Source: a virus. Taken from it: 29,922 nt of DNA. Location: positions 1 to 29,922 of the IMG/VR virus record IMGVR_UViG_3300012351_000196; one strand, 5' to 3'. The position numbers and the translations under genes were made by a program. Positions 1 to 29,922 of the stretch are shown piece by piece (positions within the stretch are counted from its first letter, which is position 1; the number at the start of each line of letters is the position of its first letter). The notes below the pieces were generated by a model. It had not been told where the DNA came from. It worked only from the letters and a program-made list of their open reading frames with translations, and did not search any database.

Positions 1-639
1 CACGCCGCCACCACCGGGCCCGTCACCTCCTGGGACGACGAGTTCGACGCCGCCCCCGCGCCGTGGCCCGCGATCATCTCCCTCGCCGACGCCAAAGCCC
101 AGCTGAAAATGCCGGTCACCGACCACACGCTCGATGACCTGCTGCGCGACTACTTGGCCGGGGTGACCGGCGCGATCGAGGAATACAAGCACGAGGTGAT
201 CGTCCGCCGCACCGTCACCGACAGGCTCGACCTGCGCGGCGCCGGCTGGTACGGGCACGGGCGGCGCCGGTTCCGGCTCTGGTCCGCGCCGGTGATCTCC
301 CTGGTCTCCGTCGTGTCCTGGGACGGAGCTGTCACCTGGGATGTCACCCAGATGTCGGCGAGCGCGTCCGGGGTGGTGCTGGTGATGGGCGGCCTTCCGG
401 TCACCGGCCTGGCCGACGTCGCCTACATCGCCGGGTACGCCCAGGTCCCGGGCCGGTACCGGCGCGGCGCCCTGGTCATGCTGCAGCACGTGTGGGAAAC
501 CCAGCGGGGAGGCTCCCCGCTGGGGGCGATGGGCGGCGTCATCGGCCCCGAGGAACATTTCAGGCAACCTGGCGAGTTCTTCACCATCCCCGCCAAGGCC
601 AAGGAGTGGCTGGGGCCGCCCCGGCCGGTGGTGGCATGA
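1..639 (+). CDS. Phage head-tail connector protein (HK97 gp6-like), 5' end outside window
   Basis: The frame is open from base 1, so the start lies upstream of the window. The piece visible is about 212 residues. Its core reads as a gp6-like connector: a helical start (ISLADAKAQLKM), an acidic helix (DDLLRDYLAGVTGAIEEY) and a later strand-rich part. In the family this protein forms a ring between portal and tail. An internal ATG at 109 would cut off the conserved ISLADAKAQL helix, so it is not the start. The stop overlaps the next start (ATGA at 636), which implies translational coupling in the late operon. Capsid, portal and terminase genes would be expected to the left. Confidence 0.8.
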   Translation, partial: HAATTGPVTSWDDEFDAAPAPWPAIISLADAKAQLKMPVTDHTLDDLLRDYLAGVTGAIEEYKHEVIVRRTVTDRLDLRGAGWYGHGRRRFRLWSAPVISLVSVVSWDGAVTWDVTQMSASASGVVLVMGGLPVTGLADVAYIAGYAQVPGRYRRGALVMLQHVWETQRGGSPLGAMGGVIGPEEHFRQPGEFFTIPAKAKEWLGPPRPVVA

Positions 640-1121
640 CGATCACCAGCCGCGTCCCGAGTTTGATCGACTACCTGGTCACCTTGTTCCAGAACGCCGC
701 CACCCTCGGCACCGCCACGCCGAAGGTCACCGTCTACGACGGCCCGGTGGTCACCGCCGACCCCGAGCCCCTGGTCCTGTGGGTCGGCCTGTCCGACCCC
801 GCCATCCCCGCCGAGTCGGCGCACTTCGAGCAGGACTGGGCCGCGATCGGCAGGCGGGGCCGCGACGAGACGACCACCGTCCACTGCTGCGCCGTCGCGT
901 GGGGCGGCGCCGACTCCCTCGCCGCGCAGCGGGTCGCCGCGTTCGGGATCGTCGCCGCCGTCGAGACCCTCATGCAGGCCGACACGACGCAGTTCGGCGG
1001 GAACGTGCTGTACCCGGCGCCGGGCATCACGGCGGGGGCGCTGACCCAGATGAGCACGGACCGGGGGCCGGCCGCCCGCGTCGCGTTCGACCTGATCTTC
1101 AAGTCCAGGATCGGCGGCTAG
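636..1121 (+). CDS. Tail terminator / tail completion protein
   Basis: 161 residues. The start ATG overlaps the stop of the connector gene (ATGA). The N-terminal helix (RVPSLIDYLVTLFQNA), the VTVYDGPVV strand, an ARDE-like strand region and the C-terminal ARVAFDLIFKSRIGG match the general pattern of siphovirus tail terminator proteins lying between connector and tail-tube genes. Such a protein would cap the tail tube and join it to the head. The assignment rests mostly on position plus this pattern. Its TAG stop shares the bases CTAG with the stop of the convergent gene at 1118-1480. Confidence 0.6.
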   Translation: MTITSRVPSLIDYLVTLFQNAATLGTATPKVTVYDGPVVTADPEPLVLWVGLSDPAIPAESAHFEQDWAAIGRRGRDETTTVHCCAVAWGGADSLAAQRVAAFGIVAAVETLMQADTTQFGGNVLYPAPGITAGALTQMSTDRGPAARVAFDLIFKSRIGG

Positions 1122-1480
1122 GTCGCGCGCACGCGGAAGGACATCTCGGCTTCCGCATACCACTCAGGCACCGCGCCCCGGTCCACGCGGTACTTGTAGT
1201 GGCCGCCGAATTCGATGCGGGGCGCATCCATGAAGATGTACCCCTTCGCCTGCACCGCCTCGACGACCCGCCGGGCCTGATCAAGCAGGTTTGAGCGCTG
1301 CACCCACTCGCCGGGGTCGCCATCCGTGCCGGGCGTGAGCATCACGCGGATCTCATGCCACGCGAATAGCGCTGACGGGGCGAAGGTCGGCGCGCGCGTC
1401 ATGACATCCGCCCAGCCGTATGGCTCAAGCAGCGCATGCCACTCATCGGGGCTCAGGTCCTGGGTTTTCACGTCGGCCAT
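1118..1480 (-). CDS. Small hypothetical protein, antisense moron-like gene
   Basis: 120 residues, no family recognised. It is soluble, with no membrane segment. Tryptophans and charged residues are spread normally (SPDEWHALLEPYGWADVM; GGHYKYRVDRG), which supports real coding. It runs against the late operon, converging on the tail terminator gene so that the two stop codons share CTAG. A TACATT hexamer lies exactly 6 bases before the ATG, the arrangement of actinobacterial leaderless promoters, and there is no Shine-Dalgarno sequence. It is therefore likely expressed independently of the late genes, as lysogenic-conversion morons are. Function unknown. Confidence 0.65.
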   Translation of the reverse strand: MADVKTQDLSPDEWHALLEPYGWADVMTRAPTFAPSALFAWHEIRVMLTPGTDGDPGEWVQRSNLLDQARRVVEAVQAKGYIFMDAPRIEFGGHYKYRVDRGAVPEWYAEAEMSFRVRAT

Positions 1481-1486
1481 ACCGCC

Positions 1487-1492
1487 AATGTA
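1487..1492 (-). promoter_or_regulatory. -10 element of a leaderless promoter for the gene at 1118-1480
   Basis: TACATT on the - strand, followed by 6 bases and then the ATG. Transcription would start at or next to the initiation codon. No convincing -35 box is visible. The block GTACATTGG and the bases just before the ATG recur almost unchanged upstream of the neighbouring gene at 1738. Confidence 0.5.
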
Positions 1493-1498
1493 CGGCGG

Positions 1499-1738
1499 CT
1501 AGGGCTCGTACCTGACGCTCACCGCGCGCCCGAAGGCATCCTTCCGGCCCTTGCGCGGCACCGCCTCCGCCGCCTCCGCGAACGCGGCCTCCATGACCGG
1601 GAGCAGACGGCGCAGCTCACGGCGTATCTGCCGCCTGCGCCGCATCCGCCACGGGAGAAACAGGCCCCGGTCATATTCCGCGACCAGCGCGGCGATCTGG
1701 TCCTCGATCCCGCGCACCTCAGCCCACCGGTCCGCCAT
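1499..1738 (-). CDS. Small basic hypothetical protein, antisense moron-like gene
   Basis: 79 residues with an acidic N-terminal helix (WAEVRGIEDQIAALVAEYDRG) followed by a very basic stretch (WRMRRRRQIRRELRRLL) and a basic tail. It looks helical and could bind nucleic acid or protein, but no family was recognised. The start was chosen because a TACATT hexamer lies 7 bases before this ATG, within a sequence nearly identical to that before the gene at 1118-1480. The two genes are tandem on the - strand, 18 bases apart, between late genes on the + strand. Confidence 0.6.
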   Translation of the reverse strand: MADRWAEVRGIEDQIAALVAEYDRGLFLPWRMRRRRQIRRELRRLLPVMEAAFAEAAEAVPRKGRKDAFGRAVSVRYEP

Positions 1739-1745
1739 ACGGCCC

Positions 1746-1776
1746 AATGTACGGGAGAGCCAGTGTCCAAGGTCAA
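1746..1776 (-). promoter_or_regulatory. Promoter of the gene at 1499-1738
   Basis: TTGACC (1771-1776) and TACATT (1746-1751) on the - strand, separated by 19 bases, slightly longer than ideal. The -10 ends 7 bases before the ATG, which suggests a leaderless transcript. The promoter overlaps the start and ribosome binding site of the + strand gene at 1763. Confidence 0.45.
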
Positions 1777-1984
1777 GAACATCAGCGGCGGCCCGCTGGA
1801 CGTGCCGCTCCTGGACCGGGTCGTCGAGGACGGCGAGACCGTCGACGTGCCCGACTTCCAGCCGGACCACAGCGAGCAGGACCCCCTGCCGATCGTGTGG
1901 CCGCCGGACAAATGGGAGGCCGTCGCCGCGCCGAAGGTGGCCGCGGAGAAGGCCGCGAAGGCTGACAGCGGGAAGGGGGCGTAA
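1763..1984 (+). CDS. Small conserved-type protein upstream of the tail tube gene
   Basis: 73 residues from a GTG start with GGAGA five bases upstream; longer readings of this frame lack a ribosome binding site. The sequence begins SKVKNISGGPLDVPLLDRVVEDGETVDVPD, a small beta-rich fold, and ends in an Ala/Lys tail. Small proteins of this kind commonly sit just before the major tail protein in actinophage genomes. Their role is not established, though a head-tail or tail-tube accessory role is plausible. It lies 3 bases before the next gene. Confidence 0.65.
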   Translation: MSKVKNISGGPLDVPLLDRVVEDGETVDVPDFQPDHSEQDPLPIVWPPDKWEAVAAPKVAAEKAAKADSGKGA

Positions 1985-1987
1985 CCG

Positions 1988-3085
1988 GTGCCCACCTACG
2001 CGTCGGGACTGTCGGGCCAGGTCGGCGTCGTCACCGCGCCTTCGTACGGGGACAGCGCCACGGTCGTCACCCGGTTCTATGAGTTCCTCTCGGAGAACTT
2101 CGTCTTCAACCCGAACTTCCTCGACGGCCAGGGCCTGAAGGCGGGGCAGGCGTTCAACCGGGCCACCCGCACCGTCATGTCGCAGTTTGACGTCAACGGC
2201 GACCTGACCATGGAGCACACCGACGGGTCGGCCGCCTCCGCCGCCGCCGACTCGATGGGCCTGTGGTGGAAGCACTCCCTCGGCTCATCCGTGACCACGC
2301 CGACCCAGATCGGCGCCACCACCGCGTACAAGCAGATCCACACCCCCGGCTCCAAGGCGGGCCTGTTCGCGACCGCCCAGGTCGGCCGGCCGCAGATCAG
2401 CGGCGTCACCGTCCAGCCGTTCACCCAGATCGGCGTCAAGATCACCGACTGGGAATTCTCCTGCAGCGACAACCAGATCGCGCAGCTCAAGGTCACCTGC
2501 GACGCGCAGACCGAGCTCACCTCCGTCGCCCTGGCCGCCGCGTCCTACCCGGTGCCCAACGGCCTGTTCGCGTTCTCCGACGCGGCGAACTTCAAGCTCG
2601 GCGGCACCGCCACCACCGCGTCCGGCGAGACCACGATCGCGTCCGGCGTCGCGGTGCAGTCCCGGGTCACCGGGATCACGATCACGGGCAGTACACCGAT
2701 GAAGACAGATCGTTACGGTTTGGGCAACGCCGGCCTGAAGGGAGAACCGATCGAGAACGCTATACCGTCTGTAACTGGTACGCTACAGACTGAGTTCTTC
2801 TCCCGCACCGAGTTCTACGACGTGTTCCGCGCGAACACCTACCAGCCGTTCCAGCTGGACTTCTCCCACTTCGACGGCGCCGGGAAGGACGCCGGCGGCG
2901 TCGCCTCCGGCCCGAACCCGTACCTGCTGAGCTTCATCATGCCCGCGTGCCGGTTCAAGAGCGCCGGCGTCAACATCAGCGGGCCCGACGTAATCCCCCA
3001 GTCGATCGGCTTCCAGGCGTACGACAACGGGACCGACCCGGTCATCCAGGTGAAGCTCGTGAGCAAGGAAGCCGTCGCCCTGTGA
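1988..3085 (+). CDS. Major tail (tail tube) protein
   Basis: 365 residues from a GTG start preceded by a purine-rich GGAAGGGGG. Features are a Gly/Ser/Thr-rich beta pattern, the N-terminal ASGLSGQVGVVTAPSYGD typical of tail-tube proteins, repeated strand motifs (ISGVTVQP, VTGITITG), and a C-terminal VIPQSIGFQAYDNG. Its place before the frameshifted tail chaperones and the tape measure supports the call. It would form the hexameric tail tube. One odd stretch (about 2690-2800) is visibly A+T-richer, with rare codons (ACA, ATA, CTA, TTG, GTA) and a 7-bp inverted repeat. The last codons overlap the next start (GTGA). Confidence 0.8.
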   Translation: MPTYASGLSGQVGVVTAPSYGDSATVVTRFYEFLSENFVFNPNFLDGQGLKAGQAFNRATRTVMSQFDVNGDLTMEHTDGSAASAAADSMGLWWKHSLGSSVTTPTQIGATTAYKQIHTPGSKAGLFATAQVGRPQISGVTVQPFTQIGVKITDWEFSCSDNQIAQLKVTCDAQTELTSVALAAASYPVPNGLFAFSDAANFKLGGTATTASGETTIASGVAVQSRVTGITITGSTPMKTDRYGLGNAGLKGEPIENAIPSVTGTLQTEFFSRTEFYDVFRANTYQPFQLDFSHFDGAGKDAGGVASGPNPYLLSFIMPACRFKSAGVNISGPDVIPQSIGFQAYDNGTDPVIQVKLVSKEAVAL

Positions 3086-3597
3086 TATTCAGCCTGTGGC
3101 CCCGCGTGATCATCAGGCTCGGCGACGGCGAGCAGCATGTCTTCGACCGCAGCCGCCTGATGTTCACCGAGGTCGCCGAGATCGAGAAAGTCACCGGCCT
3201 GTCCTACGGGGAGTGGGAGCGGGAGCTGGGCCGGTACTCCATCACCGCCATCGGGGCGCTGGTCCACGTGCTCCGCAAGCGCGACGACATGCCGTCCGAC
3301 TTCGCGACGATGCAGTTCAACGCCGGCCAGCTCGAGGTGCTGCCCGTCCACGACGACGGCACCGAGTACACGGTGGAGGAGGCGGCGGCGGAACTGACCA
3401 GGCGCATCGAGCAGGCGCGGGAGGGGCCGGGCCCTACCCCCGCCGCGGCCGCCGCCGCGGCACCCGGGAGCAGCGGCCCGGCTACGACCATTACAAGCCC
3501 GCCTTCGCCGCCATCCTCCATATCCGCCCGTGGGAATGGGAACGGCTCACCTGGCAAGACTTCCTCATCTGTAAAGCGCACATCGACGCGCAGCTAG
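3082..3597 (+). CDS. Tail assembly chaperone, zero-frame product (G-like)
   Basis: 171 residues from a GTG overlapping the tail-tube stop. The core (VIIRLGDGEQHVFDRSRLMFTEVAEIEKVTGLSYGEWERELG and following) is the N-terminal domain of the tail assembly chaperones that coat the tape measure before tube polymerisation. After about codon 118 this frame turns to low-complexity Ala/Pro/Ser. The conserved continuation lies in the -1 frame. The stop shares CTAG with the convergent gene at 3594. Confidence 0.75.
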   Translation: MIFSLWPRVIIRLGDGEQHVFDRSRLMFTEVAEIEKVTGLSYGEWERELGRYSITAIGALVHVLRKRDDMPSDFATMQFNAGQLEVLPVHDDGTEYTVEEAAAELTRRIEQAREGPGPTPAAAAAAAPGSSGPATTITSPPSPPSSISARGNGNGSPGKTSSSVKRTSTRS

Positions 3598-3650
3598 AAG
3601 CCCAGGCGAAACGGGCGGCGGCTAACGGCGCGGGTCAGCGGGTCAGGTAA
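3082..3650 (+). CDS. Tail assembly chaperone, -1 frameshift product (GT-like)
   Basis: Ribosomes that slip back one base at 3429-3435 continue from 3435 in the other frame. This gives 118 residues of the zero-frame product plus 71 more, including HIRPWEWERLTWQDFLICKAHIDAQLEAQAKR, the Trp-rich domain typical of the T part of such chaperones. The fusion would be about 189 residues and would be made in smaller amounts than the short form. The family commonly uses -1 frameshifting between tail tube and tape measure genes, and here the signal is plainly visible. The last 57 bases are antisense to the small gene at 3594-3749. Confidence 0.8.
3429..3461 (+). promoter_or_regulatory. -1 programmed ribosomal frameshift signal
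   Basis: The heptamer G GGC CCT (3429-3435) fits X XXY YYZ in the zero frame. Both tRNAs can re-pair after slipping, GGC to GGG and CCT to CCC. Six bases later comes a perfect hairpin: GCCGCGGC (3442-3449), loop CGCC, GCCGCGGC (3454-3461). Spacing and stem fit the standard stimulator model. The -1 frame then encodes the expected chaperone C-terminus. Confidence 0.8.
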
Positions 3651-3749
3651 GGTCCTGCGCCACGCGCCGACGGCCAGCGACATGACAGATGCGACGGCGA
3701 GGGCCAGGAGAAGTCCCGTGCCCTCAATGATCCAGTAAATGTGCCACAT
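3594..3749 (-). CDS. Small membrane protein, antisense moron-like gene
   Basis: 51 residues: MWHIYWIIEGTG, then one hydrophobic segment (about residues 11-29) and a basic tail with many Arg. This looks like a single-pass membrane peptide with its tail in the cytoplasm. It converges on the chaperone gene, with the stop codons sharing CTAG and 57 bases overlapping the frameshift product. A TAACGT hexamer lies exactly 6 bases before the ATG, so a leaderless transcript is likely. Roles known for small membrane morons include superinfection exclusion, but nothing here proves that. Confidence 0.55.
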   Translation of the reverse strand: MWHIYWIIEGTGLLLALAVASVMSLAVGAWRRTLPDPLTRAVSRRPFRLGF

Positions 3750-3755
3750 CCCGCT

Positions 3756-3761
3756 ACGTTA
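3756..3761 (-). promoter_or_regulatory. -10 element of a leaderless promoter for the gene at 3594-3749
   Basis: TAACGT on the - strand, 6 bases before the ATG. It has the same spacing as the elements before the genes at 1480, 23908 and 25306. No clear -35 box was seen. Confidence 0.45.
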
Positions 3762-3778
3762 ACCGCAGGGAGACGTGC

Positions 3779-4255
3779 ATGCCAGACCCCGGCGCCGTCC
3801 AGCTGCATGCCCTGGCGGCGCGGCTGCGCGCGGCCGGCACCCAGGGGCAGGGGCTGCGCCGCGAGCTGATGAAGGCCATCACCGAGGCCGCCCGGCCGCT
3901 GGCGGAGGAGATCTCCAGCGTGGGGCACCTCGAGCCGTACATGCCGGACCGGTACGCCGCCGTGCTCGCCGCGGACCTGTCCGTCAGGGCGAAGAGGAGC
4001 TTCTCCGGCGACCCGGTCATCTCCGTCCGCGCGCAGGCCCGCGAGCACAAGCGCAAGGTGGCCATGCTCGACGCCGGGACCATCAACCATCCCGTCTGGG
4101 CGCAGGGGCCGCGGAAGACGTGGCGGTGGTCGAACCACCAGACCGGGGGCATGAAGGCGGGATTCTTCACCGATCCGTGCCGGGACGCGGCCCCGCAGAT
4201 CCGCGCCAAGGTCATGCAGGCGCTGACTGACACCGCCAGGCAGATCGCGCCGTGA
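3779..4255 (+). CDS. HK97 gp10-like tail completion/adaptor protein
   Basis: 158 residues, ATG start with AGGGAGA upstream. The N-terminal helix (ALAARLRAAGTQGQGLRRELMKAITEAARPLAEEI) resembles HK97 gp10-like proteins, followed by a mixed strand part (TWRWSNHQTGGMKAGFF) and a C-terminal helix. Such proteins usually act in head-tail joining and are normally coded before the tail tube gene. Here the gene lies between the chaperones and the tape measure, an unusual place. An alternative is an actinophage-specific minor tail protein of similar fold. Confidence 0.55.
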   Translation: MPDPGAVQLHALAARLRAAGTQGQGLRRELMKAITEAARPLAEEISSVGHLEPYMPDRYAAVLAADLSVRAKRSFSGDPVISVRAQAREHKRKVAMLDAGTINHPVWAQGPRKTWRWSNHQTGGMKAGFFTDPCRDAAPQIRAKVMQALTDTARQIAP

Positions 4256-4264
4256 GGGGAAGCC

Positions 4265-6868
4265 GTGGCTGACCGCCTGCAGACCCTGATCTTCGAGATC
4301 ATCACGCGCGACCACGCGTCCGCGGGCCTGTCCGCGATCGGCCATTCCGCGTCCGGCGCGGCCGGGAACGTCGACAGCCTCACCCGGCGGCTGAACGAGG
4401 TCGGCCGCAAGACCGCGCAGGCCCGCGTCGCGCTGGCCGGGGACAGGGAAGCGCTGGCGCGCCTTGACGCGATCGAGGCGCGGCTGGTCAGCCTCAGCCG
4501 GCGCACCGCCTCGCCGAAGCTGACCGTCGAGGGCGCGGCCCGGGCCATCGCCGAGATCTCCGCGCTGGACGTCGCCCTGGACAAGGTCGGCGGCAAGGGC
4601 GGCGCGGCGCAGCAGGCCACCTCCAGCCTCGGCGCCCTCAGCGGCACGACCGGGGTGTCCGGGATGGGCGCCCTGATCGGCGCCGGGGTCGTCCTGTCCC
4701 CTGTCATCGCCACCCTCGGCATCGGGCTGGCCGGGTTCGGGGCCGCCGCGTACGGGGCGATCGCCCCGATCGAGAAAGCCGCGCAGAAAACCGGCGGCCT
4801 GCAGAAGAACATGCACCTGCTGAACCCCGAACAGCAGCAGCTCGCCACGTCGATCCTGGGCCTGGGCAGGCAGTACCACCAGTTCGAGCAGCAGCTGCAG
4901 CCCGAGGTCCTGGCCGTGTTCGGCAAGGGCATCCAGCTCGCCGGGCACCTGATGCACGACGTGCAGCCGGTCGCGCAGGCCACCGGGAAGGCGCTCGGCG
5001 GGCTGCTCGGCCAGATCGACGCCGAGTTCGCCTCCGGGACGTGGCAGCGGTTTTTCGGGTTCATGGCCGACCGTGCCGGGCCCGACGTCAAGCTGCTCGG
5101 CAACCTGTTCGTGCAGCTGGCCGACGACCTGCCGCCGCTGCTCACCCAGCTCCAGCCGCTAGCCGACGGGTTCCTGAAGGACACCACCGCGATCCTCAAG
5201 CTCACCGGCGCCACCACCGCGGCCGTCGCGTGGGAGCACCAGCAGGCCGACGCCGTCTCGCACAGCACCGGCTGGCTGGGCAAGCTCGGGCACGCCGCCG
5301 AGCAGGCGTTCGCGCAGATGTTCCCCGGCGTCAAGGGCGCCGCGGCGCTGCAGAAGGCCCTGGACGGCGCCGGGAGCTCCGCGGGCAGGACCGGGACCGC
5401 GGTGGCCGCGGGGGCCGCGGCGTTCAGGGGCGCGTGGCCCGCGGCGCAGTCCTACGCCCAGTGGGTCCAGGCCGCCGCGACGGCCACCGCGAACCTGATG
5501 AACGCGCAGGACAGCGCGCTGGCCGCGCAGCTGGCCTACGGCAACTCCCTGGTGACCTCGGCCAACGACGCCGCCGCGCTGCACACCGCGCTGAAGGCCT
5601 CCGGCGGCGCGGTCGGGCTGCAGACCCAGGCGCAGCGGAACAGCTTCTCCGCGGCCAACACCTACATCGCCGGCCTGGCCAGCCAGGCCGTCCAGGCGTA
5701 CAAGTCCGGCCACGGCGTCGACGCCGCCATGACCGCCATCCGGAACGGGCTGCCGCTGCTGGACTCGGCCAAGACCACGAACAAGCAGTACTGGCAGGAA
5801 GTCCGGACACTCGTCACGTGGCTGAACAAGCTCAGCCTGGAGAAATTCATCGCCACCGCGATCCACGTCACCGGGTCCGGCCAGTGGTCGGTGACCGGCA
5901 CCACGATCACGCCGGGGGTCGCGCACGGCCCGCAGAACATCGGCGCCGCCCCCACCTCCACCGGGGCGGCCGCGGGCCTGTACATCACGGGCGGCCGCCG
6001 CGGCGTCGACGACCAGCTGATCGCCGCGCAGCGCGGCGAGCTCATCGTCCCCGTCCCGATGGTGGACGCGGGCCTCGTCGACCACCTGCGCGGCCTCATC
6101 CCGGGGTTCGCGGCAGGCGGCGTCGCCGGGTCCTGGTCCGGGGCCGTGAAGGGCCTGCCGCCGTGGACGGGCGGCCGGCTGGACGCGACGCTGGGAGCCC
6201 TCGCCAGCGCCACGGCGAACGCCGCGCTGGCCGCGATGCGCGCCGCGCAGGCCGCGGCCAGGGCGGCCCAGGGCGCCGCGGGCGCGGGCGGCGGCCCGGT
6301 CTCGGGAGACGCGCGCGCCGCGCAGGCCTACGCACTCTCCCGGTTCGGCATGTACGGCTGGAGCCCGGCCTACGACGGGCCCAGCCTCCTTTCCCTGTGG
6401 AACAGGGAGTCGGGCTGGAACAGGTTCGCGTACAACGCCGGCTCCGGGGCCACCGGCATTCCGCAGGCGCTGCCCTACACCAAGATGCCGCGGGCGGCGT
6501 GGCTGCCGTCACAGGGCGGCCAGGCCGCGATGGGACCGCAGGTCAACTGGGGCGAGGACTACATCCGCGGCCGGTACGGCAGCCCGTCCCGGGCGTGGGC
6601 GCACGAGATGGCGTTCAACTGGTACGACGACGCCGGCCGGACCGCCCGGTACCTGCCCCCCGGGATCTCGCTGGCCGGCAACCGGACCGGCCGCCCCGAG
6701 CCCGTCGGCGCGGCCGCCGGCACCACGGTCATCTTCCAGCCGGGCGCCGTCGTCATCCACGCGCCCGCCGGGAACGGCCGCGACATCGGCCGCCAGCTCG
6801 CCGAGTACCTCGGCGCGCACGTCAAGGGCGGCGGCCGGATCTACCCGCCGGGCGTCACGCCGCGCTAG
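4265..6868 (+). CDS. Tape measure protein with transglycosylase-like domain
   Basis: 867 residues, GTG start after AGGGGAAGCC. It is long and Ala/Gly-rich, with coiled-coil helices in the first 120 residues and a hydrophobic stretch near residues 130-170 (SGMGALIGAGVVLSPVIATLG). A C-terminal lytic-transglycosylase-like domain spans roughly residues 680-790, with W-N-R-E-S-G-W-N (putative catalytic Glu about residue 715), then ATGIPQALP and NWGEDYIRGRYGSP. The protein sets tail length; by the common rule of about 1.5 angstroms per residue the tail would be near 130 nm. The domain probably opens peptidoglycan during DNA entry. Confidence 0.85.
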   Translation: MADRLQTLIFEIITRDHASAGLSAIGHSASGAAGNVDSLTRRLNEVGRKTAQARVALAGDREALARLDAIEARLVSLSRRTASPKLTVEGAARAIAEISALDVALDKVGGKGGAAQQATSSLGALSGTTGVSGMGALIGAGVVLSPVIATLGIGLAGFGAAAYGAIAPIEKAAQKTGGLQKNMHLLNPEQQQLATSILGLGRQYHQFEQQLQPEVLAVFGKGIQLAGHLMHDVQPVAQATGKALGGLLGQIDAEFASGTWQRFFGFMADRAGPDVKLLGNLFVQLADDLPPLLTQLQPLADGFLKDTTAILKLTGATTAAVAWEHQQADAVSHSTGWLGKLGHAAEQAFAQMFPGVKGAAALQKALDGAGSSAGRTGTAVAAGAAAFRGAWPAAQSYAQWVQAAATATANLMNAQDSALAAQLAYGNSLVTSANDAAALHTALKASGGAVGLQTQAQRNSFSAANTYIAGLASQAVQAYKSGHGVDAAMTAIRNGLPLLDSAKTTNKQYWQEVRTLVTWLNKLSLEKFIATAIHVTGSGQWSVTGTTITPGVAHGPQNIGAAPTSTGAAAGLYITGGRRGVDDQLIAAQRGELIVPVPMVDAGLVDHLRGLIPGFAAGGVAGSWSGAVKGLPPWTGGRLDATLGALASATANAALAAMRAAQAAARAAQGAAGAGGGPVSGDARAAQAYALSRFGMYGWSPAYDGPSLLSLWNRESGWNRFAYNAGSGATGIPQALPYTKMPRAAWLPSQGGQAAMGPQVNWGEDYIRGRYGSPSRAWAHEMAFNWYDDAGRTARYLPPGISLAGNRTGRPEPVGAAAGTTVIFQPGAVVIHAPAGNGRDIGRQLAEYLGAHVKGGGRIYPPGVTPR

Positions 6869-6924
6869 TGACCTAGATGACGTACCCCGCCGTCTACGGG
6901 CCCGCCTACAGTGCGGAGGCCCCC

Positions 6925-8406
6925 GTGACCAGCCCCCTGCCCGTCCTCCCGCAGATCATCGTCGAGGCCGGCCTCGTCCCGGACAGCCCCGCGCAGGGCG
7001 GCACCGCCATCTTCCTGAACACCGGGCCGGGACTGGGCACCGGCACCCTCGGCACCGCCACCGCCTGGACGCCGATCAGCCAGTGGGTCCTCGGGTTCAC
7101 CATCACCCGGCCGTCGACGAGACTGCAGGGGCCCTTGTGGAACTATCAGCCGGGCACCATCTCGATCCTGCTCGACAACTCCGACGGCCGGTTCGACCCG
7201 GACAACCTCGCCGGGCCCTACGTCACCGGGGGGGTCACCCAGCTCGCCGCCATGGTGCCGGTGCGGTCCCGCTGCAATTTCGGGGCCGGCGCGTACCCGC
7301 TGTACTCCGGGTTCGCCGACGGGTGGCTGCCCGCCACGGTGTCCTACGAGGGCGGCTACGCCGAGCTGACGCTGCCCGCCACCGACGCGTTCAAGGTCCT
7401 CGCCGGGATCACCCTTCCGCCTACGTCAGTTGAGGGGGTCGGCGCGGACACCGGCGCCCGGGTCCGCGACATCCTGACCCGCGCCGGGTGGTACACCTCC
7501 GCCGAGCGCAGCGTCATCGACACCGGCAACTCGCTGCTGCAGGGCACCACCCTCGGCGACACCGCCCTGAACCTCATGCAGGTCGCGGCCGACAGCGAGA
7601 TCGGCCAGCTGTACTGCAACGGGGCCGGGGCGGTCGTGTTCCGGCGGCGGCAGGCACTGCTGACCGACGCCCGGTCCGCCACGGTGCAGGCCGTGTTCGG
7701 GGACCTGCCCGGCACCGTCCAGGCGGCCGGCACCGAACTGGCCTACGCGGCCGTCGGCCGGGCCAGCGACGACACCACGATCGGCAACGACATCCAGGCC
7801 ACCCGGGCCGGCAGCAGCAGCCTGCAGGAGGTCAAGGACGCCGCGAGCATCGCCAAGTACCTGTTCCCCCGGACCTACGCGCGCGCTGACCTGATCCTGC
7901 AGAACGACAGCGACGCGCTGAACTGGGCCCAGTGGGTGCTGGCCGTCGCCAGGGGCGGCGAGGACCGGTTCGAGTCGCTCCAGGTCGACCCGGCGGCGGA
8001 CCCCGGGAACCTGTGGCCGCAGGTCCTCGGCCGCGAGATCGGCGACCGCATCCAGGTGTGGCACCGGCCCGCCGGCCTCGCGACGCCCGTCTCGAAAGAC
8101 TGCTTCATCGCCGGGATCACCCACGTGTGGGACTCGGTGCAGTCCTCGTGGCTGACCACGTGGACGCTGATGGACGCGTCCAAGTACGGGTCGTTCTTCA
8201 CCCTGGACAACCCGACGCTGGGGAAACTCGACAGCAATTCGCTGGCGTTCTTACGGCTTCCACTCCGGCCGGTAGCCCGGGTGGCCGTCCCAGATGGCGG
8301 CGAGGTGGCGCACCGTCTTGCACCAGCCGTCATGGAACACGACGCCGTCGTCCAGGCCGCAGATCACGCAGCCCTGCACGGGACCGTCCGGCGTCTCCAG
8401 GTATGA
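6925..8406 (+). CDS. Minor tail protein (distal tail/baseplate type) with an odd C-terminal extension
   Basis: 493 residues from the GTG at 6925, chosen because GGAGG lies four bases upstream; an in-frame ATG at 6877 has no ribosome binding site. The N-terminal part (WVLGFTITRPSTRLQGPLW, GTISILLDNSDGRFDPDN) is typical of actinophage minor tail proteins that follow the tape measure. The family-like sequence ends at LGKLDSNSLAF near 8250. The last 51 codons (8251-8403) are exactly antisense to the DUF6221 gene and look like random translation, so the natural stop seems to have been lost when that gene was inserted. Confidence 0.75.
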   Translation: MTSPLPVLPQIIVEAGLVPDSPAQGGTAIFLNTGPGLGTGTLGTATAWTPISQWVLGFTITRPSTRLQGPLWNYQPGTISILLDNSDGRFDPDNLAGPYVTGGVTQLAAMVPVRSRCNFGAGAYPLYSGFADGWLPATVSYEGGYAELTLPATDAFKVLAGITLPPTSVEGVGADTGARVRDILTRAGWYTSAERSVIDTGNSLLQGTTLGDTALNLMQVAADSEIGQLYCNGAGAVVFRRRQALLTDARSATVQAVFGDLPGTVQAAGTELAYAAVGRASDDTTIGNDIQATRAGSSSLQEVKDAASIAKYLFPRTYARADLILQNDSDALNWAQWVLAVARGGEDRFESLQVDPAADPGNLWPQVLGREIGDRIQVWHRPAGLATPVSKDCFIAGITHVWDSVQSSWLTTWTLMDASKYGSFFTLDNPTLGKLDSNSLAFLRLPLRPVARVAVPDGGEVAHRLAPAVMEHDAVVQAADHAALHGTVRRLQV

Positions 8407-8538
8407 CCGGCCGCGCTCATGGGCGTGCTCGGCCAGGATCGCCCGCGCGGCCCTGATGAACCGCAAGTCAAGCTCTGTGCCGGCGAGCGGTTCAGCCTCG
8501 TCCAGCCGGGCGGCCGCGAACGCCGCCAGGTCATCCAT
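8251..8538 (-). CDS. DUF6221-type small protein, antisense moron-like gene
   Basis: 95 residues. The architecture matches DUF6221 proteins common in actinomycete prophages: an N-terminal helix DDLAAFAAARLDEAE, a middle CVICGLDDGVVFHDGWC that may bind metal, and a C-terminus VRHLAAIWDGHPGYRPEWKP very like the family's HPGYREEW ending. Function is unknown. It lies on the opposite strand inside the tail operon, overlapping the end of the minor tail gene. GAGAGG upstream could be a ribosome binding site. The hexamer GAGGAT six bases before the ATG could instead be a weak leaderless -10. Confidence 0.75.
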   Translation of the reverse strand: MDDLAAFAAARLDEAEPLAGTELDLRFIRAARAILAEHAHERGRSYLETPDGPVQGCVICGLDDGVVFHDGWCKTVRHLAAIWDGHPGYRPEWKP

Positions 8539-8570
8539 GCCCGCATCCTCTCACCGATCACGGAGGCTGA

Positions 8571-9077
8571 ATGCCGGTACCCAGCTGGGTCGTCGGGCAG
8601 ATCCTCACGGCCAGCGACGTCGACAGCTGGTTCGTCCCGCTCGCCGCGTACAAGACCGCCGACCAGTCCGTCACCTCATCGACGACGCTGGTCAACGACA
8701 GCGAGCTGGTCGTCGCCGTCGCCGCCAGCGCGGTCTACTTCGTCCGCTGCTACCTCAACTTCGAGGGCGGCACCGCCGGGTCCTCCGACCTGAAATGGGG
8801 CTGGACGGTGCCCGCCAGCGCCACGTTCCGGTACACCTGGGCCGGCTGGAACAACACCGGGTCCGTCGCCCGCGCCGGCGACGGGCAGACCGCCACCGAC
8901 ACCCCCTCCTCAGCGACCGCCGGCGCCGGGAACCTGCACGGCGTCATGATGACCGGCACCCTCGCCGTCGCCGCGTCGGCCGGGAACATGCAGTTCAAGT
9001 GGGCGCAGAACACCAGCTCGGCCACCTCCACGATCGTGCACGCCCAGTCGGCCCTGGTCCTGGACCGGATCAGCTGA
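8571..9077 (+). CDS. Minor tail / tail tip structural protein
   Basis: 168 residues, ATG start with GGAGG seven bases upstream. The opening MPVPSWVVGQILTASDVDSWFVP is typical of actinophage tail-tip and fibre-associated proteins. The rest is Ser/Thr/Ala-rich and beta-strand-like (VVAVAASAVYFVRCYLNFEGG; FRYTWAGWNN), as in receptor-binding or decoration modules. No catalytic motif. The stop overlaps the next start (TGATGA). It may take part in host contact, though this is inference from position and composition. Confidence 0.6.
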   Translation: MPVPSWVVGQILTASDVDSWFVPLAAYKTADQSVTSSTTLVNDSELVVAVAASAVYFVRCYLNFEGGTAGSSDLKWGWTVPASATFRYTWAGWNNTGSVARAGDGQTATDTPSSATAGAGNLHGVMMTGTLAVAASAGNMQFKWAQNTSSATSTIVHAQSALVLDRIS

Positions 9078-9454
9078 TGACGACGCTCGCTGACCTGCGG
9101 GCCGGGCAGGCGTTCCTGTTCGTCGCCCAGGTCGTGTCGATCGACGCCGCGGGCACGCACCTGTCCCTGTTCGGGCCCGCGTCCGCGGCGGGCGGCACCG
9201 CGCTGATGGACGCCGCCGGGGTGCTGACCGGGCAGCTCACATCGCCCGCCGCGCAGGTCCCGGTGACCGTGGTCACCGAGTTCGCGCAGGTCAGCACGGG
9301 GGACGTGCTGTCGAACAACGCCACCGGGGAGACGGTCGTCGCCAGGTCGGTCCGGATGCAGCCCGACGGCTCCTGCCACTGGTCGTCCAGCCCGTCCGGC
9401 GGCGTCGTGTACACCACGGCCGGATGGACGATAATCGGTCATGTGGCTTTGTGA
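9077..9454 (+). CDS. Small tail-associated beta protein
   Basis: 125 residues, ATG overlapping the previous stop. Strand-rich sequence (AFLFVAQVVSIDAAGTHLSLFG; VPVTVVTEFAQVSTGDVLSNN) and a C-terminal GGVVYTTAGWTIIGHVAL. No family recognised. Its place at the end of the tail cluster suggests a tail-tip accessory or a short protein acting with the preceding gene. A 45-base gap then separates it from the lysis-related genes. Confidence 0.5.
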   Translation: MTTLADLRAGQAFLFVAQVVSIDAAGTHLSLFGPASAAGGTALMDAAGVLTGQLTSPAAQVPVTVVTEFAQVSTGDVLSNNATGETVVARSVRMQPDGSCHWSSSPSGGVVYTTAGWTIIGHVAL

Positions 9455-9499
9455 CACCAGTCAGGTGACAGGCCATGTGAGCCTCTGAGCGGGGGCACC

Positions 9500-9745
9500 G
9501 TGAGCCAGGGCAGCAGCGTCGCCGCGTTCCTGGCCTCCGCCGTCGTCGTCCTGGGCGGCATCGCCGCGCTCGTCCGGGCCATCTGGCGGACCGCCACCAC
9601 CCTGCGGGAGAACACCCTGGCCGTCAGGAAACTCAGCGGGCAGCTCGAGGAGTACAGCCTCACCCTGGGGCGCCTGGCCGACCGGCTGGGCCACGTCGAG
9701 ACCGAGCTGGGCATCGGGCATCACGGGAGGCCGGGCGGACCGTGA
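9500..9745 (+). CDS. Small membrane protein with coiled coil (holin/spanin-like candidate)
   Basis: 81 residues from a GTG preceded by GCGGGGG. One N-terminal membrane segment (residues about 7-27, VAAFLASAVVVLGGIAALVRAIW) is followed by a charged helix with heptad-like spacing (TLRENTLAVRKLSGQLEEYSLTLGRLADRLGHVETELG). The layout resembles small phage membrane proteins next to lysins. It overlaps the next gene (GTGA). A lysis role is inferred from context only. Confidence 0.55.
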   Translation: MSQGSSVAAFLASAVVVLGGIAALVRAIWRTATTLRENTLAVRKLSGQLEEYSLTLGRLADRLGHVETELGIGHHGRPGGP

Positions 9746-10134
9746 GCCGTGACCGCGAGCCGCCCGGGTCCAGGGCCGTCATCCTGTTCACCTGCACCAT
9801 CCTGGCCACCATCGCGGTGGTGCTCGCCGGCACCTGGTACGCGGTGTATGCCGGCAACCGCAACGCCGCGCGGATCACCGCCAGCGACGCGGTCCTCGCG
9901 CAGCAGGTCCGCGCACTGCAGCGCGCCGTCACCAGCTCGTGTAAGTTCAACGCCGACCTCGCGGGCCTGCCCATCACCGTCAGCCCCGCGACGGGGAAGG
10001 CGACGCTGCTCGGCGTGCAGATCGTCTCCGACGCCCGGGCGACCTGGCGGGGACTGGGGTGCCCCGGCATGCTGCCGCCGCCGTCCCCGTCATTCGCGAA
10101 GTGGGCACGCTACTACCGGCTGCCCGCCGGATAG
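9742..10134 (+). CDS. Membrane-anchored protein in the lysis region
   Basis: 130 residues, GTG start overlapping the previous stop. A short basic N-terminus is followed by one membrane segment (AVILFTCTILATIAVVLAGTWYAVYA, about residues 12-37) and an outer domain with two Cys (SSCKFNAD and LGCPG). The type II topology would put the domain outside the membrane. No family recognised. It lies 11 bases before the lysin and may belong to the lysis cassette. Confidence 0.5.
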   Translation: MSRDREPPGSRAVILFTCTILATIAVVLAGTWYAVYAGNRNAARITASDAVLAQQVRALQRAVTSSCKFNADLAGLPITVSPATGKATLLGVQIVSDARATWRGLGCPGMLPPPSPSFAKWARYYRLPAG

Positions 10135-10145
10135 GAGAAAACCGC

Positions 10146-11123
10146 GTGATCGTCGACTACTCCACGATCCGGCCGCCCGCCGCCGCCCTGAAGGCGGCCG
10201 GGATCACCGCCGTCGGCCGGTACATCGGATGGGACTCCGAGCCCGGCTTCGCCTCGATGGGGAAGAACATCACCGCCAGCGAGGCGCACGCCCTGATCAC
10301 CGCCGGGATCTCCGTCTTCCTCGCGTTCGAGTACGCCGCCGGCGCGGTGACCGGGGGCGCGGACCAGGGGCGCAAGGACGGCGAGCTGGCCACCCGGCAG
10401 CTCACCGCGCTCGCTGCCCCCGCCGGGATGACGGTGTACTTCGCCATCGACTTCGACATACCCGACTACGCCCCGCACCTGGCCGACACCCCGCAGAACG
10501 CGATCGTCAAGCTCGGGCCGGCCGCCGATTACTTCCGCGCGATCAACATGCTGAAGCGCCCGTACAAGGTGGGCGCCTACGGCGGGTACTGGGCGTGCTC
10601 CCGGGCGCTCGACGCGGGGCTGGCCGCCATGGCCTGGCAGACCGTCGCGTGGTCCCCGCTGAACAGGGACGGCAGTCATCGCGTCGACCCGCGGGCGGTG
10701 CTGTACCAGACGGCCGGCACCACGCCGCTGGCCGGCGCCGACGTCAACATCCACGAGGGCACCTCGACGGACTTCGGCCAGTGGCCGCGGCCACAGGCCG
10801 GCCCGCCAGCCCGCCCCGCAACCACGGAGGACGACATGCCATCAGGGCTCATCGCATCGCCGCGCGGCATCCGCGAATCCCGCACCTGGCCGGCCGGCGC
10901 CGCCCGGCAGATCGTGCTCTTCAGCGACTGGGAAGGCGTCCAGGACACGCCGCCGGTCGTGGACCTGCGGGTCGCGCACCTGAGCTCGGCGCCGTTCGGC
11001 GCCGGGCACAAGACCGTCGACGGCACCCTGTCCTACGACATCGGCACCCCGGCCGACTGCAACGGGTGCGCGTTCACCCGCGTCGACGACGGCCCGGCGA
11101 CCGTCGCGTGGCATTGTAACTAA
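10146..11123 (+). CDS. Endolysin with DUF1906 (Rv2525c-like) glycoside-hydrolase domain
   Basis: 325 residues, GTG start with GGAGAAAA upstream. Residues 1-210 form the DUF1906 domain, a TIM-barrel-type fold: VIVDYSTIRPP, AVGRYIGWDSEPGF, FLAFEYAAGAVTGG, VYFAIDFDIPDY and VGAYGGYWACSRA. Acidic residues D4, E62, D102 and D104 are candidate active-site residues. A Pro-rich linker (about 210-230) leads to a C-terminal domain with two Cys (DCNGCAF), perhaps for wall binding. There is no signal peptide, so export would need a holin. The stop overlaps the stop of the convergent HNH gene. Confidence 0.75.
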   Translation: MIVDYSTIRPPAAALKAAGITAVGRYIGWDSEPGFASMGKNITASEAHALITAGISVFLAFEYAAGAVTGGADQGRKDGELATRQLTALAAPAGMTVYFAIDFDIPDYAPHLADTPQNAIVKLGPAADYFRAINMLKRPYKVGAYGGYWACSRALDAGLAAMAWQTVAWSPLNRDGSHRVDPRAVLYQTAGTTPLAGADVNIHEGTSTDFGQWPRPQAGPPARPATTEDDMPSGLIASPRGIRESRTWPAGAARQIVLFSDWEGVQDTPPVVDLRVAHLSSAPFGAGHKTVDGTLSYDIGTPADCNGCAFTRVDDGPATVAWHCN

Positions 11124-11869
11124 GAGTTACCGCGCTGAGCTTCTTTCGTATGATGCCCTTGCGCGAACCTGCGCCAGCGGGATGTGTGAGCATTCCATCC
11201 GGCTGGCTCTCCGCAGCCGCAAGCACAGATCGGCTCGCCGGCCGCTGACGCGGTTGCCGTTCCGCGCCACCGGCTGCCGCCGATATCGTCGTAGCGAATG
11301 TGACAGCGTTCGCACAGCTCGCGGTAGTCCTCCCGGTTGCGGGAGTATTCGCGGCCCTTGATCAGCGCGTAATCGGTGCGCTTTGCCTGCCCGCACTCCT
11401 CGCAGATCCCGGCCTTCGGGAAGTGCTTGCGCAGGTAGGCGTGGATCGCTCCGTAAGAGGCGTCGTCACCCTTCCACTTGGCAGAACGGGCACCTTTGCC
11501 GTAGTGGCCCTTCGCCCAGGTCGGTATTCGCCGCCCCGTGTCGCGCTTCAGGCGCTGTCCGCAGCCGCAGGCGCAGAGTCCTGGCTCGGCCGGGCGGATC
11601 GGCTGGAGGTTTGACCTCTGATTATTGAGGCCATTGCCATCCACGTGCCGGGTCTGCGGCCAGCCGGTGAGCAGCTTGTGCATGTATAGGACCCTGCTGG
11701 GCCCGCGCCCGATAGACGTAACCGCATACGGGCCTTCGCGGCGCCCCTCACGTTCTCTCTCGTAGATGTGCCAGCTGTACTGGCCGACTAGCTCGTGGTC
11801 GGCATCGTCGACCTGCGCGGCCCGGCCGACGGCCTTCTTGCCGCCCAGAGGTATGGTCTTCAGCGTCAT
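11120..11869 (-). CDS. Two-module HNH homing endonuclease
   Basis: 249 residues. The N-terminal half (residues 1-90) is an HNH_3-type nuclease with H64 in LYMHKLL, H75 in TRHVDGNGLNNQRSNL and N87. Then comes a CACGCG knuckle (residues 99-104), a second and different HNH module (about 139-195: ICEECG, YSRNREDYRELCERCHIRY, with C156, C159, C186, C189 and H190), and a second CACGCG knuckle (215-220). The start ATG at 11869 follows GGGAAG. It lies opposite the late genes, between lysin and holin candidate, as free-standing homing endonuclease genes do. An A+T-rich patch upstream holds its likely promoter. Confidence 0.75.
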   Translation of the reverse strand: MTLKTIPLGGKKAVGRAAQVDDADHELVGQYSWHIYEREREGRREGPYAVTSIGRGPSRVLYMHKLLTGWPQTRHVDGNGLNNQRSNLQPIRPAEPGLCACGCGQRLKRDTGRRIPTWAKGHYGKGARSAKWKGDDASYGAIHAYLRKHFPKAGICEECGQAKRTDYALIKGREYSRNREDYRELCERCHIRYDDIGGSRWRGTATASAAGEPICACGCGEPAGWNAHTSRWRRFAQGHHTKEAQRGNS

Positions 11870-11933
11870 CACTTCCCGTGAAGTGGTGGCCAAGCCCCGG
11901 GATGTTAGCGCACCGCCGGGGCACTCGTGTTCT

Positions 11934-11939
11934 ATTTTA
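11934..11939 (-). promoter_or_regulatory. Candidate -10 box for the HNH gene
   Basis: TAAAAT on the - strand, in a short A+T-rich patch unusual for this genome. It lies 64 bases before the ATG. The leader contains an inverted repeat GCCCCGG/CCGGGGC. No strong -35 box was found. Confidence 0.35.
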
Positions 11940-11967
11940 CCTTTCATTCCAGGCGCGGGAGGCCCCG

Positions 11968-12147
11968 GTGAAACGTGTGCGCGCCTGGCTGGCCGGGCAC
12001 CGCAAGCTCGCCGTCGCCGTGGCCGGCGCGGCGCTGACGGTGGCCCTGCAGGCGTGGGGGCCGGGCAACCCGTGGGTGTCGCTGGCGGTACTGGCCGCCA
12101 GCTCGCTCGGCGTCTACCGGGCGCCGAACCGGCCGCCTCCGCCGTAG
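11968..12147 (+). CDS. Small membrane protein, holin candidate
   Basis: 59 residues, GTG start with GGGAGG five bases upstream. A basic start (VKRVRAWLAGHRK) is followed by two hydrophobic segments (LAVAVAGAALTVALQAW and PWVSLAVLAASSLGVY) and a Pro-rich tail. Size, topology and place after the lysin, just before a strong terminator, fit a class II-type holin or a related small actinophage membrane protein. The HNH gene separates it from the lysin. Confidence 0.55.
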   Translation: MKRVRAWLAGHRKLAVAVAGAALTVALQAWGPGNPWVSLAVLAASSLGVYRAPNRPPPP

Positions 12148-12172
12148 TACGCCTGACCCTTCCCGGGGTGAG

Positions 12173-12210
12173 AACAGGGCCCTCGCACAGACGTGCGAGG
12201 GCCTGTTTTC
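12173..12210. terminator. Factor-independent terminator between late genes and the methylase operon
   Basis: Stem GGGCCCTCGCAC / GTGCGAGGGCC with loop AGAC, one bulged G, followed on the + strand by TGTTTTC. It ends the rightward late operon. Read on the - strand, the hairpin is followed by a weaker T-containing stretch, so it may also end the leftward operon that finishes at 12228. Confidence 0.8.
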
Positions 12211-12227
12211 GCGTTCCGGGCGGCCGC

Positions 12228-12779
12228 TTACCTGCCCGGCCGCACAAACCAGGCACCGCCCGCGTACGGATCGACTGTCGCCACCCGTTCGAGCGCGCTT
12301 AGCGCCAGATCGCCCCGTGCCGCCAGGATCAGGGCGGTCGGATAGCTGACCTGACTGCCGTCCGGCCTGCCGAACCCTACGTGATTCCAGCTAGGGCCGT
12401 AGTTGTTGTTTCGCGTGCTCCCGCTGACGCATATCAGGGCGATGCCGTCAGCAGCCCTGACGTACCTTCCTCGCCAATGGCTATTTGATGCCGGGGTTAG
12501 TGCCAGCCCGGACGGATGATTAATGAACCGGTCGACCCACGGGGCCGGGTTGCTGTAGGGCGGGTTCATCCACACCAGCCCGTCCCACGGCGCGGTGAGA
12601 CCGTCATCTAGCACAGTCAGGTACCGCCGTGCCGGGCATGTCCGGAACTCGGGTGCGACCGGGGCGCATACGTCCAGGTCGAAAGTGAGCCCGGCCGCGC
12701 CGAATATCCACCGGGGGGTGTACCACTCGTCATTCGTGCTGGCCACGTCTGCGGCGGTGACCTGGAAGAGGGCGCTCAT
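12228..12779 (-). CDS. Phage DNA N6-adenine methyltransferase (Dam-type)
   Basis: 183 residues. The N-terminal NDEWYTPRWIFGAAGLTFDLDVCAP and the motif WMNPPYSNPAPW (NPPY at residues 72-75, the catalytic motif of amino N6 methylases) match the phage Dam family (PF05869 type). The C-terminal half (PTALILAARGDLALSALERV) also fits. It would methylate adenine in phage DNA, perhaps for protection from host restriction; the target cannot be read from sequence. It is the last gene of a four-gene leftward operon, with its start overlapping the previous stop (ATGA). Confidence 0.85.
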   Translation of the reverse strand: MSALFQVTAADVASTNDEWYTPRWIFGAAGLTFDLDVCAPVAPEFRTCPARRYLTVLDDGLTAPWDGLVWMNPPYSNPAPWVDRFINHPSGLALTPASNSHWRGRYVRAADGIALICVSGSTRNNNYGPSWNHVGFGRPDGSQVSYPTALILAARGDLALSALERVATVDPYAGGAWFVRPGR

Positions 12780-13006
12780 GGCTCACCGCGCCGGCCCCGC
12801 CGCATCGCGGCCTCGCCTTCCCGCTGCCTCTTGCGGGCCTTCCCGCCCGTCGCGTGATCCATCTGCGCCGGGGGCGTCCCGCCGATGCGCTTGCGGCGCC
12901 GCCTCCCCCGGCCCCGCCTCCCCCGGCCCCGCCGGCCCCGCAGCTCCGGCGGCAGCGACATGTCCGCCAGCTGCCCCTGCTGCTGCCGCCTGCTGCCCCT
13001 GGACAC
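12776..13006 (-). CDS. Small very basic protein
   Basis: 76 residues from a GTG 7 bases after the HTH gene's stop; an internal ATG at MSLPPELRG (about 61 residues) is an alternative. The sequence is dominated by Arg/Gly (RGRRGRGRRGRGRRRRKR), as in nucleic-acid-binding tails. The stop overlaps the methylase start (ATGA), which favours this frame over the two other open frames here. No family recognised; the strong base bias leaves some doubt. Confidence 0.45.
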   Translation of the reverse strand: MSRGSRRQQQGQLADMSLPPELRGRRGRGRRGRGRRRRKRIGGTPPAQMDHATGGKARKRQREGEAAMRRGRRGEP

Positions 13007-13012
13007 CCGGCG

Positions 13013-13258
13013 TCACCGCCCGGGATCCCGGGGCGCGGCACCTTCCCCGGCGGCGGCCGCCTGCTCGTGCAGCCGCCGCTTGTAGGCGATGACCTGCGCC
13101 GGGTCGATGCGGACCCCGGCGCCGACCTTCAGCTTCGTGAACACGCCCTGCCGGATCATGCGCTGCACCGTCTTCTCCGACACCCTCAGCCGCCCGGCCA
13201 CCTCAGCCATCGTCAGCAGGTCGAGCGCCTCCGGGCCCACGTCGGTAATCTCAGGCAT
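13013..13258 (-). CDS. Small HTH protein, excisionase-like
   Basis: 81 residues. Residues 15-66 form a MerR/BldC-type winged helix: LLTMAEVAGRLRVSEKTVQRMI, then VGAGVRIDPAQVIAYKRRLHEQ, typical of excisionases and small DNA-bending proteins. Near a tyrosine integrase this suggests Xis, though it is transcribed away from the integrase rather than in the usual xis-int operon. A repressor of the leftward operon is an alternative. The start overlaps the preceding gene's stop by 8 bases. Confidence 0.65.
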   Translation of the reverse strand: MPEITDVGPEALDLLTMAEVAGRLRVSEKTVQRMIRQGVFTKLKVGAGVRIDPAQVIAYKRRLHEQAAAAGEGAAPRDPGR

Positions 13259-13487
13259 GGGCGGCCTCATCGCCTTCGGGGTCGCGAAGGTGGTGAACGT
13301 AATTGACGTCATCGTCGCCGTGCACCGGGCAGCCGGCGTCAGAGCACGACTCCTCCGGGGGATCGCTGCAAACCAGCCTGTCCATCCGCACGCCCTCCTC
13401 TGCCGGGGCCCGGAGACAGGCCCCCGTGTTCTCCCGCCACCGTTGACGGTACATGGAGACATCCGGAGTCCACTCTAGACCAGCCAT
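13251..13487 (-). CDS. Small Cys-containing hypothetical protein
   Basis: 78 residues from the ATG at 13487 (CAGGA six bases upstream); an ATG two codons earlier is possible. It contains a cluster CSDPPEESCSDAGCPVHGD that could bind a metal. No family recognised. It is the first gene of the leftward operon to the methylase, divergent from the gene at 13513 with only 25 bases between, so both are probably controlled from the same short region. Confidence 0.5.
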   Translation of the reverse strand: MAGLEWTPDVSMYRQRWRENTGACLRAPAEEGVRMDRLVCSDPPEESCSDAGCPVHGDDDVNYVHHLRDPEGDEAAHA

Positions 13488-13505
13488 GTCCATCCTGGGT
13501 AGTGT
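13476..13505 (+). promoter_or_regulatory. Leaderless-type promoter of the integrase operon
   Basis: TAGACC (13476-13481), 18 bases, TAGTGT (13500-13505), then 7 bases to the ATG at 13513. No Shine-Dalgarno sequence is present, consistent with a leaderless mRNA. The promoter overlaps the start of the divergent gene. Confidence 0.5.
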
Positions 13506-13512
13506 TGCGGGC

Positions 13513-13887
13513 ATGGGTTACATTGAGCACGCCGCAGTAATCGTCACCGTGTCGGACTACGCCAACGACGACCGTGACCTCGCTCCCGGCCCGAAGGTTG
13601 AGGCGTTCCGCGAGTCGCTGCCGGAGGAGTGGCGGGCGCTCGTCATCGGCCCTGTCCGCGCCGTGGTCAACGGATACGGCACGTACGCCTTCCTGCCGGA
13701 CGGCTCGAAAGAAGGCTGGCGCGACAGCGATCAGGGCGATGAGTACCGCAGCCAGTTCACGGCGATCTTCGCCTTCCGGTACGAGGACGGCTCGTCGCCG
13801 TTCGACGCGGTTGAGGTCCGCTACGGCGGCGACTTCCAGATGGAGTTTGACGGGCCGCGCGCGGCTGATCCAAGAGAGCGGCCGTGA
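13513..13887 (+). CDS. Conserved-type hypothetical protein upstream of integrase
   Basis: 124 residues. MGYIEHAAVIVTVSDY at the start and VNGYGTYAFLPDGSKEGWRDSDQGDEYRSQFTAI later recall a family of small phage and bacterial proteins of unknown function that share the DGSKEGW pattern. The start was set by the leaderless promoter. Its stop overlaps the integrase start (GTGA), so it is co-translated with integrase and sets when integrase is made. It is probably a soluble mixed alpha/beta protein. Confidence 0.6.
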   Translation: MGYIEHAAVIVTVSDYANDDRDLAPGPKVEAFRESLPEEWRALVIGPVRAVVNGYGTYAFLPDGSKEGWRDSDQGDEYRSQFTAIFAFRYEDGSSPFDAVEVRYGGDFQMEFDGPRAADPRERP

Positions 13888-15137
13888 CCGGCAAGCCGGC
13901 CGGGGCGCGGCCCAACCGCGAAGGCAGGCCCTGGAAACGCAAGGACGGCCGCTGGCAAGCCCGCGCCTACCCCCCCGAAGGCGGCATCGACACCAAACCC
14001 AGGTACGTCTACGGCAAGACCCGCCACGAGGCCATCGAGAAACGCGCTCAGCTCGAGGCGAAACTGGCGCAGGGGCTGCCGGAGGACCCGCGCCAGACCG
14101 TCGCCGACGCGTTCACCAGATGGACCGGCACCACCCTGCCCCAGTACGTCCGGGCCGGGCGGCTGACCGCCTCCACGATGGACTCCTACGCCGACAACGC
14201 CCGGCTGCACATCCTCGCCGCGCGCGACGGCATCGGCCATATCGAGCTCGCCAGGCTGAAGGCGGACACGGTGCGGGACTGGCAGGACCGGCTGTCCCGC
14301 AAGCCGTGCGCCCGGCAGCCCCGCGCCGGCCCGCGCAGGACGCTGTCGCCGCGCACCGTGGCGTACTGCCGGGAGATCCTGCACAAGATGATCGCCGACG
14401 CCATCCGCGACGAGACCGCCGGGATCGCCCGCAACATCGTAGACCTGGTCGAGCCGCCCAGGAGCCACGCGGCCGAGCCGGAGATCCTCACCCCGGCCGA
14501 AGTGTCCGCGCTCCTGGTCTCGATGGCGGAAGACCGGTGGTGGTGCTACTGGCTGGCCGCGTTCCTGCTCGGCTTCCGCCGCGGCGAGGGCCTCGGCATG
14601 CGCTGGGACGACCTCGACCTGGAGCGGCGCATCTGGACGCCCGGGCTGCAGGTCCAGCGGCAGCGCGGCGAGCTCGATATGGCCACCGGCAAACGCGGCA
14701 AGGGCAGGCTGGTGGCCCGGGAGATGAAGACCCGCGCGTCACGCGAGCCGGCCGCGCTGCCCGTCTCGGCCGCGGAGGCGCTGGCCGCGTGGCGCACCGG
14801 GCAGCGGCGCCAGCGGCTGGCCGCGCCCGCGTGGGCGGACCTCGGCCTGGTGTTCACCACCGGCCTGGGGACGGCGGTCGAGCCGCGGAACATCGACCGG
14901 CAGTGGGAGAAAGTCCGGGAGCGGGCCGGGATCGGGCGGCCAGCGCGGCTGCATGACCTGCGGCACGCATGCGCGTCGTACGCGCTGGCCGGGGGAGCGG
15001 ACCTGAAGACGGTGCAGCGGATGCTGCGGCACGCCCGGATCTCCACGACGCAGGTGTACGTGCACGCCCTGGAGGACGTGCCCCGCGCGGGCGCCGACGT
15101 CATGGACCGGGTACTCGAAGGACTGAGACAGCGATGA
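13884..15137 (+). CDS. int: Tyrosine recombinase (phage integrase)
   Basis: 417 residues, GTG start overlapping the previous stop. The N-terminal arm-binding part (GRPWKRKDGRWQARAYPPEGG, then KRAQLEAKLAQGL) is followed by a core-binding domain (about 75-180) and the catalytic domain. Catalytic residues are visible: R232 in GFRRGE, H357 and R360 in LHDLRHA, H383 in MLRHARIS, and nucleophile Y392 in TTQVYVH. All are intact, so it is probably active. It would recombine attP with a chromosomal attB. It sits between late and early phage genes. A diverged copy of its last codons lies 300 bases downstream. Confidence 0.92.
   Translation: MTGKPAGARPNREGRPWKRKDGRWQARAYPPEGGIDTKPRYVYGKTRHEAIEKRAQLEAKLAQGLPEDPRQTVADAFTRWTGTTLPQYVRAGRLTASTMDSYADNARLHILAARDGIGHIELARLKADTVRDWQDRLSRKPCARQPRAGPRRTLSPRTVAYCREILHKMIADAIRDETAGIARNIVDLVEPPRSHAAEPEILTPAEVSALLVSMAEDRWWCYWLAAFLLGFRRGEGLGMRWDDLDLERRIWTPGLQVQRQRGELDMATGKRGKGRLVAREMKTRASREPAALPVSAAEALAAWRTGQRRQRLAAPAWADLGLVFTTGLGTAVEPRNIDRQWEKVRERAGIGRPARLHDLRHACASYALAGGADLKTVQRMLRHARISTTQVYVHALEDVPRAGADVMDRVLEGLRQR
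15102..15121 (+). repeat. Direct repeat, copy 1 (inside integrase 3' end)
   Basis: ATGGACCGGGTACTCGAAGG, identical to 15434-15453. The bases on both sides differ from those of copy 2. Confidence 0.9.
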
Positions 15138-15400
15138 CCGATTCCGTTGATCCCGAAGACATTGACCGGTGGACCCGTCACCTCTGGCACGTCTCCCAGC
15201 ATGACAAGATGACCATCGGGCTAGCCGGGCGGCTCCAGCGCATCGTGGATGAGATGCGCGAAACTGCCGGATTGCCAAAGTTCGGATGGAACACAGCCTT
15301 CCCTGACGCGGACTTCGGTGAGTGCTCAGTACACGTCGAAGGCTGCAGAGGACAGGAAACCCACGACCGGGCTACCCGTAACCTGCTTTACGGCCCATGA
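15134..15400 (+). CDS. Small hypothetical protein inserted behind the integrase
   Basis: 88 residues, ATG overlapping the integrase stop (ATGA). A helical start (DPEDIDRWTRHLWHVSQHDKMTIGLAGRLQRIVDEMRE) leads to a His/Cys-containing end (ECSVHVEGCRGQETHDRATRNLLYGP). No family recognised. It lies between the integrase 3' end and the second integrase tail, so it arrived with the present integrase or was inserted there. Confidence 0.55.
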   Translation: MTDSVDPEDIDRWTRHLWHVSQHDKMTIGLAGRLQRIVDEMRETAGLPKFGWNTAFPDADFGECSVHVEGCRGQETHDRATRNLLYGP

Positions 15401-15405
15401 GCAGA

Positions 15406-15720
15406 TCAATAGCCGCGGGCCGGGGCGGACGTGATGGACCGGGTACTCGAAGGGCTGCGCGCGACGGAAGGGAACGGCTGCCACGTTCCGGTTGCGGTCA
15501 CGGTTGCGGTCAGGTAACGACCACTCGGTGAAATCAGAAGGTCAACACGGAGTATTCCCGCTGGCCAGCGTGGCGCGCTCGTGAACTCGGCCCAGAAATC
15601 CACCTCGTCCAGCGTGGCGCCGCTGGCGACGTGAACCGGGTCACTCGTCAGGTCGAAGGTCCACGGCGTGTCATCCACCGGGACCGTGTAGCGGAACATG
15701 CGGCGCGCCCCGTCACCCAT
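15406..15720 (-). CDS. DUF7352-like small protein with altered C-terminus
   Basis: 104 residues from an ATG with GGAAGGGGG upstream. The N-terminal half (MFRYTVPVDDTPWTFDLTSDPVHVASG, then EVDFWAEF) resembles small actinophage proteins of the DUF7352 kind. After GTWQPFPS the sequence is antisense to the integrase remnant (SPSSTRSITSAPARGY), so the original end seems to have been lost at the rearrangement point. It is the last gene of the leftward early operon, and its start overlaps the preceding gene by 8 bases. Function unknown. Confidence 0.55.
   Translation of the reverse strand: MGDGARRMFRYTVPVDDTPWTFDLTSDPVHVASGATLDEVDFWAEFTSAPRWPAGILRVDLLISPSGRYLTATVTATGTWQPFPSVARSPSSTRSITSAPARGY
15413..15517 (+). 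pseudogene. Remnant 3' end of a second, diverged integrase gene
   Basis: In one frame this reads PRAGADVMDRVLEGLR and then a different tail to a TAA at 15515. It matches the integrase C-terminus (PRAGADVMDRVLEGLR-QR). Before the identical 20-base block (15434-15453), all seven codons of PRAGADV differ from the intact gene in the third base but keep the amino acid. So this is the end of a related, diverged integrase gene rather than a fresh duplication. It marks an old recombination or insertion point. Confidence 0.75.
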
Positions 15721-15922
15721 CGCGCGCCCCCTTCCGGCGCCGTTCCCGGAGCCATTCCAGCACCGCGGCGGCACCGCCGACCGCTGCGGACATCACCGCC
15801 AGGCGGCCCGCCCCGGCCAGCCCCGGCGCCCCGGTCGCCGCCCAGAGCACCGACGCGGCGGCGGCCAGGACCAGGACGGCCCGCAGGACGGCGCGGGCGG
15901 CGGCGGCCAGGACGCCGGTCAC
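15713..15922 (-). CDS. Small membrane protein
   Basis: 69 residues, GTG start overlapping the previous stop (GTGA). Two hydrophobic stretches (AVLRAVLVLAAAASVLWAATG and LAVMSAAVGGAAAVLEWL) are followed by a basic tail RERRRKGARDG. Part of the leftward early operon. No family recognised. Confidence 0.5.
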   Translation of the reverse strand: MTGVLAAAARAVLRAVLVLAAAASVLWAATGAPGLAGAGRLAVMSAAVGGAAAVLEWLRERRRKGARDG

Positions 15923-16182
15923 GGCGTCACCTGCCCCGCCGCGCGGATCAAGTCCGCGCACCACGCCCCGGACACGCGCCCGTTCCACTGGCAGGCCCGG
16001 CACCAGAACGCATCCAGCTCGATGGCCAGGTCCGCGATGGCCGGGCACCCCGGGTGGGCGACGCCGGTCTTCGCCTCGCCGGGCTGCGGGTACACCCGGC
16101 CGCCGGGCGGGATGACCAGCTCGCATTCCAGGCCGTGCACTAGGTCGGTGAACACGGTCCGCACCTCGCCCGCCGCGGTCAC
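15919..16182 (-). CDS. Small Cys-rich hypothetical protein (possible zinc site)
   Basis: 87 residues, GTG start overlapping the preceding stop. Contains HPGC and then FWCRACQWNGRVSGAWC, a CxxC plus later Cys that could hold zinc. The pattern of a short N-terminal strand pair and a Cys-rich C-terminus is frequent in actinophage early operons. Function unknown. Confidence 0.6.
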   Translation of the reverse strand: MTAAGEVRTVFTDLVHGLECELVIPPGGRVYPQPGEAKTGVAHPGCPAIADLAIELDAFWCRACQWNGRVSGAWCADLIRAAGQVTP

Positions 16183-16472
16183 GGCGCGCCGCCGTAGCCG
16201 AGCAGCCGGCGGGCCAGCGCCGCGCCGCGCTTCTCCGCCCCCGGCGGCGGCACCGCCCGGCGGAACGGGTCCGCGGCGGCCCGCCGCAGGTCCCACGGGG
16301 AGCCGTCCGGGTCCCGCATCAGGCGCACCGTCTCGGCCAGGGTGCGGTCCCACGTCCACCCGGCGCTCTTGGCGGCGAGCAGGGCGGCGGCGAGGACGTC
16401 GTGGTCCCACGCGGGGCGCACGGCCCTGGCGAGGGCGGCGAGCTCGTCAGGGGCCGCCTGGATCTCGGTCAT
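16179..16472 (-). CDS. Small hypothetical early protein
   Basis: 97 residues, ATG overlapping the preceding stop (ATGA), itself overlapping the next start. Helical, with DELAALARAVRPAWDHDVLAAALLAAKSAGWTWDRTLAETVRLMRDPDGSPWDLRRAA. Proteins with this pattern follow the replication genes in several actinophages, without an assigned role. It may bind DNA or the replication proteins, but this is only suggested by position. Confidence 0.55.
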   Translation of the reverse strand: MTEIQAAPDELAALARAVRPAWDHDVLAAALLAAKSAGWTWDRTLAETVRLMRDPDGSPWDLRRAAADPFRRAVPPPGAEKRGAALARRLLGYGGAP

Positions 16473-16807
16473 GACTCGATGGCCAGCGCGTCGGCATCGC
16501 GCACGATGGCGTAGTGGTGGCACGTGCAGCGGCACCAGCTCCACACGCAGTCACGGCAGTTCCGTCCGCGGCACGCGTCGCTGTGCGGCAGGCTGCCCGC
16601 GTTCTTCCGGTCGACCAGCGTGCGGATGTCTGACGCCGCGATGAACGGGCGCGACCGGGCTACCTCGGCTACGGCGGCGCGGCAGTCGGCTAGGTCCAGA
16701 TCGCCGAGCAGGTCATGCCATGCGTCGGGCGTGTAGCTGTCGATCTTCTGCTGCGGGCAGCAGGCCGCGACGTAGCGGATGAGGATAACGGTCTCCGCCG
16801 GCGTCAT
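16469..16807 (-). CDS. Probable replicative helicase loader-like protein
   Basis: 112 residues, ATG start overlapping the initiator gene's stop. The N-terminal ETVILIRYVAACCPQQKIDSYTPDAWHDLLGDLDLADCRAAVAEVARSRPFIAASDIRTLV matches the small domain common in phage replication organiser and loader proteins coded next to an initiator. A Cys-rich tail (CRGRNCRDCVWSWCRCTCHH) could bind zinc. In phages an initiator-loader pair brings host DnaB helicase to the origin, and an origin is embedded in the gene just upstream. The loader call is inference. Confidence 0.6.
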   Translation of the reverse strand: MTPAETVILIRYVAACCPQQKIDSYTPDAWHDLLGDLDLADCRAAVAEVARSRPFIAASDIRTLVDRKNAGSLPHSDACRGRNCRDCVWSWCRCTCHHYAIVRDADALAIES

Positions 16808-17658
16808 TTCCTGCCTTCTTTCGCAATGGCGCGCTTCATCGCCGCGCCGAATAGCTCGTCCGTTTCCGCCTGGCGGTTATTTCCCGGTTTGCGGCTGGCC
16901 TGCATACGGAGCTGATCGTATTTCTCCCGCAATTTAGGCATTGAGAGGATATTGGAGCGCCAGAATTCGTTGTCCTGGCACCAGTCAATTGCGGCGGTAA
17001 TCTGCTGTTCGGTGCGGCCGTCGCGGTCAATCATCAGCCGGGCGGCGTCGCGCCATTTCTTGCCGACTGCGGGGCGCTTGCAGCCGTTGGCTTCGATGCG
17101 GTCGGCGAGGCGGGCGCAGAGGCGCTCGACGTCAGGCCGCGAGGCGATCGCCGGCACGTCTTTAACCTGTACCTCATCTATACCTGTACTGGTTTTAAAC
17201 ACGTCGGAAATCTCCAGGGGTGCAGATTCTGCGGGGTTTCCCTCTGACCTGCCGTTATGTCTCTCCAGGGGTGCAGATTCTGCGGGGTGCAGATTCTGCG
17301 GGGTGACGCCCAGGGGTGCAGATTCTGCACCCCTACCGGGTGGTAGGGGTGCAGATTCTGCACCCCTACCGGGTGGTAGGGGTGCAGAATCTGCACCCCT
17401 GGGAATGATCACCTCGTAGCCATTGCGGCCGTGGTCGCCAGCCTTCAGGTGCATGGCAAGCTCGCGGTGGCGAACGAGTTCCGCGGTCGCATTCTGTACT
17501 GACCGCTCACTCAGTCGCGTTTTCTGTGACAATTCCAGGACGCTCATAGCGGTAATCCCGTCGCGATTCGCTTCGTGCGCTATAGCCAGCAGGACGATGA
17601 GGGAGCCATTGACAGCGCGTGAATGCTTCCACACCCAGTCGACGGCGTTTTGTGCCAC
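16804..17658 (-). CDS. Phage replication initiator with embedded origin
   Basis: 284 residues. Residues 1-86 form a winged-helix domain (WKHSRAVNGSLIVLLAIAHEANRDG, then SVLELSQKTRLSERSVQNATAELVRHREL), the usual initiator DNA-binding domain. Residues 87-150 are a low-complexity linker with repeated ESAPL, coded by the iteron array. Residues 165-284 form a second domain (KKWRDAARLMIDRDGRTEQQITAAIDWCQDNEFW). The layout, with DNA-binding domain, origin inside the gene and loader gene next, parallels lambda O and P without clear sequence identity. The GTG start is set by frame; its ribosome site (GAGGA) is unusually close. Confidence 0.8.
   Translation of the reverse strand: MAQNAVDWVWKHSRAVNGSLIVLLAIAHEANRDGITAMSVLELSQKTRLSERSVQNATAELVRHRELAMHLKAGDHGRNGYEVIIPRGADSAPLPPGRGAESAPLPPGRGAESAPLGVTPQNLHPAESAPLERHNGRSEGNPAESAPLEISDVFKTSTGIDEVQVKDVPAIASRPDVERLCARLADRIEANGCKRPAVGKKWRDAARLMIDRDGRTEQQITAAIDWCQDNEFWRSNILSMPKLREKYDQLRMQASRKPGNNRQAETDELFGAAMKRAIAKEGRK
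17165..17399. other. Probable replication origin (iterons plus A+T-rich side)
   Basis: Six copies of a palindromic iteron (17217-17399) lie inside the initiator gene. Next to them, 17160-17212 is clearly A+T-richer (runs such as TTTAA, ATCTATA, GGTTTTAAAC) and could be the unwinding site. This stretch also holds two direct copies of ACCTGTAC (17165-17172 and 17182-17189). Iterons beside an A+T-rich stretch within an initiator gene is the plan of lambdoid origins. Confidence 0.7.
17217..17399. repeat. Iteron array, six copies
   Basis: Core GGGGTGCAGATTCTGC at 17217, 17268, 17284, 17313, 17346 and 17379. The last three extend with ACCCC into 21-bp palindromes; the copy at 17379 has the central base swapped (AGAATCT), as expected when a palindrome is read from the other strand. 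These three are spaced exactly 33 bp, about three helical turns, with TACCGGGTGGTA between. Copies 2 and 3 are 16 bp apart. Confidence 0.85.
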
Positions 17659-17759
17659 TCCTCATTCGTCCTGTCTCCTTGGCCGGTCAGTAATTCAGGC
17701 GGCATGCGTTGTGCGCGGCATGCCAGCGCGCCCCCGGCTTCCTTAGTTTTGTCACCGGA

Positions 17760-17900
17760 CTAGGCCCGGAATGGAGGTCGTCCTAGCAAGCCGGGCGGCA
17801 AGCATCTCGACCTCGCCCTGGCGGCCCGGTCCGGCCGGGCAGCATCACGCCTTAGCGCCAGGTGCCGTGCTGTCAGTCCCGTGTCGTCATGCAGTGTCAT
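17760..17900 (-). CDS. Possible 46-residue protein in the gap upstream of the initiator
   Basis: An ATG at 17900, inside the end of the preceding gene, opens 46 codons rich in Arg and Ala (LTARHLALRRDAARPDRAARARSRC) and ends at 17760. It would fit the overlapping style of this operon, but composition alone could produce it. The rest of the gap to the initiator (17659-17759) holds no gene I can support; two copies of GCGGCATGC lie there. Confidence 0.25.
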   Translation of the reverse strand: MTLHDDTGLTARHLALRRDAARPDRAARARSRCLPPGLLGRPPFRA

Positions 17901-18120
17901 CACCCCCGGGCGGCATCCTGCGGCTCATCCCGGCCCGGTACCGTCCGCCTGCCGCCCGGTCCGCCTGCCGCGCGTACCGTCCCGCCGCGCGCCGCCTGGC
18001 CTTGGCCTGTTCGGCCAGGGCCTTCCGCCACGCGGCGCGGGCGTCCTCGCCCCGGTACCCGGCCGGGGCCGCGCTGACCTCAGCCCTGGCCCCGGCCGGC
18101 AGCTCTCTCCGTGTCGTCAT
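17887..18120 (-). CDS. Small basic helical protein
   Basis: 77 residues, ATG one base after the preceding stop. RGEDARAAWRKALAEQAKARRRAAGRYARQADRAAGGRYRAG is a strongly basic helix, suggesting nucleic-acid binding. No family recognised. Part of the leftward early operon. Confidence 0.5.
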   Translation of the reverse strand: MTTRRELPAGARAEVSAAPAGYRGEDARAAWRKALAEQAKARRRAAGRYARQADRAAGGRYRAGMSRRMPPGGDDTA

Positions 18121-18121
18121 G

Positions 18122-18346
18122 TCAGTTGAACCTCTCGATGAACTTCCGCAGCTCGCCGGGCCGCTCGAAGTCGCCGGTCAGCGCGAGCGGAAACATCAGC
18201 TCATCGATGATCCTGGCCGATGACGCGGTGTCCGGGTGCTTGCCCAGGTCCGACCTCAGCGACGCGATGGCGCTGGCCGTCTCGCCCCGGTCGGCGTACT
18301 CCAGGGCGCGTTCCTTGGCCCACGCCAGGTGCTCGGCGCGCGTCAC
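18122..18346 (-). CDS. Small conserved-type actinophage early protein
   Basis: 74 residues, GTG overlapping the preceding stop. TRAEHLAWAKERALEYADRGETASAIASLRSDLGKHPDTASSA, then ELRKFIERFN, is a pattern I recognise from many actinophage early regions, where it is always unassigned. Helical and soluble, perhaps an adaptor or inhibitor. The good match to that pattern makes coding secure even though function is unknown. Confidence 0.7.
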   Translation of the reverse strand: MTRAEHLAWAKERALEYADRGETASAIASLRSDLGKHPDTASSARIIDELMFPLALTGDFERPGELRKFIERFN

Positions 18347-18522
18347 CACAGCACCGCCCCGGCGATGCCGAGCCCGGCCGCCCCGGCCACCCCGATGGCG
18401 AGCTCGGTCCTGGCCACGGCCGTCTTGCCGTCCCTGGCGGCGAACCACGCGGCCGGGATGAGGCCGACGCAGAGCCAGGCGAGGACCCACAGGCAGACGG
18501 CCGCGACGGCGTGCGGTCTCAC
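18343..18522 (-). CDS. Small two-pass membrane protein
   Basis: 59 residues, GTG overlapping the preceding stop. Two hydrophobic segments (AVAAVCLWVLAWLCVGLIPAAWF and LAIGVAGAAGLGIAGAVLW) flank a short charged loop (AARDGKTAVART). No family recognised. Confidence 0.55.
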   Translation of the reverse strand: MRPHAVAAVCLWVLAWLCVGLIPAAWFAARDGKTAVARTELAIGVAGAAGLGIAGAVLW

Positions 18523-18860
18523 TGGCCCTCCAGGCGTTCCATGACGGCCCCGAGCTGGCGGGCGAACTCCTTCTGACCGGCCTCGGTGTCCAGGTCGGCC
18601 CCCTCGATGACGGCGGCGGCCACCTTGCGCAGGCCGGGCGGGACGGGCGTGCCGGGCATGGCCACGGCGATCACCGGCTTGCCGGGCATGATGGCCAGGC
18701 CCAGCCCGGCGGCGAGCTTGATGTCGGGCTTGCCGCCGGGGACCAGGCTCATCACGTACGCCGAGGACTCGATGCCCTTGACGGTGTGCTCGCGGTGGAA
18801 CTGCACGAACCGCTGCCACTCCTCGCGCCCTTCCGGGCCGAGGTCATCTGTCCAGCTCAC
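18519..18860 (-). CDS. Hypothetical early protein, possible nucleoside-deoxyribosyltransferase-like fold
   Basis: 113 residues, GTG overlapping the preceding stop. FVQFHREHTVKGIESSAYVMSLVPGGKPDIKLAAGLGLAIMPGKPVIAVAMPGTPVP alternates strands and helices in a Rossmann-like order. The pattern 'S-A-Y-V-M-S-L-V-P ... A-G-L-G-L-A-I ... K-P-V-I-A-V' recalls small proteins related to nucleoside deoxyribosyltransferases. The usual catalytic Glu is not obvious (GLGLAI where families often have E). Treat the fold as a guess; the gene itself is well supported. Confidence 0.6.
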   Translation of the reverse strand: MSWTDDLGPEGREEWQRFVQFHREHTVKGIESSAYVMSLVPGGKPDIKLAAGLGLAIMPGKPVIAVAMPGTPVPPGLRKVAAAVIEGADLDTEAGQKEFARQLGAVMERLEGQ

Positions 18861-19120
18861 GTGCGGCTCCTCTCGGTGCGGGCGGCGGGGGCCTCCCAGG
18901 CGTCCAGGGCGGCGAGCCAGGCCCGCCGGTCGTAGCCGATGCCCTGGTCGCGGGCGGGCAGGGGCCCGCGCATCCGGCGGGCGTAGCGGCGCCGCGTGAG
19001 GTGGTAGCGGGCGGCGCGGCGCAGGAAGGCGAGCCGCTCCCGGCCGGGCAGCACGCTGGCGGCGTACGCGGCGCAGCCAGCGAGGACGAGGAACGGGGCG
19101 GCCCAGGCGGCGGCGGTCAC
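18857..19120 (-). CDS. Small membrane-anchored basic protein
   Basis: 87 residues, GTG overlapping the preceding stop. One N-terminal membrane segment (AAAWAAPFLVLAGCAAYAASVL) is followed by a basic part (RRAARYHLTRRRYARRMRG) and DRRAWLAALDAWEAPAART. No family recognised. Confidence 0.5.
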   Translation of the reverse strand: MTAAAWAAPFLVLAGCAAYAASVLPGRERLAFLRRAARYHLTRRRYARRMRGPLPARDQGIGYDRRAWLAALDAWEAPAARTERSRT

Positions 19121-19365
19121 GGCGCGCCGTCCGGGGTGCTGGTGATGCCCCTCGCGGCGAGCTTCTCGTTGACGGACCGGATGGCGGCGCGGATGGCGGC
19201 GGCGTGCCGCGCGGTGCCGGCGCCGGCGCCGGCCTGCCAGGCGTTCCACACGGCGTTCCTGAGCGGCGCCGGGACCATGTACCAGTGGCTGCTGCACATG
19301 AGCATGTCCTGGCGGACTTCGCGGGTGCAGGCCGTGGCCGGGCACTCGTGGGTGTAGCCGCTCAC
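19117..19365 (-). CDS. Small zinc-finger-like early protein
   Basis: 82 residues, GTG overlapping the preceding stop. YTHECPATACTREVRQDMLMCSSHWYMVPAPLRNAVWNAW gives C-x4-C ... C-x2-H, a likely zinc site. The pattern with 'MCSSHWYMVPAPLR' followed by a helix (HAAAIRAAIRSVNEKL) is common in actinophages, role unassigned. It may act in DNA or protein binding. Confidence 0.65.
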   Translation of the reverse strand: MSGYTHECPATACTREVRQDMLMCSSHWYMVPAPLRNAVWNAWQAGAGAGTARHAAAIRAAIRSVNEKLAARGITSTPDGAP

Positions 19366-19574
19366 GGCGCGCCGCCCTGCGCGCCCGCTTCCCAGCAGGC
19401 CCTGACGAACAAATGGCCGAACTCCTCGGCCTGGCCCGACTCGAGCTGCCAGACCGGGACGGGGGCGCCCGGGCGGCTGAACGTCACCGTGTTGTAGCTG
19501 ACGCCGACGACGAGCACGTCGCCGTCCATGTCCTCGACGCGGCCGATCTCGCGGGCGCGCGGGTCCTCAGTCAC
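19362..19574 (-). CDS. Small acidic hypothetical protein
   Basis: 70 residues, GTG start overlapping the preceding stop by 8 bases. VEDMDGDVLVVGVSYNTVTFSRPGAPVPVWQLESGQAEEFGHLFVRACWEA reads as a small beta domain with a C-terminal helix. No family recognised; the clear strand pattern supports coding. Confidence 0.55.
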   Translation of the reverse strand: MTEDPRAREIGRVEDMDGDVLVVGVSYNTVTFSRPGAPVPVWQLESGQAEEFGHLFVRACWEAGAQGGAP

Positions 19575-19887
19575 CGCACGTCACCCGGTGCCCGGCCGCG
19601 GCGGTCAGGTACCCGCACCGCCCGCACCGGCTCGCCGCCGTGACGGGGGGGGGCGCGGGCGGATCCGGCTCCGGCACCGCGGCGAGCGCGGCCTGGTACC
19701 GGCCGCGGGCGGCGTCCAGCTCCGCCAGCTCGTCCCCGTCCGGCTGCCGCTCGCGTGCCGCGGTGACCGCGGGCGGCTCTTCCCGGCCGCGGGCGGGGCC
19801 GTAGTACCGGGGCGGCCGGGCGCCGCTGGCCCGGCCCATGGCGGACCGGGCGCCGTCGCGGGCGCTCGCGATGCGCGGGTCAGCCAT
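19567..19887 (-). CDS. Hypothetical protein with Cys motif at the C-terminus
   Basis: 106 residues, ATG overlapping the preceding stop by 8 bases (ATGGCTGA). A basic N-terminus (RIASARDGARSAMGRASG), a charged helix (GDELAELDAARGRYQAALAAVPEP) and a Pro-rich linker precede RCGRCGYLTAAAGHRVTCGD, a CxxC plus H and C that could bind zinc. No family recognised. Confidence 0.55.
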   Translation of the reverse strand: MADPRIASARDGARSAMGRASGARPPRYYGPARGREEPPAVTAARERQPDGDELAELDAARGRYQAALAAVPEPDPPAPPPVTAASRCGRCGYLTAAAGHRVTCGD

Positions 19888-21157
19888 CGCCGTCACCCGC
19901 ATCGCCGTCACCCGCCTCGGGCAGCTGGCCGGTGGCGAGCAGCTCGACGAGGGCGCCCCGGTCGCCGCCGCACCGGTCGAGCAGTCCCCTGATGCGCGCG
20001 GCCTCGTCCTGCGTCAGCTGGTCCGGGGCGGTGAGGTCGTGTCCGGCGAGTTTCTCCAGGGTGCCGAGGCGGTTCTCGTCGCCGACGCCGAGCTGGCCGA
20101 GCCGCCGGCCGAGCATGCTGAGCTGCCCGCTGGTGGCGCGGCCCGGCGGTTTCGGCTCGTCTTCAGGCTGCGGCGGAGGCGGCTGCGCACCCCGGGGAGA
20201 GGCAGCCTGCCCGCGAGCGGCCCTGGGGTCCGTCTGCGTCCGCACCTCGCCGGCGGCGGCCCGGGTCTCGTTCCCGGCGTCGGCACGCCCGGACCCGGGA
20301 AGGGCGTCATCCTCCGCCGCAGGTCCGGAGCGGCCGAGGTCTTCGACATCGACCGGGGTGGCGGTCTTGAGCAGCCTGGCGCGCTGGGCGATGCGGTTCT
20401 GGACGTGGCCGGCCTGGCCGGGGGTGCACAGGCCGTCGCGGGCGGCCTGCGCGGCCTCGACGTGCAGTTTCCGCCCGGCGCCGGTGTCGGTGAAGGTGAG
20501 CGCGGCTTCGAGCGCCTGTTCGTACCAGCCCGGGCCGTCGTCCCCCGGTGCCGGGCTGTCGTCTTCCTCGCGGTCGGCGAAGATGCCCCCGGCGGAGGTG
20601 GCGTCGTTCACGGCGCCGACGATCGCTCTTTTCTGCGCCCGTTTCATCAGCGCGTTCCAGTCCGCCCGGTACTCGCCGCGGTTCTTCCACTTGGTCGGGT
20701 CGGCCACCCTGCCGTCCTTCTTGGCCCACTTGCGCTCGTTGCGTTCGGCCTTTTCCTGGACCTCTTCGGCGGTCTGATGGAATTTGCTCTCGTCGTAGTC
20801 GGCGGTTCCCTCGCAGGTGGCCTTGATGTCGAGGGTGCCGTCGGGGAGGCGCCTGGCGACGGTGCACCTGTAGGTGATGCCGTGCTTGCGCCCGTCGTCG
20901 TCGCGCTCGACTTCGACGCGCTCGCAGGTGTATCCGAGGCCGAACCATTGCAGGAGCTTCTGGGCGCCGGGGCGCCAGAGTGTCTTCTCGCCGTTCGTGC
21001 CCGGGATGACGCCGTAGTCGGTGCCCTCGCGGAGGACTGCCTCGGTGCACCTGCGGACCTGGTCGTCGAGGGCCTTGGCGTTCTCGGGTGTCATGACGAT
21101 CCCGGCCTGGTACTGGCCGATGCCGCCGGGTGGCTGGTAAACGTCAAGGTCGGTCAC
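19880..21157 (-). CDS. Phage DNA-metabolism protein, possibly recombination/annealing-related
   Basis: 425 residues, GTG start with AAGGGG upstream. The first 200 residues (EAVLREGTDYGVIPGT, TLWRPGAQKLLQWFGLGY, ITYRCTVARRLPDGT, DWNALMKRAQKRAIVGAVNDATSAGGIF) match a phage family marked by 'EGTDYGVIPGT...PGAQKL...RAQKRA' that is often placed with recombination and DNA-metabolism genes. The middle is a disordered Pro/Ala/Glu stretch (about 265-345). A C-terminal helical domain (TSGQLSMLGRRLGQLGVGD) resembles a module found on phage recombination proteins. No partner exonuclease was seen. Confidence 0.5.
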   Translation of the reverse strand: MTDLDVYQPPGGIGQYQAGIVMTPENAKALDDQVRRCTEAVLREGTDYGVIPGTNGEKTLWRPGAQKLLQWFGLGYTCERVEVERDDDGRKHGITYRCTVARRLPDGTLDIKATCEGTADYDESKFHQTAEEVQEKAERNERKWAKKDGRVADPTKWKNRGEYRADWNALMKRAQKRAIVGAVNDATSAGGIFADREEDDSPAPGDDGPGWYEQALEAALTFTDTGAGRKLHVEAAQAARDGLCTPGQAGHVQNRIAQRARLLKTATPVDVEDLGRSGPAAEDDALPGSGRADAGNETRAAAGEVRTQTDPRAARGQAASPRGAQPPPPQPEDEPKPPGRATSGQLSMLGRRLGQLGVGDENRLGTLEKLAGHDLTAPDQLTQDEAARIRGLLDRCGGDRGALVELLATGQLPEAGDGDAGDGDG

Positions 21158-21396
21158 GGGATTGGCCCCTTGTACGAGTAGGAAATGGGCGGCTCATCGC
21201 GGCGCTGGACGGGGAGCGCGCCGGCGTCGCTGCCGAAGTGCTCATCGCGCGGGCAGCCGCAGGGAAGGTCCAGGCCGCAGTTGCCGCAGTACTCGTGGCT
21301 GATGCCGTCGCCGGAGTCAGGGGTGGTCCAGTCGACCGGGTCGCCCGGATCCCACTTGATGACCTTCTGGCCGTCTGGCGTGATGAACCTGGTCAT
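21154..21396 (-). CDS. Small Cys-rich early protein
   Basis: 80 residues, ATG overlapping the preceding stop (TGATG) with AGGAGG ten bases upstream. EYCGNCGLDLPCGCP is a likely zinc knuckle. The front (TRFITPDGQKVIKWDPGDPVDWTT) is strand-like. No family recognised. Confidence 0.6.
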   Translation of the reverse strand: MTRFITPDGQKVIKWDPGDPVDWTTPDSGDGISHEYCGNCGLDLPCGCPRDEHFGSDAGALPVQRRDEPPISYSYKGPIP

Positions 21397-21713
21397 CAGA
21401 GTGGTACCTCCTCGCCGGGCTGGCGGCAGCACGGCAGTCCCTCGAGTTCCGGCGGATGGTAGGCGTGCGGCCCGGGGCCGTTAGGGCAGTCGTCCGGGTG
21501 GGCGCGGCATAGCTGCTGTCCGCCGGTCATGGTGTCCCCCTTGTGTATGGCTTTGTCGCAGGCCCTGATGGCCAGCAGGTGCGCCCTGCGGGCCGCGGCG
21601 GCCCGTTCTCTCCACTCCCGGGCGTGCTCGCAGTCCGGGTAGGCGCGCGCGATCGTGTCGTACGCTTTCCAGGCCTGCTCGCGGGCGTTTTCAAGCCCGG
21701 CGAGGGCGGTCAC
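21396..21713 (-). CDS. Hypothetical early protein, helical part plus Cys/His-rich part
   Basis: 105 residues from a GTG overlapping the preceding stop. Residues 1-60 are helical (ENAREQAWKAYDTIARAYPDCEHAREWRERAAAARRAHLLAIRACDKAIHKGDT). From MTGGQQLCRAHPDDCPNG the rest is Cys/His/Pro-rich. The second part has its own ATG with purines upstream (AGGGGGACACC), so it may also be made alone, about 44 residues. No family recognised. Confidence 0.5.
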   Translation of the reverse strand: MTALAGLENAREQAWKAYDTIARAYPDCEHAREWRERAAAARRAHLLAIRACDKAIHKGDTMTGGQQLCRAHPDDCPNGPGPHAYHPPELEGLPCCRQPGEEVPL

Positions 21714-21913
21714 GGGCGCCACGTCCGGTACATCTTCTCCGGTGAGTGCGCCCGCTCCCAGCGGAGCAGCAGGGCGAGGACCGCCAGCCACGGCAGCCAC
21801 GCCAGGCAGCCGAGCCAGCTCCGGGCCAGCAGCACGACCGGCCACATGATGCTTTGGCTCACGGCCAGGGCGACCCACAGCCACGGGAGGAACGGGTTGC
21901 GGAGGCCGGTCAC
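21710..21913 (-). CDS. Small membrane protein
   Basis: 67 residues, GTG overlapping the preceding stop. Two hydrophobic, Trp-rich segments (FLPWLWVALAVSQSIMWPVVLLA and LGCLAWLPWLAVLALLLRW) and a charged tail. No family recognised. Confidence 0.5.
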   Translation of the reverse strand: MTGLRNPFLPWLWVALAVSQSIMWPVVLLARSWLGCLAWLPWLAVLALLLRWERAHSPEKMYRTWRP

Positions 21914-22137
21914 GGGGTCACCTCCGGGGCATCCTCCGGGCTGAACGCCCAGATCTCCCGCTCCCAGTCGCCGGGGTGCTGGCCGGGCAGCGCCGTGGCG
22001 GCGGCGAGCGCGAGCGTGGCGTGGACCTGGGCGCGTCCCAGCCAGTAGGCCATGTCGTCCAGCCGGTCCCTGTCCGAGGCGTGCGCGGCGTGCTCGAGGT
22101 CCGATTCGGCGCAGGCGTAATGTTCAGGCCCTGTCAT
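21910..22137 (-). CDS. Small conserved-type actinophage early protein
   Basis: 75 residues, ATG with GGAG five bases upstream. TGPEHYACAESDLEHAAHASDRDRLDDMAYWLGRAQVHATLALAAATAL fits a pattern frequent in actinophage early operons ('...AQVHATLALAAATA...'), function unassigned. Helical and soluble. Confidence 0.7.
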   Translation of the reverse strand: MTGPEHYACAESDLEHAAHASDRDRLDDMAYWLGRAQVHATLALAAATALPGQHPGDWEREIWAFSPEDAPEVTP

Positions 22138-22322
22138 GAGGTCTCCTGCGCGGGCTCGCGGGCCCTGATGCCGCGCACGCGCGGCGGCAGGACGTGCGCC
22201 CAGCCGCCGCCGGGCAGCTCGCGCCAGGCGTACGGGCAGCCGAGGGTCCCGGCGAGCGTGGCCACGGCCATGTGCGTGCAGGTGCACTGCGCGGGCGGCC
22301 GGGTGCGGGCCGGGCCGTTCAC
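22134..22322 (-). CDS. Small hypothetical early protein
   Basis: 62 residues, GTG overlapping the preceding stop, itself overlapping the next start. QCTCTHMAVATLAGTLGCPYAWRELPGGGWAHVLPPRVRGIRA contains CTC and C that may bind metal. No family recognised. Confidence 0.45.
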   Translation of the reverse strand: MNGPARTRPPAQCTCTHMAVATLAGTLGCPYAWRELPGGGWAHVLPPRVRGIRAREPAQETS

Positions 22323-23011
22323 CGCGCGCCTGCCCGGTGCCTGCCGTGGCCGGCGGCGTCCGCGGTCCGGATCGCGACGCTGATCTCGGCCCCGACGGCG
22401 AGCCAGAACTCGGCGGCCGGGTCGCGGGCGACCCACGCCGCGGATGCGTCCGGGTGATCCTCTGTGACGGGGCGCCGCCGCCCGAGCCAGTGCCGGGCGG
22501 GCCAGTCCCCGGGGGAGCGGGCGTGCGCGACGGCGGGGTCGTAATGGGCGGGCAGCCGGGGCGCGGCCCAGGCGGGGTCCGTCACGCAGCGGGGGCAGGC
22601 CCACCGGCCGTAGGCGTCGGGCCGCCACCCGGCGGCGTGCGCGGAGGCGCGGAGGGCGCTGAAACAGTGCCGGGCGTGGGCGGTCTCGGGGTCGAAGTGG
22701 ATGCGCCACCGGTCGATGCCGCAGAGCAGCCCGAAGCCGCCGGCGCGCAGGACGGCCCAGACGGCGCAGTCGGGCTGCCGGGGCGGCGGCGGGGCCGGGA
22801 GGGCGGGCGGGGGCTGGTAGCGGCCGGGGCTGCGGAGCCGGGCGAGCGGCTCGGCGGCGGGGCCGGGCGCGCCGCCCCACTCGAACGTGGAACCGTCCCA
22901 GTCGGCGGGCCCGGCGCGCTGCAGGACCTCGGTGATGTCGTAGCCGTCATCGGGGAAGCCGCCCTCGAGGACGGGACGGCCGCGGCGGCGGCGGGACCTG
23001 GAGAATGTCAC
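22319..23011 (-). CDS. Hypothetical early protein
   Basis: 230 residues, GTG start with GGGAGAGA upstream. It has a basic start (SRSRRRRGR), a Pro-rich middle (PPPALPAPPPPRQP), RWRIHFDPETAHARHCFSALRASAHAAGWRPDAYGRWACPRC with a CxxC, and a C-terminal helix. No family recognised. It is the first gene after the HNH-AP2 gene in the leftward operon, and the 94-base gap before it holds two hairpins. Confidence 0.5.
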   Translation of the reverse strand: MTFSRSRRRRGRPVLEGGFPDDGYDITEVLQRAGPADWDGSTFEWGGAPGPAAEPLARLRSPGRYQPPPALPAPPPPRQPDCAVWAVLRAGGFGLLCGIDRWRIHFDPETAHARHCFSALRASAHAAGWRPDAYGRWACPRCVTDPAWAAPRLPAHYDPAVAHARSPGDWPARHWLGRRRPVTEDHPDASAAWVARDPAAEFWLAVGAEISVAIRTADAAGHGRHRAGAR

Positions 23012-23066
23012 CTGGGGGTCTCTCCCTTACTGGTGGTTATGCTTGGAGCGGGTTTTCTCTCCCGCT

Positions 23067-23099
23067 GGCCCGGCCGTTCGCGCGGCCGGGCCCTTTTTT
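23067..23099 (+). terminator. Rightward factor-independent terminator
   Basis: GGCCCGGCCG / CGGCCGGGCC with loop TTCGCG, then C and TTTTTT on the + strand. No + strand gene ends here. For leftward transcription the U-run is on the wrong side, so the early operon should read through it. A smaller hairpin (AGCGGG/CCCGCT) lies just to its left. Confidence 0.6.
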
Positions 23100-23105
23100 C
23101 GTGTC

Positions 23106-23636
23106 TCAGGCGGCCGGGTACCCGGTCTTGCCATCGACAGGATTGAGGCAGGCGTAAGCGCCGTAGATTTCCAGGGCGGCGTAGTTGTAGGCGAGTGCCG
23201 CCTCTTCCTCGCTCGTGAACTGGCCGATGTACCGCTGCGTGCCGTCAATGCGGATCATCGCCCGCCATCTGCGATGCCCGGTAACCCAGTGCACGCCCTT
23301 GTACCTGGATGAACCCTTGATGTTTGAGCGCCGATTGTGCTGATTCTGGGCACTTGTTGCGGGCCGCAGGTTCGACCGCTGGTTGTTCAGGCCGTTGTGG
23401 TCCTCGTGATCGGTCCGCGGCCACCCGGTGATGGCGGTGTGCATGAGCATGGTGGTCGGCTTCCCGTCGGCTCGGTACACCCTGGTGATCGCGTACGGTC
23501 CCTTGTTGCGGCGTCCGGGTGCAGATGGATATTCGAATAGCCGCCATTTGCGGCCTTCCACCAGCGGCCAGTCCTCATCGTCAATGAGGGCTGCGCGTCC
23601 GGTCCCCTTCTTGCCGCTCAAGGCGATGGCCATCAT
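23106..23636 (-). CDS. HNH homing endonuclease with AP2 DNA-binding domain
   Basis: 176 residues. Residues 1-95 form an HNH_3-type nuclease (MLMHTAITGWPRTDHEDHNGLNNQRSNL, with H66, H77 and N89). Residues 110-165 form an AP2-type domain (SRYKGVHWVTGHRRWRAMIRIDG, then RYIGQFTSEEEAALAYNYAAL), which would fix it on its target. HNH-AP2 fusions are known phage homing endonucleases. The nuclease half is clearly related to that of the gene at 11120. The start (ATGATG) overlaps the stop of the Cro-like gene, so it rides as the second gene of the early operon. Confidence 0.85.
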   Translation of the reverse strand: MMAIALSGKKGTGRAALIDDEDWPLVEGRKWRLFEYPSAPGRRNKGPYAITRVYRADGKPTTMLMHTAITGWPRTDHEDHNGLNNQRSNLRPATSAQNQHNRRSNIKGSSRYKGVHWVTGHRRWRAMIRIDGTQRYIGQFTSEEEAALAYNYAALEIYGAYACLNPVDGKTGYPAA

Positions 23637-23908
23637 GCGGCCGGGACCTCCGGCTCCGCATCGGACTGCTCGTCCCCGCCCGCGTCGCTGATGTCGCGCA
23701 GCCTGACGCGGGATCCCGGGGATGACAGGGCGTGGGCGATCTGGTTGAGGAACGCGACGCTGGTGTCGGGTTCCTTGCGCACGATGTTCCACATCGTCTG
23801 CGGGTGCCGGCCGAGCGAGCGCCCGAAACCGGACAGGCTGTAGCCGCGTCTCTCGATGAGTTCGGCGATCTTGGGGCCGTTAGGCTTGGCGGTCGCGACT
23901 GGAGGCAT
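23633..23908 (-). CDS. XRE-type HTH protein, Cro-like regulator
   Basis: 91 residues. Residues 12-65 form an XRE-like HTH (GPKIAELIERRGYSLSGFGRSLGRHPQTMWNIVRKEPDTSVAFLNQIAHAL), followed by a short acidic tail. It is the first gene of the leftward early operon, diverges from the larger HTH gene at 24109, and starts 6 bases after a TACTGT -10 box, so its mRNA is probably leaderless. This matches the role of Cro, though it could also be the immunity repressor. A 17-bp palindrome overlaps its -35 box. Confidence 0.75.
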   Translation of the reverse strand: MPPVATAKPNGPKIAELIERRGYSLSGFGRSLGRHPQTMWNIVRKEPDTSVAFLNQIAHALSSPGSRVRLRDISDAGGDEQSDAEPEVPAA

Positions 23909-23914
23909 GTGGAG

Positions 23915-23944
23915 ACAGTACGGATGCGCGTAGAGGTATGTCAA
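23915..23944 (-). promoter_or_regulatory. Early leftward promoter (leaderless)
   Basis: TTGACA (23939-23944), 18 bases, TACTGT (23915-23920), 6 bases, ATG at 23908. This is the best consensus promoter in the window and probably drives the operon down to 15406. Confidence 0.75.
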
Positions 23945-23953
23945 TAGGACATA
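23937..23953. promoter_or_regulatory. Candidate operator
   Basis: TATGTC-AATAG-GACATA, a perfect 6-bp inverted repeat with a 5-base centre. It covers the -35 box of the early leftward promoter, where a bound HTH repressor would block it. No second clear copy was found in the region. Confidence 0.5.
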
Positions 23954-24037
23954 GAGATATTCTCCACACCCCAGAGGTGAGTCTGATATATACGAGACAC
24001 GGTTTAAGCTGCTGTTTCCTGGTAACATGCCCGGTAC

Positions 24038-24066
24038 TTGACGGCATCGGCATGCACGGTCAGAGT
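24038..24066 (+). promoter_or_regulatory. Candidate promoter of the CI-like repressor
   Basis: TTGACG (24038-24043), 17 bases, CAGAGT (24061-24066). The -10 keeps the key A and T. The leader to the ATG at 24109 is about 40 bases and includes AAAGGGG. The 24000 area upstream is A+T-richer (TGATATATACG near 23983) and may hold another start. Confidence 0.4.
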
Positions 24067-24108
24067 CAGTACGGGGACGGACTTCTAGGCACAAAGGGGA
24101 CATCGGTC

Positions 24109-24717
24109 ATGGCAGACGGCCGGAAGCAATCCGGGATCAGCGCCCCGCCTGGCGCGTGGAAACTACTCGGCGAGCTGCTGGAGGGCCGCCGTCAGGCTCT
24201 CGGCTACAGGTACCGGACCCAGTTCGAGCGCGAGCGGAAGCTCAACAAGCGGATGCAGGCCGACATCGAGAAGGCATACGAGGCCCGCATCAACACCTTC
24301 CCCGCCGGGACGCTGCGGCACATCGCCGAGGTATACGAGGTCACCTACGAGTCGCTCACCGCGGTCCTGGCCGGGAAGGCGGACGAGCTGGCCCCGGCCG
24401 CCCCGGCCGCGCCCGCCGTCCCGGCCGAGCCGCCCGGGTGGGCGCCGCCGGTGGACGACGCCGGCCGCTACGCCGCCGGGCGCCCCTACGCCGACCGGAT
24501 CTGGGAGCGGCTGCGCGCCCTGGCCGCCGGGGGCGTCACCGGCCCGTCCGGCGACCAGGTCTTCGGGGCCGGCTCTGCCGACGCCAAGGCCTGGGACGCC
24601 GCCGCCGGGCGCCTGGACGACGCCGACCGGGTGTGGCACGTCGCGGACCTCCAGCGCCGCGGCGCCGCCCGCCGCGCCGGCTCCCCGGCCGCCTCCCCGC
24701 GGGCCCGGGGCACGTAA
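24109..24717 (+). CDS. HTH transcriptional regulator, probable phage repressor
   Basis: 202 residues. Residues 10-88 form a helical DNA-binding domain (WKLLGELLEGRRQALGYRYRTQFERERKLNKRMQADIEKAYEARINTFPAGTLRHIAEVYEVTYESLTAVLAGKADEL) of a type seen in actinomycete HTH regulators. Next come an Ala/Pro linker and a C-terminal helical part (YADRIWERLRALAAGG, then WDAAAGRLDDADRVWHVADLQRR). It diverges from the Cro-like gene, the usual position for the lysogeny repressor. No peptidase-type domain is visible, so RecA-driven self-cleavage is not indicated. Confidence 0.65.
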   Translation: MADGRKQSGISAPPGAWKLLGELLEGRRQALGYRYRTQFERERKLNKRMQADIEKAYEARINTFPAGTLRHIAEVYEVTYESLTAVLAGKADELAPAAPAAPAVPAEPPGWAPPVDDAGRYAAGRPYADRIWERLRALAAGGVTGPSGDQVFGAGSADAKAWDAAAGRLDDADRVWHVADLQRRGAARRAGSPAASPRARGT

Positions 24718-24800
24718 CGCAATCGCGCGGCGGGCGGCGCGGGTTTCCCGCAACGGCTTGCGCGGCGCGCGTGAATCACATAGGACAAATACGGGGATTG

Positions 24801-24811
24801 TCACATTGTGA
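24801..24811. promoter_or_regulatory. Small palindrome between the repressor and the next gene
   Basis: TCACATTGTGA (perfect apart from the centre). Just upstream, GACAA (24784-24788) and TTGTC (24798-24802) form another inverted pair. The surrounding 24771-24815 is A+T-richer than its neighbours and may control the gene at 24885. Confidence 0.3.
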
Positions 24812-24884
24812 GACGAGACGCGCCCGCTGCGGAGCGGACGGCCTGGGATCTCCCCGGGCGGGCCTGGCCATGGGAGGGAACGCG

Positions 24885-25130
24885 ATGGCGGCACCTGCGC
24901 GGCGTGGCGCGGCCAGGCCGGGACGGCCCGGCGCCAGGGTGCTGACCGAGGCGGCGCGGGTCTGCGCGGCCGCCGGGCGCCCGGACCTGGCGGCGGAGCT
25001 GCTGCGGCGGCGGTCGTTCGACGAGCAGGTCATCGAGGCCGAGCGGGCGCGCGCGGCGGACGAGGCGCTGGCCGCCGCCGGGCTGCCCGTGCCCCGTCCG
25101 CGCCCCCCGCGGCTGCGCGCGGTGCCCTAG
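24885..25130 (+). CDS. Small hypothetical protein
   Basis: 81 residues, ATG with GGGAGGGAA upstream. A basic N-terminus (AAPARRGAARPGRPGARV) is followed by a helical part (LTEAARVCAAAGRPDLAAELLRRRSFDEQVIEAERARAADEALAAAG) and a Pro/Arg tail. No family recognised. The stop shares CTAG with the convergent gene at 25127. It lies near the join between phage and conjugative genes. Confidence 0.5.
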   Translation: MAAPARRGAARPGRPGARVLTEAARVCAAAGRPDLAAELLRRRSFDEQVIEAERARAADEALAAAGLPVPRPRPPRLRAVP

Positions 25131-25306
25131 GCGGGTAGCCCGGCCAGCTTGGCGAGCAGCTCGTCCTCGTCCCGGCCGTGCGACAGCTCGCCGCCGTCCG
25201 CGGCCGGCCTCCACGCGTAGTGGTTGCCCTCGACGCAGCAGAAGCTGATCTCGGGGTGCGCCCGCGCGTACTCGGCGAGCCGTGCGCTCTGGGCGGTCCC
25301 CTCCAT
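25127..25306 (-). CDS. Small hypothetical protein with leaderless promoter
   Basis: 59 residues (MEGTAQSARLAEYARAHP, then SFCCVEGNHYAWRP, then GRDEDELLAKLAGLPA). No family recognised, but the acidic/basic pattern and the promoter support it. TAGCGT lies exactly 6 bases before the ATG. The stop shares CTAG with the + strand gene. It resembles the antisense moron-like genes in the late region in strand, size and promoter. Confidence 0.55.
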   Translation of the reverse strand: MEGTAQSARLAEYARAHPEISFCCVEGNHYAWRPAADGGELSHGRDEDELLAKLAGLPA

Positions 25307-25312
25307 GCGGGC

Positions 25313-25342
25313 ACGCTACGTGCACATGGAGACGGAGGGCAA
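25313..25342 (-). promoter_or_regulatory. Leaderless promoter of the gene at 25127-25306
   Basis: TTGCCC (25337-25342), 18 bases, TAGCGT (25313-25318), 6 bases, ATG. Same geometry as the promoter at 23915-23944. Confidence 0.5.
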
Positions 25343-25432
25343 GCGGCTCGTCAGGAAAGCGCCCGCACGATCGCGATGAACAGCCGGTCCTTCTGCTGCT
25401 GCTCCCGGGGCAGCAGGCATGGCGCGGCAGAG

Positions 25433-25729
25433 CTAACCATGCGTATATGCGCATATGCACCCCAAGGGCATTGAGGCTGGCGTTTCCGTGTCCTGCCGCT
25501 TGTTGTACTTCGGCTGCTCCGCCCCGATGGCTGCCCTTTCTGCTGCTTCGGCATCGGCCCGGGAGCTGAACCACTCATCGGCCGTTAGCTGCCGCATCTC
25601 ACTCCACCAAGGCTGCATATTCGCATGCTGTTTCCAGCGGGCGCCGAAGTTCTTGCTAACGCCGACGTAGAGCAAGAGGCCCGCTTCACCCCAGACGCGA
25701 TAGAGCACGAATTCCGTAGCCGCCGGCAT
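25433..25729 (-). CDS. GIY-YIG family protein
   Basis: 98 residues, ATG five bases after the Nudix gene's stop, so probably the second gene of its operon. EFVLYRVWGEAGLLLYVGVSKNFGARWKQHANMQPWW holds the two-strand motif (LYR ... LYVGVSKNF, with R of ARWKQH). SSRADAEAAERAAIGAEQPKYNKRQ matches the later Glu and Asn positions, so the full small GIY-YIG domain seems present. It could cut DNA, perhaps in element maintenance or exclusion. Its partner Nudix protein suggests a shared regulatory or immunity job. A 12-bp palindrome lies in the last codons. Confidence 0.75.
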   Translation of the reverse strand: MPAATEFVLYRVWGEAGLLLYVGVSKNFGARWKQHANMQPWWSEMRQLTADEWFSSRADAEAAERAAIGAEQPKYNKRQDTETPASMPLGCICAYTHG

Positions 25730-25734
25730 GGTCT

Positions 25735-26451
25735 TTACGTCTCCCGCTGGAGTTCGTCGAGGTACTGCCGCACCGGCCCGTACATGTCCGGCATTAGGCC
25801 GCGCGTCTCGTCGATGCTGACCCACCGGACCTCTTCCAGGTCCTCTGGGTCGCCGACCTGCGGTTCGCCCGCCGATACGGCGACATGGCAGTACACCATC
25901 ACGCGGCTGGTCTTCGGGTGGATGCGCCTGCCGATGAACTGGAACGACTCGACCGTCAGGCCGCTCTCGGCCTGGACGCGGCGGCGCAGCGCGCCTCCCG
26001 CCGACTCGCCCTCGTGGATGTCGCCGCCCAGGAACGTCCACGGCGGGATGCCGTCCCGCCGCTTGGCAATCAGGACGTGCCGGTCCGGTGACGTGATGAT
26101 GGCGAGCCCGACGTGGGGCTGCTCTGGCAGGGTGGCTGGCTCGGTCACGGGATATCCCTTCTCTCGTGCGCGTGCGATCCTCTGGCTGACCGCCGCCCGG
26201 GTGACGCCCATGAACGCGGCCAGCTCCTCGTGCGTCAGGCCACGCTCGTCGGCCATGTAGGCGGCGAGCCAGTCGCGGAAATCCGCGGTCTCGGTGCGCA
26301 GCTTCTCGACGAGCTTGGCGAGGGCCTTGGCTGATTCCCAGGCCTGAGCCACATCCGGCCACGCCCTGATGGCGCTGGTGGCCCGGTAGAACGACTCGTC
26401 CATGTGCGCTATCTCGCCGTCCGGGGTGGTGCCCTTCACGTAACCCGTCAT
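25735..26451 (-). CDS. HTH-Nudix protein, Pif-like (conjugal immunity) candidate
   Basis: 238 residues, ATG with TGAGG upstream. Residues 65-105 form an HTH (GLTHEELAAFMGVTRAAVSQRIARAREKG). Residues 112-235 form a Nudix domain with the box at 143-164 (GDIHEGE then RRVQAESG). Two acidic positions of the Nudix box are replaced (R158 and A161), so hydrolysis may be weak or lost. In pSAM2 the Nudix protein Pif gives immunity to incoming copies of the element; a gene of this kind beside a transfer operon fits that role. The HTH suggests it may regulate the divergent transfer promoter. Confidence 0.7.
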   Translation of the reverse strand: MTGYVKGTTPDGEIAHMDESFYRATSAIRAWPDVAQAWESAKALAKLVEKLRTETADFRDWLAAYMADERGLTHEELAAFMGVTRAAVSQRIARAREKGYPVTEPATLPEQPHVGLAIITSPDRHVLIAKRRDGIPPWTFLGGDIHEGESAGGALRRRVQAESGLTVESFQFIGRRIHPKTSRVMVYCHVAVSAGEPQVGDPEDLEEVRWVSIDETRGLMPDMYGPVRQYLDELQRET

Positions 26452-26459
26452 GCTGCCTC

Positions 26460-26488
26460 AGCATAAGGTAGCAGGTCTCTTGCGTCCA
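26460..26488 (-). promoter_or_regulatory. Promoter of the Nudix/GIY-YIG operon
   Basis: TGGACG (26483-26488), 17 bases, TATGCT (26460-26465), 8 bases to the ATG. Its -35 overlaps the -35 of the divergent transfer promoter. Confidence 0.45.
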
Positions 26489-26508
26489 TGTTAGACATGG
26501 GTTACGTT
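26480..26508 (+). promoter_or_regulatory. Promoter of the transfer operon
   Basis: TTGCGT (26480-26485), 17 bases, TACGTT (26503-26508), then 7 bases to an ATG at 26516. Leaderless arrangement. The palindrome CCATGTTAGACATGG (26486-26500) fills its spacer. Confidence 0.55.
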
Positions 26509-26515
26509 GGTCGGC

Positions 26516-26627
26516 ATGACCACTGCGGACGACCAGACGGCCCACCCCGCACGCGAAAGCGGGCCCGGTGCTGCGAACACCGGACCCGCCCTCACCGTCA
26601 GTTCCATTCCCCATGGAAGGCCATGCA
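26516..26627 (+). promoter_or_regulatory. Leader of the transfer operon with strong hairpin
   Basis: Translation from the ATG at 26516 would read MTTADDQTAHPARESGPGAANTGP and on into a frame open to 26827 that overlaps the next gene. Beyond about 40 codons it looks like an out-of-frame reading. Inside lies a 12-bp stem with one mismatch, GCGGGCCCGGTG (26559-26570) and CACCGGACCCGC (26577-26588 region), loop CTGCGAA, without a T-run. It may be a leader peptide with attenuator-like control. Confidence 0.4.
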
Positions 26628-26762
26628 ATGCCCAACGTACCACCGCCCGCCGACATCACCGCCGGCCCGCTGCCGCCGCCGAACATCACCCCGCTGTTCA
26701 CCGAGCTGCTCGAGCTGGCCGCCGCCGAGCGGGGCCTGCCGCCGGAGCCCTGGACCGCGTGA
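26628..26762 (+). CDS. Small protein at the start of the transfer operon
   Basis: 44 residues, ATG with GGAAGG upstream. MPNVPPPADITAGPLPPPNITPLFTELLELAAAERGLPPEPWTA is a Pro-rich start with one helix. Small proteins of this size open transfer operons of actinomycete elements. Function unknown. Confidence 0.5.
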   Translation: MPNVPPPADITAGPLPPPNITPLFTELLELAAAERGLPPEPWTA

Positions 26763-26823
26763 CCGTCCCGGCGGCGGCGCCCTTCCCCTGCGCCGCCGCC
26801 CGCAGCCCCGCAGGGAGCACCGC

Positions 26824-27042
26824 ATGAGCACGGCCGGCCTCATCGACTGGATCCGCGGCCTGATCGCCCCGCTGTTCGTCGGCGGCACCGGGATCATCGC
26901 GGTGTTCTTCCTGTTCACCCGCGAGATCACCCGGTTCGCCCAGTTCCTGGTCCTGGCGGTGGCCGTCGCCATCGTGTTCTACACCCCCGGCATCGTCGAG
27001 GTCACCGCGAAGGCCATCACCGCCGCGCTCGGGGTGCGCTGA
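26824..27042 (+). CDS. Small two-pass membrane protein of the transfer operon
   Basis: 72 residues, ATG with GGGAG upstream. A short start (STAGLIDWIRGLIAP) is followed by two membrane segments (LFVGGTGIIAVFFLFT and FAQFLVLAVAVAIVFYTPGIV), a layout similar to pilin-like or pore-like small proteins of conjugation systems. It overlaps the next start by one base. A structural transfer role is inferred. Confidence 0.6.
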   Translation: MSTAGLIDWIRGLIAPLFVGGTGIIAVFFLFTREITRFAQFLVLAVAVAIVFYTPGIVEVTAKAITAALGVR

Positions 27043-27254
27043 TGTGGCCCGCCGTGGCCGGCCTGGCCGCCGCCGCCGCGGTGCTCGCCGTCCCGTTCGC
27101 CTCCCGCCGCCTGCGGCCCGGCCGTCACCCTGCGGCGGCCGGGCCCCGGGCCACCCCGGCCGGCGCGGGGGCCCGCCCGGAGCCGCGGCCGCGCGGCGAG
27201 GTCACCGGGCCGTTCGGCTACGACAACGGCGTGATGACCGGGGACGCGCCGTGA
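27042..27254 (+). CDS. Small membrane-anchored protein of the transfer operon
   Basis: 70 residues. An N-terminal membrane segment (AVAGLAAAAAVLAVPFA) is followed by a basic Pro/Ala-rich part and EVTGPFGYDNGVMTGDAP. Start and stop both overlap neighbours. No family recognised; possibly an Spd-like spread protein. Confidence 0.5.
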   Translation: MWPAVAGLAAAAAVLAVPFASRRLRPGRHPAAAGPRATPAGAGARPEPRPRGEVTGPFGYDNGVMTGDAP

Positions 27255-27526
27255 CCGGCTGGCGGTCCCTCGCCGCGTGCGCCGGGCAGCCGGGCCTGTT
27301 CTTCGGCCCCGGTGACACCGAGCAGTGGCGGGCGCACCGCCGCCGCGAGGCCCGCGCTAAGGCAGTCTGTGCCGGCTGTCCCGTCCGGCAGCAGTGCCTG
27401 GGGTTCGCCGTCGCGTCCGGGGAGCGGTCCGGGATCTGGGGCGGCCTGGGCGAGGACGAGCTGCGGGCCCTGCAGCGCGGCGCGTGGCACAGCAGCGCGG
27501 GCGGCCCGCGGCGGAGGGCGGCGTGA
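27251..27526 (+). CDS. WhiB-family regulator
   Basis: 91 residues, GTG overlapping the preceding stop. The four Fe-S cysteines are present: C10, then C40-A-G-C43-P-V-R-Q-Q-C49 (Cx2Cx5C). The GIWGG turn (residues 61-65) and a basic C-terminus for DNA binding follow. WhiB proteins carry a redox-sensitive 4Fe-4S cluster and usually work with the housekeeping sigma factor. Being inside the transfer operon, it may link transfer to cell state. WhiB genes are also known in actinophages. Confidence 0.88.
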   Translation: MTGWRSLAACAGQPGLFFGPGDTEQWRAHRRREARAKAVCAGCPVRQQCLGFAVASGERSGIWGGLGEDELRALQRGAWHSSAGGPRRRAA

Positions 27527-27990
27527 TGGGCGGGATCGGCTACTGGCTCGGCGGCGGCGAGGCCCTGATCGCGGCGGGCCTGGGCTGGCTGGTGCTGCGC
27601 CACTACTCCAGGCTGCCCGCGCGTACCCACCCGTGGATTCACCGCGGCGTGATCCTGCTCATGTACGCGGCGGGCACGGTGCTGGCCGTGTCCACAGTCG
27701 GCCTGTGGGCCGAGCGGACCGTCGAGCGTCTCGGCGGCATGGCAGTGGGCGGGACCGGCCCGGGCGGCGGGATCGGCTGGGCGCTGGTCACGGTCGGCGG
27801 CCTGGCCCTGATCGCTGCCCTGCTCGTCGCCCTGATCTGGGCACCCGATCCGGCATATGCGTACGTGGCGCTGGCCGCCCCGCTGGTGCTGGCGCTGGCC
27901 GCGGGCGGGGCCGCCAGCCAGTTCTACGCCGTGACCAGCGCGCCGGCGCACCAGCTGGTGTCGCAGGTCGCCGTGTGGGCGGGGGGATGA
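27526..27990 (+). CDS. Four-pass membrane protein, Spd-like
   Basis: 154 residues, ATG overlapping the WhiB stop by one base. Four hydrophobic segments are seen: GGEALIAAGLGWLVLRHY, GVILLMYAAGTVLAVSTVGLW, IGWALVTVGGLALIAALLVALIW and YVALAAPLVLALAAGGAAS. Such integral proteins precede the FtsK/TraB gene in many AICEs and multicellular-host plasmids and are linked to spread of the element along mycelium. The label is by topology and position. Confidence 0.6.
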   Translation: MGGIGYWLGGGEALIAAGLGWLVLRHYSRLPARTHPWIHRGVILLMYAAGTVLAVSTVGLWAERTVERLGGMAVGGTGPGGGIGWALVTVGGLALIAALLVALIWAPDPAYAYVALAAPLVLALAAGGAASQFYAVTSAPAHQLVSQVAVWAGG

Positions 27991-27991
27991 C

Positions 27992-28855
27992 ATGGGGCAG
28001 GCGATCGTGGTGCTGGCCGTGGTGCTGTTCGGCGGCGGGTTCCTCGCCCGCTCCGTCTCGCAGGCCCGCGGCAGCGCCTGGGCCGGGCCGCGCACGGCCG
28101 GGATGCGGCAGCGCGCTGCCGTCCGCGGCGGCCCGCCTGGCCAGCGGCCGGTCCGGCACGAGATACGGCTCCGCCAGGCGGACGCCTGGCTCAGGGACTG
28201 GCTGGCCGAGCGCGACTACGCCCGCAAGAACGGCGGCGGCGGCGGGCCATCCGCCCGCCCGCCCGCTGTGCCGCGCCGCGCCCGGGCCGCCGCGACTGCG
28301 GTCAGGCGCCCCGGGCAGCCTCCGGCCGCCGGGGGCAATGGCAGCGGGCCCGCTGCCGCCCGGCCGCGATCCGTCCCCAGCGGAGGAACCATGAGAATCC
28401 CCGAGCCCACCGGCCATGACGGAAACAGCTGGACCTTTGATCCCGCCGAGACGAAGCGGTACAGCGAATGGATTAACGGAGGAATCCCAGTGGCAGCAGG
28501 AACGAGTACCGGCGGCGTCGAGCAGCTCGCCGACGGCATCAGCCAGATCCACGCCGGGGCCGCCGCCGGCAACATCCACGCCAAGCGGGCGGCGATCGCC
28601 GCGTCCAATGAGGCGTGCGAGCGGTTCGCGCAGATGGCGGGCATGCTGTCCCGCAACATGGCTGAGGACAACTACGGCCCGGAGATCACCGAGCCGCTCG
28701 CCAGGGCATCCCAGCACCTGCAGGCCGCCGCGATGACGTTCGGCGAGGGCGGCAGCGCCCTGATGACCTTGATGGCCATGAGCGTCGGCGAGCTGGCGCA
28801 GTCCCCGCGGCAGGCCCCGCATCACGCCGAGCTGTCCGAGAACGGCAGCCGCTGA
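27992..28855 (+). CDS. Transfer operon protein, membrane anchor plus helical C-terminal domain
   Basis: 287 residues. An N-terminal membrane segment (AIVVLAVVLFGGGFLAR) leads to a basic helix (RLRQADAWLRDWLAERDYARK), a long Pro/Arg/Ala linker (about 80-135), and a helical C-terminal domain (GVEQLADGISQIHAGAAAGNIHAKRAAIAASNEACERFAQMAG, then QHLQAAAMTFGEGGSALMTLMAMSVGELAQSPRQAPHH). The ending resembles proteins coded just before FtsK/TraB genes in actinomycete elements. An internal ATG at 28391 after GGAGGAACC might give a shorter product without the anchor. Confidence 0.55.
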   Translation: MGQAIVVLAVVLFGGGFLARSVSQARGSAWAGPRTAGMRQRAAVRGGPPGQRPVRHEIRLRQADAWLRDWLAERDYARKNGGGGGPSARPPAVPRRARAAATAVRRPGQPPAAGGNGSGPAAARPRSVPSGGTMRIPEPTGHDGNSWTFDPAETKRYSEWINGGIPVAAGTSTGGVEQLADGISQIHAGAAAGNIHAKRAAIAASNEACERFAQMAGMLSRNMAEDNYGPEITEPLARASQHLQAAAMTFGEGGSALMTLMAMSVGELAQSPRQAPHHAELSENGSR

Positions 28856-29922
28856 TGCCCGGCAAGGATCTCGTCCCGCTGCCGTCCCGCCAGCCCGTCC
28901 CGGCCCGGGTGCCCCCGTGGCAGCAGCCGGAGCGGGAATCGGAGGCGGCTTACCGGACGATCGGCAGGTGGCTGCGCCGCAACCGGCACGTCACGGTCCC
29001 GCTGGCGGTCCCGCTGGCCCTGTGGCCGGCCGGCGCGGCGCTGCACCGCGTCGGCGCCGCCGTCATCACCGGGATCGCCGGCCTGGTCCTGGCCGCGGCC
29101 GTGTGGTTCTTCGCGCCGTCCAAGTGGGGCCGCCCGGCCGAGCGGGCCTACGCCCGGCTGTCCGCCGCCGCGGCCGCCGGGTGGCTGTGGCTCGCCGCGC
29201 TCCTCGGCCCCGCCGCCGGGATGGCCGGCCTGGTCCTGGCCGGGCTGCTGTGCGCCCTGGCCGTCGCGTGGGGCATCCCGTGGTGGCGGCACAAGCGGCC
29301 CCGCGGCCGCCGCGGCCGGCAGCGCAGGACCGCCCGGTGGGACGCCTGGTGGCAGTCCTACTGCTGGGACTGGCAGCTCGGCGGGTCCCGCGTCATCGCC
29401 GTGTGGGAGACCGAGATCACCGCCCGCCTGCACGTCCAGGGCGTCCCGGGCCGCCACTCCCCCGGGTACGTCGACCGGATCATCAGCCTCATCCCGTCCG
29501 CGCTGGCCGGCATGTTCCCGCCGGGCAGCGTCCGCCACTTCCCCGACGAGAAGGACGGCTCCCGGTTCTTCCTGGAGTTCCGCAAGGCCAGCCCGCTCGC
29601 TGAGCCAGTCGCCTACGACCTGGCCCTGGCCCCGCGGTCGGTGAGCGACCTCGCGGTGCTCGGCAAGACGGAAACGGGGCAATGGCGGACCGGCACGCTG
29701 CTGAAGTCGGCGTTCGTCGGCGGGCAGACCGGCAGCGGGAAGAGCAACTACCTGTCCGTCGAGGCAGCGAACCTGTCCGGCTGCATGGATGACTGGCAGA
29801 TCCTCATCGACCTCAAGGGCGGCCGGTCCGCCCGCCCGCTGCTGCCCGGCGTCGATTACCCGGTGATCACCCTGGACGAGGCCCGCCAGGTGCTGCAGAT
29901 GCTCGCCGACGAGATCACCGAG
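28855..29922 (+). CDS. FtsK/SpoIIIE (TraB/TraSA-type) DNA translocase, 3' end outside window
   Basis: 356 codons are visible, open to the window end; the ATG overlaps the preceding stop. A short start is followed by about four hydrophobic segments (residues 45-150), a soluble part (WDWQLGGSRVIAVWETEITARLHVQG, PGYVDRIISLIPSALAGMFPPGS), then Walker A GQTGSGKS at 290-297 and DDWQILIDLKGG. TraB-type proteins move double-stranded DNA between mycelial cells as a single-protein conjugation pump. Length and position match AICE translocases rather than cell-division FtsK. Rep, xis and int of the element would be expected further right. Confidence 0.85.
   Translation, partial: MPGKDLVPLPSRQPVPARVPPWQQPERESEAAYRTIGRWLRRNRHVTVPLAVPLALWPAGAALHRVGAAVITGIAGLVLAAAVWFFAPSKWGRPAERAYARLSAAAAAGWLWLAALLGPAAGMAGLVLAGLLCALAVAWGIPWWRHKRPRGRRGRQRRTARWDAWWQSYCWDWQLGGSRVIAVWETEITARLHVQGVPGRHSPGYVDRIISLIPSALAGMFPPGSVRHFPDEKDGSRFFLEFRKASPLAEPVAYDLALAPRSVSDLAVLGKTETGQWRTGTLLKSAFVGGQTGSGKSNYLSVEAANLSGCMDDWQILIDLKGGRSARPLLPGVDYPVITLDEARQVLQMLADEITE

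Follow-up and report, generated by a model that had tools for sequence, protein, structure and literature searches.

Phages and conjugative elements are mostly viewed as separate routes of gene transfer. The stretch of viral DNA analysed here (hereafter the window: the entire IMG/VR record IMGVR_UViG_3300012351_000196, 29,922 bases) holds genes of both kinds, and raises the question of whether a single phage or phage-plasmid carries a TraB-type transfer system or an AICE lies next to a prophage. A first-pass annotation had left both alternatives standing. Here we show that the window is part of one 51.6-kb temperate siphophage replicon, not an AICE beside a prophage.

A closed circle of phage genes

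With four overlapping contigs (99.96-100% identity) the window grows into a closed, 51,569-bp circle, and the closing contigs stem from at least two other metagenomes. One overlap spans 25,050 bp with two gaps and no mismatches, and a second spans 9,173 bp with a single mismatch, plus 123 bp at the left end of the window; the join from circle position 51,569 to window base 1 is spanned by two contigs. Rightward of the transfer genes, phage genes return (HNH, terminase, portal, a protease-capsid fusion and tail) and lead back to window base 1, with TerL, portal and the protease-capsid fusion located on the right side of the circle. As terminase, portal and capsid genes complete the circle, transfer and phage genes belong to a single replicon, which meets the criterion for a siphophage (Caudoviricetes) that terminase, portal, capsid, tail and lysis genes all be found together. 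The tyrosine integrase likewise satisfies the criterion of an integrase for a temperate phage.

The alternative that an AICE and a chromosomal prophage lie side by side as distinct elements, or that the assembly is chimeric, must be considered, as metagenome contigs can be chimeric. However, independent contigs of different metagenomes agree at every junction at the identity given above, closing the circle through phage genes, and we regard this alternative as practically eliminated. No chromosomal or host genes were found in the 51.6-kb circle, nor was there a second integrase on it or an AICE replication gene among its larger proteins, and no int, xis, rep or att sites marking a separate AICE were found to the right of traB. 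The first-pass annotation had proposed extending the contig both ways, and had named chromosomal genes between 24,700 and 26,400 as a refutation of a single phage. The extension found terminase and portal, a return to phage genes on the right, a closed circle and no chromosomal core genes, while the stretch between 24.7 and 26.4 kb is taken up by small ORFs, the gene of a GIY-YIG endonuclease and the Nudix gene, with no tRNA and no gene of chromosomal look. Its first alternative, a single phage or phage-plasmid equipped with TraB-type transfer, has held; its second has failed.

Table 1. Features of the window (positions in window coordinates)
Feature	Position	Strand	Evidence or remark
Head-tail adaptor	109..639	+	phrog_442 E 4e-15; tail module start, rejoins portal-capsid side of circle
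Tail protein	1988..3085		
Tape measure / transglycosylase-domain tail protein	4265..6868	+	phrog_12661 E 7e-18
Endolysin, Rv2525c-like glycoside hydrolase	about 10059..11123	+	phrog_13480 E 4e-18; Pfam PF08924 E 4e-24
Tyrosine integrase	13884..15137	+	phrog_1 E 1.6e-50; Pfam PF00589 E 5e-19
Lambda O-like replication initiator	16804..17658	-	phrog_391 E 1e-34 over residues 1-266
Iteron-like array within O-like gene	17211..17403	n/a	direct copies of GGGGTGCAGATTCTGC and near-perfect palindromes
Early protein marking phage lineage	19880..21157	-	62-63% identity to counterpart in relative G019
HNH	23106..23636	-	early gene
GIY-YIG endonuclease	25433..25729		
Nudix hydrolase with N-terminal HTH	25735..26451	-	Pfam NUDIX E 4e-18; divergent from transfer operon, Pif-like position
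72-aa protein, 2 membrane segments	26824..27042	+	Spd-like by position
70-aa protein, 1 hydrophobic segment	27042..27254	+	
WhiB-type regulator	27251..27526	+	Pfam PF02467 E 1e-18
154-aa protein, 3 membrane segments	27526..27990	+	
287-aa protein, single N-terminal membrane segment	27992..28855	+	overlaps start of traB
traB (FtsK/TraB), first 356 of 712 codons	28855..29922	+	2 TM segments, Walker A GGQTGSGKS; truncated by contig end

The iteron-like array within the O-like gene is likely the replication origin, an inference from sequence alone. As to whether the element is a phage-plasmid, the assembled form is a closed circle with this origin-like array, yet an integrase is present and no ParA was noticed. 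No tRNA-like attP site was found in the phage, and a DNA search of 201 host-family genomes for attP or a prophage-chromosome junction gave only short GC-rich, chance-level or int-like/integrase-end matches and no junction. The fused protease/major capsid protein is 34-39% identical, over 57-58% of the protein, to those of Rhodococcus phages REQ1 and Madraxi and Mycobacterium phage Brujita, which likewise carry their integrase mid-way in the virion gene order; in contrast, no match to the window-phage TraB was found in these isolates.

The transfer module and its TraB protein

The transfer module is compact (25.4-31.5 kb) and lies between the early genes, whose minus-strand members reach to about 23.9 kb, and the packaging genes. 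Profile matches and coordinates bear out the earlier claim that phage genes are joined to a Pif-like Nudix gene and to transfer genes with WhiB and FtsK/TraB. The claim that the window holds the full operon is only partly supported, since the contig end cuts it inside traB; the complete gene is found on the overlapping contig G001 and ends at circle position 30,993. Beyond the clt-like locus described below, the module has an endonuclease VII-like gene and one for a DUF2637 membrane protein. An AICE-type replication initiator (RepSA, RepAM or Prim-Pol) had no match among the circle's larger proteins, some small ORFs being left out of the scan; the initiator found is O-like. The phage meets the AICE criterion of Tra plus a tyrosine or serine integrase, and falls short of the one that asks for an AICE-type initiator.

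The full FtsK-like protein has 712 aa, with N-terminal membrane segments, an FtsK-type motor and a C-terminal winged helix in TraB order. Against a profile built on Streptosporangiaceae Tra proteins of AICE type, the whole protein scored E 1.5e-52 (residues 28-493, with a second match at 622-676), the match taking in the membrane, motor and C-terminal domains, whereas the host cell-division FtsK profile reached only E 0.016. An HTH_IclR match falls at residues 632-670 (E 5e-4). Identity to Tra proteins of Streptosporangiaceae genomes is 30-35% over residues ~25-500, and TraB matched 76 of 201 genomes at E<=1e-5. The NCBIfam plasmid_TraB model gave E 7e-8 and 31 bits, far under its equivalog cut-off of 800 bits, which was passed by no phage or control genome searched. 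The phage protein is a divergent member of the TraB class, closer to Tra than to FtsK, and not an equivalog of the NCBIfam model. Among 50,697 phage records, TraB matches were limited to ZL12, one Halomonas phage and one Virgibacillus phage. In a Tra/FtsK protein tree the phage proteins fell on very long branches and the backbone stayed open, so no placement is claimed and profile scores were used instead; an AlphaFold model of TraB (mean pLDDT 40) was too poor for use.

Where the surroundings of the closest Tra relatives can be read, they contain a divergent Nudix gene (in four of five AICE-type neighbourhoods), small membrane genes, tra itself, an excisionase-like gene and int. Because these neighbourhoods are AICE-like and a cis element 3' of tra is shared, the AICE-type label of the first-pass annotation holds.

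It could be argued that an AICE, or a piece of one, was recently inserted into an ordinary phage as a passenger, and the AICE-like gene order and compactness of the module speak for this. However, neither flanking repeats nor an int, xis or, among the larger proteins, rep gene of AICE type came to light, and a divergent relative (G019, 59.9 kb) has the same slot filled by a TraB-like gene, set between an upstream WhiB gene and DUF2637, with flanking genes homologous to those of the window phage (DUF2637 about 55% identical). As a TraB-like gene is kept in this slot, the arrangement is old and the module is not a recent insertion; we regard the passenger reading as very unlikely. In a further relative, G025, the slot is filled by a different FtsK-type ATPase, and relative G029 has an FtsK-type gene matching cell-division FtsK at E 1e-120.

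A clt-like locus 3' of traB

Directly after the traB stop codon lies a clt-like locus of four 8-bp repeats and a 13-bp core. In a both-strand repeat scan, the genome had five copies of TGGAGGAT, four of them within 135 bp of the traB stop, and 30 shuffles produced no comparable AT-containing repeat cluster; two of the four clustered copies are at or beside the point where the next gene starts and look like ribosome-binding sites. The core, CGYCTGCRCGTAR, occurs only once in the 51.6 kb, at this locus. In 15 of the 19 AICE-type loci a looser form lies 26-48 bp beyond the stop codon of tra (about 0.02 expected); the orientation of the core relative to traB is inverted in the phage compared with AICEs, and the exact core is absent from G019. 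Counts of 7-mer repeats 3' of tra stand out only in some elements (the window phage, G095, L162 and L137, at 1-4% of windows), many others having ordinary counts, which makes the shared core the stronger argument. A scan of a viral collection for the core with a GC stretch was set aside, the pattern being too degenerate; of 80 loci from it, only two had a Tra-like ORF, and the strong one did not adjoin the motif.

The criterion for a clt, repeats of an 8-bp motif near tra, is met from sequence alone, without binding data. No clt has been described for pSAM2 (PMC9513070), and the shared core 3' of tra is a testable clt candidate for AICEs.

Possible spread by virions and conjugation

Taken whole, these observations are likely best explained by a temperate siphophage whose host is a filamentous actinobacterium, probably of or close to the Streptosporangiaceae, and whose AICE-class module would pump phage DNA between cells; expression, clt function and transfer are inferred. 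In this view, phage DNA would also be present in the cell as a circle, and TraB hexamers would use their C-terminal winged-helix domain to bind the 8-bp repeats of the clt-like locus, driving the phage DNA in double-stranded form across hyphal membranes into the next cell or compartment. Spread within the mycelium may be aided by the membrane proteins, the Nudix protein may limit redundant transfer, and the virion genes would provide a second route of spread.

A possible but less likely alternative is that the TraB-class pump has been co-opted for work inside one mycelium, not between cells; it could serve to move or segregate phage DNA through septa, to resolve or position the genome, or to aid lysogeny. 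Other phage FtsK-type genes, such as that of G029, occur without conjugation genes, related phages put different FtsK-type ATPases in the same slot (G025), and Spd-type spreading within the mycelium is part of known biology (PMC12857230). However, the protein falls with AICE Tra and not with FtsK, the AICE-like 3' cis locus is kept, and a Nudix gene occupies the Pif position.

Transfer between cells has a precedent in the Streptomyces plasmid-phage pZL12/phage ZL12, reported to be conjugative (Zhong et al. 2010, J Bacteriol 192:3747, cited via PMC3583192), a phage genome with an FtsK/SpoIIIE-like gene (gp071) that joins virion and conjugative spread in one element. For the window phage, dual spread remains the inference it was in the first-pass annotation, without transfer, expression or virion data. 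pZL12 differs in size (90.4 kb vs 51.6 kb), and gp071 has only about 24% identity to the window-phage TraB, across 41% of that protein, and lies near mycobacteriophage-type structural genes, whereas the window phage has a tyrosine integrase, an O-like initiator and an AICE-class TraB with a 3' clt-like locus. It is likely an integrase-bearing, AICE-type variant of the pZL12-like kind of conjugative phage, with transfer again inferred.

With AICEs of the pSAM2 type (PMC3218068) the phage shares a TraB-class dsDNA pump, a divergent Pif-like Nudix gene, small membrane genes and a tyrosine integrase, and with Streptosporangiaceae AICE-type elements the cis locus 3' of tra. Unlike AICEs, it has a complete set of phage morphogenesis and lysis genes, lacks an AICE-type Rep as far as seen, and carries its integrase about 14 kb off, beside the lysis genes. 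A bolder reading, towards which we lean slightly less than against, is that a lineage of integrating temperate phages of filamentous actinobacteria has retained a functional AICE-type system for dsDNA conjugation, complete with a clt of its own, and so spreads by virions and from hypha to hypha, and that the 13-bp core flanked by element-specific repeats is a shared, so far undescribed clt part in phage and AICEs.

TraB systems are not known to use a relaxase or type IV secretion apparatus, so a survey built on those parts would overlook this kind of conjugative phage. If the system works, the phage could spread through a mycelium without lysing it and, like other TraB systems, could mobilise host DNA as well.

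A closed phage genome and its gene order

The record analyzed is a linear fragment of 29,922 bases and constitutes the complete IMG/VR entry. Its gene order as read in the first-pass annotation, phage late genes, integrase and early genes followed by Nudix, WhiB, membrane and FtsK-like genes, held. Searching with the partial FtsK returned contig IMGVR_UViG_3300012359_000039 (G001; 35,095 bp). Its overlap with window 4,874-29,922 is 25,050 bp long, free of mismatches but for two gaps, and the contig extends 10,046 bp further right. A search with the full-length protein found IMGVR_UViG_3300012351_000032 (G002; 20,897 bp), which shares 9,173 bp with that extension, a single mismatch included, and has window 1-123 as its right end. 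The join back to window base 1 is crossed by 3300012209_000028 and 3300012359_000147 at 99.96-100% identity, and the closed map measures 51,569 bp (71.6% G+C). The annotation had allowed either one phage or phage-plasmid or an actinomycete integrative and conjugative element (AICE) beside a prophage, and had named an att pair, chromosomal genes or a separate complete AICE as refuting its reading; none of these was found in the closed map.

Features of the closed genome (circle numbering extends window numbering rightward)
Feature	Position	Remark
Head-tail adaptor, tail, tape measure, endolysin genes	1-11.1 kb	
HNH/AP2-type genes	11121-11870; 23106-23636	two, mutually similar
Dam-type methyltransferase gene	12228-12779	
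Integrase	13,884-15,137	
O-like initiator	16,804-17,658	
Early genes	up to 23.9 kb	minus strand
Nudix	25,735-26,451	
WhiB	27,251-27,526	
Small membrane genes, FtsK-like gene (traB)	near WhiB	FtsK-like gene continues past record end
Endonuclease VII-like gene, then DUF2637 membrane protein, then many small ORFs	right of traB	
HNH gene	39,463-39,792	
Terminase	40,354-41,781	
Portal	42,558-43,895	
Protease-capsid fusion	43,892-46,525	877 aa; head maturation protease + major capsid protein
Additional structural genes, leading back to window base 1	after protease-capsid fusion	

Fusions of protease and major capsid protein are also known in Rhodococcus and Mycobacterium phages. Within the O-like gene (window 17211-17403), GGGGTGCAGATTCTGC occurs five times in direct orientation alongside near-perfect palindromes, much as the lambda origin lies inside O. 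The final 46 coding bases of the integrase recur (85%) at window 15412-15457, 332 bp downstream, possibly as a remnant of another int gene or as part of an att region. Between the HNH and terminase region, contigs G001 and G004 of one sample end either side of TGAC|TCCGCA|GTCA (circle 39,968-39,975) and other contigs continue across; this may be a cos site.

A TraB-class pump and its phage relatives

The complete FtsK-like protein has 712 residues; its sole NCBIfam match is plasmid_TraB (E 7e-8, far under the model cut-off), and its PHROGs match is FtsK/SpoIIIE-like. Relatives at E<=1e-5 were present in 76 of 201 genomes searched, the family of a Streptosporangiaceae MAG, the best being 33-35% identical over residues 25-496. 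In four of these neighbourhoods (L148, L150, L151, L153) a divergent Nudix gene with an adjoining regulator gene, small membrane genes, tra, an excisionase-like gene and an integrase follow in order, a gene order from which we regard them as AICE-like elements; a fifth (L152) is less complete. A profile built from the Tra proteins of AICE-like relatives matched the phage protein at E 1.5e-52 (residues 28-493, second match 622-676), whereas the host FtsK profile reached only E 0.016, and we therefore place the protein in the TraB class with TraB domain order. Residues 622-676 resemble, weakly, an IclR-type winged helix in Pfam. Inference of the host rests on the Tra relatives plus two actinobacterial MAGs with DUF2637 matches, of which one is a Streptosporangiaceae MAG.

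Viral record G019 (59,944 bp) has in common with the circle the early genes (marker protein 62-63%), WhiB, DUF2637 (about 55%) and right-arm genes; its terminase, portal and capsid are more distantly related. Between its WhiB and DUF2637 genes lies a 715-aa protein matching the AICE-Tra profile (E 1e-15) with no match to FtsK, and in G025 (68.9 kb) a different FtsK-type ATPase fills the same slot. DUF2637 is also paired with TraB-class genes in viral records G031, G032 and G033, the last (IMGVR_UViG_3300047089_000043; 96 kb) carrying terminase, portal and a plasmid_TraB match (E 8e-70) adjoining DUF2637. Since G019 and other viral records have a TraB-class gene with DUF2637, the transfer module appears to be a settled part of some actinophages.

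The G033 features lie at 1255-2904 and 65153-67288; the stretch read has 52.5% G+C, and a single TAA codon interrupts the terminase match. In the related phages G019 (9196-10585) and G029 (99.9 kb; locus L119, 231-1628), a DUF5753 XRE regulator and a DUF6879-type gene replace Nudix upstream of the FtsK-type gene (the DUF6879 match was checked in G019 only). The FtsK-type gene of G029 (L119 5454-7589) closely resembles host cell-division FtsK (E 1e-120) and is not of the TraB class; a DUF2637 gene is present too.

A clt-like locus 3' of traB

TraB of pSVH1 acts via repeated 8-bp motifs, and clt, the cis locus on which TraB acts, covers in pWTY27 the tra 3' end plus bases beyond (PMC3583192, PMC12857230); for pSAM2 no clt has been described, according to a 2022 AICE paper (PMC9513070). 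In the phage, circle 30,993-31,127, beginning at the last base of the traB stop codon, holds three direct copies and one inverted copy of TGGAGGAT, 4/5 of the copies in the genome, together with two palindromes. Among 30 shuffles, none contained an 8-mer with >=3 A/T at least four times inside 160 bp. As a caveat, two TGGAGGAT copies look like ribosome-binding sites at the next gene. Within the same interval, CGCCTGCGCGTAG (circle 31,046, minus strand; about 8915-8935 of L008, a stretch of G001) is the sole genome match of the pattern CGYCTGCRCGTAR; a longer pattern occurred in 0/200 shuffles of L008.

Of 19 Streptosporangiaceae AICE-type loci, 15 carry the shorter core, CGYCTGCRC, 26-48 bp past the tra stop; the expectation is about 0.02 per locus. 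Examples of CGYCTGCRC(GTAR) are L138, L143-L146, L148, L150, L151, L153, L161, L162 and L180; the flanking repeats differ from element to element. Because the motif was chosen after inspecting this set, a second sample is the fairer test: among closer loci with readable 3' flanks, CGYCTGCRC was within 125 bp in 4/6 (L177-L179, plus L173, which the first sample also included), as it was in L180 (Tra 29% identical), and among more distant Tra genes in 0/22. CGYCTGCRC(GTAR) is, from sequence alone, a possible clt core, with the caveat that its orientation in the phage is inverted.

Implications for possible transfer of the phage

We infer that TraB would move double-stranded phage DNA across hyphal membranes and that the clt-like locus would guide it; there are no expression, lysogeny or transfer data, and the main rival is that the pump works inside one mycelium instead. 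Conjugal transfer of pZL12, a Streptomyces plasmid-phage, reportedly depends on a tra gene plus two neighbouring genes (PMC3583192, where Zhong et al. 2010 is cited), and with this precedent the combination of phage and conjugation is not categorically new. What is new is its occurrence in an integrase-bearing phage lineage, with an AICE-class pump that has its own clt-like locus, and the common core 3' of tra.

What the first reader, a model, noticed from the sequence alone, without database searches (positions are those of the whole stretch)
17165..17399. Lambda-style replication origin inside the initiator gene
Six copies of a palindromic iteron (core GGTGCAGATTCTGC) lie in the middle of a winged-helix initiator gene, beside an A+T-richer stretch with paired ACCTGTAC repeats, and the loader-like gene follows. 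Three copies are exactly 33 bp apart. This is the lambdoid O-ori-P plan in an actinophage with no clear sequence likeness to it, and it gives a concrete origin prediction.
Basis: partly seen in the sequence, partly recalled or inferred. Interest (0 to 1): 0.78.

Follow-up and report, generated by a model that had tools for sequence, protein, structure and literature searches.

The report
Phage replication origin inside initiator gene
This soil-phage gene encodes a protein that starts DNA copying and very probably carries, inside its own coding sequence, the repeated DNA site the protein binds, the same plan as phage lambda; comparing hundreds of relatives shows the site changing in step with the protein's DNA-reading domain.

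Summary
Six copies of GGTGCAGATTCTGC (none expected by chance) lie at 17219-17397, all inside one minus-strand gene (16804-17658) and nowhere else in the window. On the gene's 3' side they adjoin the most A+T-rich 50 bp of the whole 29.9 kb. The gene belongs to the lambda O / phi80 gp15 initiator kind: PHROG 391 'replication initiation O-like' matches full length (1e-34), lambda O also matches PHROG 391, and tblastn finds phi80 gene 15. So 'no clear sequence likeness' is wrong, but the origin prediction is well supported. The repeats are read in two frames, encode a predicted-disordered linker, and recur in relatives from Actinomycetota and Proteobacteria. In 214 homologues picked by protein alone, at least five clustered palindromic iterons occur in 53, against 3 of 830 control windows. 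Iteron sequence follows the N-terminal winged helix (partial Mantel r 0.49), not the C-terminal domain. A+T excess sits 0-50 bp 3' of the last iteron. A recognition-helix Glu/Asp choice mostly matches GCA/GAA half-sites, a preliminary code. The downstream gene resembles SPP1 G39P only weakly; no P likeness was found. Replication itself was not shown. New member of a known kind.

The parts
16804..17658 (-). replication initiator gene, 284 aa, O-like
   Evidence: PHROG 391 'replication initiation O-like' E 1e-34 over residues 1-266; tblastn to phi80 gene 15
17401..17658 (-). N-terminal winged-helix domain (residues 1-86), inferred iteron binder
   Evidence: AlphaFold2 model, block pLDDT 71-93 over residues 1-80, helices and strands in winged-helix order; iteron sequence tracks this domain
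17470..17508 (-). predicted recognition helix, residues 51-63; Glu51 and Gln55 are the covarying positions
   Evidence: model; helix/iteron tables
17384..17394 (.). iteron 1 core (gene order), within palindrome 17378-17400
17351..17361 (.). iteron 2 core, within palindrome 17345-17367
17318..17328 (.). iteron 3 core, within palindrome 17312-17334
17289..17299 (.). iteron 4 core; read in another frame (TPQNLHP) than the other five (AESAPL/ADSAPL)
17273..17283 (.). iteron 5 core
17222..17232 (.). iteron 6 core, last before the A+T-rich stretch
17162..17211 (.). A+T-rich stretch, candidate DNA unwinding element, holding two ACCTGTAC (GTACAGGT on the gene strand)
   Evidence: 62% A+T, most A+T-rich 50-mer of the window; family-wide A+T excess at the same place; repeats
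17149..17397 (-). region encoding the predicted-disordered linker, about residues 88-170
   Evidence: pLDDT under 50 almost throughout
16891..17139 (-). C-terminal helical domain (residues 174-256), inferred loader/helicase contact
   Evidence: 43% identical to phi80 gp15 over residues 193-253; matches lambda O's PHROG 277, residues 193-258, E 8.6e-12
16469..16807 (-). downstream 112-aa gene, candidate small helicase loader; starts in a 4-bp ATGA overlap with the initiator stop
   Evidence: only PDB profile hit is 1no1 (labelled replisome organizer; SPP1 G39P by recall), E 0.37; hhalign to a Bacillus phage 'helicase loader' E 8e-4 but probability 24.5; in relatives the position is held by similar small proteins, P-loop proteins or DnaB-like helicases

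Best explanation
This is the replication module of a probably temperate phage of a high-G+C host. The initiator's N-terminal winged helix binds the six palindromic iterons that lie in the part of its own gene encoding a flexible linker. The bound array is inferred to destabilise the adjacent A+T-rich 50 bp on the gene's 3' side. The C-terminal helical domain is then inferred to bring in the small downstream protein and, through it, the host replicative helicase. Shown here: anatomy, conservation at DNA level, covariation of iteron with the N-terminal domain, fixed place of the A+T-rich stretch. Inferred: binding, melting, helicase loading, start of replication.
For: Six exact sites, none expected. 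Full-length O-like profile match; lambda O and phi80 gp15 match the same PHROG 391 through the C-terminal half; direct tblastn hit to phi80 gene 15. Iterons read in two frames here, and in more than one phase in 47 of 68 relatives, so DNA rather than protein is conserved. Homologues selected by protein alone: at least 5 clustered palindromic copies in 53/214 genes against 3/830 control windows; at least 3 exact same-arm palindromes in 58/214 against 4/830. Iteron similarity follows N-domain identity (partial Mantel 0.49, 0 of 999 permutations), not C-domain (-0.15). A+T excess +0.17 and +0.14 in the 0-25 and 25-50 bp bins 3' of the last iteron over 68 loci; the same side in lambda. In the 8.7-Mb Sphaerisporangium genome 4 of 6 exact cores lie in this gene type; in the Solirubrobacteraceae genome 5 of 5. 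Downstream genes in relatives look like small loaders, P-loop loaders or DnaB-type helicases. The array falls in the disordered linker. Known parallel: pSK41 Rep binds boxes central in its own gene, and pPR9 carries another N-domain together with another ori (PMC5703833).
Against: No binding or replication data. Loader identity is weak: E 0.37 in PDB, and 1no1 is not among the rows shown by the fold searches. About two thirds of protein-selected homologues show no clear clustered palindrome by my criteria. Streptomyces phages sharing the C-terminal domain lack this iteron. The window is a virus record that may be a fragment, so another origin cannot be excluded.
Confidence: 0.88

Rival explanations
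1. The repeats are operators: the winged-helix protein is a regulator that binds them to control its own transcription or that of the operon, and replication starts elsewhere.
For: The winged-helix domain resembles MarR/ArsR/LexA-type regulators in sequence and fold searches.
Against: Sites lie mid-gene in the relatives that have them, not at promoters; an A+T-rich tract sits on one fixed side; the C-terminal domain is shared with phi80 gp15 and lambda O; helicase-related genes follow in relatives.
Confidence: 0.05
2. The repeats are a protein-level repeat, a proline-rich disordered linker, with no role as DNA.
For: The linker is predicted disordered and repeats A(E/D)SAPL five times.
Against: Same DNA in two frames here and in more than one phase in 47 of 68 relatives; palindromic as DNA; sequence follows the DNA-binding domain; the same DNA motif across phyla with different C-terminal domains.
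Confidence: 0.01
3. It is a real initiator-binding array but a secondary or maintenance site (incompatibility or copy control), with the main lytic origin elsewhere in the genome.
For: The window may be a fragment; no read-depth or skew peak could be tested.
Against: Only strong repeat array in the window; the same plan is the origin in lambdoid phages (PMC7466680); an integrase-family gene is present, so plasmid-like maintenance is less expected.
Confidence: 0.06

Closest known systems
Phage lambda O - ori - P
   Same: Initiator gene with palindromic iterons in its middle, A+T-rich tract on the gene 3' side, next gene overlapping by 4 bp; C-terminal profile likeness.
   Different: Iteron sequence differs (lambda ATCCCTCAAAACGAGGGA, four copies); N-domains not linked directly by profile; the next protein is 112 aa and not recognisably P.
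Phage phi80 gene 15 and gene 14
   Same: C-terminal domain 43% identical over 61 residues; at least three palindromic in-gene repeats 21 bp apart.
   Different: Iteron and N-terminal domain differ.
Pseudomonas phage MD8 'replication initiation O-like' and relatives (TC7, LESphi3, phi2)
   Same: Half-sites of the same family, GCA...TGCACCC, in the linker; PHROG 391 full length 7e-55.
   Different: Inner bases vary (GCAGCATATGC); followed by an annotated P-like loader.
RepA_N plasmid initiators (pSK41 Rep; pPR9 chimera)
   Same: Winged-helix N-domain binding boxes central in rep, linker encoded by the ori, DnaD-like C-domain; in pPR9 N-domain and ori differ together (PMC5703833); chains 4pql, 4pt7 and 5kbj (RepA by recall) among Foldseek rows, weak E 0.015-0.05.
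   Different: Sequence families differ; plasmid rather than phage.
SPP1 gp38-gp39-gp40 module (recalled; record not held)
   Same: Small loader next to the initiator; the only PDB profile hit of the downstream family is 1no1.
   Different: E 0.37 only; no DnaB-like helicase gene was recognised next to it in the window.

Membership tests
O-like initiator (PHROG 391; lambda O / phi80 gp15 kind) | Profile match over the whole protein | tested here: met
   PHROG 391 E 1e-34, residues 1-266 to profile 1-279/298; lambda O matches it at residues 140-292, E 2.7e-39
O-like initiator (PHROG 391; lambda O / phi80 gp15 kind) | Iterons inside the initiator gene between the two domains | tested here: met
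   six sites, codons 89 to about 147, between winged helix and C-domain
O-like initiator (PHROG 391; lambda O / phi80 gp15 kind) | A+T-rich tract next to the last iteron, gene 3' side | tested here: met
   62% A+T, most A+T-rich 50-mer of the window; lambda 72% at the same place
O-like initiator (PHROG 391; lambda O / phi80 gp15 kind) | N-domain binds iterons and replication starts there | not testable with these tools
   covariation only
lambda P-type helicase loader | Downstream protein matches P | tested here: inconclusive
   112 aa, PHROG 22143 of unknown function, no P profile hit
SPP1 G39P-type loader | Sequence or fold match to 1no1 | tested here: inconclusive
   PDB profile E 0.37; hhalign to an annotated Bacillus phage loader E 8e-4, probability 24.5; 1no1 not in rows shown
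RepA_N (PF06970) | Pfam RepA_N domain | tested here: not met
   Pfam scan gives only HTH_36 at E 0.096, below its cut-off

The most novel reading that the evidence does not exclude
A very large family of phage and prophage initiators across at least Actinomycetota and Proteobacteria carries its own binding site in its linker, and the site diversifies under a partly readable code: with R..Q in the recognition helix, Glu (Glu51 here) goes with GCA half-sites and Asp with GAA, so origins and their incompatibility groups could be predicted from protein sequence. Counts: D with GAA 14 of 14, E with GCA 71 of 75; but only 4 independent pairs lie on supported branches (3.6 same way, 0 opposite, p 0.125), so it is preliminary.
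Probability: 0.5. Interest if true: 0.72.

Novelty: new member of a known kind. Interest (0 to 1): 0.5.

Why it matters
It gives a base-level origin prediction for a phage known only from sequence, and a general way to find origins in temperate phages: look for palindromes in the linker of O-like genes. The covariation of iteron with the winged helix extends to many phages what the pPR9 plasmid chimera suggests for one, and would let one predict which phages and plasmids share replication specificity. I found no paper in the open-access library that maps this, but subscription literature was not searched.

Tried and rejected
Protein-repeat reading: rejected by frame use. A looser fuzzy repeat count had a high background in G+C-rich coding DNA (156 of 830 controls with 3 or more) and was replaced by exact and clustered counts. 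Fold searches for the downstream protein gave only low scores, no 1no1 among rows shown. Genome searches around G001 and G002 gave few new E/D cases. E. coli genomes: the L107 iteron array finds no match. SPP1 record not held. Two genome-search runs failed on syntax. A rule for Gln/Arg at helix position 55 (Arg with GGCA) was seen but has clear exceptions and is not claimed. GC skew of a 30-kb record was judged uninformative.

Full report
Observation. The six GGTGCAGATTCTGC sites are at the stated place, with no other copy in 29,922 bases and none in 100 shuffles. Three are 23-bp palindromes exactly 33 bp apart; the other three keep the 11-bp core GCAGAWTCTGC and one full flank. The gene that holds them runs on the minus strand, 16804-17658, so in gene order the array starts at codon 89 and ends near codon 147, followed by the A+T-rich stretch. 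That stretch, 17162-17211, is the most A+T-rich 50-mer of the window. The ACCTGTAC pair inside it is only mildly unusual.

What the gene is. PHROG 391, 'replication initiation O-like', matches over residues 1-266 with E 1e-34; the C-terminal part also matches PHROG 277, the top PHROG of lambda O, at 8.6e-12. Lambda O and phi80 gp15, scanned as controls, match PHROG 391 through their C-terminal halves. A plain tblastn against named phages reaches phi80 gene 15, 43% identity over 61 residues. The AlphaFold2 model shows a winged helix in residues 1-85, a linker of pLDDT mostly under 50 in residues 88-170, and a helical C-terminal domain. The iterons and the A+T-rich stretch encode just that linker. 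Overall model confidence is modest (mean pLDDT 67, pTM 0.33).

DNA, not protein, is conserved. Five copies encode AESAPL or ADSAPL and one encodes PQNLHP, because it is in another frame. In 68 relatives with at least four clustered iterons, 47 use more than one reading phase.

Relatives. Close homologues L010, L011 and L015-L017 keep palindromes of the GCA...TGC type in the linker. The same motif in the same gene type occurs in genome contigs of Sphaerisporangium, Solirubrobacteraceae, Herbaspirillum, Rhodocyclaceae, Tepidimonas and Orbaceae. Pseudomonas phages carry it too; MD8's gene is annotated O-like and is followed by a P-like loader. In whole genomes the 11-bp core is rare outside the gene: 4 of 6 copies lie in it in Sphaerisporangium, 5 of 5 in the Solirubrobacteraceae genome, 4 of 6 in the Rhodocyclaceae genome, 2 of 7 in Herbaspirillum.

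Unbiased test. Three scans selected homologues by protein domain, not by motif: 214 distinct genes after removing duplicates. At least three copies of one exact 5+5 palindrome occur in 58 of 214 genes against 4 of 830 same-length flank windows. At least five clustered copies of a palindromic 17-mer occur in 53 of 214 against 3 of 830. The iterons differ by subfamily, for example GCAGAWTCTGC, GGTCAWWWTGACC, GAACGNCGTTC and GGTCCGGAATCCGGACC, while their place is constant. Among 68 genes, iteron similarity follows N-domain identity with C-domain held fixed (0.49, 0 of 999 permutations) and not the reverse (-0.15). Pairs alike in N only are alike in iteron (0.61); pairs alike in C only are less so (0.36). 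A+T excess is confined to the 50 bp on the gene 3' side of the last iteron. Lambda shows the same side.

Recognition helix. Helices of the form xx(E/D)RxxQ were tabulated: E with GC, 25 of 26; D with GA, 11 of 11. A further scan (it partly overlaps earlier loci) gave E 59 of 59 GCA-type and D 5 of 5 GAA-type, with L523 as a new case among E-type neighbours. In the pooled set D is 14 of 14 and E 71 of 75, with exceptions L215 (same contig as L400), L271, L408 and L409. On supported tree branches there are only four independent contrasts, none opposed, p 0.125. The code is a lead, not a result.

The next gene. The 112-aa protein at 16469-16807 overlaps the initiator by ATGA, as lambda P, phi80 gene 14 and the MD8 loader overlap theirs by 4 bp. 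In relatives this position holds similar small proteins, P-loop proteins with GPVGVGKT, or proteins that look like DnaB helicases (by eye). The small family's only PDB profile hit is 1no1 at E 0.37. So a G39P-like loader is plausible but not established.

Mechanism and status. Best reading: the winged helix binds the iterons, the A+T-rich stretch opens, and the C-terminal domain brings in the loader and host helicase. This is how lambdoid origins are described (PMC7466680) and close to pSK41 Rep, where the N-domain binds boxes central in rep; in pPR9 the N-domain and origin region are replaced together (PMC5703833). Binding, melting and initiation are inferred here. That the host is an actinobacterium rests on G+C content and the hosts of relatives only. 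The finding is a new member of a known kind; the breadth of the family and the possible code are the parts of wider interest.

Noticed in passing
window 13884-15137 (+): Phage_integrase family protein (Pfam E 5e-19), so the phage is probably temperate.
   Followed up: no
window 23106-23792 (-) and 25433-26701 (-): HNH endonuclease (PHROG 99) and a GIY-YIG domain protein.
   Followed up: no
L009, IMGVR_UViG_3300012359_000039: A 35-kb viral contig encodes an identical initiator (100%), so a near-identical phage was assembled separately.
   Followed up: no
window 16469-16807 (-), residues 79-97: Cys/His-rich tail (CRGRNCRDCVWSWCRCTCH) conserved in the nearest relatives; possible zinc site.
   Followed up: no
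L110, L111, L114, L121: Streptomyces and Gordonia phage initiators sharing the C-terminal domain carry tandem GGAACAGG(G) repeats in the linker instead of this iteron.
   Followed up: partly
L141, L142, L144, L145, L147, L151: Closely alike initiators with GAAC-type iterons in several contigs, each followed by the same small loader-like gene; host not checked.
   Followed up: no
L487, L497, L500, L504, L505, L525, L532, L534, L535: Helices with Arg in place of Gln55 lack GCA-type half-sites, and several show CGGCA instead; other families break this pattern.
   Followed up: partly
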